A DNA stretch of 64,000 nucleotides from NCBI RefSeq assembly GCF_022965805.1, contig NW_027330931.1, positions 36,001 to 100,000 on the forward strand, read 5' to 3'. Position numbers and translations under genes: made by a program. Source of the DNA: Primulina eburnea. Lineage: Eukaryota > Streptophyta > Magnoliopsida > Lamiales > Gesneriaceae. The notes under the pieces were generated by a model. That model did no database searches. It was given only the letters and a program-made list of their open reading frames with translations, and was not told where the DNA came from. Positions within the stretch are counted from its first letter, which is position 1; the number at the start of each line of letters is the position of its first letter. Of this stretch, positions 1 through 64,000 are shown piece by piece.

Positions 1-954
1 TATAGATGTTCTTAGCTGTTTGCAGCCCTTCCCTTCACTTGGATCCATTTCTTCTGACTTTCTACCTATATATATATATATATGTTTATTTTTTCTTTGC
101 AGGTACTGTTCTTTTGGGGGGTTCTCTTCTCCCCCGTCTTGCTTGTCTGGTGTGAGTGGGCCCAAACACTCGCACACTACATGTTTGGTCTCCTAGGGAT
201 TGGGTGGGCTCTTGCACTTACCCTATTGGTGCTTTTCTTTGGCCCTCTCATATTCCCTGGAGCGCTATTTCTGTTTGTGGCTCTCTTTGGTCCATTTCTG
301 GCTCCTGGCGGGCGCTTACTGCAGGTTGTCCTTGCCCGCCGTATCAGTTCTTTTACAGGAGTTTACTGGATGTCGTGGTGGTTCCAGGGATTATTTCCGG
401 ACGAACCTCTTCATTGTTATGATACCTTCGTCAGATTTATACTTCAGATGCTGGATCCTTTTTGTCCTGGCTGGATTGCGATCTTCATTTTGCCCTTTTA
501 TCGTCATTGGACAGTGATTTCCTGGCCAGATCTTATGATCACTGCTGGGATTCATACAGTTACCTGGTCTCAGATTAGCGTCGTTCTGACAGACCGGCTT
601 CTTCAGGGTGATGGTTCAGAGATGAGAGCTTCTTCATGGATTCCGCACTCATCTTACAGTTATCATTTGATCTTCTCGGCGTGTTGCCACTTAGCGCTGC
701 TCGTATTTGATTAGTTTCTGGCGCACTTTTTGCCGTAGTCTAGGGTTATTTTGTTTACGTATTTTTGTCCCTAGGCTACTTTGTCTTTATGTTTCCACTG
801 CTTTAGCCTTTTCGAGGAGGTCTTGGTGTAGTCCCCCTCCTCTTTTAGGTTTTCTTTCTGTTGTTACTTTTTATTTTGTGGATATATACAGGTAGGGGTC
901 TGCCTAACCCCCCCGCATCCGGCGGTGTTTTCCGGAAAAAAAAAAAAAAAAAAA
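1..954 (+). mobile_element. E0: 3' end of a telomere-associated L1-type LINE, cut by window start
   Basis: Only the 3' end of this copy is present. Bases 1-15 are the last four ORF2 codons (Tyr-Arg-Cys-Ser) and the TAG stop; the rest is 3' UTR and a 19-nt poly(A) (936-954) joined to CCCTAAA repeat. The 3' UTR has, in order: a (TA)n run (67-83) followed by a pyrimidine tract ending in AG (101-102); hairpin A with arms 307-313 and 334-340; inverted CTAGGG/CCCTAG (740-745, 769-774); hairpin B with arms 814-820 and 836-842; a TATATACAG motif; and terminal hairpins at 891-909 and 913-925. It resembles the 3' ends of E9 and E10 most closely. A 210-codon hydrophobic frame (82-714) is open here but I do not call it a gene. 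Confidence 0.9.
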
Positions 955-1036
955 CCCTAAACCCTAAACCCCAAACCCCAAACCCTAAACCCTAACCCCT
1001 AAACCCTAAAACCCTAAAAACCCTAAACCCTAAACC
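955..1036 (+). repeat. Telomeric spacer, CCCTAAA and variants
   Basis: About 80 bp of CCCTAAA heptamers mixed with CCCCAAA, CCCCTAAA and CCCTAAAA variants. It starts in register straight after the E0 poly(A) and ends abruptly at the 5' end of E1. No target-site duplication can be recognised because the target is itself repetitive. Confidence 0.93.
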
Positions 1037-3620
1037 ATTAGCCCCCAAATTGTTTTTCTCTAAAGTGAATAGTGACTCAAAAAAAGCCAAAAATCGTTCA
1101 AAAAATCGCCTCCATGTCCGCGCCGGTTTCCGGCCGGCCACCGGTACGATCAGGTACGCCTCGTCGAGACGAGGATGCTGTCCAAATTTCAGGTCCAACG
1201 GAGGTCGTTTCGCCGGCCAAATCGACGGTCAACTCCACGGAAATCGCCCCGATTCCGTCGCCCAGAATCGCACCTGTCTCCGGTCATCGTCCGGCGACGA
1301 TTTATACGTCAATGGATTCGTCTGTCTCAGTCGATCCTATGGTCCGAAATTCAGCTCAATCGGAGTTCATTTGCATCCCGAAATCGACCGGAGAAGTTTC
1401 GTCGCCACTGTTCACCGCGACGCCACCGACGATTTCCTCGATTCCGGCCGATTCCGCCGGTGTTTGTTCGATCGGGGACCCGATCTGTGATGCCCAGAAG
1501 CAGGCGCATCTTTTGGTTCATCCCCCATTGTCAGATTCGTTTCCGGTGACCGGGAATTTTAGATCTACTCTTGAAAACACTGTTCACTCGCCTGCGCCGC
1601 GGTTTTCCTTCAATTCCGTCGCCGTCCTTGCTCCAAATTTCAATTCCTCTGGTCAGATTACTCCTCCATTCATGGGTAATCTTTCCATGTCTTCAATTTT
1701 GGGAAATTCATCGCAGAGCAAAAACGCCCAATTTTCGATTTCATCTCCATTTTCGTCTACTGTTCACCCCGATTTGGACCCTCCTCCGGCCGGTTCTGCT
1801 CCGGTTGGTACCGGTTCCCAGTTCGTCTCGCCGGCGCCGTCCCTCGGTGGTGTTCCGACCGGAAAGTCAACGGTCAACGGTCAACAGTCCACGGTTGACG
1901 GTCAACAGTCAACAGTCAACGGTCAAATGTCAAACCCGAGATCACGGAATGTCGCTTCGATTATTCCAGGTGTATCTGTGGTATCCGTTCCTCCTACAGT
2001 TTCATTTCGTGATATTTTGCGTCGTTCCTCTCCACCTTCGCAGGATCAGGGTTTTGCTGATGTTGTTGATTCGATGGATGAGGTGCCTGCCCCGACCGAT
2101 CGTGATGGGATTCCTGGTATTTTATTTCCGGATCAGGTAATCTCCTCCCTCTCAGCTCCTTTTCGATTTGCTTTGATCGGGAGAATTTCTGGGAACCGGG
2201 GCTTGACCCCGAATAAGGATATTTTATCTGCTCTTTCTTGCACGGGTTTGTTGGGCTCCCACACCGTTCGCTTTCTTCCTCGTGGGTATATGGTTCTCAC
2301 TCTTTCTTGCGAGGAGGATTATTTAAAGTTTTGGGAGAGGCCAGAAATCACCATCAGGACTGTGGTTATCCGATTTTCGAAATGGACCCCGGAATTTAAG
2401 TATGAGGAGGATTCCTCCATTGCACCGGTATGGGTTCGTTTCCCTGATTTGCCTCTACATCTCTATGCTAAAAAGAGTTTGTATCCGATTGCCATGATAT
2501 TAGGTAACCCTGTTAAGGTTGATGAGATTACTGTTGATGTTTCCCGAGGTTCGTTTGCTCGGGTTTGTGTTGAGATGGATGTCCTTCAGCCTCGTCCGGA
2601 TAAGATTTGGGTAGGCTGGGGTGATCATTTTCAGGTTGTCGAGGTTATTTACGAGAGGGTTCCCCGTTTCTGTTCTCACTGTAAGATGCTTGGTCATTCG
2701 TTGGATTTTTGTTCTAGTAATGGCCAGCGTTTTGGTTCAAGGAGGCGTGGACCTCAGCGTCAGGCTCCTTCTACACCTCCGTCAACTGATCCGATGGCCC
2801 AGGATCCCCGTCCTCATGGCAAGGATGTTGTTTCTGATTCCCTGCCTCTTGTTCAGGCAGAGTCGTCACAGGGTGTTACTCCTGATCCGGTTCCGTCCAA
2901 TGAATTTGTATTTCCAAAACAGGTTGCTAAGCGTCCCCGGCGTCGGCCTCCTATTCGGAAAGATCCTGCTCCGACACAGTCTGCTCCCACGCATAACTCC
3001 TTTGGTATTCTACAGACCACACCAGATATTGATTGTCCGGTAGTAGGGACCCCTCTGGTTGCTGTTCCGTTGGTTTCGTCACCTGTGGTTGAGCTTGCTA
3101 TTTCTGTACTGGATCCTGTGGTTTCTGGGATTCCTCCTCCTGCTTCTAGTATGTTGTCTTCACTTGCAGAGGATTCAGGCTGTGTGGGTTTTGTGGAGGA
3201 GGTTGTATCTTCTTCTACCACCGCCTGTTTATCTTTACCGCTCCCGGGACGCACGCGTTCTCAGCAGCGGCGATATTATCGACATAAGTCGCTTCAGGCA
3301 AGCTCGCCATATGAGCCGCCTCTTGATCCTGGCTGATATTGTTTGATTCCGCCTTTCTGTGCGTTAGGTGGTGGGCGTTTACTGCAGAGTTCTCCTTGCT
3401 CACCCTTTTCATTTACTTTGTCTGATGTATTCCGGGACGACTGCTGTTTACTTTTTGGGTTGCTCTGTTGTAGTATGTCGTTTATTTTGTTTTGCTGTTA
3501 TGCTTGTATCGCTTTTGTTGTGGAGGTCTTGGCTTAGTCCCCCTCCCATCAGGCTTTCTTTGTACCGCTCTTTTGTTGTATATAAATAAAAGGTTCTTCT
3601 AAAAAAAAAAAAAAAAAAAA
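1037..3620 (+). mobile_element. E1: short gag-only (ORF1-only) retroelement, HeT-A-like in layout
   Basis: A complete 2.6-kb element: 5' UTR of 77 nt starting with ATTAGCCCCC, one ORF (1114-3336), a 3' UTR of about 260 nt, and a 20-nt poly(A) (3601-3620) joined to CCCTAAA. There is no endonuclease or reverse transcriptase. The 3' UTR keeps hairpin A (3370-3376 with 3398-3404) and hairpin B (3522-3526 with 3542-3546) of the large elements, but ends with an AATAAA-containing TATAAATAAAAGG instead of their GC-rich terminal hairpins. The start shares the CCCC-AAA-TTTTTCTCT pattern of the autonomous copies. It is nearly identical to E8 although its flanks differ, so it looks like an independent recent insertion. 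I infer that it moves using the ORF2 protein of the LINEs. Confidence 0.88.
1114..3336 (+). CDS. ORF1 (gag-like) protein of the short element E1, DUF4283 + zinc knuckle
   Basis: Intact 740-aa frame. I start it at the ATG at 1114 because upstream codons in frame are only GTG. The first 350 residues are Ser/Pro/Thr-rich and look disordered. They include a 70-bp run of GTCAA-based repeats (1866-1934) coding for Ser-Thr-Val-Asn-Gly-Gln units. A DUF4283-like domain covers about residues 350-490 (FALIGRISGN, RFSKWTPEF, PVWVRFPDLPLHLY), followed by a CX2CX4HX4C knuckle at C520, C523, H528, C533. The tail is basic, then ends in a short region unlike ORF1 of the large LINEs. Plant L1 ORF1 proteins of this type bind the element RNA and form the RNP. 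It is clearly related to, but diverged from, the ORF1 of E2-E11 and matches E8 almost residue for residue. An open frame in both copies argues for recent selection or recent arrival. Confidence 0.88.
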   Translation: MSAPVSGRPPVRSGTPRRDEDAVQISGPTEVVSPAKSTVNSTEIAPIPSPRIAPVSGHRPATIYTSMDSSVSVDPMVRNSAQSEFICIPKSTGEVSSPLFTATPPTISSIPADSAGVCSIGDPICDAQKQAHLLVHPPLSDSFPVTGNFRSTLENTVHSPAPRFSFNSVAVLAPNFNSSGQITPPFMGNLSMSSILGNSSQSKNAQFSISSPFSSTVHPDLDPPPAGSAPVGTGSQFVSPAPSLGGVPTGKSTVNGQQSTVDGQQSTVNGQMSNPRSRNVASIIPGVSVVSVPPTVSFRDILRRSSPPSQDQGFADVVDSMDEVPAPTDRDGIPGILFPDQVISSLSAPFRFALIGRISGNRGLTPNKDILSALSCTGLLGSHTVRFLPRGYMVLTLSCEEDYLKFWERPEITIRTVVIRFSKWTPEFKYEEDSSIAPVWVRFPDLPLHLYAKKSLYPIAMILGNPVKVDEITVDVSRGSFARVCVEMDVLQPRPDKIWVGWGDHFQVVEVIYERVPRFCSHCKMLGHSLDFCSSNGQRFGSRRRGPQRQAPSTPPSTDPMAQDPRPHGKDVVSDSLPLVQAESSQGVTPDPVPSNEFVFPKQVAKRPRRRPPIRKDPAPTQSAPTHNSFGILQTTPDIDCPVVGTPLVAVPLVSSPVVELAISVLDPVVSGIPPPASSMLSSLAEDSGCVGFVEEVVSSSTTACLSLPLPGRTRSQQRRYYRHKSLQASSPYEPPLDPG

Positions 3621-3653
3621 CCCTAAACCCTAAACCAAAACCCAAACCAAACC
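3621..3653 (+). repeat. Short telomeric spacer
   Basis: Two CCCTAAA units followed by ACCAAAACCCAAACC-like degenerate units. The degenerate part (3635-3653) may be E2's own 5' terminus, because a similar run precedes E5 (26762-26775). Confidence 0.88.
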
Positions 3654-3748
3654 ATTTGCCCCCAAAAAAATTTTCTCTGAAAAAACACACAGTAAAATGT
3701 GAGAAAAAACACACTAAAACCGTCACTATTCACGCCCTACCTGCCGCC
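3654..3748 (+). promoter_or_regulatory. Conserved LINE 5' UTR (likely internal promoter region)
   Basis: About 95 nt that recur with little change before ORF1 in E3, E4, E5, E7, E9, E10 and E11. It holds TTGCCCCCAAA, TTTTCTCTGAAAAAACACAC, a second AAAAAACACACTAA, and the 12-mer GTCACTATTCAC just before a GCCGCCATG start context. Full-length LINEs usually carry promoter activity in the 5' UTR; that this stretch does so is inference. The 12-mer is present in reverse orientation in E1 and E8. Confidence 0.6.
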
Positions 3749-6217
3749 ATGCCGCCGCCGCCGGATCCCGGCCGGCGAACCACCCCACCTGAACCGCCTC
3801 CTCACGGCGACCACTCTGTCCAAGTTTCAGTCCAATCGGAGTCCGGTAACCCCTCCGATTTTCCGATCGAAAATACGCCGCTTTTTGTTTCAATTTCGTC
3901 GCCGGCGAACACTGCTCCTCCCGGCGCCGGCTGTACTTCCCCTGACTCGGAATTTCCTCAGCTTTCCAATGGTACCCTTGCGCGATCGGTTCTTGTACCA
4001 CAGCCACCGGAATCTGCATTTTCTTCCTCGCCCACACTGTTCATCGCGCCACCGTCTGGTTTTCTTCAGATTCCGGCGACCTCAGGTAACCTCTTTGCAA
4101 ATGGAACCCCGATCTTGAATCCCCTCTCCCAGACAATCATTTCGCCTCTGGTATCAGCCCCAACGCCGTTCGCTTGCGACGGCAATTTCAGATCTACGAT
4201 TTTCAGTCACTGTTCACCGTCTGCGACCGCTTCTTCGCTCAATTACTCCGGCGTCGCTTCTCCTTTCCTTAATTCGTCCATGGCGTTTACTCCCCATGTC
4301 ATGGGTAACATTTCCATCCCTTCAATTTCTGGAAATAGCTTGGCAATCGGAAATGCCCAAATTCCGATTTCATCTCCTTTTCCGGCGACTGTTCTTCCCG
4401 ATTTCTCCCCTCCGCCGCCCGGTTCTGCTGGAATGGTCACCGGTTTCAAGTTCTCCGCTGCGTCGCCAGTTCATGGTGGTACTCCGGCAGTTAACTCGCC
4501 AGTCAACTCGGGCGAGTCACTCGGTCAATCCAATGGAGTCAACTCTGCAGTCAACTCTCCTGTTCCACCGGCCAGTTCAGGTATGAATTCTGTGGCTTCT
4601 TTTCCTGTGTCTTTTCGTGATGTTTTATCACCACCTTCCCCTCGTACGGTGAAGAAAAGCTTCGATGATGTCCTCAATTCGATGGAAGAGATGCCTGCAC
4701 CGTCTTTGATGGATGGTAAGCCGGGTATCAGATTCCCGGTTGAGGTCATTTCTTCATTGACCGAGCCCTTCAAATATGCTTTGGTTGGAAAAATTTCAGG
4801 CAACCGGTCACTAGTTCCTAATTCTATGATTTCTGCGGCTTTTGGTAAATTGGGGCTTGTGCGTTCTTTTGATTTAAAATTTTTGCCCCGGGGTTTTCTT
4901 GTTATCTCTCTCTCCTGTGAAGAAGACTATGCGCGTATCTGGACGCGTGGGACCATGATGGTGGGACCACTGGGGATCAGATTCTCTAAGTGGACCCCTG
5001 AATTTCAATTACAAGAAGAATCCCCCATTGCTCCAGTTTGGATTCGTTTTCCAGGTTTACCCCTGCACTTGTTTGACAAACGCATTCTTTTTGCTTTGGC
5101 TAAACTTGTGGGTAAACCGGTGAAAATGGATGACTACACTGCTAATGCTTCACATGGATCTTTTGCTCGTGTTTGTGTGGAGGTTAATGTCTTAGAGCCT
5201 CTCACTAAGCAGGTCTGGGTTGGTTGGGGAGAACATACCCAGGTTCTTGATGTTGTTTATGAGAAAATCCCTACGTATTGCACCGATTGCAAGATGCTGG
5301 GACATTCCACTAGTGTTTGTTACTCTCATGGGATGAACCCTAGGCCTGCTAGGCCTAATCAGGCTTATGCTAATCCTAAGCAGCCAGTTGCTCCTACAGT
5401 CCAGACACCCCAGGAGGGTGTCACTCCTGCTTTTCCTACGGGACCACAGCCCCAGCTTCAAGAAATAGGCTTCGGTCCCAGACGGAGGAGGAGGAGGCGT
5501 CCTATGCGTCGGGGTCCCCCTGCTGGAGTTACCCCTCCCGACACTGTTGTCCCGCAGGGATTGGTTTCGTCTAATGCTTTTGAAGTCCTATCCCCCTGGC
5601 GTAATGAGGCCCAGCGTTTTGACCCTGATTTGGTTGGACAAAATTCTGGTTCTGGGCCCTATTTGGGGGAGGTGGGTGTTGATATCACCGGTGGTCCTCC
5701 TTTGGAGCTTGATCCCTCCGGGGGTATGGGTTCTGAAGATGTGTGTTCACCCACCGTTGCTGTTTCTCCGTTGGCTTTAGGTGGTGTGTCAGCCCAGTCT
5801 GGGGCTAAAGTTTTGGAGGAGGAGGATGTCACTCCTTTTGTGGACTGTGCGGAGGTTTTGGGATCTCCGCATGCTGGTATTGACACGGTGTTTTCTGAAA
5901 CACCCGTGATCTGTTTGGAGAATCATAGTTCTCACTCGATACCTTCTGGCCCTCCGTCCCCTGCCGATGCTTCTTCTTTATTCTCTCACTTGGTTGATAG
6001 GCAGGGTTCTCCTGTTGCTGAGAGGGTTGTCTGTGAGAGGCTTGTTGAGGATCTTGACCAGGGTTTTGATAGACATTCTGAACCAGGTGATGGTCGTGCT
6101 TCTGAGGACGGCATCCTGGACTCAGATATGCCAGATGTTAAGAAAAAGAGGGGGAGGGATGACCTCCCCGGGTCGCTCCGGAAGCGATCGGGCATTTCTG
6201 CTGCCCGTTCATCATGA
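3749..6217 (+). CDS. ORF1 (gag-like) RNA-binding protein of E2
   Basis: Intact, 822 aa. The start is the ATG at 3749 in the context GCCGCCATG; the frame is also open upstream to the element's 5' end but has no ATG there. Order of parts: Pro/Ser-rich N-terminal third; Val-Asn-Ser repeats encoded by GTCAACTC-type DNA repeats (4489-4560); DUF4283-like domain at about 340-480 (KYALVGKISGNRS, RFSKWTPEF); zinc knuckle C511, C514, H519, C524; an Arg run near residue 580; acidic segment; Lys/Arg-rich C-terminus. In plant L1s this protein coats element RNA. Its stop overlaps the ORF2 start (ATGA, 6214-6217), which suggests ORF2 is translated by termination-reinitiation. Confidence 0.92.
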   Translation: MPPPPDPGRRTTPPEPPPHGDHSVQVSVQSESGNPSDFPIENTPLFVSISSPANTAPPGAGCTSPDSEFPQLSNGTLARSVLVPQPPESAFSSSPTLFIAPPSGFLQIPATSGNLFANGTPILNPLSQTIISPLVSAPTPFACDGNFRSTIFSHCSPSATASSLNYSGVASPFLNSSMAFTPHVMGNISIPSISGNSLAIGNAQIPISSPFPATVLPDFSPPPPGSAGMVTGFKFSAASPVHGGTPAVNSPVNSGESLGQSNGVNSAVNSPVPPASSGMNSVASFPVSFRDVLSPPSPRTVKKSFDDVLNSMEEMPAPSLMDGKPGIRFPVEVISSLTEPFKYALVGKISGNRSLVPNSMISAAFGKLGLVRSFDLKFLPRGFLVISLSCEEDYARIWTRGTMMVGPLGIRFSKWTPEFQLQEESPIAPVWIRFPGLPLHLFDKRILFALAKLVGKPVKMDDYTANASHGSFARVCVEVNVLEPLTKQVWVGWGEHTQVLDVVYEKIPTYCTDCKMLGHSTSVCYSHGMNPRPARPNQAYANPKQPVAPTVQTPQEGVTPAFPTGPQPQLQEIGFGPRRRRRRRPMRRGPPAGVTPPDTVVPQGLVSSNAFEVLSPWRNEAQRFDPDLVGQNSGSGPYLGEVGVDITGGPPLELDPSGGMGSEDVCSPTVAVSPLALGGVSAQSGAKVLEEEDVTPFVDCAEVLGSPHAGIDTVFSETPVICLENHSSHSIPSGPPSPADASSLFSHLVDRQGSPVAERVVCERLVEDLDQGFDRHSEPGDGRASEDGILDSDMPDVKKKRGRDDLPGSLRKRSGISAARSS

Positions 6218-9200
6218 ATTTCCTAATCTGGAATATCCGGGGACTCCGAGGTTCGGAGTCCCAACAGAGGCTTCACGCTTTTGTTAAGGAGAAACAGATT
6301 AAGGTTCTGGCTGTTTTGGAGCCGATGATCGATTTAGATCAGAGATTCATGACCCGTCGTCTTGGTTTTTCTCGTGTCATTTCGAATCTTTCTGGTCACA
6401 TTTGGGTGTTTTTTTTCTGCTGATGTGCAGGCTCAGTGTGTTCTTGATCATGCTCAGTTCCTTCACATTAAGGTTTCTGCTCTTTTTTGCCCACATCTGT
6501 TTTTTGTTCTTTTGTTTATGCCAGATGTGATTATATTGAGCGTCGTGATCTCTGGTCTTCCCTGCTTCATGTCAAGCCTGTTCTGGGTCCTTGGCTGGTG
6601 GGCGGGGATTTCAATGTTGTTCGTGATGCGTCTGAGTGTTTGGGCACCCGTGGTGGTAGGTTGCTACCCATGGAGGAGTTCAACACTTTCATTATGGATT
6701 CTGGTTTGTTTGATGCTGGTTTTGAGGGGTCTTCGTTCACTTGGACGAATAAGACCATTTGGAAGCGGTTGGACAGGGTTATGGTCTCCGTTGATTGGGG
6801 TGATCATTTCAGCTCCATTCGAGTTGAACATCTTCCCCGTACTGTTTCTGACCACTGTCCGCTTTTGGTCACCGCTCCGATTTTTGCCCGTGGGCCGAGC
6901 TCGTTTCGATTCCAGCGTATGTGGCTTCGGCATCATGGTTTTTTGCAGACCGTTAGGCTCAATTGGTATTTGCCTTGTAGTCAGAGCGGTATGTCGCGAC
7001 TTTTTGTCAAGTTGAAGCATCTTAAGAATCACCTCAAGTGGTGGAATCAGGATGTTTTTGGTAACATCTTTGATAAAATCACCGAGGCTGAGAGTGCAGT
7101 TCGTTCTGCTGAGCTTGTTTGTGAGGCCGATCCTTCAGATTCGAATTGGACTGCCCTGTCCGATCGGAATGCGGATCTGGCTCGTGTCACCGCCATGGAG
7201 GCGGATTTTTGGAAACAAAAAGCTGCATGCAACTGGCTTGAGGATGGTGAGCGGAACACCAAACTCTTTCATAACATGGTTAAGAAGAAGCGTGTGGCTA
7301 ATAAGATTTTCCGCATATGGGAAGATGGGGTTTGCCTGACGTCTCCTGAGATGATTCAGCAGTCGGGTGCCTCGTTTTTTCAGCACTTACTCACTGGGGA
7401 TCCCTTTGTGCTTGATTGTCCCGATTTTTCGGGGTTTCCTTCGGTGATTTCTGATGAGGATAATTCTGGGATTACTACCACCCCCTCCCTTGAGGAGGTG
7501 CGTGCGACGGTTTTCTCCATTTCTCCTGATAGTGTGGCAGGCCCTGATGGCTTCTCTTCTGCGTTTTTCCAGCATTGCTGGGAGATCGTTCATCAGGATG
7601 TGTTGGATGCGGTTTTGGATTTTTTCCGAGGCTCTCCCCTGCCCCAGAGCTTTACTGCCACCACGATTACTTTGATCCCAAAAGTCGAGGGTGCTCGGGC
7701 TTGGTCGGATTTCCGTCCGATCAGCCTGTGTAATGTCACGAATAAAATCATTTCTAAGTTGTTGTACTCTCGGTTGCGGGCTGTGGCGGAGAGACTCATT
7801 TCTTTGAATCAGAGTGGTTTTGTTCCCGGACGGATGATTTCTGATAACATCCTCCTTGCTCAGGAGCTCACTCATAGTCTCACTCTCCCCAATCGTGGTG
7901 GTAATGTTATTTTGAAGTTGGATATGGCTAAGGCCTATGATCGGGTCCAATGGCCTTTCCTTTTTGATGCTTTGCGTCATTTTGGTTTCTCTGAGCAGGT
8001 TGTGGCTTTGGTCTCGGCCTGTATTTCTCATTGCCATTTCTCCGTTAATATCAATGGCTCTCTCTCGGGGTTTTTCGGCTCTACCAGGGGCCTCCGGCAG
8101 GGAGATCCATTGTCTCCCCTTCTCTTCATTTTAGGGGCGGAGTATCTTTCGCGTGGCCTTGACAGACTCTACTTGCGTTATCCTGCTATTAGGTACCGTT
8201 CTAGTTGTGATCTTTCGGTTTCCCACCTGGCCTATGCTGATGATATCATTATTTTTGCCAATGGTGGGTCTCGTGGGATGCAGCGTCTTTTAGACTTTCT
8301 GCATCACTACGAGAACTGTTCGGGACAGCTCGTGAATGCTGTCAAGAGTTCCCTGATTTTACCTCCGCGATGCTCTGAGCGTCTTCGTTCTAGACTTTTG
8401 CGTATCACTGGCTTTGCGGAGGGTCATCTGCCGATTAAGTACCTCGGAGTTCCCTTATTTCGAGGCAATAGGTCGTGTTCTCTTTTTGAGCCCCTCTTAC
8501 AGTCTGTTAGGAGGCGGCTGGAGGGTTGGGAGATTCGTACTCTTTCTCTGGGGAGCCGCATGACTCTCATTCGTAGCGTGCTCCTCTCGATGCCCATATA
8601 CTTGTTTCAGGTTGTTCAGCCTCTGTTGGCTGTCATGGAAAAACTTGAGAGAGCCTTTAATGCCTTTCTTTGGGGATCTAGGCCCTTGGAGAAGAAATGG
8701 CATTGGGCTCGCTGGTCTCGGGCTTGCCTCCCTGTGGAAGAGGGGGGTCTTGGCTTCCGCAGATTGAAAGATCTTGTGGATAGCTTCTCTATAAAATTGT
8801 GGTTTCGGTTCAGGCAGGGATCCTCCCTCTGGGCCAAATTTTTGATGAGGAAATATTGTCTCTTGGCACACCCAGCTTGTGTTTCTTCTCGTGGTCTTAT
8901 CTCTCCCACTTGGCGGCGTTTGCTCCAGATCAGGCCTCGTGCGGAGAGTGGTATTCGCTGGCGTGTCGGCCATGGAGAGGCTTCTTTTTGGGATGATTGT
9001 TGGTTCGGTGATGTCCCCTTGTCCAGGCAGACTGAGGTCTGTGGGGATCGTGGGGCCCGGGTTTCCTATTTTCTTTCGGAGGGAACCTGGGATTTTGACC
9101 TTCTTTGTTCAGTTGTGGCTCCTTCTATTGCGGAGCAGATTATGTTGGTCCCGATTCTTTCGGGAGAGGTGGATTCGGCTCGTTGGATCTATAGCTCCGA

Positions 9201-10310
9201 TGGTGCTTTTCAGTCAAGTCCGCTTGGGAGTTGATCCGTTTGCGCGCCCCGATCTCTGATATTAATCGGCCATGTTGGGGTAGTTGGTTGAGGCCTACGA
9301 TGTCATTTTTTCTTTGGAGATTTTGGCATCAGTGGCTCCCAGTTGATGATGTGCTTCAGCGCCGTGGCTTTGCGTTAGCGTCTCGCTGTCAGTGTTGTGA
9401 TATGTCTGAGACATTCACACATGTGTTTATTCGCAGCCCGGTGGCCCGCCATGTTTGGCATTTTTTTGGTGCTGTCTTTGGGGTTCGTATCCCTGACACT
9501 GAGGATTTCAGGTTATTCCTTAGTGCGTGGAAGAGAGATCTGGTCTGGGCTCCAGGGGGCCATGTGAGGGAGTTTCTCCCTTTCATTATTTTGTGATTTC
9601 TCTGGACTGCTCGGAATGATGCGAAGCACCGCCAGCTCTCCATTTCTGGAGAGACGGTGAAGTTCCAGATCTTGTCTTACCTGCGCCTCGCCTATTCTGC
9701 GCGTACTGTCAAACCCAAGCATTGGGTGGGTTTTTTCCAGGTGGCGCGATCGCTGGGGATTTCAGTTTGCTTATACAGATATCATCGGACGGCGATTGTT
9801 CGTTGGCTTCGGCCGCCGTCTGGTTGTTTTAAGCTGAATGTGGATGGGAGTTCGAGAGGGAATCCTGGGGATTCCTCGGTTGGTGGCGTCGTTCGTGATC
9901 ATTATGGGCGGGTCTTGCTTTCGTTCAGTGAGTTCATTGGAGCTGGGTCTACTATCCGGGCGGAACTCTGGGCGGTCTGGAGGGGTCTTATCCTTTGTTC
10001 TGATATTTCTCTTTTCCCTCTTTGGATCGAGGTTGATTCACAGATATCTATTCAGATCCTCCGTTCTCGTCAGTGTCGTTGGGGGTTAGATCACATTGTG
10101 TCGAGGATTTTGGTTCTCTTGAGGGGGCGTATGGTTCATATCTCGCATATATACCGGGAGGGTAATTCGGTGTCGGATGCTTTGGCGGCCAGGGCCCATG
10201 ACCTTAGGCAGTTTACCTTAGAGTTAGGTCCTTCCTTACCCAGCCACATCTCCATCCTTGCCCGTTCTGATCGTTCAGGGCTCCCTTACCTCAGATCCAG
10301 ATATTCTTAG
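6214..10310 (+). pseudogene. ORF2 of E2 (endonuclease-RT-RNase H), disabled
   Basis: Nearly full length but broken in four places. There is a +1 change in a T-run near 6413 and a compensating -1 near 6482, so about 23 residues of the endonuclease are out of frame. A -1 change lies near 9211, and TGG has become TGA at 9594-9596. Between these the protein is well preserved: endonuclease motifs GGDFNVV, SFTWTN, RLDRV and SDHCPL; RT motifs FRPISLCN, GLRQGDPLSPLLF and YADD; zf-RVT WLRPTMSFFLWRFWHQWLP; and RNase H motifs LNVDGSSRGN, RAELWAVWRGL and EGNSVSDALA. The -1 at 9211 separates endonuclease and RT from zf-RVT and RNase H. Lesions were placed by comparison with E7, E9 and E10. Confidence 0.92.
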
Positions 10311-11287
10311 CCATTTGCAGCCCCTTCTTCCTTTTGGCTCTCTTTCTGTATCTATATATATGTATTTATTTTTCTTGCAGGTCTTCTGTCCTTGGCGGTT
10401 GTTCTTTATCTCACTTTTGAGCAGTGCAAGTTGGCCCAGACACTTGCACTTTCCGTGTTTTGTTCCTTCGGATTTGGATGGGTCCCAGTACTGTCTCCGT
10501 TGGTGCATTTCTTTGGATTATTTCTGTTTTCCGGCTGGCGCTCACTGCAGGCTTCTCCTTGCCCGCCGCTCTCTTACTTTTATGTTCTCTGGTCGACATT
10601 TATGGTGGTTCTGGATGTTCTATTTCAGTGGTTTCTCTGGCCCGGAGCCTCATTCATGTCGGGATTTACATAGTTTCTACTATCGTTCCATGCATTGGTG
10701 GCTCTGGATGATCTGTTTTGGTTGCTTCTTATGTCAGAGCTACAGTCATGTTTGGATTTCTGATTTTATGTGCTCCGTCAGCTTTCTCCCTCTCCTTAGG
10801 TCTTCGAGCTTTACTGACTTGAGCTGGATTATGGTCCTCCTTTTGTGTTTCGACCGTTTTTGCACAGTGACTTTCCAGCTGCTTACTATTTTGACTGCCA
10901 GATCGGGTACAGCAGATCGATCTCGGTGTAGGTTATATTCTTCAGTTTGGTATTACACTGGCAGATGGCTCAGAGATGGGTACCATCGGTGGTCTTTTGC
11001 ACCTATTTCTGAGCCGGTTCTCTACTGCTTAGATAGATTTTGTTTTACTTCCATGTATTTAGCGTTGCTTCTTGATCTTTATATGTATTATGTGCTTTAC
11101 CTAGGGATTAGCTCTTGGCTTACTTATTTGCCACCCTAGATTTTTGTTTTTGTGTGTTGTGTAGTAGCTTTTCGAGAGGTCTTGGTATAGTCCCCCTCTC
11201 GATAGGTTTTATGTTGTATCACTGTTTTGATGATATATACAGGTAGGGGTCTGCCTAACCCCCCCGCTTCCGGCGGTGTTTTTTTTT
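10311..11287 (+). other. 3' UTR of E2 with conserved inverted repeats
   Basis: No supported gene. A short TA run and pyrimidine tract end in AG at 10379-10380. Hairpin A arms are 10533-10539 and 10561-10567, with one mismatch. Inverted CTAGGG/CCCTAG lies at 11101-11106 and 11134-11139. Hairpin B is CGAGAGG/CCTCTCG at 11173-11179 and 11195-11201; three of its pairs differ from the GAGGAGG/CCTCCTC of E0 by changes on both arms. The end is TATATACAGG plus GC-rich terminal hairpins. A long hydrophobic frame (10258-11139) is open, but its sequence is not well kept in other subfamilies. Confidence 0.8.
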
Positions 11288-11310
11288 AAAAAAAAAAAAA
11301 AAAAAAAAAA

Positions 11311-11352
11311 CCCTAAACCCTAAACCCTAAACCCTAAACCAAAACCAGACCC
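11311..11352 (+). repeat. Telomeric spacer
   Basis: Four perfect CCCTAAA units, then AACCAAAACCAGACCC leading into E3. Confidence 0.92.
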
Positions 11353-11445
11353 ATTTGCCCCCATAAAATTTTCTCTGAAAAAACACACACTAAAAGGTGC
11401 GAAAAAACACACTAAATTCGTCACTATTCATGCCTATTTGCCGCC

Positions 11446-13805
11446 ATGCTTCCGCCGCCGGATCCCGGCCGGCCACCACCCACATCTGAACCGCCTCAAC
11501 CTGCCGACCAACATACTCAAATATCACAGCCATCGGAGTCCGGCAACACCACCAATTTCCGGCTTGAAAACTCGCCTATTCCGTCCAAAATCGCGTCGTC
11601 GCCGTCCGCTGTTCCTGCCGGCGCCGCACATACACCATCTGACTCGCCTCGAGCAGACGGTTCCAATGGTACCAGCCCCACTCTCAACAAGTCAGTATAT
11701 TCACCGGAATCGGCGTGCAAAGTTCCGCCGCTACTGTTTACGAAATCGCCGGTGCTTCATTCTTCGATTCCGGCTGATTCTTCTATTGTCTGTCAAACCC
11801 AAGACCTGATCTGTGCTCCTCACTTCATGGCGGTCATAACGCCTCAATCAATTGAACAATCCCCGTTCGCCGGCGCCGGGAATTTCAGATCTGAGAATTT
11901 CCAGGCGGGTTCATCTCTTCCGTCATCTTCTCAGGTCGATTTCTCCACCGTGTCAAATCCGTTTCTCAATTACTCTTCAGGGTCCCTTCGTCCTAGCTTG
12001 GGTCGTGTTTTGCCCCCTTCAATTTCGGGTTTCCGGCCACCGATCGGAAACCCCTCTTTTCTAGGGCAATCTCGAAGTTCATCGTCTTCTTTGGTTAAAT
12101 CGAACCCTCCAATGCCCGGTTCTGATCGAATTGGTACCGGTTCTGGACTCCTCTCACCGTCGCCGATCCAAGGTGGTGCTCCGGCAGGTAACTCGCTAGT
12201 CAACTCGGTCGAGTCAAACCGCCGGGTGGAACGAGTTGACTCGACAGTCAACCCTTGTGCTGAACCGGTCAAAACAGGTACGCGTGTTCCTACTCCTCTT
12301 ACTGTGTCATTTCGCGATATCCTGACTCCACCGTCCCCTCGGACGGCCAAGAAAAGCTTTGATGAGTTGTACAATTCAATGGATGACATTCCTGTGCCGA
12401 CTCTTCGGAATGGAAAACCGGGAATCCTTTTCCCGGATGAGGTTATTTCTTCTCTGGCAGAACCTTTCAAATTTGCTCTGGTTGGCAAAATTTCAGGTAA
12501 TCGATCTCTAGTTCCAAATTCTGGTATTTCTGCGGCTTTTGCTAAATTGGGACTAGTTAGATCTTTTGACTTAAAGTTTATGCCTCGGGGTTTTCTTGTT
12601 CTCACACTTGCTTGTGAAGAGGACTATGCGTTCTTTTGGACTAAGGGGGTTATGCAGGTGGGCCCTCTGTCGATCCGCTTCTCTAAGTGGACGCCAGAGT
12701 TTAATCTTCAGGAGGAGTCACCCATTGCTCCTGTTTGGATCCGCTTCCCGGGTCTTCCCCTTCATTTGTTTTCTAAGCAAAGTCTATTTGCTTTGGCCAA
12801 AATTGTGGGGAAACCGGTGAAGATGGATGACCATACTGCTGACTCTACTCGGGGTGCTTTTGCCCGAGTCTGTGTTGAAATTAATGTGTTGGAAACACCA
12901 GTCAAAGAAATTTGGGTGGGTTGGGGTGATCATGCTCAAGAAATTGAAGTCATTTATGAGCGAATCCCCGGATACTGCACGGATTGCAAAATGCTGGGTC
13001 ATTCGACCAGTGTTTGTTATTCCCATGGCAAGAACCCAAAACCCGTTCGTCCCAAGCCTGCTGACCGTGCTCCTCGTCAGTCTCCCACTTCTACAGAGCC
13101 TGCCCCACCAGGGGGTGTTGCTCCTGGTTTTAATTTGGGGGCCCAGCCTCAGCTTCAGAAAACTGGCACGGGTCCCCGACGTAGAGGGAGAAAGAGGCCA
13201 GTTCGGCAGGTTCTTCCAAGAAAGAATCCTCTTGAGTTGAATCCTTTTGAGGTGCTCTCGCATGGGCAGGATGAGGAGATTGATCCTGTTGGATTAGATT
13301 GTGTTGATTTGGACTCTCCATGTGGTAATCTGGAGGATGCCGGTGTTGGGTCTTCTGGAAAGGAACAATTGGAGTCTGTTCTTGTTGAGGGTGTGACCCT
13401 CAGTGATGAGGTTATTGATGGAGGGGTCCAGGTTGGTGATTGCGTGGATGGTATTGGGGTACCGTCTACTTCTGAGTTGCCTGTGTTTGGTTCTCTGGGG
13501 CCTTGCACTTTGAATCACAGTAGTCATTCCATCCCCTCTGTTCCTTTGTCTCCTGATGATGCTTCCTCTGCGGTTGAGGAATTGGTTGCTAGGCAGGGAC
13601 CTTCTGTCAGTGAGTTGGTCTTCCGGCTGGAATCTGCTGGAGATTCTGATCACGATTTGATCGGCATTCCGAGTCGGGTGATGGTTGTAGGTCTGAAAGT
13701 CATATTCTGGATGCTGATATGGGAGATGTTAAGAAAAGGAAGGAGAATGCTTTTCATAGGTCGCGTAAAAAGCGACAGGGCGGTTCTGGTGCCCATTCTC
13801 CATGA
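11446..13805 (+). pseudogene. ORF1 (gag-like) of E3 with a late frameshift
   Basis: Starts at the ATG at 11446. DUF4283-like and zinc-knuckle parts are intact (FALVGKISGN; CTDCKMLGHSTSVC, from about 12979). One base is missing near 13655 (CACGATTTG against CATGAATTTG in E5). The last 50 or so residues are therefore replaced, and the frame runs past the ancestral stop (13803-13805) to 13875. The lost segment is the Lys/Arg-rich C-terminus, and the usual stop-start overlap with ORF2 is lost too. The RNA-binding core could still be made. Confidence 0.9.
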
Positions 13806-16800
13806 ATTTTCTCATATGGAATGTCAGGGGGCTCCGGAGCTCGGAGTCTCAACAAAGGCTTCATGCCCATGTTAAAGAAAAGAGAGTCAAGATCTTGGCT
13901 ATTTTGGAACCCATGATTGATCTGGATGTTCGGTTTATGACTCGTCGTTTTGGTTTTTCTCGAGTTATATCGAACTCCTCGGGTCATATCTGGGTTTTCT
14001 TTGCTGAGGATGTGATGGTTGAGTGTCTCCTTGATCACACTCAATTCCTTCACTTCCGGGTTTCTGCTAGTTTTTTGCCGACCACTGTTTTTTGCTCCTT
14101 TGTTTATGCTAAGTGTGACTACATTGAGCGCAGACAGCTCTGGACTTCTTTGCTTCAGGTTAAGCCTGATCAGGGTCCTTGGCTTGTTGGTGGCGACTTT
14201 AATGTAGTTAGAAATTCGTCTGAGTGTTTGGGTTCTTCTGGTGGGCGGTTACTTCCCATGGAAGAATTTAATCATTTTATTTTGGATTCTGGGTTAGTGG
14301 ATGCTGGTTTTGAGGGGTCTTCGTTCACGTGGACGAACAAGACCATTTGGAAGCGTCTTGATCGGGTTTTTGTGTCTGTTGATTGGGGTGACCATTTTCA
14401 TTCTATTCGTGTGGAGCACCTCATTCGTACAGTCTCTGATCATTGTCCTCTTTTTGTGTCAGTCCCGGTTTTTGCTAGTGGGCCGAATTCTTTTCGCTTT
14501 CAGAGCATGTGGCTCAGGCACCATGGTTTTTTGCAGACGGTGCGGCTTAATTGGAATTTGCCGTGTCATTTGAACGGCATGCACCGTCTTTTTGTGAAAT
14601 TGAAGCGCCTGAAGAGCCATCTGAAGTGGTGGAACAAGGGTGTTTTTGGTGATCTTTTTGCCAAACTTGCGGAGGCGGAGCAGGCTGTCCGGGTTGCTGA
14701 GGCAGTTTGCTAGGCTGATCCTTCGGATTTGCATTGGACTACTTTGTCCAATTGCAATGCCGATCTTGCTCGAGTTACCGCCATGGAGGCGGATTTTTGG
14801 CGGCAAAAAGCCGCTTGTAGGTGGTTAGAGGATGGTGAGAGGAACACCAAACTCTTCCACAATATGGTCAAGAAAAAACGGGTGGCTAATAAAATTTTCC
14901 GTATTTGGGATAATGGCTCTTGCCTTACTTCCCCTGATCTTATTCAGCAGTCTGGGGCCGCCTTTTTTCAAAACCTGCTTACTGGGGATCCTTTTGTGCT
15001 TTCTTGCCCAGATTTTTCTGACTTCCCCTTGGTGATCGCAGATTTGGAGAACGCCAATATTGCTGCCCCCCCTTCTTTGGAGGAGGTGCGGGCGACTGTT
15101 TTCTCCATACATCGTGATAGTGTGGCGGGGCCTGATGGTTTCTCTTCGGCCTTCTTTCAGCATTGTTGGGAGATTGTCCATCAGGATGTTTTGGATGCGG
15201 TTCTTGATTTCTTTCGGGGTAGTCCCATGCCACAGGGGTTCACTGCCACCACGATCACATTGATTCCCAAAGTCATGGGTGCTCAGGCTTGGTCGGTACT
15301 TTCGTCCTATCAGCTTGTGTAATGTGACCAATAAGATAATTTCAAAACTTTTGTATTCTCGATTGAAGGTGGTGGCGGAGAGGCTTGTTTCGTGGAATCA
15401 GAGTGGCTTTGTTCCAGGGAGGGTGATTTCGGATAATATCCTCCTTGCTCAAGAGCTTACTCATAGTCTTTCTCTCCCCACCCGTGGTGGCAATGTCATT
15501 TTGAAATTGGACATGGCCAAAGCCTATGATAGGGTCCAATGGTCTTTTCTGTTGGATGTTTTGAGGCATTATGGCTTTTCAGAGCAGGTTGTGTCGATGA
15601 TATCTGCCTGCATTTCTCATTGCCAATTCTCAGTTAATATCAATGGTTCACTCACCGGATTCTTTGGATCCACTAGGGGTCTCCGGCAGGGCGACCCTTT
15701 GTCCCCACTTCTTTTCATTCTAGGGGCTGAGTACCTTTCGCGTGGTCTTGATCGTCTTTATCGTCAGTATCCTGCGATTAGGTACCGATCTGGTTGTGAT
15801 CTCCCTCTTTCCCACCTGGCCTATGCTGATGATATCATTATTTTTGCCACTGGTGGGACTCGTGAGATGAACAGTCTCATGGATTTTTTGCATCACTATG
15901 AAAACTGCTCGGGGCAGTTGGTGAATGCATTTAAGAGCGTCATTATTTTGCCTCCGAGGTGTTCTGGTCGTACTCGTTCCCGTCTCCTTCGCATCACTGG
16001 GTTTGGGGAGGGTCATTTTCCTATCAAATACCTCGGAGTTCTTTGTTTCGTGGGAATAGAGTTTGCTCTCTTTTTGATCCCCTTGTGCAGATGGTGAGTA
16101 AGAAGTTGGAGGGTTGGGAGCTTAAAACTCTTTCCCCGGGGAGTCGTATGACGCTCCTTAGGAGTGTTCTCCTTTCGGTTCCCCTTTACATGTTCCAGGT
16201 AGTCCAGCCACCTCTGGCAGTTATGGAGAGGCTCGAGAATGTTTTCAATGGTTTCTTGTGGGGGTCCAGACCCTTGGATAAGAAATGGCATTGGGCGAGA
16301 TGGTCTCGTGCATGTCTTCCTGTCTCTGAAGGGGGTCTTGGATTTCGCAGGCTCAAAGATATTGTGGAAAGCTTCTCCATTAAATTATGGTTTCGTTTTC
16401 GTCAAGGTTCATCCCTATGGGCCAAATTCATGATGAGAAAATACTGCCAGTTGGTGCATCCAGCTTGTGTTTCATCTGCTGGGTTCATTTCTCCCACTTG
16501 GCGTCGTTTGCTTAAGATTAGGCCTCGTGCTGAATCTGGCATTCGCTGGAGAGTTGGGATGGGAGATGTTAATTTTTGGGATGATACCTGGTGTGGGGAT
16601 GTTCCATTATCTAGTCAGTTACCGGTTCGGGGGGATCGGGGTGTCCGTGTTTCTCACTTTATTTCAGATGGGGTTTGGGATTTTGATTTTCTATGTTCAG
16701 TTGTTCCTCCCTCTGTTGCTGAGACTATTGCTCTGGTTCCTATTGCATTGGGTGAGCCCGATTTGGCCATTTGGGTGCATAGTTCTGACGGTGTTTTTTC

Positions 16801-17899
16801 GCTGAAATCCGCTTGGGAGCTTGTCCGCCTGAGAGACCAAGTTTCTGATATATTCACTCCTTGCTGGGGCAGTTGGCTGAGGCCTACTATGTCTTTCTTC
16901 CTATGGAGGTTTTGGCATCAATGGCTTCCAGTTGACGATGTTCTCCAGCGTCGTGGTTTCGAGTTGGCGTCTAAATGTCAGTGTTGTGAGATGCCTGAGA
17001 CATTCACGCACATTTTCATTGACAGCCCTATTGCCAGATCTGTATGGCATTTTTTTGGGGCTGTTTTTCGTGTCCGTATTCCCCTTACTAGTGATTTCAG
17101 ACTCTTTCTCAGTGCTTGGAAGAGGCATCCGGGGTGGACACCTAGAGGCCACGTGAAGGAGTTTTTGCCTTTCATTGTTTTATGGTTTCTCTGGACAGCT
17201 AGGAATGATGCGAAACACCGTCATTTGCACATTTCTGGGGAGACTGTTAAGTCTCAGGTTTTGTCCTATTTACGTCTCGCTCACGCTGCGTCTACTGTTA
17301 AGCCCATGCACTGGCGTGGTGTTTTGCATGCTGCGAGGTCGCTGGGGTTTTGTGTTGATTTGCGCAGGGTTCATAAAATGGCGATTGTCCGTTGGTTGAG
17401 ACCGCCGGTTGGGTGCTTCAAACTGAATGTGGATGGGAGTTCGAGAGGTAGTCGTGGAGCTTCTACTGTTGGTGGTGTTGTTCGTGACTCCTCTGGTCAG
17501 GTGCTGGTTTCTTTCAGTGAGTTCATTGGAGTTGGGACCAATATCCGGGCAGAACTTTGGGCTATTTGGAGGGGTCTTCTCATTTCTTCTGATCTTAATT
17601 TCTTCCCTCTTTGGATTGAGACTGACTCTCGTATATCTCTTCTTATACTTCGCTCCCGCCGGTGTACTTGGGGTCTTGAGCATATTGTTACACGGATTCT
17701 TTTGCTGATGAGGGGGCGTTCAGTTCATCTATCGCATATTTACCGGGAAGGGAATTCAGTGGCGAATGCCTTGGCGGCGAGGGCTCATTTACTCAGGAAT
17801 TATACCTTAGAGTTAGGTCCTTCACTACCTAGAAATATCTCCATCCTTGCCCGTTCGGATCGTTCCGGGCTCCCTTACCTCAGATATAGATACTCTTAG
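13802..17899 (+). pseudogene. ORF2 of E3 (endonuclease-RT-RNase H), disabled
   Basis: Full length, with three lesions relative to E5: GAG to TAG at 14711-14713, just after the endonuclease domain; a 1-base insertion near 15297 in the RT (after AQAWS); and a 1-base deletion near 16041 that restores the frame. All catalytic motifs are otherwise visible: WNVRG, ILEPM, GGDFNVV, SDHCPL, GLRQGDPLSPLLF, YADD, a zf-RVT Cys/His cluster and RNase H NVDGSS. The 14711 stop alone would leave only an endonuclease. Confidence 0.92.
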
Positions 17900-17957
17900 C
17901 CATTTGTGCCCTTTCCTCTTTTTGGATCTCTTTCTATATCACATCTGTTTGGAGGTT

Positions 17958-17999
<42 letters not shown>

Positions 18000-18979
18000 T
18001 ATCTATGTATTTTATTGCAGGTTTATTGCTCTGGGAGTTTGTTTGTCATTCTCATTTGCTCTGTGCTAGTGGGCCCAGACACTGGCACATGATGTGTTTG
18101 TCCGGGGTTCTCCTTGCCCGCTGCTTCAGTTCTTGCATAGGTATTTGCTGGAGGTTGTGGTGGTTCAGGGGTTCTTTCTGGATGACCCTCTGCATTGTTG
18201 CAACTTTAGTCAGACTTATACTTCATGGGATTTATCACTTTATTCGCTTGCTTTGGATGGTGGATCTTTTTTGTTCTGGCTGGATTGCGATCTACTTTTT
18301 GTTCTTTGATCGCCATTGTACAGTGACTTCCAGGCCAGGTCTTCTTTTGACTGGTGGGCTTCATCTCGTTATCAGATTCGATTTACCAGGGTGAGAGCTT
18401 CCGGGATCCTCTGGTTTTTATGCCATGTTCGTCAGAATCCTACTTTATGGGATCGAGCTCTCCGTTCTTTTGATTCAAATGCTGGATATCTTGTATTCTG
18501 GCGGGGTTGCGATCTATATCTTGCTCAGTGATCTCCATTGTATAGTGACTTCCTGGCCAGAATTTCTTTTGACTAGTGGGTTTGGTACAGTTGCCAGCTA
18601 CCAGATTATATTTACATTGCCAGATTGGATTCTACAGGATGATAGCTCCGGGATGAACGTGTTTGCATGGACTCTGCGATCATCTCGCCGTTATCATTTT
18701 GTCATCTTTCGCATGTGGTTCATAGAGCTTCTCGTGTTTTATTAGTTGTTGTCGCTTATTTGGTAGTCTTCTAGGGTTCGTTTTGCTTTTGTAATTCCTT
18801 CCCTAGGTTGCTTTGTTTTTATGTTTCTACTGCTTTAGCCTTTTTGAGGAGGTTTTGGTTTTCTCCACCTTCTCTTTTAGGTTTTTTATTCTGTATTCTG
18901 TATTTTGTTACTGTTGATTTTGTGGATATGTACAGGTAGGGGTCTGCCTAACCCCCCCGCATCCGGCGGTGTTTTCCGG
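17900..18979 (+). other. 3' UTR of E3 with (TA)n and inverted repeats
   Basis: Two TA runs (17958-17980 and 17982-18002) precede TTTATTGCAG (AG at 18019-18020). Hairpin A has lost its left arm by deletion; only the right arm GCCCGCT near 18116 remains. An inverted CTAGGG/CCCTAG pair is present (about 18771-18810). Hairpin B arms are 18846-18852 and 18868-18874. Terminal hairpins precede the poly(A). No supported gene. Confidence 0.78.
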
Positions 18980-18998
18980 AAAAAAAAAAAAAAAAAAA

Positions 18999-19119
18999 CC
19001 CTAAACCCTAAACCCCAAACCCCAAACCCCCAACCCCGAAACCCGAAACCCCAAACCCCACACCCCAAACCCCACACCCTAGACCCTAGACCCTAGATCC
19101 TAAACCCTAAACCAAACCC
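18999..19119 (+). repeat. Degenerate telomeric spacer with CCCTAGA, CCCCACA and CCCGAAA variants
   Basis: About 120 bp. It starts with two CCCTAAA units, turns into CCCCAAA/CCCGAAA/CCCCACA-type units, then a block of CCCTAGA, then CCCTAAA again before E4. The variants are arranged in blocks, as in the inner part of plant telomeres. Confidence 0.9.
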
Positions 19120-19212
19120 ATTTGACCCCAAAAAATTTTCTCTGAAAAAAACACACAGTGAAAGTGCGTAAAAACACACTAAATAGTTACTATTCACGCC
19201 ATAACCACCGCC

Positions 19213-21693
19213 ATGTCACTGCCGCCGGATCCCGACCGGCCAACTAGCCCATCTGAACCGCCTCTTCAGGGCGACCAACATACCAAAAATTCAGCTTCAT
19301 CGGAGCTCATCTACCCTCCCAAATCGACGGTCAAAATTATGCAAATTCCGACCAAATGTTCGATTCCGGCGAGTCCTACTCCGTTCCGGTTGCAAAATAT
19401 ATCATTAGAATCGTCTCCTTCAGACGCACATACAGTTCAAATTTCAGAGCAATCGTAGTCCGTTTGCCCTTCCAATTTCACGGTCAAAGTGCCGACGGCA
19501 CTGTTCACGCACAGGCCGGCCGCGATTTCTTCAATTCCGGTCGGTACCGGAGTTGTATCTCCGATCAAGCACCCGATCTGGAATGCCCATGATGTGGCGC
19601 TTCCATTGGTCTATCTCCCGTCACTAGACGTTGCTGGAGGGAGCCGTAATTTCAGATCTAACGATCGGCTCCCTCAAACCCTAGCGGCGCCGGAAATAAC
19701 ATCAAATTCCGGCGACATCGTTGCTTCAAAAACCAATTCCTCTTTACAGTGTGATCTACAAGTCTTGGGTAACATCTCTACGTCTTCAATTTCACCGAAT
19801 TTGTTGCCAATCAAAAACGCCCAAATTCCATTGATTCCACCGATTTTGAGTGATGTTTCTGTCGATTTCGGCCATTTGCCGGCCGGTTCTTTCCGATTCA
19901 CTACCGGTTCCGACCTCCCACCACCTTCGCCGGCCCACGCCTCAACTCCGACCGGTCGCCGCCGAGTCAACTCGGCCGGTTCACCGGTTCAAACCGGCCG
20001 TCCACCCACTCCGGCTCCTTGTGCGAATTCTCCCGGCATTTCAGGTACTTTTAATACTCCTACCGTCTCTTTTAAGGATGCTTTAACACCTCCCTCGCCC
20101 CGTTCTATTAAAAAAAGTTTTGATGATGTTCGAAATGGTATGTCTGAGATACCAGCTCCGACTATCGTCAACGAGAAACCTGGTATTCGGTTTCCCGATT
20201 CAGTTATTTCATCCCTGGCCGCGCCCTACAAGTTTGCCCTTGTTGGTAAAATCAATGGGAATCGGTCGATTGTTCCTAACTCCTCTATTTCTGCGTCCTT
20301 GGCGACTACCGGCTTCTCGAGACCTTATGATTTAAAGTTCCTCCCTCGTGGCTTCCTTGTCATTATTCTTTCGTGTGAGGAAGATTATGCGCGACTTTGG
20401 TCGCGTGGATCCATGCATTTTGGTCCTCTCAGTGTTCGATTCTCCAAATGGACCCCTGAATTCCAATTCCAAGCTGAATCTCCCATTGCACCAGTCTGGG
20501 TCCGCTTCCCTGAACTCCCCCTTCACCTTTACGATAAGACTAGTCTATTTGCGTTAGCCAAAATTTTAGGGAATCCAGTTAAAATTGATGATTTCACTGC
20601 TGATGTCTCCCGAGGTGCCTTTGCTCGGGTTTGCGTTGAACTTAATGTTTTGGATACTCCAATCAAGCAGATCTGGGCGGGTTGGGGTGAACATACTCTA
20701 GACATAGATGTTGTTTATGAAAAGATCCCAGACTACTGTACTGACTGTAAGATGCTGGGGCATTCTACTTCTGTTTGCTATTCCCATGGCAAGAATCCTA
20801 GGCCGGTTCGTCCCACCCGACCTTCTGCGTCGACCTTTCAGCCTCCCAAAGATTCCCGGGGTCCCCAACCCGAAGCTCATCCTTCCTCCTCTTTCCCATC
20901 TGCGGTTCCCTCTCACAAGGATGGTATTCCGTCTTCCCCCTTGATCCCTCCTTTGGGTCCTCAGGCTCCGGCAGTCCCTGCTGTTAGATGACCCCGTCGT
21001 CGTAACAGAAGAGCTGCCCAGCATGTCCCTAACATTCCATCCCCTGCTTCTGGGAATGCCTTCGAGGTTCTTAGGAATTTAGAAGAAGCTGATTCCACTT
21101 GTTCTCCTCCTCCTGTTAAGTCCCCTCAGGCGGTCGCTGAACACCTTTCTGTTTTGACCCCAGTTGCCCCTTCGCCCCCCTGTGTCATCCCTCTCCCTGT
21201 TGCCAATGACACTTCGTTCTCTAGCCCTGCCCAGTCATCCCTCTCGATTAAATGTGCCCCTCTAGCTCAGCCATGGGCCAAGGAGGTGGAGGAGGAGGAT
21301 GACGTTATTTTTACTGACTGTGCTGAGGACCTTGGTTCCCCGCAGGTCGGTGCTCCATTGGGCGTGAATCGCACTTCTCTTTGTGTGGAGAACCATAGCA
21401 GTCATTCCATTCCTTCTAGTCCTTCTTCTCAGGATGATGTTTCCTCCAAAATCCTTGAGAACTTAATTTCCCAGCAAGGATTAGTCTCCTCCGAGATCAG
21501 TCTTTTGGTTTCTGAGTCAGACCGGGATCTTTCCCTCCAATCTCCTCGCGGCTCTGCATCTTGTGATGGCAGGGATTCTGTCGAACTTGATAGGGACTCT
21601 GACATGCCTGACCACACCAAAAAACGTCAGTTTCAACAGCTAACTGATTATGCAGTTAAGAAACGGCACCCTTCTCGTGGCCGTTCCCCATGA
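19213..21693 (+). pseudogene. ORF1 (gag-like) of E4, two in-frame stops
   Basis: The frame starts at ATG 19213 and is constant to 21693. It is interrupted by TAG at 19456-19458 (after residue 81, where relatives have the GAG of a SESG motif) and TGA at 20989-20991 (at the start of the Arg-rich patch, probably CGA to TGA). Between them lies an intact 500-codon stretch with the DUF4283-like domain (KFALVGKINGNRS, RFSKWTPEFQF) and the knuckle CTDCKMLGHSTSVC. The end overlaps the ORF2 start in ATGA (21690-21693). Confidence 0.9.
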
Positions 21694-24600
21694 ATTGCCT
21701 CATTTGGAATGTCAGGGGTCTTGGGAACCCGAGCTCCCAACAAAGGCTCCATGCCTATGTTAAGAAGCATCGTGTCAAAATCCTAGCCATCTTGGAACCA
21801 ATGATCCCGCTTGATCATAGTTTCATGTCTCGTAGGTTGGGGTTTCGCAGTGTCATTTCTAATAGTTCTGGTAGCATCTGGGTCTTCTCTTCTGAGGATG
21901 TTAAGGTTGAGTGTGTCTTTGACCATGCTCAGCTTTTAAACGTCCGTGTTTCTTCCTCTTTTCTCCCTATTTCTGTCCTTTGCTCTTTTATCTACGCCAA
22001 GTGTGATTACATTGAAAGGCGCGATCTTTGGGCTTCTTTGCTCCAGATTAAACCTGACATGGGTCCTTGGCTTGTTGGGGGGGACTTCAATATCGTTCGT
22101 GATTCCAGTGAATGCCTTGGTTCTTCTGGAGGGCGTCGCCTACCCATGGACGAATTTAATGATTTCATTCTTCAGTCTGGTTTAGTTGACGCTGGTTTTG
22201 ATGGTTCGTCCTTCACTTGGACGAACCAAACCATCTGGAAGCGTCTGGATAGAGTCTTCGTTTCGACTGATTGGTGTGATCATTTCCATTCTATCCGAGT
22301 CCAGCATCTTCCTCGTACTGTTTCGGATCATTCCCCCCTCCTTATCTCCACTCCCCTCAGTGCTCGTGGGCCGTGTTCTTTTAGGTTCCAGAGCATGTGG
22401 ATGCGACACCACAATTTTCTTCAGACTGTGCGCTTGAACTGGCATAATCCTTGTCATCTTTCGGGTATGACTCGGCTCTTTGTCAAGCTCAAGCGACTCA
22501 AGAGTCACCTCAAGTGGTGGAATCAGGATGTCTTTGGCAACATTTTTGATAAAATTTCTGCTGCTGAGTCTGCTGTGAAAATAGCGGAAGTTGCTTGTGA
22601 GACTGACCCTTCTGATTTACACTGGACTCGCTTGTCCAAGTGTAATGAAGATCTTGCCAAGGTCACTGCCATGGAGGCGGATTTTTGGAAACAAAAATCT
22701 GCCTGCAAATGGTTAGCGGATGGTGAGAAAAACACCAAACTCTTCCACAACATGGTCAAGAAGAGGCGTGTGGTTAATAAGATTTTCCGTATTTGGGAGG
22801 ATGGGGTGTGTCTGACCTCCCCTGAACTAATCCAAAGCTCTGGTGCCGCCTTTTTTCATAACCTGCTTAATGGGGAACCTTCTGTTCTGAGTTGCCCTGA
22901 TTTTTCTGATTTCATCCCTCTGATCTCGGACTCAGAGAACCGCCATCTTACTTCAGACCCTTCCTTGGAAGAGGTTCGTGCTGTCGTCTTTTCTATCCAC
23001 AGGCATAGTGTTGCGGGGCCCGATGGGTTCTCCTCGGCTTTTTTCCAGCACTGTTGGGACATTATTCAGCATGATGTTCTCGATGCGGTGTTAGACTTCT
23101 TTCATGGGTCTCTGATGCCCCAGGGCTTCACTGCCACCACCATCACTCTGATTCCGAAAGTTGAGGGAGCTCATTCCTGGACTGAATTTCGTCCCATAAG
23201 CCTCTGTAATGTCACGAACAAGATCATCTCGAAGTTGCTCTATTCACGTATGAGCAAGGTTGTCGAGAAGATCATCTCTCTGAATCAGAGTGGATTCGTT
23301 CCTGGCAGACTTATTTCTGATAACATCCTTCTTGCCCAGGAACTCGTTCATAGTTTCAACCTTCCCTCTCGCGGGGGTAATGTCATCATCAAGTTGGATA
23401 TGGCTAAGGCTTACGACAGGGTCCAATGGCCTTTCCTCCTCCAGATTCTCAATAAGCTTGGCATCTCGGATACAGTTGTCGGCATGGTATCGGCTTGCAT
23501 TTCCCATTGCAAATTCTCTTTGAATATCAATGGCAATTCTGCCGGCTTCTTCAGTTCCTCCAGGGGTCTTCGTCAAGGAGACCCCATATCTCCGCTCCTC
23601 TTCATTCTGGGGGCGGAATATCTCTCTCGGGGGTTGAACCGTATTTCTCTGCATTTTCCGGATTCTCGTTTTCGATCGGGGTGCGACACTCTGGTTTCCC
23701 ATTTAGCCTATGCTGATGATTTCATTCTTTTTACTAATGGTGGGACCCGTGGCATTCGGCGCATTATGGATTTCCTTGGGCATTATGCCAACTGTTCGGG
23801 ACAGATGGTCAATGTCTCCAAGAGTGCTCTCTTTCTTCCTCCTAGCTGCCCTGCGAGTTCTCGGCTTCGGCTTCTTCGTTTGACAGGCTTTAGAGAGGGG
23901 CAGCTTCCCACCATTTACCTTGGAATCCATCTTTTCCGAGGGAATCACAAGTGTTCTCTTTTTGAGCCTCTTCTTAAATCTGTTAGGAAGAAATTAGAAG
24001 GTTGGGACTCCCGTACCTTGTCTCCTGGGAGTCGTATGACTCTTATTCGCAGTGTGCTCCTTTCCCTCCCCATCTATCTCTTCCAGGTGATCCAGCCTCC
24101 TTTGGCGGTCATCGAGAGACTTGAGCTGATTTTTAATGGTTTCTTATGGGGGTCTCGACCCCTTGAGAAGAAATGGCATTGGGCCAGATGGTCTCGTGCT
24201 TGTCTCCCTGTCCTTGAAGGGGGCCTTGGGTTCCGCAAGTTGAAGGACTTGGTCGATGGCTTTTCGATCAAGTTATGGTTCAGATTCAGGCATGGCATTT
24301 CCCTCTGGGCGAAATTCCTCCTGAATAAGTATTGTAGGACTGAGCATCCGTCTTATGTCCCCATTCGGGGGCTCATTTCTCCTACATGGCGCAGGATGAT
24401 CCACATTCGTTCTAGGGCTGAGTCTGGCATCCGTTGGCGGGTCGGCACCGGGGACTTATCCTTCTGGGATGATACCTGGATCGGCGATGCACCTCTATCC
24501 TCTCTGCGTCAGGTCTGTGGTACCCGTGGCGTTCGTATCTCTTACTTCTTTTTGGATGACGGATGGGATTTTGATAGGCTCTCTCTTGTTGTTGGTCCAG

Positions 24601-25781
24601 TTCTTGCCGAGGATATTACTCTGATCCCCATTGCTCGTGGTGAGCCAGATGTTGCTCGCTGGATTCTGAGCCCGGATGGCGCTTTTTCTTTCCGTTCTGC
24701 CTGGGAGTTCGTGCGTGCGAGAGCTCCCATTCAGGACATTTTCACCCCCTGCTGGGGTAGCTGGCTGAGACCCACTATGTCTTTTTTCCTATGGAGATTT
24801 TGGCATAAGTGGCTTCCTGATGATGAGATGCTTCAACAGCGTGGGATTACTCTGGTGTCTCGGTGTCATTGTTGTGACATGGCAGAGACGTTTTCCCATT
24901 TATTCCTTGACGGCACGATTGCCCGTTCTGTGTGGCATTTCTTTGGGGCCATCTTCAGGGTTCGTATTCCTCGAACCCTTGACTTCAGTTTGTTTCTCAG
25001 TGCTTGGAAGAAGAACCTTAACTGGTCACCTGGTGGTCATGTGAAAGAGTTCCTCCCCTTCATCGTTCTGTGGTTCCTTTGGACTGCTAGAAATGATGTC
25101 AAGCATAGACAGTTGCATATCTCTGCTGCGACTGTCATTTCCCAGATCACGTCTTACCTTAGACTGGCTTTTTCTGCCCACATCATCAAGTCTAGCCATT
25201 GGCTGGGCTTCTCTCATGCTGCCAGTCTCATGGGCATCTCGGTTCGTCATCTGAGAACCCGCAAAATGACGATTGTCAGATGGCTTCGTCCCCCTGCGGG
25301 TTGTTTCAAATTGAATGTGGATGGTAGCTCTCGTGGCAACCCCGGTGATTCTTCTGCAGGTGGCATTGTTCGAGATTCTTCAGGCAAGACCATCCTTTCC
25401 TTCAGCGAGTTCATTGGTGTCGGGACCAATGTCAGAGCAGAGTTGTGGGCCGTGTGGAGGGGTCTCCTTATCTGTACTGATTTCAGTCTTTTCCCTCTTT
25501 GGATTGAGACCGATTCCATGATTTCTATTCAGACTCTCAGATCTAGGAGGTGTAGTTGGATTGTGGATCACATTGTTTCCAGGATTGTTTGTCTTTTGAG
25601 TGGGCGACAGGTTCATTTTTCCCACATATTCCGCGAGGGGAACTCGGTGGCGGATGCGTTGGCATTGGAGGCTCACACGTTCAGGCGATTTTCCCTTGTT
25701 CTAGGACCCTCCCTCTCCGACCATGTTTCCGCCCTAGCCCGATCTGATCTTTCTGGGCTCCCTTACCTCAGAGCCAGATGA
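21690..25781 (+). CDS. ORF2 polyprotein of E4: endonuclease, reverse transcriptase, zf-RVT, RNase H (intact)
   Basis: The only fully open ORF2 in the window, 1363 aa. Residues 1-230 are an APE-like endonuclease (N7, E36, D132/N134 in GGDFN, D213/H214 in SDH). Residues about 470-760 are the reverse transcriptase, with GLRQGDPISPLLF and the catalytic YADD (D676, D677). A zf-RVT segment contains C1059, C1061, C1062 and H1070. From about 1200 comes RNase H with D1211 (NVDGSS), E1251 (AELWAVWRG), D1275 (ETDS) and D1322 (VADALA). These activities nick the target, copy the RNA onto it and remove the RNA strand. The C-terminal RNase H is a known plant L1 acquisition. All active-site residues listed are present, so this copy could supply enzyme to others, though its own ORF1 is broken. 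Start chosen at the ATGA overlap. Confidence 0.95.
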   Translation: MNCLIWNVRGLGNPSSQQRLHAYVKKHRVKILAILEPMIPLDHSFMSRRLGFRSVISNSSGSIWVFSSEDVKVECVFDHAQLLNVRVSSSFLPISVLCSFIYAKCDYIERRDLWASLLQIKPDMGPWLVGGDFNIVRDSSECLGSSGGRRLPMDEFNDFILQSGLVDAGFDGSSFTWTNQTIWKRLDRVFVSTDWCDHFHSIRVQHLPRTVSDHSPLLISTPLSARGPCSFRFQSMWMRHHNFLQTVRLNWHNPCHLSGMTRLFVKLKRLKSHLKWWNQDVFGNIFDKISAAESAVKIAEVACETDPSDLHWTRLSKCNEDLAKVTAMEADFWKQKSACKWLADGEKNTKLFHNMVKKRRVVNKIFRIWEDGVCLTSPELIQSSGAAFFHNLLNGEPSVLSCPDFSDFIPLISDSENRHLTSDPSLEEVRAVVFSIHRHSVAGPDGFSSAFFQHCWDIIQHDVLDAVLDFFHGSLMPQGFTATTITLIPKVEGAHSWTEFRPISLCNVTNKIISKLLYSRMSKVVEKIISLNQSGFVPGRLISDNILLAQELVHSFNLPSRGGNVIIKLDMAKAYDRVQWPFLLQILNKLGISDTVVGMVSACISHCKFSLNINGNSAGFFSSSRGLRQGDPISPLLFILGAEYLSRGLNRISLHFPDSRFRSGCDTLVSHLAYADDFILFTNGGTRGIRRIMDFLGHYANCSGQMVNVSKSALFLPPSCPASSRLRLLRLTGFREGQLPTIYLGIHLFRGNHKCSLFEPLLKSVRKKLEGWDSRTLSPGSRMTLIRSVLLSLPIYLFQVIQPPLAVIERLELIFNGFLWGSRPLEKKWHWARWSRACLPVLEGGLGFRKLKDLVDGFSIKLWFRFRHGISLWAKFLLNKYCRTEHPSYVPIRGLISPTWRRMIHIRSRAESGIRWRVGTGDLSFWDDTWIGDAPLSSLRQVCGTRGVRISYFFLDDGWDFDRLSLVVGPVLAEDITLIPIARGEPDVARWILSPDGAFSFRSAWEFVRARAPIQDIFTPCWGSWLRPTMSFFLWRFWHKWLPDDEMLQQRGITLVSRCHCCDMAETFSHLFLDGTIARSVWHFFGAIFRVRIPRTLDFSLFLSAWKKNLNWSPGGHVKEFLPFIVLWFLWTARNDVKHRQLHISAATVISQITSYLRLAFSAHIIKSSHWLGFSHAASLMGISVRHLRTRKMTIVRWLRPPAGCFKLNVDGSSRGNPGDSSAGGIVRDSSGKTILSFSEFIGVGTNVRAELWAVWRGLLICTDFSLFPLWIETDSMISIQTLRSRRCSWIVDHIVSRIVCLLSGRQVHFSHIFREGNSVADALALEAHTFRRFSLVLGPSLSDHVSALARSDLSGLPYLRAR

Positions 25782-26632
25782 GTCTAGCCTTTGTTCCAGG
25801 TTTTCGGATTTTAAAAAAAAAAAAAAAAAAAAATTTCGAAAAAGAAAAAAAAAAAAAAATTTATTCTTATTATTATTATTATTGCTTGAGTGCGTGAGTG
25901 TGTGGGTGTGACTTTGTGCGAGATTTCGTGTGCGCCATCTGTGTATTTTACTTTCTGGGTGTGTGCATTTTTTGTGTGTGTTTCGTGTGCTTTTATTTTC
26001 TTAGGTGTGTTGCTTCCTTGGATGAGCTTCTACACCCGATCTATTTACGGTTTCTGGGTTGATATTCTTGACCCAGCTGCTGAGTCATTTTCTGGACTTG
26101 GAGTTACTATTGATTTTCATTGTTGGAGAGTTGTCTACTTGCTCCTTCTGGTAGTTCTATCATCTCCTGGATTTATCAGAGGTTTTTCAGAGGTTCTACA
26201 GTACCAGCTTACCGGCTTCTGCCCCTTCCTTGTTGGTGATTATCTCTACATCACTACTGATATCTGGCGAGCGTTCTCTGCAGGCTTCTCCTTGCTCGCC
26301 GGCCTTTTTCTTTTATGATTCTCTTGATGCGTATTACAGCAGCTCCGGATGATTTATCTCAGTGGTAATTCTGGCCCCGAGCTACATTTATTTTTCTTTT
26401 TTCGTTTTCTGTGTTGCTTTATTATTATGCGCTTTTCCTAGGGTTTAGCTTTTGATGATGTATTTGCTACCATAGGCTTTATTTGTTGTTATTTGTCTAG
26501 TCGCCTTTTGGAGAGGTCTTGGTCTAGTCCCCCTCTTCATTTAGGATTTTATTTCTGTACTGTTTTATTTGGTGGATATATACAGGTAGGGGTCCGCCTA
26601 ACCCCCCCGCTTCCGGCGGTGCTTTATTTTTT
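25782..26632 (+). other. 3' UTR of E4, with an A-rich insert-like start
   Basis: Instead of the (TA)n run, this copy has two long A tracts (about 25814-25858) and an ATT/TTA run, then GT-rich sequence ending TTTTATTTTCTTAG (AG at 26003-26004), again a pyrimidine tract plus AG. Hairpin A is GGCGAGC/GCTCGCC (26266-26272, 26294-26300), one pair changed on both arms relative to E0. The CTAGGG half-site is kept but its partner is altered (CCATAG). Hairpin B arms are 26510-26516 and 26532-26538. Terminal hairpins are present. No supported gene. Confidence 0.78.
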
Positions 26633-26654
26633 AAAAAAAAAAAAAAAAAAAAAA

Positions 26655-26775
26655 CCCTAAACCCTAAACCCTAAAACCCAAACCCTAAACCCTAAAACCC
26701 TAAACCCTAAACCCCCTAGACCCTAGACCCTAGACCCTAGACCCTAAACCCTAAACCCTAAACCAAAACCAAACC
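26655..26775 (+). repeat. Telomeric spacer with a CCCTAGA block
   Basis: About 120 bp of CCCTAAA and CCCTAAAA units with an inner block of four CCCTAGA units, ending AACCAAAACCAAACC before E5. Confidence 0.92.
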
Positions 26776-26868
26776 ATTTCGCCCCCAAAAAATTTTCTCT
26801 GAAAAAAAACATAGTAAAAGGTGAGAAAAAACACACTAACTAGTTACTATTCACGCTTTACAGCCGCC

Positions 26869-29229
26869 ATGTCACCGCCGCCGGATCCTGACCGGCGCCA
26901 CCTACCACCGGAACCGCCTCCTCACGGCGGTCATCATACTCGAAAATCAGAAGCATCGGAGTTCGGCAAGCCTTCCGATTTAACGATCGAAGTTGGCTCA
27001 TTTCCGTCCAAAAGTTCGCCGGTGCCGTGTACTGCTCCTCCCGGCGCCGGAATGCTCTCATTAGAATCGCCTCTTCCAGGCAGTCTCAATGGTACAAGCC
27101 CCGCACACACCAGCTCAGTATTTCCACCGGAATCGGCGTGCAAAGTTACGCCATCACTGTTCACGTCAGCGCCGGAAATGCTTACTTCGATTACGGCCGA
27201 TTCTTGCATCATTAATCCAATCCAATCCCCGATCTATAATGCCCATTCCTAGACGAACCAGATGGCACCGGTTTCATCCCCAACGCCGTTCTCAATCGCC
27301 GGCGATTTTAGATCTACGATTTCAGCGCAGGACGGTACTTTCTCGTCTCCTTCTTCTTCGTTTTCCGGCACCGTCCCGGCGTATTGTTTCAATTCCTCTT
27401 CACAGATTGGTCGTCCAGCCATGGGTAGGGTTTTACCTCAGTCAATTTCTGGTTTCCGACCTCCGGTCGGAAATCCCCAAATTCTAGGTCAAAATCGTGT
27501 TTTGTCTCAATCTTTGCTTCAATCGATCCCTCCAATGGCCGGTTCTCCTGGAATTGGTACCGGTTCTGGGCTCCTTGCGCCGTCGCCGTCCCACGGTGGT
27601 CTTCAGTCCGGTAACTCGGGGGTCAACTCAGTGGACTCAAATCGGCGGGTTGGGCGAGTCAACTCGGCAGTCAAGGTTAGTGATTCTGCAGTCAAATCGG
27701 GTCTGAGTGTGCAGGTTCAGCCTACTGTGTCGTTCCGTGATATTTTGGCACCACCATCTCCTAGGACGGCAAAGAAAAGTTTTGATGAATTGCATAATTC
27801 TATGGAGGAGATGCCTGTTCCGACTCTTAGGGATGGTAAACTGGGTCTACTATTCCCGGAAGTGGTAATTTCTTCACTAGCCGAACCCTTTAAATTTTCT
27901 TTGGTGGGCAAAATTTCGGGTAATCGATCTCTAGTTCCTAATTCGGGTATTTCTGCTGCTTTTTCCAAGTTGGGACTTGTGAGATCCTTTGATTTGAAGT
28001 TCATGCCCAGAGGTTTTTTAATTCTTACACTGGCTTGTGAAGAAGATTACACGTTTTTCTGGTCCAAGGGGGTTATGCAAGTTGGGCCTTTATCGATCCG
28101 CTTTTCTAAGTGGACACCTGAATTTAATCTTCAGGAAGAATCCCCCATTGCCCCTGTTTGGGTTCGTTTTCCGGGGCTTCCCCTGCATTTGTTTTCTAAG
28201 AAAAGTCTTTTTGCTTTAGCTAAAATAGTGGGGAAACCGATAAAAATGGATGATCATACTGCAGACTCTTCTCGGGGAGCTTTTGCTCGAGTTTGTGTCG
28301 AGATCAATGTGTTGGAAACTCCCGTGAAAGAAGTTTGGGTCGGTTGGGGGGACCATGTTCAAGTGATTGAAGTCATTTATGAGCGCATCCCCGGATACTG
28401 CACGGATTGCAAAATGCTGGGGCATTCGACCAGTGTTTGTTATTCCCATGGCAGAAACCCAAAACCCGTTCGTCCTAAGCCTTCTGACCGTGCTCCTGGT
28501 CAGTCTCCCACTTCTACAGACCCTGCCCCACCAGGGGGTGTTGCCCCTGGTTTTAATTTGGGGACCCAGCCTCAGCTTCAGAAAAATGGCACGGGTCCCA
28601 GACGTAGAGGGAGAAAGAGGCCAGTTCGGCAGGTTCTTCCAAGAAAAAATCCTCTTGAGTTGAATCCTTTTGAGGTGCTCTCGCATGGGCAGGATGCAGA
28701 GCCTGATCCTGTTGGACTTGATTGTGTTGATACGGATCCTCCAAGTTGTAATCTGGAGGATGCCGGTGTTGGGACTTCTGGCAAGGATCAATTGGAGACT
28801 GTTCTTGTTGAGGGTGTGATCCTCAGTGATGAGGTTATTGATGGAGGGTTTCAGTTGGATGATTGTGTGGATGGTACTGGGGTACCTTCTACTTCTGAGT
28901 TGCCTGTGTTTGGTTCTCTGGGGCCTTGCACTTTGAATCACAGTAGTCATTCCATCCCCTCTGTTCCTTTGTCTCCTGATGATGCCTCCTCTACGGTAGA
29001 GGAATTGGTTGCTAGGCAGGGCCCCTCTGTCAGTGAGTTGGTTTTCAGGCTAGAATCTGCTGGTGACTCTGATCATGAATTTGATCGGCATTCTGAGTCG
29101 GGCGATGGCTGTAGACCGGAGAGTCGTATTCTAGATGCTGATATGGGGGATATTAAGAAAAGGAAGGAGAATGCTTTTCATAGGTCGCGTAAAAAGCGAC
29201 AGGGCGGTTCTGGTGCCCATTCTCCATGA
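26869..29229 (+). pseudogene. ORF1 (gag-like) of E5 with one in-frame TAG
   Basis: The frame from ATG 26869 is continuous to 29229 except for TAG at 27250-27252 (residue 128), in the Pro/Ser-rich N-terminal part. The rest, 655 codons, holds the DUF4283-like domain (KFSLVGKISGN, RFSKWTPEFNLQ), the knuckle CTDCKMLGHSTSVC and the basic C-terminus. A downstream ATG at 27262 could in principle start a shortened protein with all recognisable domains. The stop overlaps the ORF2 start (ATGA 29226-29229). Confidence 0.9.
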
Positions 29230-32200
29230 ATTTTCTCATATGGAATGTGAGGGGGCTTCGGAACTCGGAGTCTCAACAGAGGCTACATGCCCATGTTAAA
29301 GAAAAGAGAGTCAAGATCTTGGCTATTTTGGAACCCATGATTGATCTCGATGTTCGTTTTATGACTCGTCGTTTTGGTTTTTCTCGAGTTATATCGAACT
29401 CCTCGGGTCATATCTGGGTTTTCTTTGCTGAGGATGTGAAGGCTGAGTGTCTCCTTGATCACACTCAATTCCTTCACTTCCGGGTTTCTGCTAGTTTTTT
29501 GCCTACCACCGTCTTTTGTTCATTTGTTTATGCTAAGTGTGACTACATTGAGCGCAGACATCTTTGGACTTCTTTGCTTCAGGTTAAGCCTGATCAGGGT
29601 CCTTGGATTGTCGGTGGCGACTTTAATGTAGTTAGAAATTCGTCAGAGTGTTTGGGTTCTTCTGGTGGGCGGTTGCTTCCCATGGAAGAATTTAATCACT
29701 TTATTTTGGATTCTGGGTTAGTGGACGCTGGTTTTGAGGGGTCTTCGTTCACGTGGACGAACAAGACCGTTTGGAAGCGTCTTGATAGGGTTTTTGTGTC
29801 TGTTGATTGGGGTGATCATTTTCATTCTATTCGTGTGGAGCACCTCATTCGTACAGTCTCTGACCATTGTCCTCTTTTTGTGTCGGTCCCGGTCTTTGCT
29901 AGTGGGCCGAGTTCTTTTCGCTTTCAGAGCATGTGGCTCAGGCACCACGGTTTTTTGCAGACGGTGCGGCTTAATTGGAATTTGCCATGTCATTTGAACG
30001 GCATGCACCGTCTTTTTGTGAAATTGAAGCGCCTCAAGAGCCACCTGAAGTGGTGGAATAAGAGTGTTTTTGGTGATCTTTTTGCCAAACTTGCTGAGGC
30101 GGAGCAGGCTGTCCGGGTTGCTGAAGCAGTTTGCGAGGCTGACCCTTCGGATTTGCATTGGACTAGTTTGTCCAATTGCAATGATGATCTTGCTCGGGTT
30201 ACCGCCATGGAGGCGGATTTTTGGCGGCAAAAAGCCGCTTGTAGGTGGTTAGAGGATGGTGAGAGAAACACCAAACTCTTTCACAATATGGTCAAGAAAA
30301 AACGGGTGGCTAATAAAATTTTTCGTATTTGGGATAATGGCTCTTGCCTTACTTCCCCTGATCTTATCCAGCAGTCTGGAGCCGCCTTTTTTCAAAACCT
30401 GCTTACTGGGGATCCTTTTGTGCTTTCTTGCCCAGATTTTTCTGATTTCCCTTTGGTGATCTCGGATTTGGAGAACGCCAATATTGCTGCCCCCCCTTCT
30501 TTGGAGGAGGTGCGGGCGACTGTTTTCTCCATACATCGTGATAGTGTGGCGGGGCCTGATGGTTTCTCTTCGGCTTTCTTTCAGCGTTGCTGGGAGATTG
30601 TACATCAGGATGTTTTGGATGCGGTTCTTGATTTCTTTCGGGGTAGTCCCATGCCACAGGGGTTTACTGCCACCACGATCACATTGATTCCCAAAGTCAT
30701 GGGTGCTCAAGCTTGGTCGGACTTTCGTCCTATCAGCTTGTGTAATGTGACCAATAAGATCATTTCCAAACTATTATATTCTCGATTGAAGGTGGTGGCG
30801 GAGAGGCTTGTTTCGTGGAATCAGAGTGGCTTTGTTCCAGGGCGGGTGATTTCGGATAATATCCTCCTTGCTCAAGAGCTTACTCATAGTCTTTCTCTCC
30901 CCACCCGTGGTGGCAATGTTATTTTGAAATTGGATATGGCCAAAGCCTATGATAGGGTCCAATGGACTTTTCTGTTGGATGTTTTGAGGCATTATGGCTT
31001 TTCAGAGCAGGTTGTGTCGCTGATATCTGCCTGCATTTCTCATTGCCAATTTTCAGTTAATATCAATGGTTCACTCACTGGATTCTTTGGATCCACTAGG
31101 GGTCTCCGGCAGGGTGACCCTTTGTCCCCTCTACTTTTCATTCTGGGGGCTGAGTACCTTTCGCGCGGGCTTGATCGTCTTTATCGTCAGTATCCTGCGA
31201 TTAGGTACCGATCTGGTTGTGATCTCCCTCTTTCCCACCTGGCTTATGCTGATGATATCATTATTTTTGCCAATGGTGGGACTCGTGAGATGAACAGTCT
31301 CATGGATTTTTTGCATCACTATGAAAACTGCTCGGGGTAGTTGGTGAATGCATTTAAGAGCGTCATTATTTTGCCTCCGAGGTGTTCTGCTCGTACTCGT
31401 TCCCGTCTCCTTCGTATCACTGGGTTTGGGGAGGGTTTTTTTCCTATCAAATACCTCGGAGTTCCTTTGTTTCGTGGGAATAGAGTTTGCTCTCTTTTTG
31501 ATCCCCTTGTGCAGATGGTGAGTAAGAAGTTGGAGGGTTGGGAGCTTAAAACTCTTTCCCCGGGGAGTCGTATGACGCTCCTTAGGAGTGTTCTCCTTTC
31601 GGTTCCCCTTTACATGTTCCAGGTAGTCCAGCCACCTCTGGCAGTTATGGAGAGGCTCGAGAATGTTTTCAATGGTTTCTTGTGGGGGTCCAGACCCTTG
31701 GATAAGAAATGGCATTGGGCGAGATGGTCTCGTGCATGTCTTCCTGTCTCTGAAGGGGGTCTTGGATTTCGCAGGCTCAAAGATATTGTGGAAAGCTTCT
31801 CCATTAAATTATGGTTTCGCTTTCGTCAAGGTTCATCTCTATGGGCCAAATTCATGATGAGAAAATACTGGCAGTTGGGGCATCCAGCTTGTGTTTCATC
31901 TGCTGGGTTCATTTCTCCCACTTGGCGTCGTTTGCTTAAGATTAGGCCTCGTGCTGAATCTGGAATTCGATGGAGAGTTGGGATGGGAGATGTTAATTTT
32001 TGGGATGATATCTGGTGTGGGGATGTTCCATTATCTAGTCAGTTACCGGTTCGGGGGGATCGAGGTGTCCGTGTTTCTCACTTTATTTCAGATGGGGTTT
32101 GGGATTTTGATTTCCTCTGTTCAGTTGTTCCTCCCTCTGTTGCTAAGACTATTGCTCTGATCCCTATTGCATTGGGTGAGCCCGATTTGGCCATTTGGGT

Positions 32201-33323
32201 GCATAGTTCTGACGGTGTTTTTTCGATAAAATCCGAATGGGAGTTTGTCCGCCTGAGAGACCAAGTTTCTGATATATTCACTCCTTGCTGGGGCAGTTGG
32301 CTGAGGCCTACTATGTCTTTCTTCCTATGGAGGTTTTGGCATCAATGGCTTCCAGTTGACGATGTTCTCCAGCGTCGTGGTTTCGAGTTGGCGTCTAAAT
32401 GTCAGTGCTGTGAGATGCCTGAGACATTCACGCACATTTTCATTGACAGCCCTATTGCCAGATCTGTATGGCATTTTTTTGGGGCTGTTTTTCATGTCCG
32501 TATTCCCCTTACTAGTGATTTCAGACTCTTCCTCAGTGCTTGGAAGAGGCATCCGGGGTGGACACCTAGAGGCCACGTGAAGGAGTTTTTGCCTTTCATT
32601 GTTTTATGGTTTCTCTGGACAGCTAGGAATGATGCGAAACACCGTCATTTGCACATTTCTGGGGAGACTGTTAAGTCTCAGATTTGGTCCTATTTGCGTC
32701 TCGCTCACGCTGCGTCTACTGTTAAGCCCATGCACTGGCGTGGTGTTTTACATGCTGCGAGGTCGCTGGGGTTTTTTGTTGATACGCGCAGGGTTCATAA
32801 AATGGCGATTGTCCGTTGGTTGAGACCGCCGGTTGGGTGCTTCAAACTGAATGTGGATGGGAGTTCGAGAGGTAGTCCTGGAGCTTCTACTATTGGTGGT
32901 GTTGTTCGTGACTCCTCTGGTCAGGTGCTGGTTTCTTTCAGCGAGTTCATTGGAGTTGGGACCAATATCCGGGCAGAACTTTGGGCTATTTGGAGGGGTC
33001 TTCTCATTTCTTCTAATCTTCATTTTTTCCCTCTTTGGATTGAGACTGACTCTCGTATATCTCTTCTTATACTTCGCTCCCGCCGGTGTACTTGGGGTCT
33101 TGAGCATATTGTTACACGGATTCGTTTGCTGATGAGGGGGCGTTCAGTTCATCTATCGCATATTTACCGGGAAGGGAATTCGGTGGCGGATGCCTTGGCG
33201 GCGAGGGCTCATTTACTCAGGAATTATACCTTAGAGTTAGGTCCTTCACTACCTAGAGATATCTCCATCCTTGCCCGTTCGGATCGTTCCGGGCTCCCTT
33301 ACCTTAGATATAGATACTCTTAG
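29226..33323 (+). pseudogene. ORF2 of E5, single CAG-to-TAG stop
   Basis: 1366 codons in one frame, broken only by TAG at 31338-31340, where E3 and the others read CAG (Gln) in NCSGQ, shortly after the RT catalytic YADD. The upstream 704 aa contain endonuclease and most of the RT; the downstream 660 aa contain the RT thumb, zf-RVT and RNase H. C to T is the change expected from deamination of methylated cytosine. All catalytic motifs are otherwise intact, so the element died recently. Confidence 0.93.
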
Positions 33324-34324
33324 CCATTTGTGCCCTTTCCTCCTTTTGGATCTCTTTCTGTATCACATATGTTGGGTATTATATATATATATATATATAT
33401 GTATGTATTTTTATTGCAGGTATATTGCTCTGGGAATTTGTTTGTCATTCTCATTTTCTCTGTGCTAGTGGGTCCATACACTGGCACAGGATGTGTTTGT
33501 CCTGGTTATTGTTCTTGCTGGATGTTTTCCACTTTCATATGGTCCGTGCAAGTGGGTACAGACACTTGCTCATGACGTGTTTGTTCTTGTTTGTTCGGAG
33601 TGGGTTTCTGCACTGTTTCTGGTGGTGCTTTCCTTTGGCCCACTCATGGTCCCTGGCGGGCGTTTACTGCTGGTTCTCCTTGCTCGCCGTATCAGCTATA
33701 GTAGAGGTTTTTGCTGGATGTCATGGTGGATTCACAGGGTTCTTTCAGGATGATCCTCTGTTTCTTGCCATGTTCGTCAGACTTCTACTTCATGGGATTG
33801 TGCTTTATGTTCTTTTGCTTCAGATGTTGGATATCTTTTGTTCTGGCGGGATTGCGATCTATATTTTGCTCTGGGATCGCCATCGTATAGTGACTTCCTG
33901 GCCAGGCATTCTTTTGACTGGAGGGTTCGGTACAGTTGTCAGCTACCAGATTATATTCATTATGACAGATAGCATTCTCCAGGGTGATAGCTCAGGGATG
34001 AGAGCTTTTGCATTGACTATGCGTTCATCTCGCCGCTATCATTTGGTCTTCCTCAGCATGTTGTTATTAGTGCTGCTTGTATTTGTTTTGTTTCTGGCGT
34101 TTTTTCAGTAGCATTCTAGGGTTAGTTTTGTTTCTGTATTTACTCCCCTAGGTGCTTTGTTTTTTTTCGTTTCTACTGCTTTAGCCTTTTTGAGGAGGTT
34201 TTGGTTTTATCCACCTCCTCTTTTAGGTTTTTATTCTGTCTTCTGTATTTTGTTACTGTCTATTTTGTGGATATCTACAGGTAGGGGTCTGCCTAACCCC
34301 CCCGCTTCCGGCGGTGTTTTCCGG
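33324..34324 (+). other. 3' UTR of E5 with (TA)n and hairpins
   Basis: TA run 33380-33400 and TTATTGCAG (AG 33418-33419). Hairpin A is GGCGGGC/GCTCGCC (33655-33661, 33682-33688) with a G-U pair, the intermediate between the E0 and E4 versions. Inverted CTAGGG/CCCTAG at about 34117-34151. Hairpin B arms 34192-34198 and 34214-34220. Terminal hairpins before the poly(A). A 228-codon hydrophobic frame (33425-34111) is open. Confidence 0.8.
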
Positions 34325-34344
34325 AAAAAAAAAAAAAAAAAAAA

Positions 34345-34586
34345 CCCTAAACCCTAAACCCTTAACCCTAAACCCTAATAAACCCTAAACCCTAAACCCG
34401 AAACCCGAAACCCTAAACCCTAAACCCTAAACCCGAAACCCTAAACCCTAAACCCTAAACCCGAAACCCCAAACCCTAAACCCGAAACCCGAAACCCCAA
34501 ACCCGAAACCCTAAACCCTAACCCAAACCCCGAACCCTCGAACCCCAAACCCCAAACCCTAAACCCGAAACCCTAAACCCTAAACC
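34345..34586 (+). repeat. Longest telomeric array in the window (242 bp), CCCTAAA/CCCGAAA
   Basis: About 34 units of CCCTAAA mixed with CCCGAAA, CCCCAAA and single-base variants, in short alternating blocks. It ends inside the 5'-truncated element E6 at TAAACC/TGGG, with a one-base overlap possible at the joint. Confidence 0.95.
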
Positions 34587-36005
34587 TGGGTTCATTTCTC
34601 CCACTTGGCGTCGTTTGCTTAAGATTAGGCCTCGTGCTGAATCTGGCTTTCGATGGAGACTTGGGATGGGAGATGTTAATTTTTGGGATGACATCTGGTG
34701 TGGTGATGTTCCCTTGTCTAGTCAGGTTTTGGTTAGGGGGGATCGAGGTGTCTGTGTTTCTCACTTTCTTTCAGATGGGGCTTGGGATTTTGACCTCCTC
34801 TGCTCAATTGTCCCTCCCTCTGTTGCTGAGACTATCACTCTGATCCCTATTGCATCGGGGGAACCGATTTGGCTATTTGGGTGCATAGTTCTGACGGTGT
34901 TTTTTCGCTGAAATCCGCATGGGAGCTTGTCCGCTTGAGAGACCAAGTTTCTGATATCTTCACTCCTTGCTGGGGCAGTTGGCTAAGGCCTACTATGTCT
35001 TTCTTCCTATGGAGGTTTTGGCATCAATGGCTTCCAGTTGACGATGTGCTCCAGCGTCGTGGCTTCGAGCTGGCGTCTAAATGTCAGTGCTGTGCGATGC
35101 CTGAGACATTCACGCATATTTTCATTGATAGCCCTCTTGCCAGGTCTGTATGGCATTACTTTGGGGCTGTTTTTCATGTCCGTATTCCCATTACTAGTGA
35201 TTTCAGACTCTTCCTCAGTGCTTGGAAGAGGCATCCGGGGTGGACATCTAGAGGCCACGTGAAGGAGTTTTTGCCTTTCATTGTGTTATGGTTTCTCTGG
35301 ACAGCTAGGAATGATGCGAAACACCGTCATTTGCACATTTCTGGGGAGACTGTTAAGTCTCAGATTTTGTCCTATTTACGTCTCGCTCACGCTGCGTCTA
35401 CTGTTAAGCCCATGCACTGGCGTGGTGTTTTGCATGCTGCGAGGACGCTGGGGTTTTTTGTTGATATGCGCAGGGTTCATAAAATGGCGATTGTCCGTTG
35501 GTTGAGACCGCCGGTTGGGTGCTTCAAACTGAATGTGGATGGGAGTTCGAGAGGTAGTCCTGGAGCTTCTACTGTGGGTGGTGTTGTTCGTGACTCCTCT
35601 GGTCAGGTGCTGGTTTCTTTCAGTGAGTTCATTGGAGTTGGGACCAATATCCGGGCAGAACTTTGGGCTATTTGGAGGGGTCTTCTCATTTCTTCTGATC
35701 TTCATTTCTTCCCTCTTTGGATTGAGACTGACTCTCGTATATCTCTTCTTATACTTAGCTCCCGCCGGTGTACTTGGGGTCTTGAGCATATTGTTACACG
35801 GATTCTTTTGCTGATGAGGGGGCGTTCAGTTCATTTATCGCATATTTACCGGGAAGGGAATTCGGTGGCTGATGCCTTGGCGGCGAGGGCTCATTTGCTC
35901 ATGAATTATACCTTAGAGTTAGGTCCTTCACTACCTAGAGATATCTCCATCCTTGCCCGTTCGGATCGTTCAGGGCTCCCTTACCTCAGATATAGATACT
36001 ATTAG
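34587..36005 (+). pseudogene. ORF2 remnant of E6 (zf-RVT and RNase H part)
   Basis: The ORF2 frame is entered at 34588. It corresponds to the last 470 or so residues. One base is missing near 34862 (GGGGGAACCGATT against GGGTGAGCCCGATT), after which the frame from about 34869 is open for 378 codons to the normal stop. The zf-RVT motif (WLRPTMSFFLWRFWHQWLP, CQCC) and RNase H motifs (LNVDGSSRGS, RAELWAIWRG, ETDS, VADALA) are intact. No endonuclease or RT. Confidence 0.92.
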
Positions 36006-36058
36006 CCATTTTTGCCCTTTCCTTTTTTTTTGGATCTCTTTCTGTATCATATCTGTTT

Positions 36059-36122
<64 letters not shown>

Positions 36123-36906
36123 CTCTTGGAGTTTGTTTCTCATTTTCATTTGCTCTGTGCTAGTGGTCCCAGACACTGGCACATGATGTGTTTGTACTGG
36201 TTGGTTCCGGGTGGGCTACAACACTCTTTCTGTTGGTGCTCATCTATGATTTATTCCTGGTTCTTGGCGGGCGTTTACTGCAGGGTTCTCCTTGCCCGCT
36301 GCTTTTTCGTTCTTGCATAGATGTTTGCTGGAGGTTGTGGTGGTTCAGGGGTTCTTTCTGGATGACCCTCTGCATTGTTGCGACTTTAGTCAGACTTATA
36401 TTTCATGGGCTTTATCACTTTATTCGCTTGCTTCAGATGCTGGAACTTCTTTGTTCTGGCTGGATTGCGGTCTACTTTTTGGTCTTAGATCGCCATTGTA
36501 CAGTGACTTCTAGGTCTGGCCTTCTTTTGACTGGTGGGCTTCATACCGTTATCAGATTCGATCTACCAGGATGATAGCTTCCGGATGAGAGTTTCTGCTT
36601 GGTTTCTGTTTTCATCTCGCAGCTATCATTTTGTCTTCATCAGTATGTGGTCTTTAACGCTGCTTGTATTTGTTTAGTTTGGCGCTCTTTAGTAGTATTC
36701 TAGGGTTAGTTTTGCGCTTGTCTTTACTTCCCTAGTTTGCTTTGTTGTTCTAGTTTCTACTGCTTTAGCCTTTTTGAGGAGGTTTTGGTTTTTCCCACCT
36801 CTTCTTTTAGGTTTTTATTGTCTTCTGTATTTTGTTACTGTTCATTTTGTGGATATATACAGGTAGGGGTCTGCCTAACCCCCCCGCTTCCGGCGGTGTT
36901 TTCCGG
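36006..36906 (+). other. 3' UTR of E6 with a 61-bp (AT)n run
   Basis: The AT run at 36061-36121 is the longest of all copies. It has replaced the pyrimidine tract and AG that follow it elsewhere. Hairpin A arms are 36266-36272 and 36294-36300 (one G-U). Inverted CTAGGG/CCCTAG (about 36700-36735), hairpin B (36776-36782, 36798-36804) and the terminal hairpins are kept. Confidence 0.8.
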
Positions 36907-36925
36907 AAAAAAAAAAAAAAAAAAA

Positions 36926-37012
36926 CCCTAAACCCTAAACCCTAAACCCCAAACCCTAAACCCTAACCCCTAAACCCCAAACCCCAAACCCTAAACCCTA
37001 AACCCTAAACCC
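36926..37012 (+). repeat. Telomeric spacer
   Basis: About 87 bp of CCCTAAA with CCCCAAA and CCCCTAAA variants between E6 and E7. Confidence 0.93.
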
Positions 37013-37106
37013 TTTGCCCCCAAAAAAATTTTCTCTGAAAATACACACACTAAAAGGTGCGAAAACACACACTAATTTCGACACTATTCACGCCCTACCA
37101 CCCGTC

Positions 37107-39578
37107 ATGCCGCCGCCGCCGGATCTCGGCCGGCCACCCACACCATCTGAACCGCCGTCCTCCGGCGACCCTACCTGCAAAATTTCAGAACATTTGGAGT
37201 CCGGAAACACCTTCAATTTCACGTCTGAAAATACGCCATTTCCGTCCATCACTTCGCCGGCGACGTGTACCGCTCCTACCGGCGCCGGCCATACATCATT
37301 GGAATCATCTCTCTTAGACGGTTCGATTGGTCCAAGCCCCACTCTCAACACGTCTGTCAATCAACCGGAATCCGCGTTCAAAGTGACCCCGTCACTGTTC
37401 ATCACCTCGCCGGACGTTCTTTCCTCGATTCCGGCCGCTTCCGATCACCTCTGTGAAAATGGGCACCCGATCTGGAATGCCCACTCCATGACGAAGACAA
37501 TGCAACCGGAATCAGCCCCAACGGTTTTCTCCTCCGGTGGCAATTTCAGATCTACGTCGGGAGCTACTGTTTCGCCGATTTCGTCTCCTTCTTTTTCGAA
37601 TTCCGACGCCGTCCCGGCGATAAATTTCAATTCAACTTCCAGAACCCTTCGTCCAGTCATGGGTAAGAGCCCTGTATCTTCAATTTCGGAAAAATCGATC
37701 GTGTCCGGAAACGCCCAAATCTCGATTTCAAACCAATTTCCGGGCACTGTTTCCTCCGGTTTACCCCTGTTGCCGCCCGGTTCTGCTCCGGTTGGTCCCG
37801 GTTCCCTGCTCCTCTCGCCGGCGCCGTTCCACGGTGGTTCTTCGACCGGAAAGTCAACGGTCAACAGTCAACGGTCAACGATCAATGGTCAATGGTCAAC
37901 GGTCAACAGTAAAAAGTCAACCCCGATATCGCGGAATTTCGCTTCGGTTAATCCAGGTACTTCTTCGGGTTTTTCTGGCCCATCTGCTACTGTTACACCA
38001 CCACTGACATTTCGTGAAGTATTGGCCCCGTCGTCCTCTCGGACGACCAAGAACAGTTTCGAAGATGTTCTTAGGTCGATGGATGAAATGCCTGCGCCGT
38101 CCTTTAAGGACGGTAAGCCGGGTATTCATTTCTCGGATGAGACCATCTCATCTTTATCTGCTCCGTTCAAGTTTGCTTTGGTCGGTAAGATTTCTGGCAA
38201 CCGGTCGATTGTGCCCAATCATGCTATATCTGCAGCTTTTGCTAATTTCGGGTTTGTGCGACCGTATAATTTGAAATTCTTGCCACGGGGATTTCTTGTG
38301 ATTGTTCTCTCTTGTGAGGAGGACTATGGCCGTCTCTGGACCAGGGGCAGTTTGTTTATCGGTCCACTTGGTATCAGACTCTCCAAGTGGACCCCGGAGT
38401 TCAATTTCCAGGCGGAGTCTCCACTTGCTCCGGTTTGGGTCCGACTCCTGGAGTTACCACTCCATCTTTATGACAAGAAGAGCTTTTGTGCTCTTGCGAA
38501 GCTGTTGGGCACTCCCATTAAGATTGATGATCACACAGCAGATGGTACTCGAGGGGCCTTTGCTCGCATTTGTGTTGAGCTCAATGTCTTGGAGCCCCCT
38601 GTCCAGTCCATCTGGGTGTCCTGGGGCGATCACGTTCAGGAGATCGAGGTAGTCTATGAGAAGATCCCAGCCTATTGTACTGATTGCAAAATGCTGGGGC
38701 ATGCGACCACTGTTTGTTATTCGCATGGGAAGAATCCTCGTCCAGTCCGGACCAGGCCTGCTGGTCCTGTTCCCCCGATTCAAGAGGAGACTGTGGGCAA
38801 GACACACCAGGAGGGTGTGGCCTCTGAGGTTGTTCAGGGTCCTCAGGATCCGAATCCTGAGCAGTTTGTAGGACCTAGGCGTAGGAGGAGGAGGCGGACT
38901 GCTCCTCGTGCTCCTCCTGTGAGAGCTCATCCTGCTGGGCCTGTTGCCCCGGTGGGCACCTCGAACGCTTTTGATGTCCTGTCCCCTTGGCAGGCGGAGG
39001 CGGAGCGAGGTAGTGATTCTATGGTAGTTGGAGACATTACTGATGCTGTTTTTCCTTTGGGGGATGTGGGAGCTGGTTTGTCTGGTGATGCTCCCTTGGA
39101 GCAAAATTCTCCTGTTGGTGTTGATTTTGTTCGTTCGGGTACTTCCCCCATTGAGATGCTCCCTTCAGGCATGGTTGGTGTGTCTGATCAGTCTCGTGAT
39201 CAGGTCTTTGAGGATGAGGAGTCTATTCCTTTTCAGGATTGTACGGATGAGCTGGGCTCTCCGAAAGTTGGGGTGGCTCCTTTGTTTGATGATTCCGTTC
39301 TGTGTTTGGAGAATCATAGTAGCCATTCGATTCCTTCCCTCCCTGCTTCTCCGGAGGTTTCCTCCATGGTGGAGGAACTGTTTGCTACACAGGGGCCCCC
39401 TGTTTCTGAATTCGTTGCCAGACAGGTGTCTGAGGAGGACCCCAGCACAGGGTTTGATAGACACTCTGCGTCTGGTGTCCCAGAAATTAGTATGTCTGAG
39501 GTGAAGAAGAGGAAGGTGGACGAGTTTGAGGATTCGTCCAAGAGGCGACAGGGTGATCCTGATGTCCCCTCTTTATGA
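37107..39578 (+). CDS. ORF1 (gag-like) RNA-binding protein of E7
   Basis: Intact, 823 aa, from ATG 37107. The frame is open upstream to the element's 5' end but without an ATG. N-terminal Ser/Pro/Thr-rich region; a GTCAAC-based repeat run (37854-37922) like that of E1; DUF4283-like domain from about residue 355 (KFALVGKISGN, RLSKWTPEFNFQ); zinc knuckle C524, C527, H532, C537; Arg-rich patch (GPRRRRRRR); acidic stretch; basic C-terminus (KKRKVDEFEDSSKRRQ), which resembles a nuclear localisation signal. One of only two complete ORF1s in autonomous copies here, with E2. It could package RNA for elements whose ORF1 is broken. Ends in the ATGA overlap with ORF2 (39575-39578). Confidence 0.93.
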   Translation: MPPPPDLGRPPTPSEPPSSGDPTCKISEHLESGNTFNFTSENTPFPSITSPATCTAPTGAGHTSLESSLLDGSIGPSPTLNTSVNQPESAFKVTPSLFITSPDVLSSIPAASDHLCENGHPIWNAHSMTKTMQPESAPTVFSSGGNFRSTSGATVSPISSPSFSNSDAVPAINFNSTSRTLRPVMGKSPVSSISEKSIVSGNAQISISNQFPGTVSSGLPLLPPGSAPVGPGSLLLSPAPFHGGSSTGKSTVNSQRSTINGQWSTVNSKKSTPISRNFASVNPGTSSGFSGPSATVTPPLTFREVLAPSSSRTTKNSFEDVLRSMDEMPAPSFKDGKPGIHFSDETISSLSAPFKFALVGKISGNRSIVPNHAISAAFANFGFVRPYNLKFLPRGFLVIVLSCEEDYGRLWTRGSLFIGPLGIRLSKWTPEFNFQAESPLAPVWVRLLELPLHLYDKKSFCALAKLLGTPIKIDDHTADGTRGAFARICVELNVLEPPVQSIWVSWGDHVQEIEVVYEKIPAYCTDCKMLGHATTVCYSHGKNPRPVRTRPAGPVPPIQEETVGKTHQEGVASEVVQGPQDPNPEQFVGPRRRRRRRTAPRAPPVRAHPAGPVAPVGTSNAFDVLSPWQAEAERGSDSMVVGDITDAVFPLGDVGAGLSGDAPLEQNSPVGVDFVRSGTSPIEMLPSGMVGVSDQSRDQVFEDEESIPFQDCTDELGSPKVGVAPLFDDSVLCLENHSSHSIPSLPASPEVSSMVEELFATQGPPVSEFVARQVSEEDPSTGFDRHSASGVPEISMSEVKKRKVDEFEDSSKRRQGDPDVPSL

Positions 39579-42500
39579 ATTTCATGATCTGGAATATTAG
39601 GGGACTTCGGAATTCGGAGTCCCAACAGAGGCTGCATGCCTTTGTGAAAGAGAAGCAGGTTAAGGTTCTGGTTATTTTGGAGCCGATGATTGAGTTGGAC
39701 CAGAGATTCATGACTCGTCGTTTGGGCTTTTCTCGAGTCATTTCGAATCTTTCTGGTCATATCTGGGCTTTTTTTGCTGCTGATGTGCGGGCAGAGTGTG
39801 TTTTTGATCATGCTCAGTTTCTGCACATCAAGGTGTCTGCATCTTTTTTGCCGACTGAGATTTACTGCTCTTTTGTTTATGCCAGATGCGACTACATTGA
39901 GCGTAGAGATCTCTGGACTTCCCTTCTTCAGGTTAAGCCTGCTCTGGGTCCTTGGCTGGTTGGGGGAGATTTTAATGTCCTCAGAGATGCTTCTGAGTGT
40001 TTGGGCACCCGTGGTGGTAGGCTTCTACCCATGGAGGAGTTCAACACTTTCATTTTGGATTCTGGTCTCGTTGATGCTGGCTTTGAGGGGTCTTCGTTCA
40101 CTTGGACGAATAAGACCATCTGGAAGCGGTTGGACAGGGTCATGGTTTCCGTTGATTGGGGTGATCATTTCAACTACATTCGAGTTGAACATCTTGCCCG
40201 GACTGTTTCTGATCACTGTCCTCTTTTGGTCACTGCTCCAGTTTTTGCCCGTGGGCCGAGTTCGTTTCGCTTTCAGCGTATGTGGATTCGACATCATGGT
40301 TTTTTGCAGACTGTTAGGCTCAATTGGAATTTGCCTTGCAGTCTGAGTGGTATGCCTCGCCTTTTTGCTAAGATGAAGCACCTCAAACATCACCTCAAGT
40401 GGTGGAATCGGGATGTTTTTGGGAACTTATTCGATAAAATCACTGAGGCTGAGAGGGCTGTTCGGTCCGCCGAGGTTGTCTGTGAGGCTGATCCTTCTGA
40501 GTTGAATTGGACTTCTCTATCTGATCGCAATGAGGATCTGGCCCGTGTCACCGCCATGGAGGCGGATTTTTGGAGACAGAAAGCTGCTTGCCACTGGTTA
40601 GAGGATGGTGAGCGGAACACCAAACTCTTTCACAACATGGTGAAGAAGAAAAGGGTGGCGAATAAGATTTTCCGCATCTGGGACAATGGGGTATGCCTGA
40701 CGTCTCCTGAGTTGATTCAGCAGTCGGGAGCCTCGTTTTTCCAACATTTGCTTACTGGTGACCCCTCTGCGCTTGCGTGTCCTGATTTTTCGGGCTTCTC
40801 CTCCGTTATTTCTGCTGTGGAGAATGAGGGTATTGTCGCGACCCCTTCTTTGGAGGAGGTTCGTGCGACCGTCTTCTCCATACATCGTGATAGTGTGGCT
40901 GGGCCTGATGGCTTCTCCTCGGCGTTCTTTCAGCATTGTTGGGAGATTGTTCATCAGGATGTTTTTTATGCTGTCCTGGATTTTTTCAGGGGTTCTCCCC
41001 TTCCCCAGGGTTTTACCGCCACCACTATCACTCTGATCCCCAAAGTCGCGGGTGCACATGCTTGGTCGGACTTCCGTCCGATTAGTCTGTGCAATGTCAC
41101 GAATAAGATCATATCTAAGCTGTTGTACTCTCGGCTGAGGGTTGTGGTGGAGAGACTTATTTCACCGAATCAGAGTGGCTTCGTTCCGGGTCGGATGATC
41201 TCCGATAATATTCTCCTCGCCCAGGAGCTCACTCACAGTCTCACTCTCCCCACTCGTGGCGGTAATGTTATCCTGAAGTTGGATATGGCCAAGGCCTATG
41301 ACAGGGTCCAGTGGCCTTTCCTCTTCTAGGTTTTGAGACACTTTGGTTTCTCGGAGCGGGTTGTGGAGATGGTCTCGGCTTGCATATCTCATTGTCATTT
41401 CTCCGTGAACATCAATGGCTCTCTCTCGGGGTTCTTTGGTTCCACTAGAGGCCTCAGACAGGGCGATCCCTTGTGCCCCATGCTTTTCATTTTGGGGGCG
41501 GAGTACCTATCGCGCGGCCTTGATCGCCTCTACCTGCAGCATCCTGCGCTCAGGTACCGCTCTAGTTGTGATATCCTGATTTCCCATCTGGCTTATGCTG
41601 ATGATGTCATTATTTTCGCCAATGGTGGGTCTCGTAGTATGCGGCGCCTTATGGGTTTACTGCATCATTATGAGAATTGTTCGGGACAGCTGGTGAACGC
41701 TGTCAAAAGTTCTGTTATCTTGCCTCCGAGGTGCTCTGATCGACTTCGCTCTCGGATTTTGCGCATCACCAGGTTCGCGGAGGGTCATTTGCCCCTCAAG
41801 TACCTCGGAGTCCCCTTGTTTAGGGGTAACCGAGTATGTTACTTTTTTGAGCACCTCCTACAGTCTGTTCGTAGGAAGTTAGAGGGTTGGGAGATCCGGA
41901 CTCTCTCTCCGGGTAGCCGCATAACCCTTATCCGCAGTGTGCTCCTCTCCATGCCGATTTATCTGTTTCAGGTGGTACAGCCACCGCTTGCTGTCATGGA
42001 GAAGCTTGAGCTGGTTTTCAACGTGTTTCTCTGGGGGTCGCAGACACTGGAGAAGAAATGGCACTGGGCAAAGTGGTCTCGAGCCTGTCTCCCAGTGATG
42101 GAGGGTGGTCTTGGCTTCCGCAGATTGAAAGATCTGGTGGATAGCTTTTCTATTAAGTTGTGGTTCCGGTTTAGGCAGGGCTCCTCTCTCTGGGCGAGAT
42201 TCCTTTTACGGAAGTATTGCCAGATGGATGCTCCTGCCTCTGTTCTCCCTCGTGGTTTAATATCCCCCACCTGGCGTCGTCTCCTTCGGATCAGACCTCG
42301 CGCTGAGCCCGGCATTCGCTGGCGCGTTGGCCTTGGAGACGTGTCCTTTTGGGATGACATATGGTTTGGGGATACTGCTTTGTCTAGCCAGTGTGAGGTC
42401 CGTGAGGGCCGTGATGTTCGGGTTTCTCACTTTTTGTCGGAAGGGGCCTGGGATTTCGATCTTATTTGCGCTGTGGTGGCCCCTTCTGTTGCTGAGGGCG

Positions 42501-43673
42501 ATTACTCTGACCCCGATTGCCTTTGGCGAGACTGATTTGGCGCTTTGGATTCACAGTTCTGACGGTGCGTTTTCGATTAGGTCTGCTTGGGAGCTTGTCC
42601 GTTTGAGAGAGCCTGTTTCTGATATCTTCACTCCTTGTTGGGGCCGTTGGTTGAGGCCCACGATGTCTTTCTTTCTTTGGAGGTTTTGGCATCAGTGGCT
42701 CCCGTTGGATGATATGCTCCAGCGTCGTGGCTTTGAGTTGGCTTCTCGATGCCAGTGTTGTCATATGTCGGAGACATTTACACACGTCTTCATTGATGGC
42801 CCGATAGCCCGTTCTGTCTGGCATTTCTTTGGGGCCATATTTCGTGTCCGGATCCCCTGCACAGGGGATCTCAGGTTGTTCCTTAGCGCTTGGAAGAGAA
42901 ATCTTCATTGGACACCTGGGGGCCACGTCAAGGAGTTTCTGCCCTTCATTGTTTTGTGGTTTCTCTGGACGGCTCGTAATGATGCGAAGCACCGTCAGTT
43001 GCGTATTTCTGGGGAGACTGTGAAGTCTCAGATTTTGTCTTACCTACGTCTTGCCCATGCTGCTTTCATTGTTAAGCCCAAGCACTGGCTTGGTGCCTTT
43101 GAGGCGGCGAGATCGCTGGGTATCTTTGTTGGCTTTCAGCGGACCCATAGGTTAGCGATTGTCCGGTGGCTCTGTCCACCTCCTGGGTGCTTTAAGCTGA
43201 ATGTTGATGGGAGTTCGAGGGGCAATCCTGGGGAGTCGTCTGTCGGTGGTGTTGTGCGTGATTCTTCTGGCAGGGTGGTGCTCTCCTTCAGCGAGTTTAT
43301 CGGAGTCGGGACCAATGTCCGGGCGGAGCTTTGGGCGGTTTGGAGGGGCCTTCTTATCTGTTCCGATCTCGGTTTTTTTCCCCTTTGGGTTGAGACCGAT
43401 TCTCAGATTTCTCTTCAGATCCTGCGTTCTCGTCGGTGTCATTGGGACCTTCATCATACCGTCACTCGGATTCTGTTTCTTTTGAGGGGGCGGGCGGTTC
43501 ATTTTTCACATATTTTCCGGGAGGGAAATTCGGTTGCGGATGCGTTGGCGGCGAGGGCTCATATCCTTAGGGTATATACCTTAGAGTTAGGTCCTTCACT
43601 ACCCAGACACATATCCATCCTGACCCGCTCGGATATCTCCGGGCTTCCCTACCTCAGATACAGATGTTCTTAG
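39575..43673 (+). pseudogene. ORF2 of E7, one stop and one frameshift
   Basis: Endonuclease and the N-terminal half of the RT are open to TAG at 41327-41329, just after KAYDRVQWPFLF, before the YADD motif. A 1-base insertion near 42498 (GCTGAGGGCGATT) shifts the frame ahead of zf-RVT; the rest is open to 43673. Domain motifs are well kept (GGDFNVL, SDHCPL, GLRQGDPLCPMLF, YADD, CQCC, NVDGSSRGN). The stop leaves a 584-aa product without the RT active site. Confidence 0.92.
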
Positions 43674-44582
43674 CTATTTGCAGCCCCTTCCTTTATTTGG
43701 ACCTATTTCTATTTATATCTATATATATATATATATATATATATGTATTTTTTCCTTTGCAGGTACCATCTCTTTGGAGGTTCGATCTTTTTCCTTTTTT
43801 CCCAGCTGTGGTTGAGTGGGTACAGACACTTGATCCCTCAGTGTTTTTTTTCTTTGGATCTGGGAGGACTCTCGCACCTTCTCCATTGGTGCTTTTATTT
43901 GGACCACCCCTGTTCTCTGGCGGTCGCTCTCTGTAGGCCCAGAGCACCATTCATGTTGGGATTTATATGTTTCTGCTTTTACTGCGTGCATTGGTGGCTC
44001 TCCATGTTCTCTCTTGGCTACCTATTATATCAGCGTTCCAGTCACGTTTGGATTTATGACGTTATGAGCTCCATACGTTTTCATCTTATTCTGGGGATTT
44101 GGAGTTTCTCTTATTTCAGCTGGATTGCGGCCCTCCATATGTGCTTCTACTGTTTTGGTACAGTGCTTCTCCAGCCGGATACTATTTTGATTGCGGGATC
44201 ATTTACTGCAGACCGATCTCGGACTAGGATGCCCATTTCATGTTGGACTTACAGCGACAGACGGCTCATAGATGGGTACAATTGGTTGTCTTTTGCACCT
44301 ACTTCTGAGTCGGACATTTATAGTTTAGACATGATTCGATTTGCTTTTATGTATTTAGCGATGCTCTTATATGTTCGTTTTTATTATGCGCTTTTCCTAG
44401 GGCTTACATTTTGGCCATGTATTTGCCACCCTAGGTTTTATGTTTCTATGTTTTATGTGTTGTCAGACTAGCCTTTCGAGAGGTCTTGGTATAGTCCCCC
44501 TCTCTTTAGGCCTTACCTTTTATTTATTTTGTGTTTATATATACAGATAGGGGTCCGCCTAACCCCCCCGCTTCCGGCGGTG

Positions 44583-44594
<12 letters not shown>
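43674..44594 (+). other. 3' UTR of E7
   Basis: TA run 43719-43744 with a pyrimidine tract ending in AG at 43761-43762. The hairpin A region is rearranged: GGCGGTCGC is present near 43919 but no matching right arm follows. Inverted CCTAGGG/CCCTAGG at 44396-44402 and 44429-44435. Hairpin B is CGAGAGG/CCTCTC at 44477-44483 and 44499-44504, the E2 version. Terminal hairpins precede the poly(A). A 242-codon frame (43743-44471) is open; I see no evidence that it is coding. Confidence 0.78.
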
Positions 44595-44614
<20 letters not shown>

Positions 44615-44617
44615 AAA

Positions 44618-44669
44618 CCCTAAACCCTAAACCCTAAACCCTAACCCCTAACCCCTAAACCCAAAACCC
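44618..44669 (+). repeat. Telomeric spacer
   Basis: CCCTAAA and CCCCTAA-type units between E7 and fragment E8a. Confidence 0.93.
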
Positions 44670-44718
44670 TTTTGTTGTATATAAATAAAAGGTTCTTCTA
44701 AAAAAAAAAAAAAAAAAA
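44670..44718 (+). mobile_element. E8a: extreme 5'-truncated gag-only element (30 nt plus poly(A))
   Basis: Bases 44670-44699 are identical to the last 30 nt of E1 and E8 (compare 3571-3600), including the AATAAA motif. They are followed by 19 A and CCCTAAA, and preceded directly by telomere repeat. An insertion that stopped after 30 nt of reverse transcription explains this best. Confidence 0.9.
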
Positions 44719-44750
44719 CCCTAAACCCTAAACCCCTAAACCCTAAACCC
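44719..44750 (+). repeat. Telomeric spacer
   Basis: Four units of CCCTAAA or CCCCTAAA between E8a and E8. Confidence 0.93.
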
Positions 44751-47333
44751 ATTCGTCCCCAAATTTTTTTCTCTAAAGTGAATAGTGACTCAAAAAAAGC
44801 AAAAAATCGTCCAAAAAATCGCCTCCATGTCCGCGCCGGTTTCCGACCGGCCACCGGTACTATCAGGTGCGCCTCGTCGAGACGAGGCTGCTGTCCAAAT
44901 TTCAGGTCCAACGGAGGTCGTTTCGCCAGCCAAATCGACGGTCAACTCCACGGAAATCGCCCCGATTCCGTCGCCCGGAATCGCCCCTGTCTCCGGTCAT
45001 CGTCCGGCGACGATTTATACGTCAATGGATTCGTCTGTCTCAGCCGATCCTATGGTCCAAAATTCAGCTCAATCGGAGTTCATTTGCATCCCAAAATCGA
45101 CCGGAGAAGTTTCGTCGCCACTGTTCACCGCGACGCCGCCGACGATTTCCTCGATGCCGGCCGATTCCGCCGGTGTTTGTTCGATCGAGGACCCGATCTG
45201 TGATGCCCAGAAGCAGGCGCATCTTTTGGTTCATCCCCCATTGTCAGATTCGTTTCCGGTGACCGGGAATTTTAGATCTACTCTTGAAAACACTGTTCAC
45301 TCGCCTGCGCCGCGGTTTTCCTTCAATTCCGTCGCCGTCCTTGCTCCAAATTTCAATTCCTCTGGTCAGATTACTCCTCAACTCATGGGTAATCTTTCCA
45401 TGTCTTCAATTTTGGGAAATTCATCGCAGAGCAAAAACGCCCAATTTTCGATTTCATCTCCATTTTCGTCTACTGTTCACCCCGATTTTGACCCTCCGCC
45501 GGCCGGTTCTGCTCCGGTTGGTACCGGTTCCAAGTTCGTCTCGTCGGCGCCGTCCCTCGGTGGTGTTCCGACCGGAAAGTCAACGGTCAACGGTCAACAG
45601 TCCACGGTTGACGGTCAACAGTCAACAGTCAACGGTCAACTGTCAAACCCGAGATCACGGAATGTCGCTTCGATTATTCCAGGTGTATCTGTGGTATCCG
45701 TTCCTCCTACAGTTTCATTTCGTGATATTTTGCGTCGTTCCTCTCCACCTTCGCAGGATCAGGGTTTTGCTGATGTTGTTGATTCGATGGATGAGGTGCC
45801 TGTCCCGACCGATCGTGATGGGATTCCTGGTATTTTATTTCCGGATCAGGTAATCTCCTCCCTCTCAGCTCCTTTTCGATTTGCTTTGATCGGGAGAATT
45901 TCTGGGAACCGGGGCTTGACCCCGAATAAGGATATTTTATCTGCTCTTTCTTGCACGGGTTTGTTGGGCTCCCACACCGTTCGCTTTCTTCCTCGTGGGT
46001 ATATGGTTCTCACTCTTTCTTGCGAGGAGGATTATTTAAAGTTTTGGGAGAGGCCAGAAATCACCATCAGGACTGTGGTTATCCGATTTTCGAAATGGAC
46101 CCCGGAATTTACGTATGAGGAGGATTCCTCCATTGCACCGGTATGGGTTCGTTTCCCTGATTTGCCTCTACATCTCTATGCTAAAAAGAGTTTGTATCCG
46201 ATTGCCATGATATTAGGTAACCCTGTTAAGGTTGATGAGATTACTGCTGATGTTTCCCGGGGTTCGTTTGCTCGGGTTTGTGTTGAGATGGATGTCCTTC
46301 AGCCTCGTCCGGATAAGATTTGGGTAGGCTGGGGTGATCATTTTCAGGTTGTCGAGGTTATTTATGAGAGGGTTCCCCGTTTCTGTTCTCACTGTAAGAT
46401 GCTTGGTCATTCGTTGGATTTTTGTTCTAGTAATGGCCAGCGTTTTGGTTCAAGGAGGCGTGGACCTCAGCGTCAGGCTCCTCCTGCACCTTCGTCAACT
46501 GATCCGATGGCCCAGGATCCCCGTCCTCATGGCAAGGATGTTGTTTCTGATTCCCTGCCTCTTGTTCAGGCAGAGTCGTCACAGGGTGTTACTCCTGATC
46601 CGGTTCCGTCCAATGAATTTGTATTTCCAAAACAGGTTGCTAAGCGTCCCCGGCGTCGGCCTCCTATTCGGAAAGATCCTGCTCCGACACAGTCTGCTCC
46701 CACGCATAACTCATTTGGTATTCTACAGACCACACCAGATATTGATTGTCCGGCAGTAGGGACCCCTCTGGTTGCTGTTCCGTTGGTTTCGTCACCTGTG
46801 GTTGAGCTTGCTCTTTCTGTACTGGATCCTGTGGTTTCTGGGATTCCTCCTCCTGCTTCTAGTATGTTGTCTTCACTTGCAGAGGATTCAGGCTGTGTGG
46901 GTTTTGTGGAGGAGGTTGTATCTTCTTCTACCACCGCCTGTTTATCTTTACCGCTCCCGGGACGCACGCGTTCTCAGCAGCGGCGATATTATCGACATAA
47001 GTCGCTTCAGGCAAGCTCGCCATATGAGCCGCCTCTTGATCCTGGCTGATATTGTTTGATTCCGCCTTTCTGTGCGTTAGGTGGTGGGCGTTTACTGCAG
47101 AGTTCTCCTTGCTCACCCTTTTCATTTACTTTGTCTGATGTATTCCGGGGCGACTGCTGTTTACTTTTTGGGTTGCTCTGTTGTAGTATGTCGTTTATTT
47201 TGTTTTGCTGTTATGCTTGTCTCGCTTTTGTTGTGGAGGTCTTGGCTTAGTCCCCCTCCCATCAGGCTTTCTTTGTACCGCTCTTTTGTTGTATATAAAT
47301 AAAAGGTTCTTCTAAAAAAAAAAAAAAAAAAAA
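44751..47333 (+). mobile_element. E8: second complete gag-only element
   Basis: Same structure and almost the same sequence as E1: 76-nt 5' UTR, one intact ORF (44827-47049), short 3' UTR with hairpin A (47083-47089, 47111-47117) and hairpin B (47235-47239, 47255-47259), AATAAA, and a 20-nt poly(A) (47314-47333). E1 has E0 upstream and E2 downstream; E8 has E8a/E7 upstream and E9 downstream. The pair is therefore not a simple segmental duplication. Confidence 0.9.
44827..47049 (+). CDS. ORF1 (gag-like) protein of the short element E8
   Basis: Intact, 740 aa, the same length as E1's protein with no indel, and only scattered substitutions, mostly in the N-terminal third (for example Gly to Asp at residue 7 and Arg to Leu at residue 12). 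DUF4283-like domain at about 350-490 and the knuckle C520, C523, H528, C533 are unchanged. The GTCAA repeat run sits at the same place (about 45579-45647). The ATG at 44827 is chosen over an upstream GTG. Two intact, near-identical copies in one array imply that this family has spread recently, despite lacking any enzyme of its own. Confidence 0.9.
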   Translation: MSAPVSDRPPVLSGAPRRDEAAVQISGPTEVVSPAKSTVNSTEIAPIPSPGIAPVSGHRPATIYTSMDSSVSADPMVQNSAQSEFICIPKSTGEVSSPLFTATPPTISSMPADSAGVCSIEDPICDAQKQAHLLVHPPLSDSFPVTGNFRSTLENTVHSPAPRFSFNSVAVLAPNFNSSGQITPQLMGNLSMSSILGNSSQSKNAQFSISSPFSSTVHPDFDPPPAGSAPVGTGSKFVSSAPSLGGVPTGKSTVNGQQSTVDGQQSTVNGQLSNPRSRNVASIIPGVSVVSVPPTVSFRDILRRSSPPSQDQGFADVVDSMDEVPVPTDRDGIPGILFPDQVISSLSAPFRFALIGRISGNRGLTPNKDILSALSCTGLLGSHTVRFLPRGYMVLTLSCEEDYLKFWERPEITIRTVVIRFSKWTPEFTYEEDSSIAPVWVRFPDLPLHLYAKKSLYPIAMILGNPVKVDEITADVSRGSFARVCVEMDVLQPRPDKIWVGWGDHFQVVEVIYERVPRFCSHCKMLGHSLDFCSSNGQRFGSRRRGPQRQAPPAPSSTDPMAQDPRPHGKDVVSDSLPLVQAESSQGVTPDPVPSNEFVFPKQVAKRPRRRPPIRKDPAPTQSAPTHNSFGILQTTPDIDCPAVGTPLVAVPLVSSPVVELALSVLDPVVSGIPPPASSMLSSLAEDSGCVGFVEEVVSSSTTACLSLPLPGRTRSQQRRYYRHKSLQASSPYEPPLDPG

Positions 47334-47437
47334 CCCTAAACCCTAAACCCTAAACCCCGAAACCCGAAACCCTAAACCCTAAACCCTAAAAAAAAAAAAA
47401 AAACCCTAAACCCTAAACCTTAAACCCTAAAAAAACC
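47334..47437 (+). repeat. Telomeric spacer interrupted by an orphan 16-nt poly(A)
   Basis: CCCTAAA/CCCGAAA units (47334-47387), then 16 A (47388-47403), then CCCTAAA units again (47404-47437, with one CCTTAAA). The A tract is followed by telomere repeat in the same register as every LINE tail, but nothing LINE-derived precedes it. Confidence 0.92.
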
Positions 47438-47530
47438 ATTTTGCCCCCAAAAATTTTTCTCTGAAAAAACACACAGTCAAGGTGCGAAAAAACACACTAA
47501 AACAGTCACTATTCACGCCCTATCTCCGCC

Positions 47531-49861
47531 ATGCCGCCGCCGCCGGATCCCGGCCAGCCGACCCCCCCACCTGAACCGCCTCCTCACGGCGACCACCCTG
47601 TCCAAGTTTCAGTCCAAATGGAGTCCGGCAACCCTTCCTATTTCCCGATCGAAATTCCGGCTATTTCTTCTCCACCTTCGCCGGCGGTCACCGTTGCTCC
47701 TCCTGGTGCCGGCGACCATCCATTCGACTCGCCTCTTCCTCCCCGTCATTTTCCCATACCTGCGCGACCTCCTTGTTCAGCCAGTAAGCCGCCATCCCCA
47801 CCTGAGTTTCCGACAGTACTGTTCACGGAACAAGGTACTGGTTTTTATCAGATTCCGGCCAACTCCGGCGATGTTTGTTCAAAACAAGTCCCGATCTGTG
47901 ATCCTCTGGTCCAGACGATTCCAACCATCCATGAATCGGTCCGAACGGAGTTCATTTCCGCCGGGAATTTCAGATCTAAACTTCCGGCCGAAATCGCGCA
48001 GTTTCCGTCCGATTCTATTCCGATTTCCGACGCCGATTCAACGTTTTTCTTCAATTCCTCTTTACCATTGCTTCGTCCAGTCATGGGTAGAAAGTTGCCT
48101 CTATCAATTTCAGGTTTCCGGCCACCGGTCGGAAACCCCCAAATTCTAGGGCAAAATCGATTTTATTCTCCTCCTTTGATGCAATCGACCCCTCTTATGG
48201 CCGGTTCTAGCGGATTGAAGACCGGTTCTGTGATCTCCTCGCCGTCGCCGATCTTTGGTACATCTCCGGTGGTCAACTCGTCGGTCAACTCGGTCGGGTC
48301 AACTCAGCGAGTTGACCGAGTCAACTCAGCGGTCAACAACTCGGGTATGGCTTCTAAATCTGATTCTCGTGCGACAAAGACGTTTCCGGTGTCATTTAGG
48401 GATGCTCTGGCCCCTACTTCCCCTCGCTCGGGGAAGAATGGCTTTGGAGATGTCGTGAATGCTATGGAAGAAATGCCCCCACCGACTCTCAAGGATGGGA
48501 AACTGGGTATTTTTTTCCCGGATGAGGTAATGTCTTCCCTGACCGAGCCTTTTAAGTTTTCTTTAGTTGGGAAGATTTCTGGTAATAGATCCTTAGTCCC
48601 AAATTCGGAAATTTCTAAGGCATTTGCTCGTTTGGGATTGAAGCGATCTTTTGATTTGAGGTTTTTGCCTCGGGGTTTTCTGATCCTCTCACTTCATTGT
48701 GAGGAGGATTATGCGTTTTTTTGGACGCGTGGGCAGATGATGGTGGGACCTCTCGGGATCCGTTTCTCCAAATGGACCCCGGAATTCAATCTACAGGAAG
48801 AATCTCCCATCGCCCCTGTTTGGGTGCGTCTCCCGGGTTTGCCCATTCGCCTGTTTAACAAGAAAAGTCTTTTTGCCCTTGCCAAGATTTTGGGCAACCC
48901 GGTGAAAATGGATGACTTTACTGCTGACTCCTCTCGGAGTGCTTTTGCTCGAGTCTGTGTGGAGTTGAATGTGCTGGAACCACCAGTTCAGCAAATTTGG
49001 GTGGGCTGGGGTGATCATACCCAGGAGATTGATGTTGTTTATGAGAAAATACCTGGGTATTGCTTGGATTGCAAGATGTTGGGTCATTCGACCGACGTTT
49101 GCTATTCTCATGGTAAAAATCCTAGACCTGCTCGATCCAAGCCTGCTGATCGAGATCCTCCTCAGCCAGAGGCCCATCCTGCTCCGGCACCTCCTCAGGG
49201 TGCTGTTCCTGTCATTGTCCCGGGACCACAGCCCCAGCTTCATGTCAATGGCCACGGTCCCCGACGTAGACAGAGACGGAGGCCTGTTCGTCAGGCTCTC
49301 CCGAGGGATGATCCTCTTGCGTCGAACTCTTTTGGAGTTCTTTCCCATTTGCATGAGACAGAGGTCGGCTCTGAGGAGCTTGGATTAGGTGTTCCTGATC
49401 CCTCTGTCGGTTTGAGTTCTCATCAGGAGGCCCCTATTTCTGACCGCCCTGAGGTCACGGTGGCTGATGACGATGAGAGTGTTCCTTTTGTGGACTGCGT
49501 GGATGACCTTGGGTCTCCACGCCCGGATGTGGTGACTGTGTTTGTCCCCCCGGAGGCTTGTATTGAAAATCATAGCAGTCACTCGGTCCCATCTTTTCCT
49601 ACATCCCCTGCTGATGCCATTTATCTGCTGGACGAGTTGATTGCACGCCAGGGATCCCCTATTCTTGAGATGACCCCCAGTCACATGTCGGCTGATGATC
49701 CTGATCAGGATTTTGATTGACATTCTGTGTCTGGAGTTAGCTGTGGGTCCGAGTATAGTATTCTGGACACTGATATGTCCAACCCCAGAAAAAGACCTCA
49801 GGATGATGGTCGGCGATCGCATAAAAAGCGATCGGGTCCTTCTTCCACCCGTTCCCCATGA
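47531..49861 (+). pseudogene. ORF1 (gag-like) of E9, late stop
   Basis: Open from ATG 47531 for 729 codons to TGA at 49718-49720. E10 reads CGA (Arg) there, so this is CGA to TGA. The missing tail is 47 residues with the Arg/Lys-rich end; the ancestral stop is at 49859-49861, overlapping ORF2. The DUF4283-like domain (KFSLVGKISGN), the knuckle (CLDCKMLGHSTDVC) and the Arg patch (GPRRRQRRR) are all upstream and intact, so a nearly complete protein is possible. Loss of the stop-start overlap would be expected to reduce ORF2 translation. Confidence 0.9.
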
Positions 49862-52800
49862 ATTGCCTAATCTGGAATATCCGGGGACTTCGCGGTTCGG
49901 AGTCCCAGCAGAGGCTTCATGCCTTTGTGAAGGAGAAACAGATTAAGGTTTTGGCTGTTTTGGAGCCCATGATTGATCTGGATCCGAGATTCATGACTCG
50001 TCGTTTGGGGTTTTCTGGAGTCATTTCTAATCTCTCTGGTCATATCTGGGTATTTTTTGCTGCTGATGTGAGGGCGGAGTGTGTTTTTGATCATGCTCAG
50101 TTCCTTCACATCAGAGTCTCTGCCTCTTTCTTACCGACAGAGATATTTTGTTCGTTTGTCTATGCTAGATGTGATTATGTCCAGCGTAGGGATCTTTGGG
50201 CTTCTTTGCTTTTGGTTAAGCCTGTTTTGGGTCCCTGGCTGGTTGGGGGCGATTTTAATGTCGTCAGGAATGCGTCTGAGTGCTTGGGCTCCCGTGGTGG
50301 TAGGTTGCTACCCATGGAGGAGTTCAATAATTTTATTCTTGATTCTGGTCTTATCGATGCTGGTTTGAGGGGTCTTCGTTCACTTGGACGAATAAGACCA
50401 TTTGGAAGCGGTTGGACAGGGTCTTGGTTTCTGTTGATTGGGGAGATCATTTCAGCTCGATTCGGGTTGAACATCTCACCCGTAGTGTCTCAGATCACTG
50501 TCCGCTTTTGGTTACCGCTCCTGTTTTTGCCCGTGGACCGAGCTCGTTTCGCTTCCAGCGAATGTGGGTTAGGCACCATGGTTTTTTGCAGACTGTGAGG
50601 CTTAATTGGAATCTGCCATGCAGTCTGAGCGGCATGCCTCGGCTTTTTGCCAAGATGAAGCGTCTCAAGCATCACCTCCGGTGGTGGAATCGGGATGTTT
50701 TTGGTACATCTTTGATAGACTCACTGAGGCTGAGAGGGCTGTTCGTTCAGCTGAGGATGTCTGTGAGGCCGACCCTACTGACGCGAATTGGACTTCCCTG
50801 TCCGATCGCAATGAGGATCTGGCTCGTATCACAGCCATGGAGGCGGATTTTTGAAAACAGAAAGCGGCTTGCCATTGGCTTGAGGATGGTGAGCGGAACA
50901 CCAGACTATTCCATAATATGGTGAGGAAAAAGCGTGTGGCGAATAAAATTTTCCGCATATGGGAGAATGGGGTTTGCTTGACGTCTCAGGATTAGATTCA
51001 GCAGTCGGGAGCATTATTTTTCCAGGATCTTCTTACCGGGGAGCCCTCTGCGCTCGATTGCCCTGATTTTTCGGGTTTTCCCTCGGTTATCTCTGCCGTG
51101 GAGAATGATGGTATTGCTGCGATTCCCTCTTTGGAGGAGGTCCGCGCGACCGTCTTCTCTATTCACCCTGATAGTGCTGCTGGCCCTGATGGTTTTTCTT
51201 CGGCGTTCTTTCAGCATTGCTGGGAGATTGTCCATCAGGACGTTTTTGGTGCTGTTCTTGATTTTTTCCGGGGTTCTCCTATGCCTCAGGGCTTTACCGC
51301 CACCACGATCACTCTTATTCCCAAAGTCGAGGGTGCACGCGCTTGGTCGGACTTCCGTCCGATCAGTCTGTGTAATGTCACGAACAAAATCATCTCGAAG
51401 CTGTTGTACTCTCGGTTGAGGGATGTGGTGGAGAGACTTGTTTCCCCGAATCAGAGTGGCTTCGTTCCGGGTCGGATGATCTCTGATAATATCCTCCTTG
51501 CCCAGGAGCTCACTCACAGCATTACTCTCCCCTCTCGTGGTGGTAATGTCATCTTGAAGTTGGATATGGCCAAGGCCTATGATAGGGTCCAGTGGCATTT
51601 CCTATTTGACGTTATGAGACATTTTGGTTTTTCAGAGCGTGTTGTGGCTTTGGTCTCGGCCTGTATTTCCCATTGTCATTTCTCTGTGAACATCAATGGC
51701 TCTCTCTCGGGGTTTTTTGGTTCCACCAGAGGCCTCCGGCAGGGCGATCCATTGTCTCCCCTTCTCTTCGTTTTGGGGGCGGAGTATCTTTCTCGTGGCC
51801 TTGACCGCCTCTACCTACAGCATCCTGCGCTTAGGTATCGTTCTGATTGTGATATTCTGATTTCCCACCTGGCTTATGCTGATGATGTCATTATTTTTGC
51901 CAGTGGTGGGTCTCGTGGTATGCAGCGCCTTGTCGATTTTCTGCATCACTACGAGAACTGTTCGGGGCAGCGTGTGAATGCTGCCAAGAGTTCTTTGATT
52001 TTGCCTCCGAGGTGCTCTGAGCGCCTCCGCTCCCGAATTCTGCGCATCACCGGGTTCGCCGAGGGCCATCTGCCCCTCAAGTACCTCGGAGTTCCCCTTT
52101 ATCGGGGTAATCGCACATGCTCCCTTTTTGAGCCCCTCCTACAGTCTGTTCGTAGGAAGTTAGAGGGTTGGGAGATTCGGACCCTCTCCCCGGGTAGCCG
52201 CATGACCCTGATACGTAGCGTGCTCCTCTCCATGCCGATTTATCTGTTTCAGGTGGTTCAGCCACCTCTGGCTGTCATGGAGAAGCTTGAGCGGGCCTTC
52301 AATGCCTTCCTCTGGGGGTCGAGACCCTTGGAAATGAAGTGGCACTGGGCCCGGTGGTCCCGGGCTTGCCTCCCCGTACTTGAGGGGGGCCTTGGATTCC
52401 GCAGATTGAAAGATTTCGTGGAATGTTTCTCTATTAAATTATGGTTCAGATTTCGGCAGGGCTCCTCTCTATGGGCGAGATTCCTTTTACGGAAGTATTG
52501 CCGGCTGGATGCTCCTGCCTGTGTCCCCGCCCGTGCTTCTATTTCCCCCATTTGGCGTCGTCTCCTCAGGATCCGCCCTCGCGCGGAGCCTGGCATTCGC
52601 TGGCGAGTTGGTCTCGGAGATGTTTCCTTTTGGGATGACACTTGGTTTGGGGACGTTCCTTTGTCCTCCCGGTGTGTGGTCCGCGGGGGCCGTGATGTTC
52701 GGGTCTCTCATTTTCTGTCTGAGGGGTCCTGGAATTTTGATCGCCTTTGTGCGGTTGTTGCTCCTTCGGTTGCCGAGGAGATTGTTTTGATTCCTGTTCT

Positions 52801-53995
52801 TTCGGGAGATCCTGATCTGGCGCGATGGATCCATAGCTCCGATGGTGCTTTCTCGGTGAGATCTGCTTGGGAGCTGATCCGTCAGCGTGCTCCGTCTTCC
52901 GATATATTCCGCCCGTGCTGGGGGAGTTGGTTGAGGCCTACCATGTCGTTCTTCCTTTGGAGATTCTGGCATCAGTGGCTCCCAGTTGATGAGGTGCTCC
53001 AGCTCCGTGGTTTTGCGTTAGCCTCGAGATGTCAGTGTTGTGATAAGGCTGAGACATTCACACACATATTCATTAGCAGCACGGTTGCTCGGCCTGTCTG
53101 GCACTTCTTTGGCGCCGTATTTCGGGTTCGTATTCCTGACACTGAGGATTTCAGTTTGTTCCTCAGTGCGTGGAAGAGAGATTTGGTCTGGTCCCGGGGG
53201 GGCCATGTGCGGGAGTTTCTCCCCTGCATCGTTCTGTGGTTCCTCTGGACTGCGCGGAACGATGCGAAGCACCGTCATCTCCCTGTTTCTGGGGAGACGG
53301 TGAAGTATCAGATTTTGTATTATTTGCGTCTTGCCCACTCTGCTCGTACTGTCAAGCCCAGACATTGGCTGGGTGTGTTTCAGGTGGCGAGATTGCTGGG
53401 TATTTCGGTTGCTCTCCACAGATTCCATAGGACGGCGATTGTTAGCTGGCTGCGAACACCGTCCGGGTGCTTCAAGCTTAATGTGGATGGGAGCTCGCGT
53501 GGTATATCTGGGGACTCCTCTGCTGGTGGTGTTGTTCGGGATGATTCCGGGAGGGTTGTGCTCTCATTCAGCGAGTTCATCGGAGCTGGGTCTTCTCTTC
53601 GGGCTGAGCTTTGGGCAGTTTGGAGGGGTCTTCTCCTTTGTTCTGATCATTCTTTTTTCCCTCTTTGGATCGAGCTTGATTCTCTGACTTCTATTCAGCT
53701 CATTCGTTCCCGTCGATGTTGCTGGGGTCTTGATCACATTGTATCCAGGATTCTGGTCCTTTTGAGGGGGCGGTCTGTCCATATTTCGCATATATTCCGG
53801 AAGGGTAATTCGGTGGCGGATGCGTTGGCGGCGAGGGCCCATACCCTTAGGCACTTTACCTTAGAGTTAGGTCCCTCCCTCCCTAGGCACATTTCCATAC
53901 TTGCACGTTCGGATACCTCCGGACTTCCCTACTTGAGATATAGATGTTCTTATCTGTTTGCAGCCCTTCCCTTCACTTGGATCCATTTCTTCTGA
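49858..53995 (+). pseudogene. ORF2 of E9, multiple lesions and lost stop codon
   Basis: Lesions by comparison with E10 and E7: 1-base deletions near 50367 (within the endonuclease, DAGFEG) and 50706; TGG to TGA at 50852-50854; TTG to TAG at 50993-50995. From 50996 the frame is open for about 1000 codons with RT (GLRQGDPLSPLLF, YADD), zf-RVT and RNase H intact. The normal stop TAG has become TAT (53951-53953), so the frame runs 14 codons into the 3' UTR and stops at 53995. Confidence 0.92.
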
Positions 53996-54841
53996 CTTTC
54001 TATTTATATATATATATATATATATGTATATTTTTTCTTTGCAGGTACTGTTATTTTGGGGGTTTCTCTTTTTCCCCGTCTTGCCAGTCTGGTGTGAGTG
54101 GGTCCAGACACTCGCAAACTACATGTTTGGTCTCCTAGGGATTGGGTGGGCTCTTGCACTTACCCTATTGGTGCTTTTCTTTGGCCCTCTCATATTCCCT
54201 GGAGCGCTATTTCTGTTTGTGGCTCTCTTTGGTCCATTTCTGGTTCCTGGCGGGCGCTTATTGCAGGTTCTCCTTGCCTGCCGTATCAGTTCTTTTACAG
54301 GAGTTTACTGGATGTCGTGGTGGTTCCAGGGATTAATTCCGGACGATCCTCTTCATTGTTATGATACCTTCGTCAGATTTATACTTCAGATGCTGGATCT
54401 TTTTATCGTCATTGTACAGTGATTTCCTGGCCAGATCTTATGTTCACTGCTGGGATTCATACAGTTACCTGGTCTCAGATTAGCGTCGTTCTGGCAGACT
54501 GGCTTCTTCAGGGTGATGGTTCAGAGATGAGAGCTTCTTCATGGATTCCACACTCATCTCAGAGTTATCATTTGATCTTCTCGGCGTGTTGGCACTTAGC
54601 GCTGCTCGTATTTGATTAGTTTCTGGCGCACTTTTTCTCGTAGTCTAGGGTTATTTTGTTTACGTATTTATGTCCCTAGGCTACTTTGTCTTTCTGTTTC
54701 CACTGCTTTAGCCTTTTCGAGGAGGTATTGGTATAGTCCCCCTCCTCTTTTAGGTTTTCTTTCTGTTGTTACTTTTTATTTTGTGGATATATACAGGTAG
54801 GGGTCTGCCTAACCCCCCCGCATCCGGCGGTGTTTTCCGGG
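53996..54841 (+). other. 3' UTR of E9
   Basis: TA run 54005-54025 and a T-rich tract ending in AG at 54043-54044. Hairpin A is GGCGGGC/GCCTGCC (54249-54255, 54276-54282; one G-U). Inverted CTAGGG/CCCTAG at about 54643-54678. Hairpin B arms 54719-54725 and 54741-54747. Terminal hairpins follow. The hydrophobic frame seen in E0 and E10 is cut short here by a deletion near 54400. Confidence 0.8.
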
Positions 54842-54860
54842 AAAAAAAAAAAAAAAAAAA

Positions 54861-54960
54861 CCCTAAATCCTAAAAAAAAAAAAAAAAAAAAACCTAAACC
54901 CTAAACCCTAAACCCTAAAAAAAAAAAAAAAAAAAAACCCTAAACCCTAAACCCTAAACC
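54861..54960 (+). repeat. Telomeric spacer with two orphan poly(A) tracts
   Basis: After the E9 tail come 11 bp of telomere repeat, 21 A (54872-54892), 24 bp of repeat, 21 A (54917-54937), and 23 bp of repeat leading to E10. Both tracts match the length and register of true LINE tails without any LINE body. Confidence 0.92.
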
Positions 54961-55049
54961 GTCCCCAAAAAATTTTCTCTGAAATAACACACAGTAAAAG
55001 GTGAGAAAAAACACACTAACCCGTCACTATTCACGCCCTACACGCCGCC

Positions 55050-57380
55050 ATGCCGCCGCCGCCGGAACCCGGCCGGACAACCACCCCACCTGAACCGCCA
55101 CCTCACGGCGACCCTCCCTGCAAAATCTCAGCTCAAATGGAGTCCGATTGCCCACCCATTTCGCCGGTCAAAATCGCGGCAATTTCTACCCCTTCGTCGG
55201 CGCCGGCAACCGCCGCTCCTCCGGCTACTGGCCATACATCATTCTGTTCGCCTGACCCTTCTCTTTCATTTCCGACACATGCGCGACCGTCTTCTTCCCC
55301 CGTTCCGGCGTCATTTCCGTTCAAAGCCCCGCAGACACTGTTCACTGCGCAGCCGTCGCTTGTTTCGTCGATTCCGGCTGCGTCCGACCACCTTTGTGAA
55401 AAAGGGCTCCCGATCTGGAATGCCCACTCTGAGACGAAGCTATTGACACCGGAATCGAGCCCAATGGTGTTCTCCTCCGGCGTGAATTTCAGATCTACGA
55501 TTTCTGAGTCTGCCGCGCCGTTCACGTCCGCTTCTTCTTCTAATTCCGGCGCCGTCACGACGGCGTTCTTCAATTCCTCTGGCCAACTTCATCGTCCGGT
55601 CATGGGTAGGCTTTTGCCTCAATCAATTTTAGGTTTCCGGCCACCGGTCGGAAACCCCCAAATTCTAGGGCAAAATCGAATTTATCCACATTCTTTGATG
55701 CAATCGGCCCCTCTGCTGCCCGGTTCTAGTGGATTGAAGACCGGTTCTGTGTTCTCCTCACCGTCGCCGATCTTGGGTGCATCTCCGGTGGTCAACTCGC
55801 CGGTCAACTCGGCCGGGTCAACTCAGTGAGTTGACCGAGTCAACACGACAGTCAACAACTCGGGTATGCCTTCTAAATCTGATTCTCGTGCGATAAAAAC
55901 GTTTCCGGTGTCATTTAGGGATGTTCTGGCTCCTACTTCCCCTCGCTCGGGGAAGAATGGTTTTGGAGATGTTGTGAATGCTATGGAAGAAATGCCTCCA
56001 CCGACCCTTTTGAATGGGAAACCGGGTATTCATTTCCCGGATGAGGTAATGTCTTCCCTGATCGAGCCTTTTAAGTTTTCCTTAGTTGGGAAGATTTCTG
56101 GTAATAGATCCTTAGTCCCAAATTCGGGAATTTCTGCGGCTTTTGGTCGTTTGGGATTGAAGCGATGTTTTGATTTGAGGTTCTTGCCTCGGGGTTTTCT
56201 GATCCTTTCACTTCATTGTGAAGAGGATTATGCGTTCTTTTGGACGCGTGGGCAGATGATGGTGGGCCTTCTCGGGATACGTTTCTCTAAATGGACCCCG
56301 GAATTCAATCTTCAAGAAGAATCTCCCATCGCCCCTGTTTGGGTGCGTCTCCCGGGTTTGCCCATTCACCTGTTTAACAAGAAAAGTCTTTTTGCCCTAG
56401 CCAAGATTTTGGGCAACCCGGTGAAAATGGATGACTTTACTGCTGACTCCTCTCGGAGCGCTTTTGCTCGTGTCTGTGTGGAGCTGAATGTGTTGGAACC
56501 ACCCGTTAAGCAAATTTGGGTGGGTTGGGGTGATCATACTCAGGAGATTGATGTTGTTTATGAAAAAATTCCTGGGTACTGCTTGGATTGCAAAATTTTG
56601 GGTCATTCGACAGATGTTTGCTATTCTCATGGGAAAAATCCAAAACCCGCTCGATCCAAGCCTGCTGATCGAGACCCTCCTCAGCCAGAGGTCCCTCCTG
56701 CTCCGGCACCTCCTCAGGGTGTTGTTCCTGTCATTGTCCCGGGACCACAGCCCCAGCTTCATGTCAATGGCCATGGTCCCCGACGTAGACAGAGACGGAG
56801 GCCTCTTCGACAGGCTCTCCCGAGGGATGATCCTCTTGCTTCGAACTCTTTTGGAGTTCTTTCACATTTGCAGGAGACAGAGGTTGGCTCTGAGGAGCTT
56901 GGATTAGGTGTTCCTGATCCCTCTGTCGGTTTCCGTTCTCATCAGGAGGCCCCTTCTTCTGACCGCCCTGCGGTCACGGTGGCTGAGGACGATGAGAGTG
57001 TTCTTTTTGTGGACTGCGTGGATGACCTTGGATCTCCACGCCCGGATGTGGTGACTGTGTTTGTCCCCCCGGAGGTTTGTATTGAAAATCATAGCAGCCA
57101 CTCGGTCCCATCTTTTCCTGCATCCCCTGCTGATGCCACTTCGATGCTGGACGAGTTGATTGCTCTTCAGGGACCCCCTATTCTTGAGATGATTCCCAGT
57201 CACATGTCGGCCGATGATCCTGATCAGGATTTTGATCGACATTCTGTGTCTGGAGTTAGCTGTGGGTCTGAGTGTAGTATTCTGGACACTGACATGTCCA
57301 ATCCCAGAAAAAGACCTCAGGATGATGGTCGGCGATCGCGTAAAAAGCGATTGGATCCTTCTTCCACCCGTTCCCCATGA
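55050..57380 (+). pseudogene. ORF1 (gag-like) of E10 with one stop
   Basis: One frame from ATG 55050 to 57380, interrupted by TGA at 55827-55829 (residue 260), where E9 has CGA. The stop lies inside the GTCAACTC repeat run. Downstream, 504 codons from ATG 55866 carry the complete DUF4283-like domain, knuckle (CLDCKILGHSTDVC) and basic tail. Ends in ATGA with ORF2. Confidence 0.9.
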
Positions 57381-60300
57381 ATTGTTTAATCTGGAATATC
57401 CGGGAACTTCGAGGTTCGGAGTCCCAGCAGAAGCTTCATGCCTTTGTGAAGGAGAAACAGATTAAGGTTTTGGCTGTTTTGGAGCCCTTGATTGATCTGG
57501 ATCCGAGATTCATGACTCGCCGTTTGGGGTTTTCTGGAGTCATCTCTAATCTCTCCGGTCATAACTGGGTCTTTTTTGCTGCTGATGTGAGGGCGGAGTG
57601 TGTTTTTGATCATGCTCAGTTCCTTCACATCAGAGTCTCTGCCTCTTTCTTGCCGACAGAGATATTTTGTTCTTTTGTCTATGCTAGATGTGATTATGTT
57701 CAGCGTAGGGATCTTTGGGCTTCTTTGCTTTTGGTTAAGCCTGTTTTGGGTCCCTGGCTGGTTGGGGGCGACTTTAATGTCGTCAGGGATGCGTCTGAGT
57801 GTTTGGGCTCCCGTGGTGGCAGGTTGCTACCCATGGAGGAGTTCAACACTTTTATTCTTGATTCTGGCCTGATCGATGCTGGCTTTGAGGGGTCTTCGTT
57901 CACTTGGACGAATAATACCATTTGGAAGCGGTTGGACATGGTCTTGGTTTCTGTTGATTGGGGAGATCATTTCAACTCGATTCGGGTTGAACATCTCGCC
58001 CGTACTGTTTCGGATCACTGTCCGCTTTTGGTTACCGCTCCTGTTTTTGCCCGTGGGCCGAGCTCGTTTCGCTTCTAGCGTATGTGTGTTAGGCACCATG
58101 GTTTTTTGCAGACTGTGAGGCTTAATTGGAATTTGCCTTGCAGTTTGAGCGGCATGCCTCGGCTTTTTGCCAAGATGAAGCGTCTCAAGCATCACCTACG
58201 GTGGTGGAATCGGGATGTTTTTGGTAACATCTTTGATAGACTCACTGAGGCCGAGAGGGCTGTTCGTTCAGCCGAGGCTGTCTGTGAGGCCGACCCTTCT
58301 GACGCGAATTGGACTTCGCTGTCCGATCGCAATGAGGATCTGGCCCGTATCACCGCCATGGAGGCGGATTTTTGGAAATAGAAAGCGGCTTGCCATTGGC
58401 TTGAGGATGGTGAGCGGAACACCAGACTCTTCCATAATATGGTGAGGAAAAAGCGCGTTGCGAATAAAATTTTCCGCATATGGGAGAATGGGGTTTGCCT
58501 GACGTCTCAGGATTTGATTCAGCAGTCAGGAGCCTTGTTTTTCCAGGATCTTCTTACCGGGGAGCCCTCTGCGCTCGACTGCCCTGATTTTTCGGGTTTT
58601 CCCTAGGTTATCTCTGACGTGGAGAATGATGGTTTTGCTGCGATTCCCTCTTTGGAGGAGGTTCGCGCGACCGTCTTCTCCATTCACCCTGATAGCGTTG
58701 CTGTCCCTGATGGCTTTTCTTCAGCGTTTTTTCAGCATTGCTGGGAGATTGTCCATCAGGATGTTTTTGGTGCTGTTCTTGATTTTTTCCAGGGATCTCT
58801 TATGCCGCAGGGCTTCACCGCCACCACGATCACTCTGATACCCAAAGTCGAGGGTGCACGGTCTTGGTCGGACTTCCGTCCGATCAGTCTGTGCAACGTC
58901 ACGAACAAAATCATATCGAAGCTGTTGTACTCTCGTTTGAGGGATGTGGTGGAGAGACTTGTTTCCCCGAATCAGAGTGGCTTCGTTCCGGGTCGGATGA
59001 TCTCTGATAATATTCTTCTTGCCCAGGAGCTCACTCACAGCATTACTCTCCCCACTCGTGGTGGCAATGTCATCTTGAAGTTGGATATGGCCAAGGCCTA
59101 TGATAGGGTCCAGTGGCGTTTCCTCTTTGATGTTTTGAGACATTTTGGTTTTTCTGAGCGTGTTGTGGCTTTGGTCTCGGCCTGCATTTCCCATTGTCAT
59201 TTCTCTGTGAACATCAATGGCTCCCTATCGGGGTTTTTTGGTTCCACCAGAGGCCTCCGTCAGGGCGATCCATTGTCTCCCCTTCTCTTCATTTTGGGGG
59301 CGGAGTATCTTTCCCGCGGCCTTGATCGTCTCTACCTGCAGCATCCTGCGATTAGATATCGGTCTGATTGTGATATTTTGATTTCCCATTTGGCCTACGC
59401 TGATGATGTCATTATTTTTGCCAGTGGTGGGTCTCGTGGTATGCAGGGTCTTGTTGATTTTCTGCATCATTACGAGAACTGTTCGGGGCAGCGTGTGAAT
59501 GCTGCCAAGAGCTCTTTGATTTTGCCTCCGAGGTGCTCTGCACGCCTCCGCTCCTGGCTTTTGCGCATCACCGGGTTCGCCGAGGGTCTTCTGCCCCTCA
59601 AGTACCTCGGAGTTCCCCTTTATCGGGGTAATCGCACGTGCTCCCTTTTTGAGCCCCTCCTACAGTCTGTTTGTAGGAAGTTAGAGGGTTGGGAGACTCG
59701 GACCCTCTCCCCGGGTAGCCGTATGACCCTGATCCGTAGCGTGCTCCTCTCCATGCCGATTTATCTGTTTCAGGTGGTTCAGCCACCTCTGGCTGTCATG
59801 GAAAAGCTTGAGCGGGCCTTCAATGCCTTCCTCTGGGGGTCGAGACCCTTGGAAAGGAAGTGGCACTGGGCCCGGTGGTCCCGGGCTTGCCTCCCCGTGC
59901 TTGAGGGGGGCCTTGGATTCCGCAGATTGAAAGATCTTGTGGAATGTTTCTCTATTAAATTATGGTTCAGATTTCGGCAGGGCTCCTCTCTATGGGCGAT
60001 ATTCCTTTTCCGGAAGTATTGCCGGCTGGATGCTCCTGCCGGTGTCCCCGCCCGTGCTTCTATTTCCCCCATTTGGCGTCGTCTCCTCAGGATCCGCCCT
60101 CGCGCGGAGCCTGGCATTCGCTGGCGAGTTGGTCTCGGAGATATTTCCTTTTGGGATGACACTTGGTTTGGGGACGTTCCTTTGTCCTCCCGGTGTGTGG
60201 TCCGCGGGGGCCGTGATGTTCGGGTCTCTCATTTTTTTTCTGAGGGGTCCTGGGATTTTGATCGCCTCTGTGCGGTTGTTGCTCCTTCGGTTGCCGAGGA

Positions 60301-61456
60301 GATTGTTTTGATTCCTGTTCTTTCGGGTGACCCTGATCTGGCACGATGGATCTATAGCTCCGATGGTGCCTTCTCTGTGAAATCTGCTTGGGAGCTGATC
60401 CGTCAGCGTGCTCCGTCTTCTGATATATTCCGCCCGTGTTGGGGGAGCAGGTTGAGGCCTACCATGTCGTTCTTCCTCTGGAGATTCTGGCATCAATGGC
60501 TCCCAGTTGATGAGGTGCTCCAGCGTCGGGGTTTTGCGTTAGCCTCGAGATGTCAGTGTTGTGATATGTCTGAGACATTCACACACATAATCATTCGCAG
60601 CCCGGTTTCTCGGTCTGTCTGGCACTTCTTTGGCGCCGTGTTTCGGGTTCGTATTCCCGACACTGAGGATTTCAGTTTGTTCCTCAGTGCGTGGAAGAGA
60701 GATTTGGTCTGGTCCCGGGGGGGCCATGTGCGGGAGTTTCTTCCCTGCATTGTCCTGTGGTTCCTCTGGACTGCGCGGAACGATGCTAAGCACCGTCATC
60801 TTCCCATCTCTGGGGAGACGGTGAAGTTCCAGATTTTGTCTTACCTGCGTCTCGCCCACTCTGCGCGTACTGTCAAACCCAGACATGTGGCGAGATCGCT
60901 GGGTATTTTGGTTTCTCTCCACAGATTTCATAGGACGGCGATTGTTCGCTGGCTGCGGCCGCCGTCCGGGTGCTTCAAGCTTAATGTGGATGGGAGCTCG
61001 CGTGGTACATCTGGGGACTCCTCTGCTGGTGGCGTTGTTCGGGATGATTCTGGGAGGGTTGTGCTTTCATTCAGCGAGTTCATCGGAGCTGGGTCTTCTC
61101 TCCGGGCTGAGCTTTGGGCGGTTTGGAGGAGTCTTCTCCTTTGTTCGGATCATTCTTTCTTCCCTCTTTGGATCGAGCTTGATTCTCTGACTTCTATTCA
61201 GCTCATTCGTTCCCGTCGATGTTGCTGGGGTCTTGATCACATTATATCCAGGATTTTAGTCCTTTTGAGGGGGCGGTCTGTTCATATTTCGCATATATTC
61301 CGGGAGGGTAATTCGGTGGCAGATGCATTGGCGGCGAGGGCCCATACCCTTAGGCACTTTACCTTAGAGTTAGGTCCCTCCCTCCCTAGGCACATTTCCA
61401 TACTTGTACGTTCGGATACCTCCGGACTTCCCTACCTGAGATATCGATGTTCTTAG
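57377..61456 (+). pseudogene. ORF2 of E10, three stops and a small deletion
   Basis: A single frame throughout, with TAG at 58076-58078 (CAG in relatives), 58379-58381 (CAG) and 58604-58606 (TCG). An in-frame 18-bp deletion near 60885 removes six residues upstream of the RNase H domain. From 58619 there are 945 open codons with RT (GLRQGDPLSPLLF, YADD), zf-RVT and RNase H (NVDGSSRGT, RAELWAVWR, VADALA). The endonuclease motifs (GGDFNVV, SDHCPL) are upstream of the first stop. No frameshift. Confidence 0.93.
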
Positions 61457-62369
61457 CCGCTTGCAGCCCATCCCTTCTCTTGGACCCATTTCTTCGGTAT
61501 TTCTATATGTATATGTATATTTTTTCTTTGCAGGTACTGTTACTTAGGGGGTTTCTCTTTTCCCCCGTTTTGCCAGTCTGGTGTGAGTGGGCCCAGACAC
61601 TCGCACACTACATGTTTGGTCTCCTCGGGATTGGGTGGGCTCTCGCACTTCCCCTCTTGGTGCTCTTCTTTGGCCCTCTCATATTCCCTGGAGCGCTATT
61701 TCTGTTTGGGCCTCTCTTTGGTCTACTTCTGGTCCCTGGCGGGCGTTTACTGCAGTTTCTCCTTGCCCGCCGTCTCAGTTCTTTTACAGAAGTTTACTGG
61801 ATGTCGTGGTGGTTCCAGGGATTCTTTCCGGACGATCCTCTTCATTGTTATGAGACCTTCGTCAGATTTATACTTCAGATGTTGGATCCTTTTTGTTATG
61901 GCTGGATTGCGATCTTCATTTTGCTCTTCTATCGTCATTGTACAGTGATTTCCTGGCTTTATCTTATTTTGACTGCTGGGATTCATACAGTTACTCGGTT
62001 TCAGATTAGAGTCGTTTTGACAGATTGGATTCTTCAGGGTGATGGCTTAGAGATGAGAATTTCTCCATGGGTTCTACACTCATCTCCCTGTTATCATTTG
62101 GTCTTCTTCGGCGTGTTGACTCTTAGCGCAGCTCGTATTTGATTAGTTTCTGGCGCTTTTTTGTCGTAGTCTAGGGTTATTTTTGCTTATGTATTTATGT
62201 CCCTAGGCTACTTGGTATTTATGTGTCTACTGCCTTAGCCTTTTTGAGGAGGTCTTGGTTTAGTCCCCCTCCTCTTTTATGTTTTCTTTCTGCTGTTACT
62301 TTTTTATTTTATGGATATATACAGGTAGGGGTCTGCCTAACCCCCCCGCATCCGGCGGTGCTTTCCGGT
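61457..62369 (+). other. 3' UTR of E10
   Basis: Has TATATGTATATG instead of a pure TA run, then a T-rich tract ending in AG at 61532-61533. Hairpin A is perfect (61738-61744, 61765-61771). Inverted CTAGGG/CCCTAG at about 62170-62206. Hairpin B arms 62246-62252 and 62268-62274. Terminal hairpins precede the poly(A). A 231-codon hydrophobic frame beginning at an ATG inside the last ORF2 codons (61447-62142) is open. Confidence 0.8.
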
Positions 62370-62391
62370 AAAAAAAAAAAAAAAAAAAAAA

Positions 62392-62448
62392 CCTAAACCC
62401 TAAACCCTAAACCCGAAACCCCAAACCCCAAACCCTAAACCCTAAACC
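62392..62448 (+). repeat. Telomeric spacer
   Basis: Eight CCCTAAA, CCCGAAA and CCCCAAA units. The first unit has two C instead of three after the poly(A). Confidence 0.92.
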
Positions 62449-64000
62449 TAACTGAGAAAAATGCTCTCCAAAAACACACACTAAAAGCGTGAGAAAAAAC
62501 ACACTACATTTATCACTATTCACGCCCAACAACCGCCATGTCACCGCCGCCGGATCCCGGCCGGCCACCTACACCATCTGAATCGCCTTCACCTGCCGAC
62601 CAACATATCCAAATTTCATCGTCATCGGAGTCCGGCAACACCTTCATTTTACCGACTGAAAAAACGCCATTTCCGTCCAAAAACTCGACGTCGCCGTACA
62701 CTGCTCCTCCCGGCGTCGGACACCTACCGGTAGATGCGCCTCGAGGAGACGGTTCGAATGGTACCAGCCCCATCTCCAACAACTCTGTAGATCCGTCCCA
62801 ATCGGCGTTCAATGTCTCGCCTGCACTGTTGCAAAAATCGCCGGAGTTTCTTTCCTCGATTCCGGCCGATTCGTCCATCATAAATTCAATCCAAGGCCCG
62901 ATCTGTGATGTACATCCTCAGACGATTCCAATGGTACCTGTTTCAGCCCAATCGACGTTCGTAGTCGACGGCAATTTCAGATCTGAGAATTTCCCACCGG
63001 CCGTCACTGTGTCGTCTCCTTCTTCTTCGATTCCCGGCGATGTCCCACCGTTTTTCTTCAATTCCTTTGGGCATTCGCATCGTCCAGCCATGGGTAGAGT
63101 GTTGCCTCAATCAATTTCCGGTTTTCGGCCACCGGTCGGAAACCCCCAAATCTTAGGGCAAAATCGAGTTTCTTCCGCTTCTTTTGTTAAATTGACCCCT
63201 CCATTGGCCGGTTCTAGTTCAATTGGTCCCGATTCTGGACTCTGCACATCGTCGCCGTCCCAGGGTGGTGCTCCGGCAGGTGCCTACCGAGTCAACTCGG
63301 TCGAGTCAAACAGCCGAGTGGGTTGTGTTGACTCGGCAGTCAAACTAGGTGATGCAGCGGTCAAATCAGGTACGCGCATTCCTACTCCGCTTACTGTGTC
63401 GTTTCGCGATATTCTGTTCCCTCCGTCTCCTCGCACGGCTAAAAAAAGCTTTGATGAGTTGCACAATTCAATGAATGACATGCCTGTGCCGACTCTTCGG
63501 AATGGAAAACCGGGTATTCTCTTCCCGGATGAGGTAATTTCTTCCCTGGCTGAACCTTTCAAATTTGCTTTGGTTGGGAAAATTTCAGGGAATCGATCTC
63601 TAGTTCCAAATTCTGGTATTTCTGCGGCTTTTGCTAAATTGGGACTAGTTAGATCTTTTGACTTAAAGTTCATGCCTCGGGGTTTTCTTGTTCTCACACT
63701 TGCTTGTGAAGAAGACTATGCATTATTTTGGACTAAGGGAGTTATGCAGGTGGGGCCTCTGTCGATCCGCTTCTCTAAGTGGACGCCAGAGTTTAATCTT
63801 CAGGAGGAGTCACCCATTGCCCCTGTTTGGATCCGCTTTCCGGGTCTTCCCCTTCATCTGTTTTCTAAGCAGAGTCTCTTTGCTTTGGCCAAAATTATGG
63901 GGAAACCGGTCAAGATGGATGATTTTGCTCGCGTTTGTGTTGAAATTAATGTGCTCGAACCGCCAGTCAAAGAGATTTGGGTGGGTTGGGGTGATCATGC
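62449..64000 (+). mobile_element. E11: 5' part of another L1-type LINE, cut by window end
   Basis: 5' UTR of about 89 nt. Its first bases (ACTGAGAAAAATGCTCTCC) are diverged from ATTTGCCCCCAAA, but the AAACACACACTAAAAG and CACTATTCAC parts are kept. ORF1 starts at 62538. Closest to E3. Confidence 0.9.
62538..64000 (+). CDS. ORF1 (gag-like) of E11, 3' end outside the window
   Basis: Open from ATG 62538 to the window end (487 codons visible, no stop found on reading the frame through). N-terminal Pro/Ser-rich part, then the DUF4283-like domain (KFALVGKISGN, RFSKWTPEFNLQ). Near 63922 an in-frame 27-bp deletion removes nine residues after VKMDD, which E3, E5, E9 and E10 have. This shortens a conserved loop near the end of the domain, so the protein may be impaired although the frame is open. 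The zinc knuckle and ORF2 lie beyond the window. Confidence 0.85.
   Translation, partial: MSPPPDPGRPPTPSESPSPADQHIQISSSSESGNTFILPTEKTPFPSKNSTSPYTAPPGVGHLPVDAPRGDGSNGTSPISNNSVDPSQSAFNVSPALLQKSPEFLSSIPADSSIINSIQGPICDVHPQTIPMVPVSAQSTFVVDGNFRSENFPPAVTVSSPSSSIPGDVPPFFFNSFGHSHRPAMGRVLPQSISGFRPPVGNPQILGQNRVSSASFVKLTPPLAGSSSIGPDSGLCTSSPSQGGAPAGAYRVNSVESNSRVGCVDSAVKLGDAAVKSGTRIPTPLTVSFRDILFPPSPRTAKKSFDELHNSMNDMPVPTLRNGKPGILFPDEVISSLAEPFKFALVGKISGNRSLVPNSGISAAFAKLGLVRSFDLKFMPRGFLVLTLACEEDYALFWTKGVMQVGPLSIRFSKWTPEFNLQEESPIAPVWIRFPGLPLHLFSKQSLFALAKIMGKPVKMDDFARVCVEINVLEPPVKEIWVGWGDH

Follow-up and report, generated by a model that had tools for sequence, protein, structure and literature searches.

How could a head-to-tail array of LINEs embedded in telomere repeat be built in a flowering plant? 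This question is raised by a stretch of 64,000 nt of the Primulina eburnea genome, positions 36001-100000 of contig C401 (the window, meaning the whole stretch that was analysed), which a sequence-only reading had described as an array of candidate telomere-extending, L1-type retrotransposons, with telomerase adding repeat between events. In our best reading, these elements correspond in a land plant to SART/TRAS and Zepp and are accompanied by a partner family that has ORF1 only.

Organization of the array

All 12 L1 3' ends of the window are on the + strand, and each poly(A), ending at positions 954, 3620, 11310, 18998, 26654, 34344, 36925, 44617, 44718, 47333, 54860 and 62391, is joined directly to telomere repeat. 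Telomere repeat ending ...AAACC likewise precedes all 12 element 5' starts, two of which are 5'-truncated. The uniform orientation and the CCCTAAA repeat on both sides of each element, as first read from the letters, are thus upheld. The sequence right after the poly(A) is exactly CCCTAAACCCTAAACC at 10 of the 12 3' ends, and is CCCTAAATCC at 54861 and CCTAAACCC at 62392. The statement that nothing else lies between the elements had to be corrected in three respects: A/C-rich filler of up to about 20 nt separates the last perfect repeat from the element at some 5' ends; the variant repeats CCCCAAA, CCCGAAA and CCCTAGA are common in the spacers; and within the repeat there are three poly(A) tracts, at 47388-47403, 54872-54892 and 54917-54937, that are bare of any element.

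Every feature described here is on the + strand. The window opens with the 3' part of an L1 unit cut by its start (1-954; ORF2 C-terminus, 3' UTR and A19) and closes with the 5' part of a further unit cut by its end (62449-64000). Full-length L1 units occupy positions 3637-11310 (ORF1, a broken ORF2 and A23), 11341-18998 (with frameshifts), 19114-26654 (with a 1363-aa open ORF2 and a single stop in ORF1), 26765-34344 (with a 655-aa open ORF1 and a single stop in ORF2), 37014-44617, 47432-54860 and 54961-62391 (the last two with broken ORF2), and a 5'-truncated unit with only the C-terminal part of ORF2 is found at 34587-36925. The telomere-repeat spacers are at 955-1036 (CCCTAAA with variants), 3621-3636 (CCCTAAACCCTAAACC), 11311-11340, 18999-19113 (many variants, such as CCCCAAA and CCCTAGA), 26655-26764, 34345-34586 (the longest of the window), 36926-37013, 44618-44668, 44719-44750, 47334-47431 (holding the bare A16 tract), 54861-54960 (holding the two bare A21 tracts) and 62392-62448.

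A further correction to the sequence-only reading is that two units carry ORF1 alone. The first (1037-3620) has its own 3' end with A20 and an ORF of 754 aa at 1072-3336, in which DUF4283 was recognized, a zinc knuckle scored below the cut-off, and no ORF2 match was found in the unit; the second (44751-47333) has an open ORF of 754 aa at 44785-47049. The ORF1-only and the full L1 units have telomere junctions and a 3' hairpin (3518-3557 in the first ORF1-only unit) in common. The shortest insertion of the window, 50 bp long (44669-44718), is an extreme 5' truncation of the ORF1-only element consisting of its last 31 nt and A19.

The elements are plant L1 retrotransposons (LINE-1 clade), as had been proposed. 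Pfam matches above the cut-off were obtained for DUF4283 in ORF1 and for Exo_endo_phos, RVT_1, zf-RVT and RVT_3 in ORF2, the zinc knuckle of ORF1 again scoring below it. Representative frames are the ORF1 at 27262-29229 (DUF4283 and the weak zinc knuckle) and the ORF2 at 21690-25781 (endonuclease, reverse transcriptase, zf-RVT and RNase H), whose reverse transcriptase matches LINE-1 ORF2 structures. When the reverse transcriptase was compared with solved structures, the best five of 14 matches were four LINE-1 ORF2 proteins and one RNA-directed DNA polymerase, followed by R2; the endonuclease domain alone found no match among solved structures. A poly(A) tail and variable 5' truncation, both marks of plant L1, are present.

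The units of the window fall in at least five lineages, interleaved in the tree with copies from P. tabacum and P. huaijiensis, and the dN/dS of ORF2 is mostly about 0.1 at pairwise dS values of 0.09 to 2.5. Among the best-scoring ORF2 copies of the genome, 34 in number with those of the window, 30 have no stop. The 3' UTR hairpin, exemplified at 18844-18883 (GAGGAGG...CCTTCTC), is conserved, with 10 doubly changed cells compared with 3.1 +/- 1.3 in shuffles. The one clearly different L1 that was seen, of about 30-42% identity, is at the start of C9.

Location of the family in the genome

Genome-wide, the A12-CCCTAAACCCTAAACC junction occurs 242 times and A12-TTTAGGGTTTAGGG 0 times. Because the 242 junctions stand against 0 in a reversed-pattern control and 0 in the opposite polarity, chance is excluded. 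Poly(A)-to-telomere joins were also counted across family copies, and among 29 3' ends from the window and from fetched loci, 27 pass straight into CCTAA repeats and the other 2 do so beyond an interrupted A tract.

Most copies are not in non-telomeric DNA: 79 of the 95 chromosome-placed copies of the 3' motif listed lie less than 200 kb from a chromosome end, and the same holds for 25 of the 30 5' motif places and 20 of the 21 ORF2 copies that are placed on chromosomes. The poly(A) points inward in 77 of the 79 copies near ends, and the polarity is mirrored between the two ends of the chromosomes. Arrays were seen at 25 of the 36 assembled chromosome ends and were not seen at the other 11. 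The longest telomere-like run at the chromosome tips that were read is about 650 nt and includes variants. Clusters within assembled chromosomes occur on C5 (27.9-28.08 Mb), C7 (37.28-37.43 Mb), C8 (0.21-0.23 Mb) and C18 (0.36-0.38 Mb); in the C5 cluster every listed place has the same polarity, and the cluster has the appearance of an old or misjoined chromosome end. Two of nine non-terminal 3' ends that were read (C1:48260868 and C18:381419) lack a junction with telomere repeat. The inner clusters and a dispersed copy on C1 are exceptions to the terminal location. With the Solanum L1 protein P0107 as the query, the best 34 of 3354 first-look candidates were scored; by position they belong to the same arrays, so they provide no control for dispersed L1. 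The genome also contains a TERT gene, recognized by one match to its RNA-binding domain (E 1.8e-32) in an open frame.

Insertion into the repeat tract or attachment to the end

Most likely, with a probability of roughly three in four, this is a telomere-repeat-targeted plant L1 family of Gesneriaceae that inserts by endonuclease-primed insertion into TTTAGGG repeats. As a target-site duplication cannot be proved inside a 7-bp repeat, cut-and-primed insertion rests on the junction phase and the perfect flanks. Beside the poly(A), repeats are perfect in 33 of 37 cases at position 1 and 34 of 37 at position 2, compared with 150 of 324 in the spacer middle. The 5' side is mostly flanked by perfect repeats too, with CCCTAAACC within 75 bp upstream of all 17 family 5' ends. 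The junction phase is nearly fixed on both sides, and the variant repeats sit in mid-spacer. Outside the window the 5' phase is looser, one locus (L022) joining one C earlier and two others (L019 and L015) having filler. Perfect flanks on both sides at nearly one phase are expected if both strands are cut, and the pattern of the flanks resembles endonuclease-made insertion within a repeat tract more than attachment to a bare end.

L1-type endonucleases cut at T/A sites. In Primulina, the ORF2 endonuclease would nick the G-rich strand at GGGTTT^AGGG, and the freed TTT end would prime on the poly(A) tail of the element's RNA; the ORF2 protein might recognize this RNA by the conserved 3' UTR hairpin. 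The C-rich strand would be cut at AAACC^CTAAA, judging from the nearly fixed phase, leaving a full or 5'-truncated copy with its poly(A) facing the centromere. Repeated events of several old lineages would then build the LINE/telomere arrays, to which the ORF1-only partner, presumably mobilised in trans, would add, and telomerase, still encoded, presumably caps the ends. The near-constant perfection of the first repeats suggested a further possibility, that the RNA itself templates them through a fixed A20-(CCCUAAA)n transcript end; this is not favoured because the run of perfect repeats after the poly(A) varies from 0 to 12 among spacers.

An unlikely alternative is attachment of the HeT-A kind. 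A chromosome end that is eroded or uncapped would offer its 3' overhang, TTTAGGGTTT, as the primer for reverse transcription of the poly(A) RNA, no nick being needed; telomerase would then cap the new 5' end, and the arrays would make the chromosomes longer. It predicts the polarity observed and accounts for arrays at chromosome ends; perfect repeats beside the poly(A) would agree with telomerase having added repeat recently, the short spacers and the bare poly(A) tracts would agree with repeated events at the tip, and a default starting point of telomerase could account for the nearly fixed 5' phase. However, most 5' sides are flanked by perfect repeats at nearly one phase, including that of the truncated copy at 34587; ORF2 retains its endonuclease domain and, taken as a whole, is strongly constrained; and the number of ORF breaks shows no order along the window, a weak test for an age gradient. 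Of the telomere-extending proposal, repeat targeting, fixed polarity and presence at many chromosome ends stand, while the flanks favour insertion within the tract over attachment to a bare end, and lengthening of the telomeres by these elements is conjectural. That telomerase adds repeat between events fits the TERT gene, the gene's presence being what was shown.

Recombination, perhaps by exchange among chromosome ends, could also have multiplied one LINE-telomere unit as a satellite, and some duplication is evident: 804-3653 and 44469-47371 are 95% alike, junction included, and the last 5 kb of C8 resembles the inverted first kilobases of C1. Such an origin is nonetheless very improbable, and simple satellite or segmental duplication is excluded by the ORF2 divergence and the tree, as units within one window differ to dS above 2, the copies occur on many chromosomes, the lineages are interleaved with copies of the two other Primulina species, and the 5' truncations are independent and the spacers different. 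Recombination may contribute to the spread of the elements but cannot make the array. An interstitial or centromeric accumulation in telomere-like repeat would suit the clusters at 28 Mb of C5 and 37.3 Mb of C7, the unplaced contig (C401) of the window and the ability of plant L1 to target a satellite, as excerpted for L1-CS of Cuscuta (PMC8091179), but it is hardly credible given the terminal positions and mirrored polarity of the 3' motifs, and an interstitial-only array is rejected.

Comparison with known telomeric retroelements

Like the Primulina elements, SART1 and TRAS1 of Bombyx mori (R1 clade) are LINEs in telomere repeat with a fixed orientation per family, and their endonuclease is of the same APE type. 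Unlike them, the Primulina elements are plant L1 (DUF4283 in ORF1; zf-RVT and RNase H in ORF2), target the TTTAGGG repeat and have an ORF1-only partner family; their domains and relatives are of L1 type rather than R1, in a tree that holds no R1 sequence. Genomic poly(A) of SART1Bm averages 20 bp and at least three repeats are needed, according to excerpts of PMC7265360; in Primulina the poly(A) averages 20.9 (n=27) and the junctions are flanked by perfect repeats.

Excerpts of PMC10088271 place telomere-located LINEs in insects, a fungus, a diplomonad, a lizard and a green alga, with Zepp as the single Viridiplantae entry among the telomeric retrotransposons listed. Our search of the open-access literature found no land-plant LINE with telomere-repeat insertion, in line with the earlier statement that no well-described land-plant equivalent was known, and no relevant paper on telomeres in Primulina or Gesneriaceae. 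Zepp of Chlorella (now Coccomyxa) is a LINE lying beside TTTAGGG-type repeats in nested clusters; its host is a green alga whereas Primulina is a land plant, and the two are likened by description only. The present case adds a telomeric LINE that is abundant, of many lineages and often open in ORF2, in a flowering plant that keeps its telomerase gene.

HeT-A of Drosophila is a Gag-only partner beside elements that encode reverse transcriptase. HeT-A, TART and TAHRE (Jockey clade) form head-to-tail arrays at chromosome ends with the poly(A) towards the centromere (PMC10088271, in excerpts), as the Primulina elements do, with several diverged lineages together. In contrast to Drosophila, which has lost telomerase, Primulina has a TERT gene and its units are separated by telomere repeats, and end attachment, the mode in Drosophila, is a candidate only. 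A tandem repeat is also the strongly preferred target of a further lineage of plant L1, L1-CS of Cuscuta europaea, 91% of which is associated with CUS-TR24 in the excerpted text of PMC8091179; its target is a heterochromatic satellite, whereas that of the Primulina family is the telomere repeat. MoTeR of fungi, GilM/GilT, Tx1-1_ACar and the Penelope-like Athena are retroelements at or in telomeres (PMC10088271, in part), and FoTeR of fungi has been reported as well; all have other hosts and belong to other clades, unless L1-like according to that source.

These findings open three questions to testing: by what route an L1 endonuclease comes to target a simple repeat; whether a Gag-only partner arose here independently of, and parallel to, HeT-A; and why, in such plants, assemblies of chromosome ends may break off early or appear rich in LINEs. 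Tentatively, and with considerable doubt, we may go further and suppose that in Gesneriaceae telomerase shares the upkeep of chromosome ends with an old, diversified L1 community that has a HeT-A-like ORF1-only partner, the elements adding themselves to the ends and their targeting having been kept by selection since before the Primulina species split; ginger may hold a telomeric sister lineage. If true, such joint maintenance would give plants an L1-derived parallel to the systems of Drosophila and Bombyx.

Composition of the array and of its elements

Nearly all of the 64-kb window consists of LINE units on the + strand, arranged head-to-tail with short telomere-repeat spacers as joints. The sequence-only reading had placed all copies on the + strand, with CCCTAAA repeat after each poly(A) and telomere repeat ahead of each 5' end, and both claims held: poly(A) runs into telomere repeat at 12/12 LINE 3' ends (exactly CCCTAAACCCTAAACC in 10/12), and repeats ending in AAACC precede 12/12 of the 5' starts that follow spacers. 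The units, all +, comprise seven long autonomous L1 units carrying ORF1 and ORF2 (3637-11310, 11341-18998, 19114-26654, 26765-34344, 37014-44617, 47432-54860 and 54961-62391), a 5'-truncated ORF2 piece (34587-36925), two ORF1-only units (1037-3620 and 44751-47333), a 50-bp scrap (44669-44718), and a partial L1 unit at each window edge. Inside spacers there are also three poly(A) tracts, 16-21 nt long, with no element attached (47388-47403, 54872-54892 and 54917-54937), and at another locus (L038) an insertion inside telomere repeat retains only about 11 nt of the element 3' end plus poly(A). These tracts of about 20 nt and the L038 insertion are probably products of extremely aborted reverse transcription.

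Window spacers contain runs in which one variant repeat recurs (CCCTAGA three to four times, CCCCAAA, CCCGAAA), for example at 18999-19113 and 26655-26764, next to pure poly(A) tracts; the variants seem to be older than the insertions. Within the ORF1 coding sequence of several units there is a GTCAACG/GTCAACA heptamer repeat (1866-1926, 37853-37921 and 45579-45646), and an A-rich tandem block (A21 TTTCG A...) lies at 25813-25859, directly past the ORF2 stop of the unit at 19114-26654, where its 3' UTR begins.

ORF1 carries a DUF4283 domain, with a zinc knuckle below the cut-off in 4/5 ORF1 proteins scanned, and ORF2 carries APE-type endonuclease, RT, zf-RVT and RNase H domains (all Pfam); the best match of the RT among solved structures is LINE-1 ORF2. 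Among the best 120 of 371 protein matches, Gesneriaceae are at the top (Primulina and Henckelia, with Dorcoceras lower), followed by Zingiber, Curcuma and Theobroma, and for further window copies identity to Primulina eburnea proteins reaches 100% over 202 aa. The ORF1-only protein has 10 protein matches, P. eburnea and P. tabacum included, and a second, diverged ORF1-only unit is present at the start of chromosome C1.

Location of the family in the genome

The genome searched comprises 812,487,562 bases in 1224 contigs, the window (C401:36001-100000) being on a contig outside the 18 putative chromosomes (C1-C18), and all genome counts are of exact-string matches. There are 148 copies of the 3' motif CCTAACCCCCCCGCNTCCGGCGGTG, 69 of them forward and 79 reverse, against 0 of its reversed control. 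Positions were analysed for 100 of the 148 places, 95 of them on C1-C18; of these 95, 76 are no more than 100 kb from a chromosome end and 79 no more than 200 kb, although 200 kb at each of the 36 ends amounts to 1.0% of chromosome length, which speaks against most copies being in non-telomeric DNA. At 77 of the 79 terminal places (≤200 kb from an end) poly(A) points inward, the other two lying within 8 kb of the start of C3. Similarly, the 5' motif has 49 exact occurrences, 30 on chromosomes, with 25/30 terminal and poly(A) toward the interior in 25/25. Among the ORF2 matches scored (the best 34 of 3096 first-look candidates, the query's own place included), 21 are on chromosomes, 20 being terminal in this same polarity and one at C5.

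The sequence-only reading had suggested counting copies that join CCCTAAA at poly(A). The junction A12-CCCTAAACCCTAAACC has 242 exact occurrences genome-wide versus 0 for the opposite junction, A12-TTTAGGGTTTAGGG. Among the first 100 of the 242 (C1-C8), 70 are terminal (68 in the inward polarity) and 30 are in inner clusters of C5, C7 and C8. When A tracts of at least 12 in the window and 27 loci were examined (n=57), CnTAAAC came next in 38, TTTAGGG in 0 and neither in 19, some of the last being interrupted tails or altered repeats.

The 16 non-terminal 3' motif places analysed are on C5 (10), C7 (2), C8 (1, at 223 kb), C18 (2) and C1 (1, at 48.26 Mb). Nine of the 16 were inspected, and 7/9 are joined to telomere repeat; it does not adjoin the motif at C1:48260868 and C18:381419. 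The ten C5 places form one cluster at 27.92-28.08 Mb with 19 A12-telomere junctions, all on the - strand, and no array was seen at either assembled C5 tip inspected. This cluster has the look of a misjoined scaffold or of what was once a chromosome end. In the C7 cluster (37.28-37.43 Mb) the junctions at 37.28-37.34 Mb are on the + strand, and a 5' motif on the - strand lies at 37.435 Mb. Former ends, misjoins and genuine interstitial sites are all candidate explanations for the inner clusters.

In the first 10 kb of the 18 chromosomes, the family was found at 12/18, with reversed orientation on C3 and partly on C2; it was not found in the first 10 kb of C5, C6, C16, C17 and C18, and that of C9 holds only a distant L1, with family arrays at 17-30 kb. 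Nine tips were inspected at the opposite end: the family is present at C1 (last 10 kb) and at C2, C6, C8 and C9 (last 5 kb), and was not found in the last 5 kb of C3, C4, C5 and C7, C3 having it farther in. Motif positions and tip inspection combined place the family at 25/36 assembled chromosome ends, with none seen at 11. The C8 end (last 5 kb) resembles an inverted C1 start (C1:1-10000), with identical element boundaries and match identities, which could reflect exchange between chromosome ends or an assembly-duplicated scaffold tip.

Junctions and the probable mode of insertion

In the window and the loci examined, 27 of 29 family 3' ends run directly into CCTAA repeats, with poly(A) of 12-26 (mean 20.9), and the other two (L019 and L021) reach them past an interrupted A tract. 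On the 5' side, 17 of 18 matches to a search string are family 5' ends, with CCCTAAACC within 75 bp upstream in 17/17; there is no element at the remaining match, L014. The usual exact join is AAACC followed by filler or element, the exceptions being one locus with the join one C earlier (L022) and two with longer filler (L019 and L015). Both 5'-truncated window copies likewise join past AAACC, one C being assignable to either side; the repeats preceding the smaller copy (44669) are variants. Spacer repeats were counted in 41 tracts, those of fewer than 4 units being dropped and the C8 end excluded as a duplicate. Beside poly(A), perfect CCCTAAA was found at spacer positions 1-6 in 33/37, 34/37, 28/37, 23/37, 14/32 and 9/30, and in mid-spacer units in 150/324.

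Perfect edge repeats with variants (CCCCAAA, CCCGAAA, CCCTAGA) between them are the pattern expected if the element nicked both strands of the telomere repeat site-specifically, which would leave a 9- or 16-bp duplication; the periodicity of the target makes such a duplication unprovable. The poly(A)-telomere junction fits priming on the element RNA's poly(A) from GGGTTT^AGGG, a sequence that resembles the T/A site of the L1 endonuclease. Attachment of elements to chromosome ends instead of nicking is unlikely, but we retain it as a rival because a default start of telomerase, or fresh repeats at the tip, could yield part of the flank picture.

A stem, GAGGAGG...CCTCCTC, lies ahead of the 3' end and was traced in 20 distinct sequences, chosen by a search string that itself fixed part of the inner stem. 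Pairing (93.6% of 140 cells versus 86.6 ± 1.4 in shuffles), doubly changed cells (10 versus 3.1 ± 1.3) and the covariation score (0.281 versus 0.170 ± 0.023) were each reached in 0/500 shuffles, and slid versions of the stem score lower. Two other measures were not exceptional: 3 pairs show a double change (143/500 shuffles as high), and 8 further pair types occur (185/500). The hairpin is common to autonomous and ORF1-only units, the remainder of their 3' ends being unlike. We infer that it is a putative handle by which the ORF2 protein would take both RNAs.

Age, kinship and comparison with known systems

In comparisons between window units, ORF2 has a dS of 0.09-2.5. Most of its dN/dS values are close to 0.10, the highest (0.27 and 0.29) coming from the short truncated unit set against its nearest kin. 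ORF1 shows dN/dS of 0.23-0.42, except for 1.2 at dS 0.01 between the two ORF1-only units. These values indicate that the lineages are old and have been kept functional. Most window copies are disrupted by a single stop or shift or by a few; an internal stop is absent in 30/34 scored ORF2 copies, a share of the best-scoring 34 of 3096 candidates and not of all copies. The units at 11341-18998 and 26765-34344 are near in ORF2 (dS 0.09) and much farther apart in ORF1 (dS 0.46), and judging from this divergence they appear to be mosaic, via recombination or template switching.

An RT tree of 60 rows (quick method, SH-aLRT support only) places all 36 Gesneriaceae rows in a single clade (100) sister to the five ginger-family rows (97). 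The window copies are spread over five or more lineages, P. tabacum and P. huaijiensis rows being interspersed among them. In this tree the nearest kin outside Gesneriaceae are Zingiber and Curcuma elements, nearer than other Lamiales elements, reflecting either horizontal transfer or an ancient lineage that was lost elsewhere.

Telomere-associated Penelope-like elements are present in a lycophyte. No well-described land-plant equivalent with this L1 type was known to the sequence-only reading, and searches of open-access full texts found no telomere-targeted land-plant LINE. The searched passages of a plant-telomere review (PMC7046594) and of a review of chromosome-end retrotransposons (PMC4700185) hold no land-plant LINE of this habit, and a search of the latter for the word "plant" had no match; in the passages searched of a 2023 paper, Zepp1 is the sole telomeric retrotransposon named for Viridiplantae (PMC10088271). 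LINEs in telomere repeats are thus already known, and within this literature a land-plant L1 of this habit appears to be new. The elements appear to work in the manner of SART/TRAS and Zepp, and their array layout is like that of HeT-A/TART, although the clade here is plant L1. Close parallels to the Primulina elements are found in SART1Bm, in which poly(A) averages 20 and at least three repeats are needed (PMC7265360).
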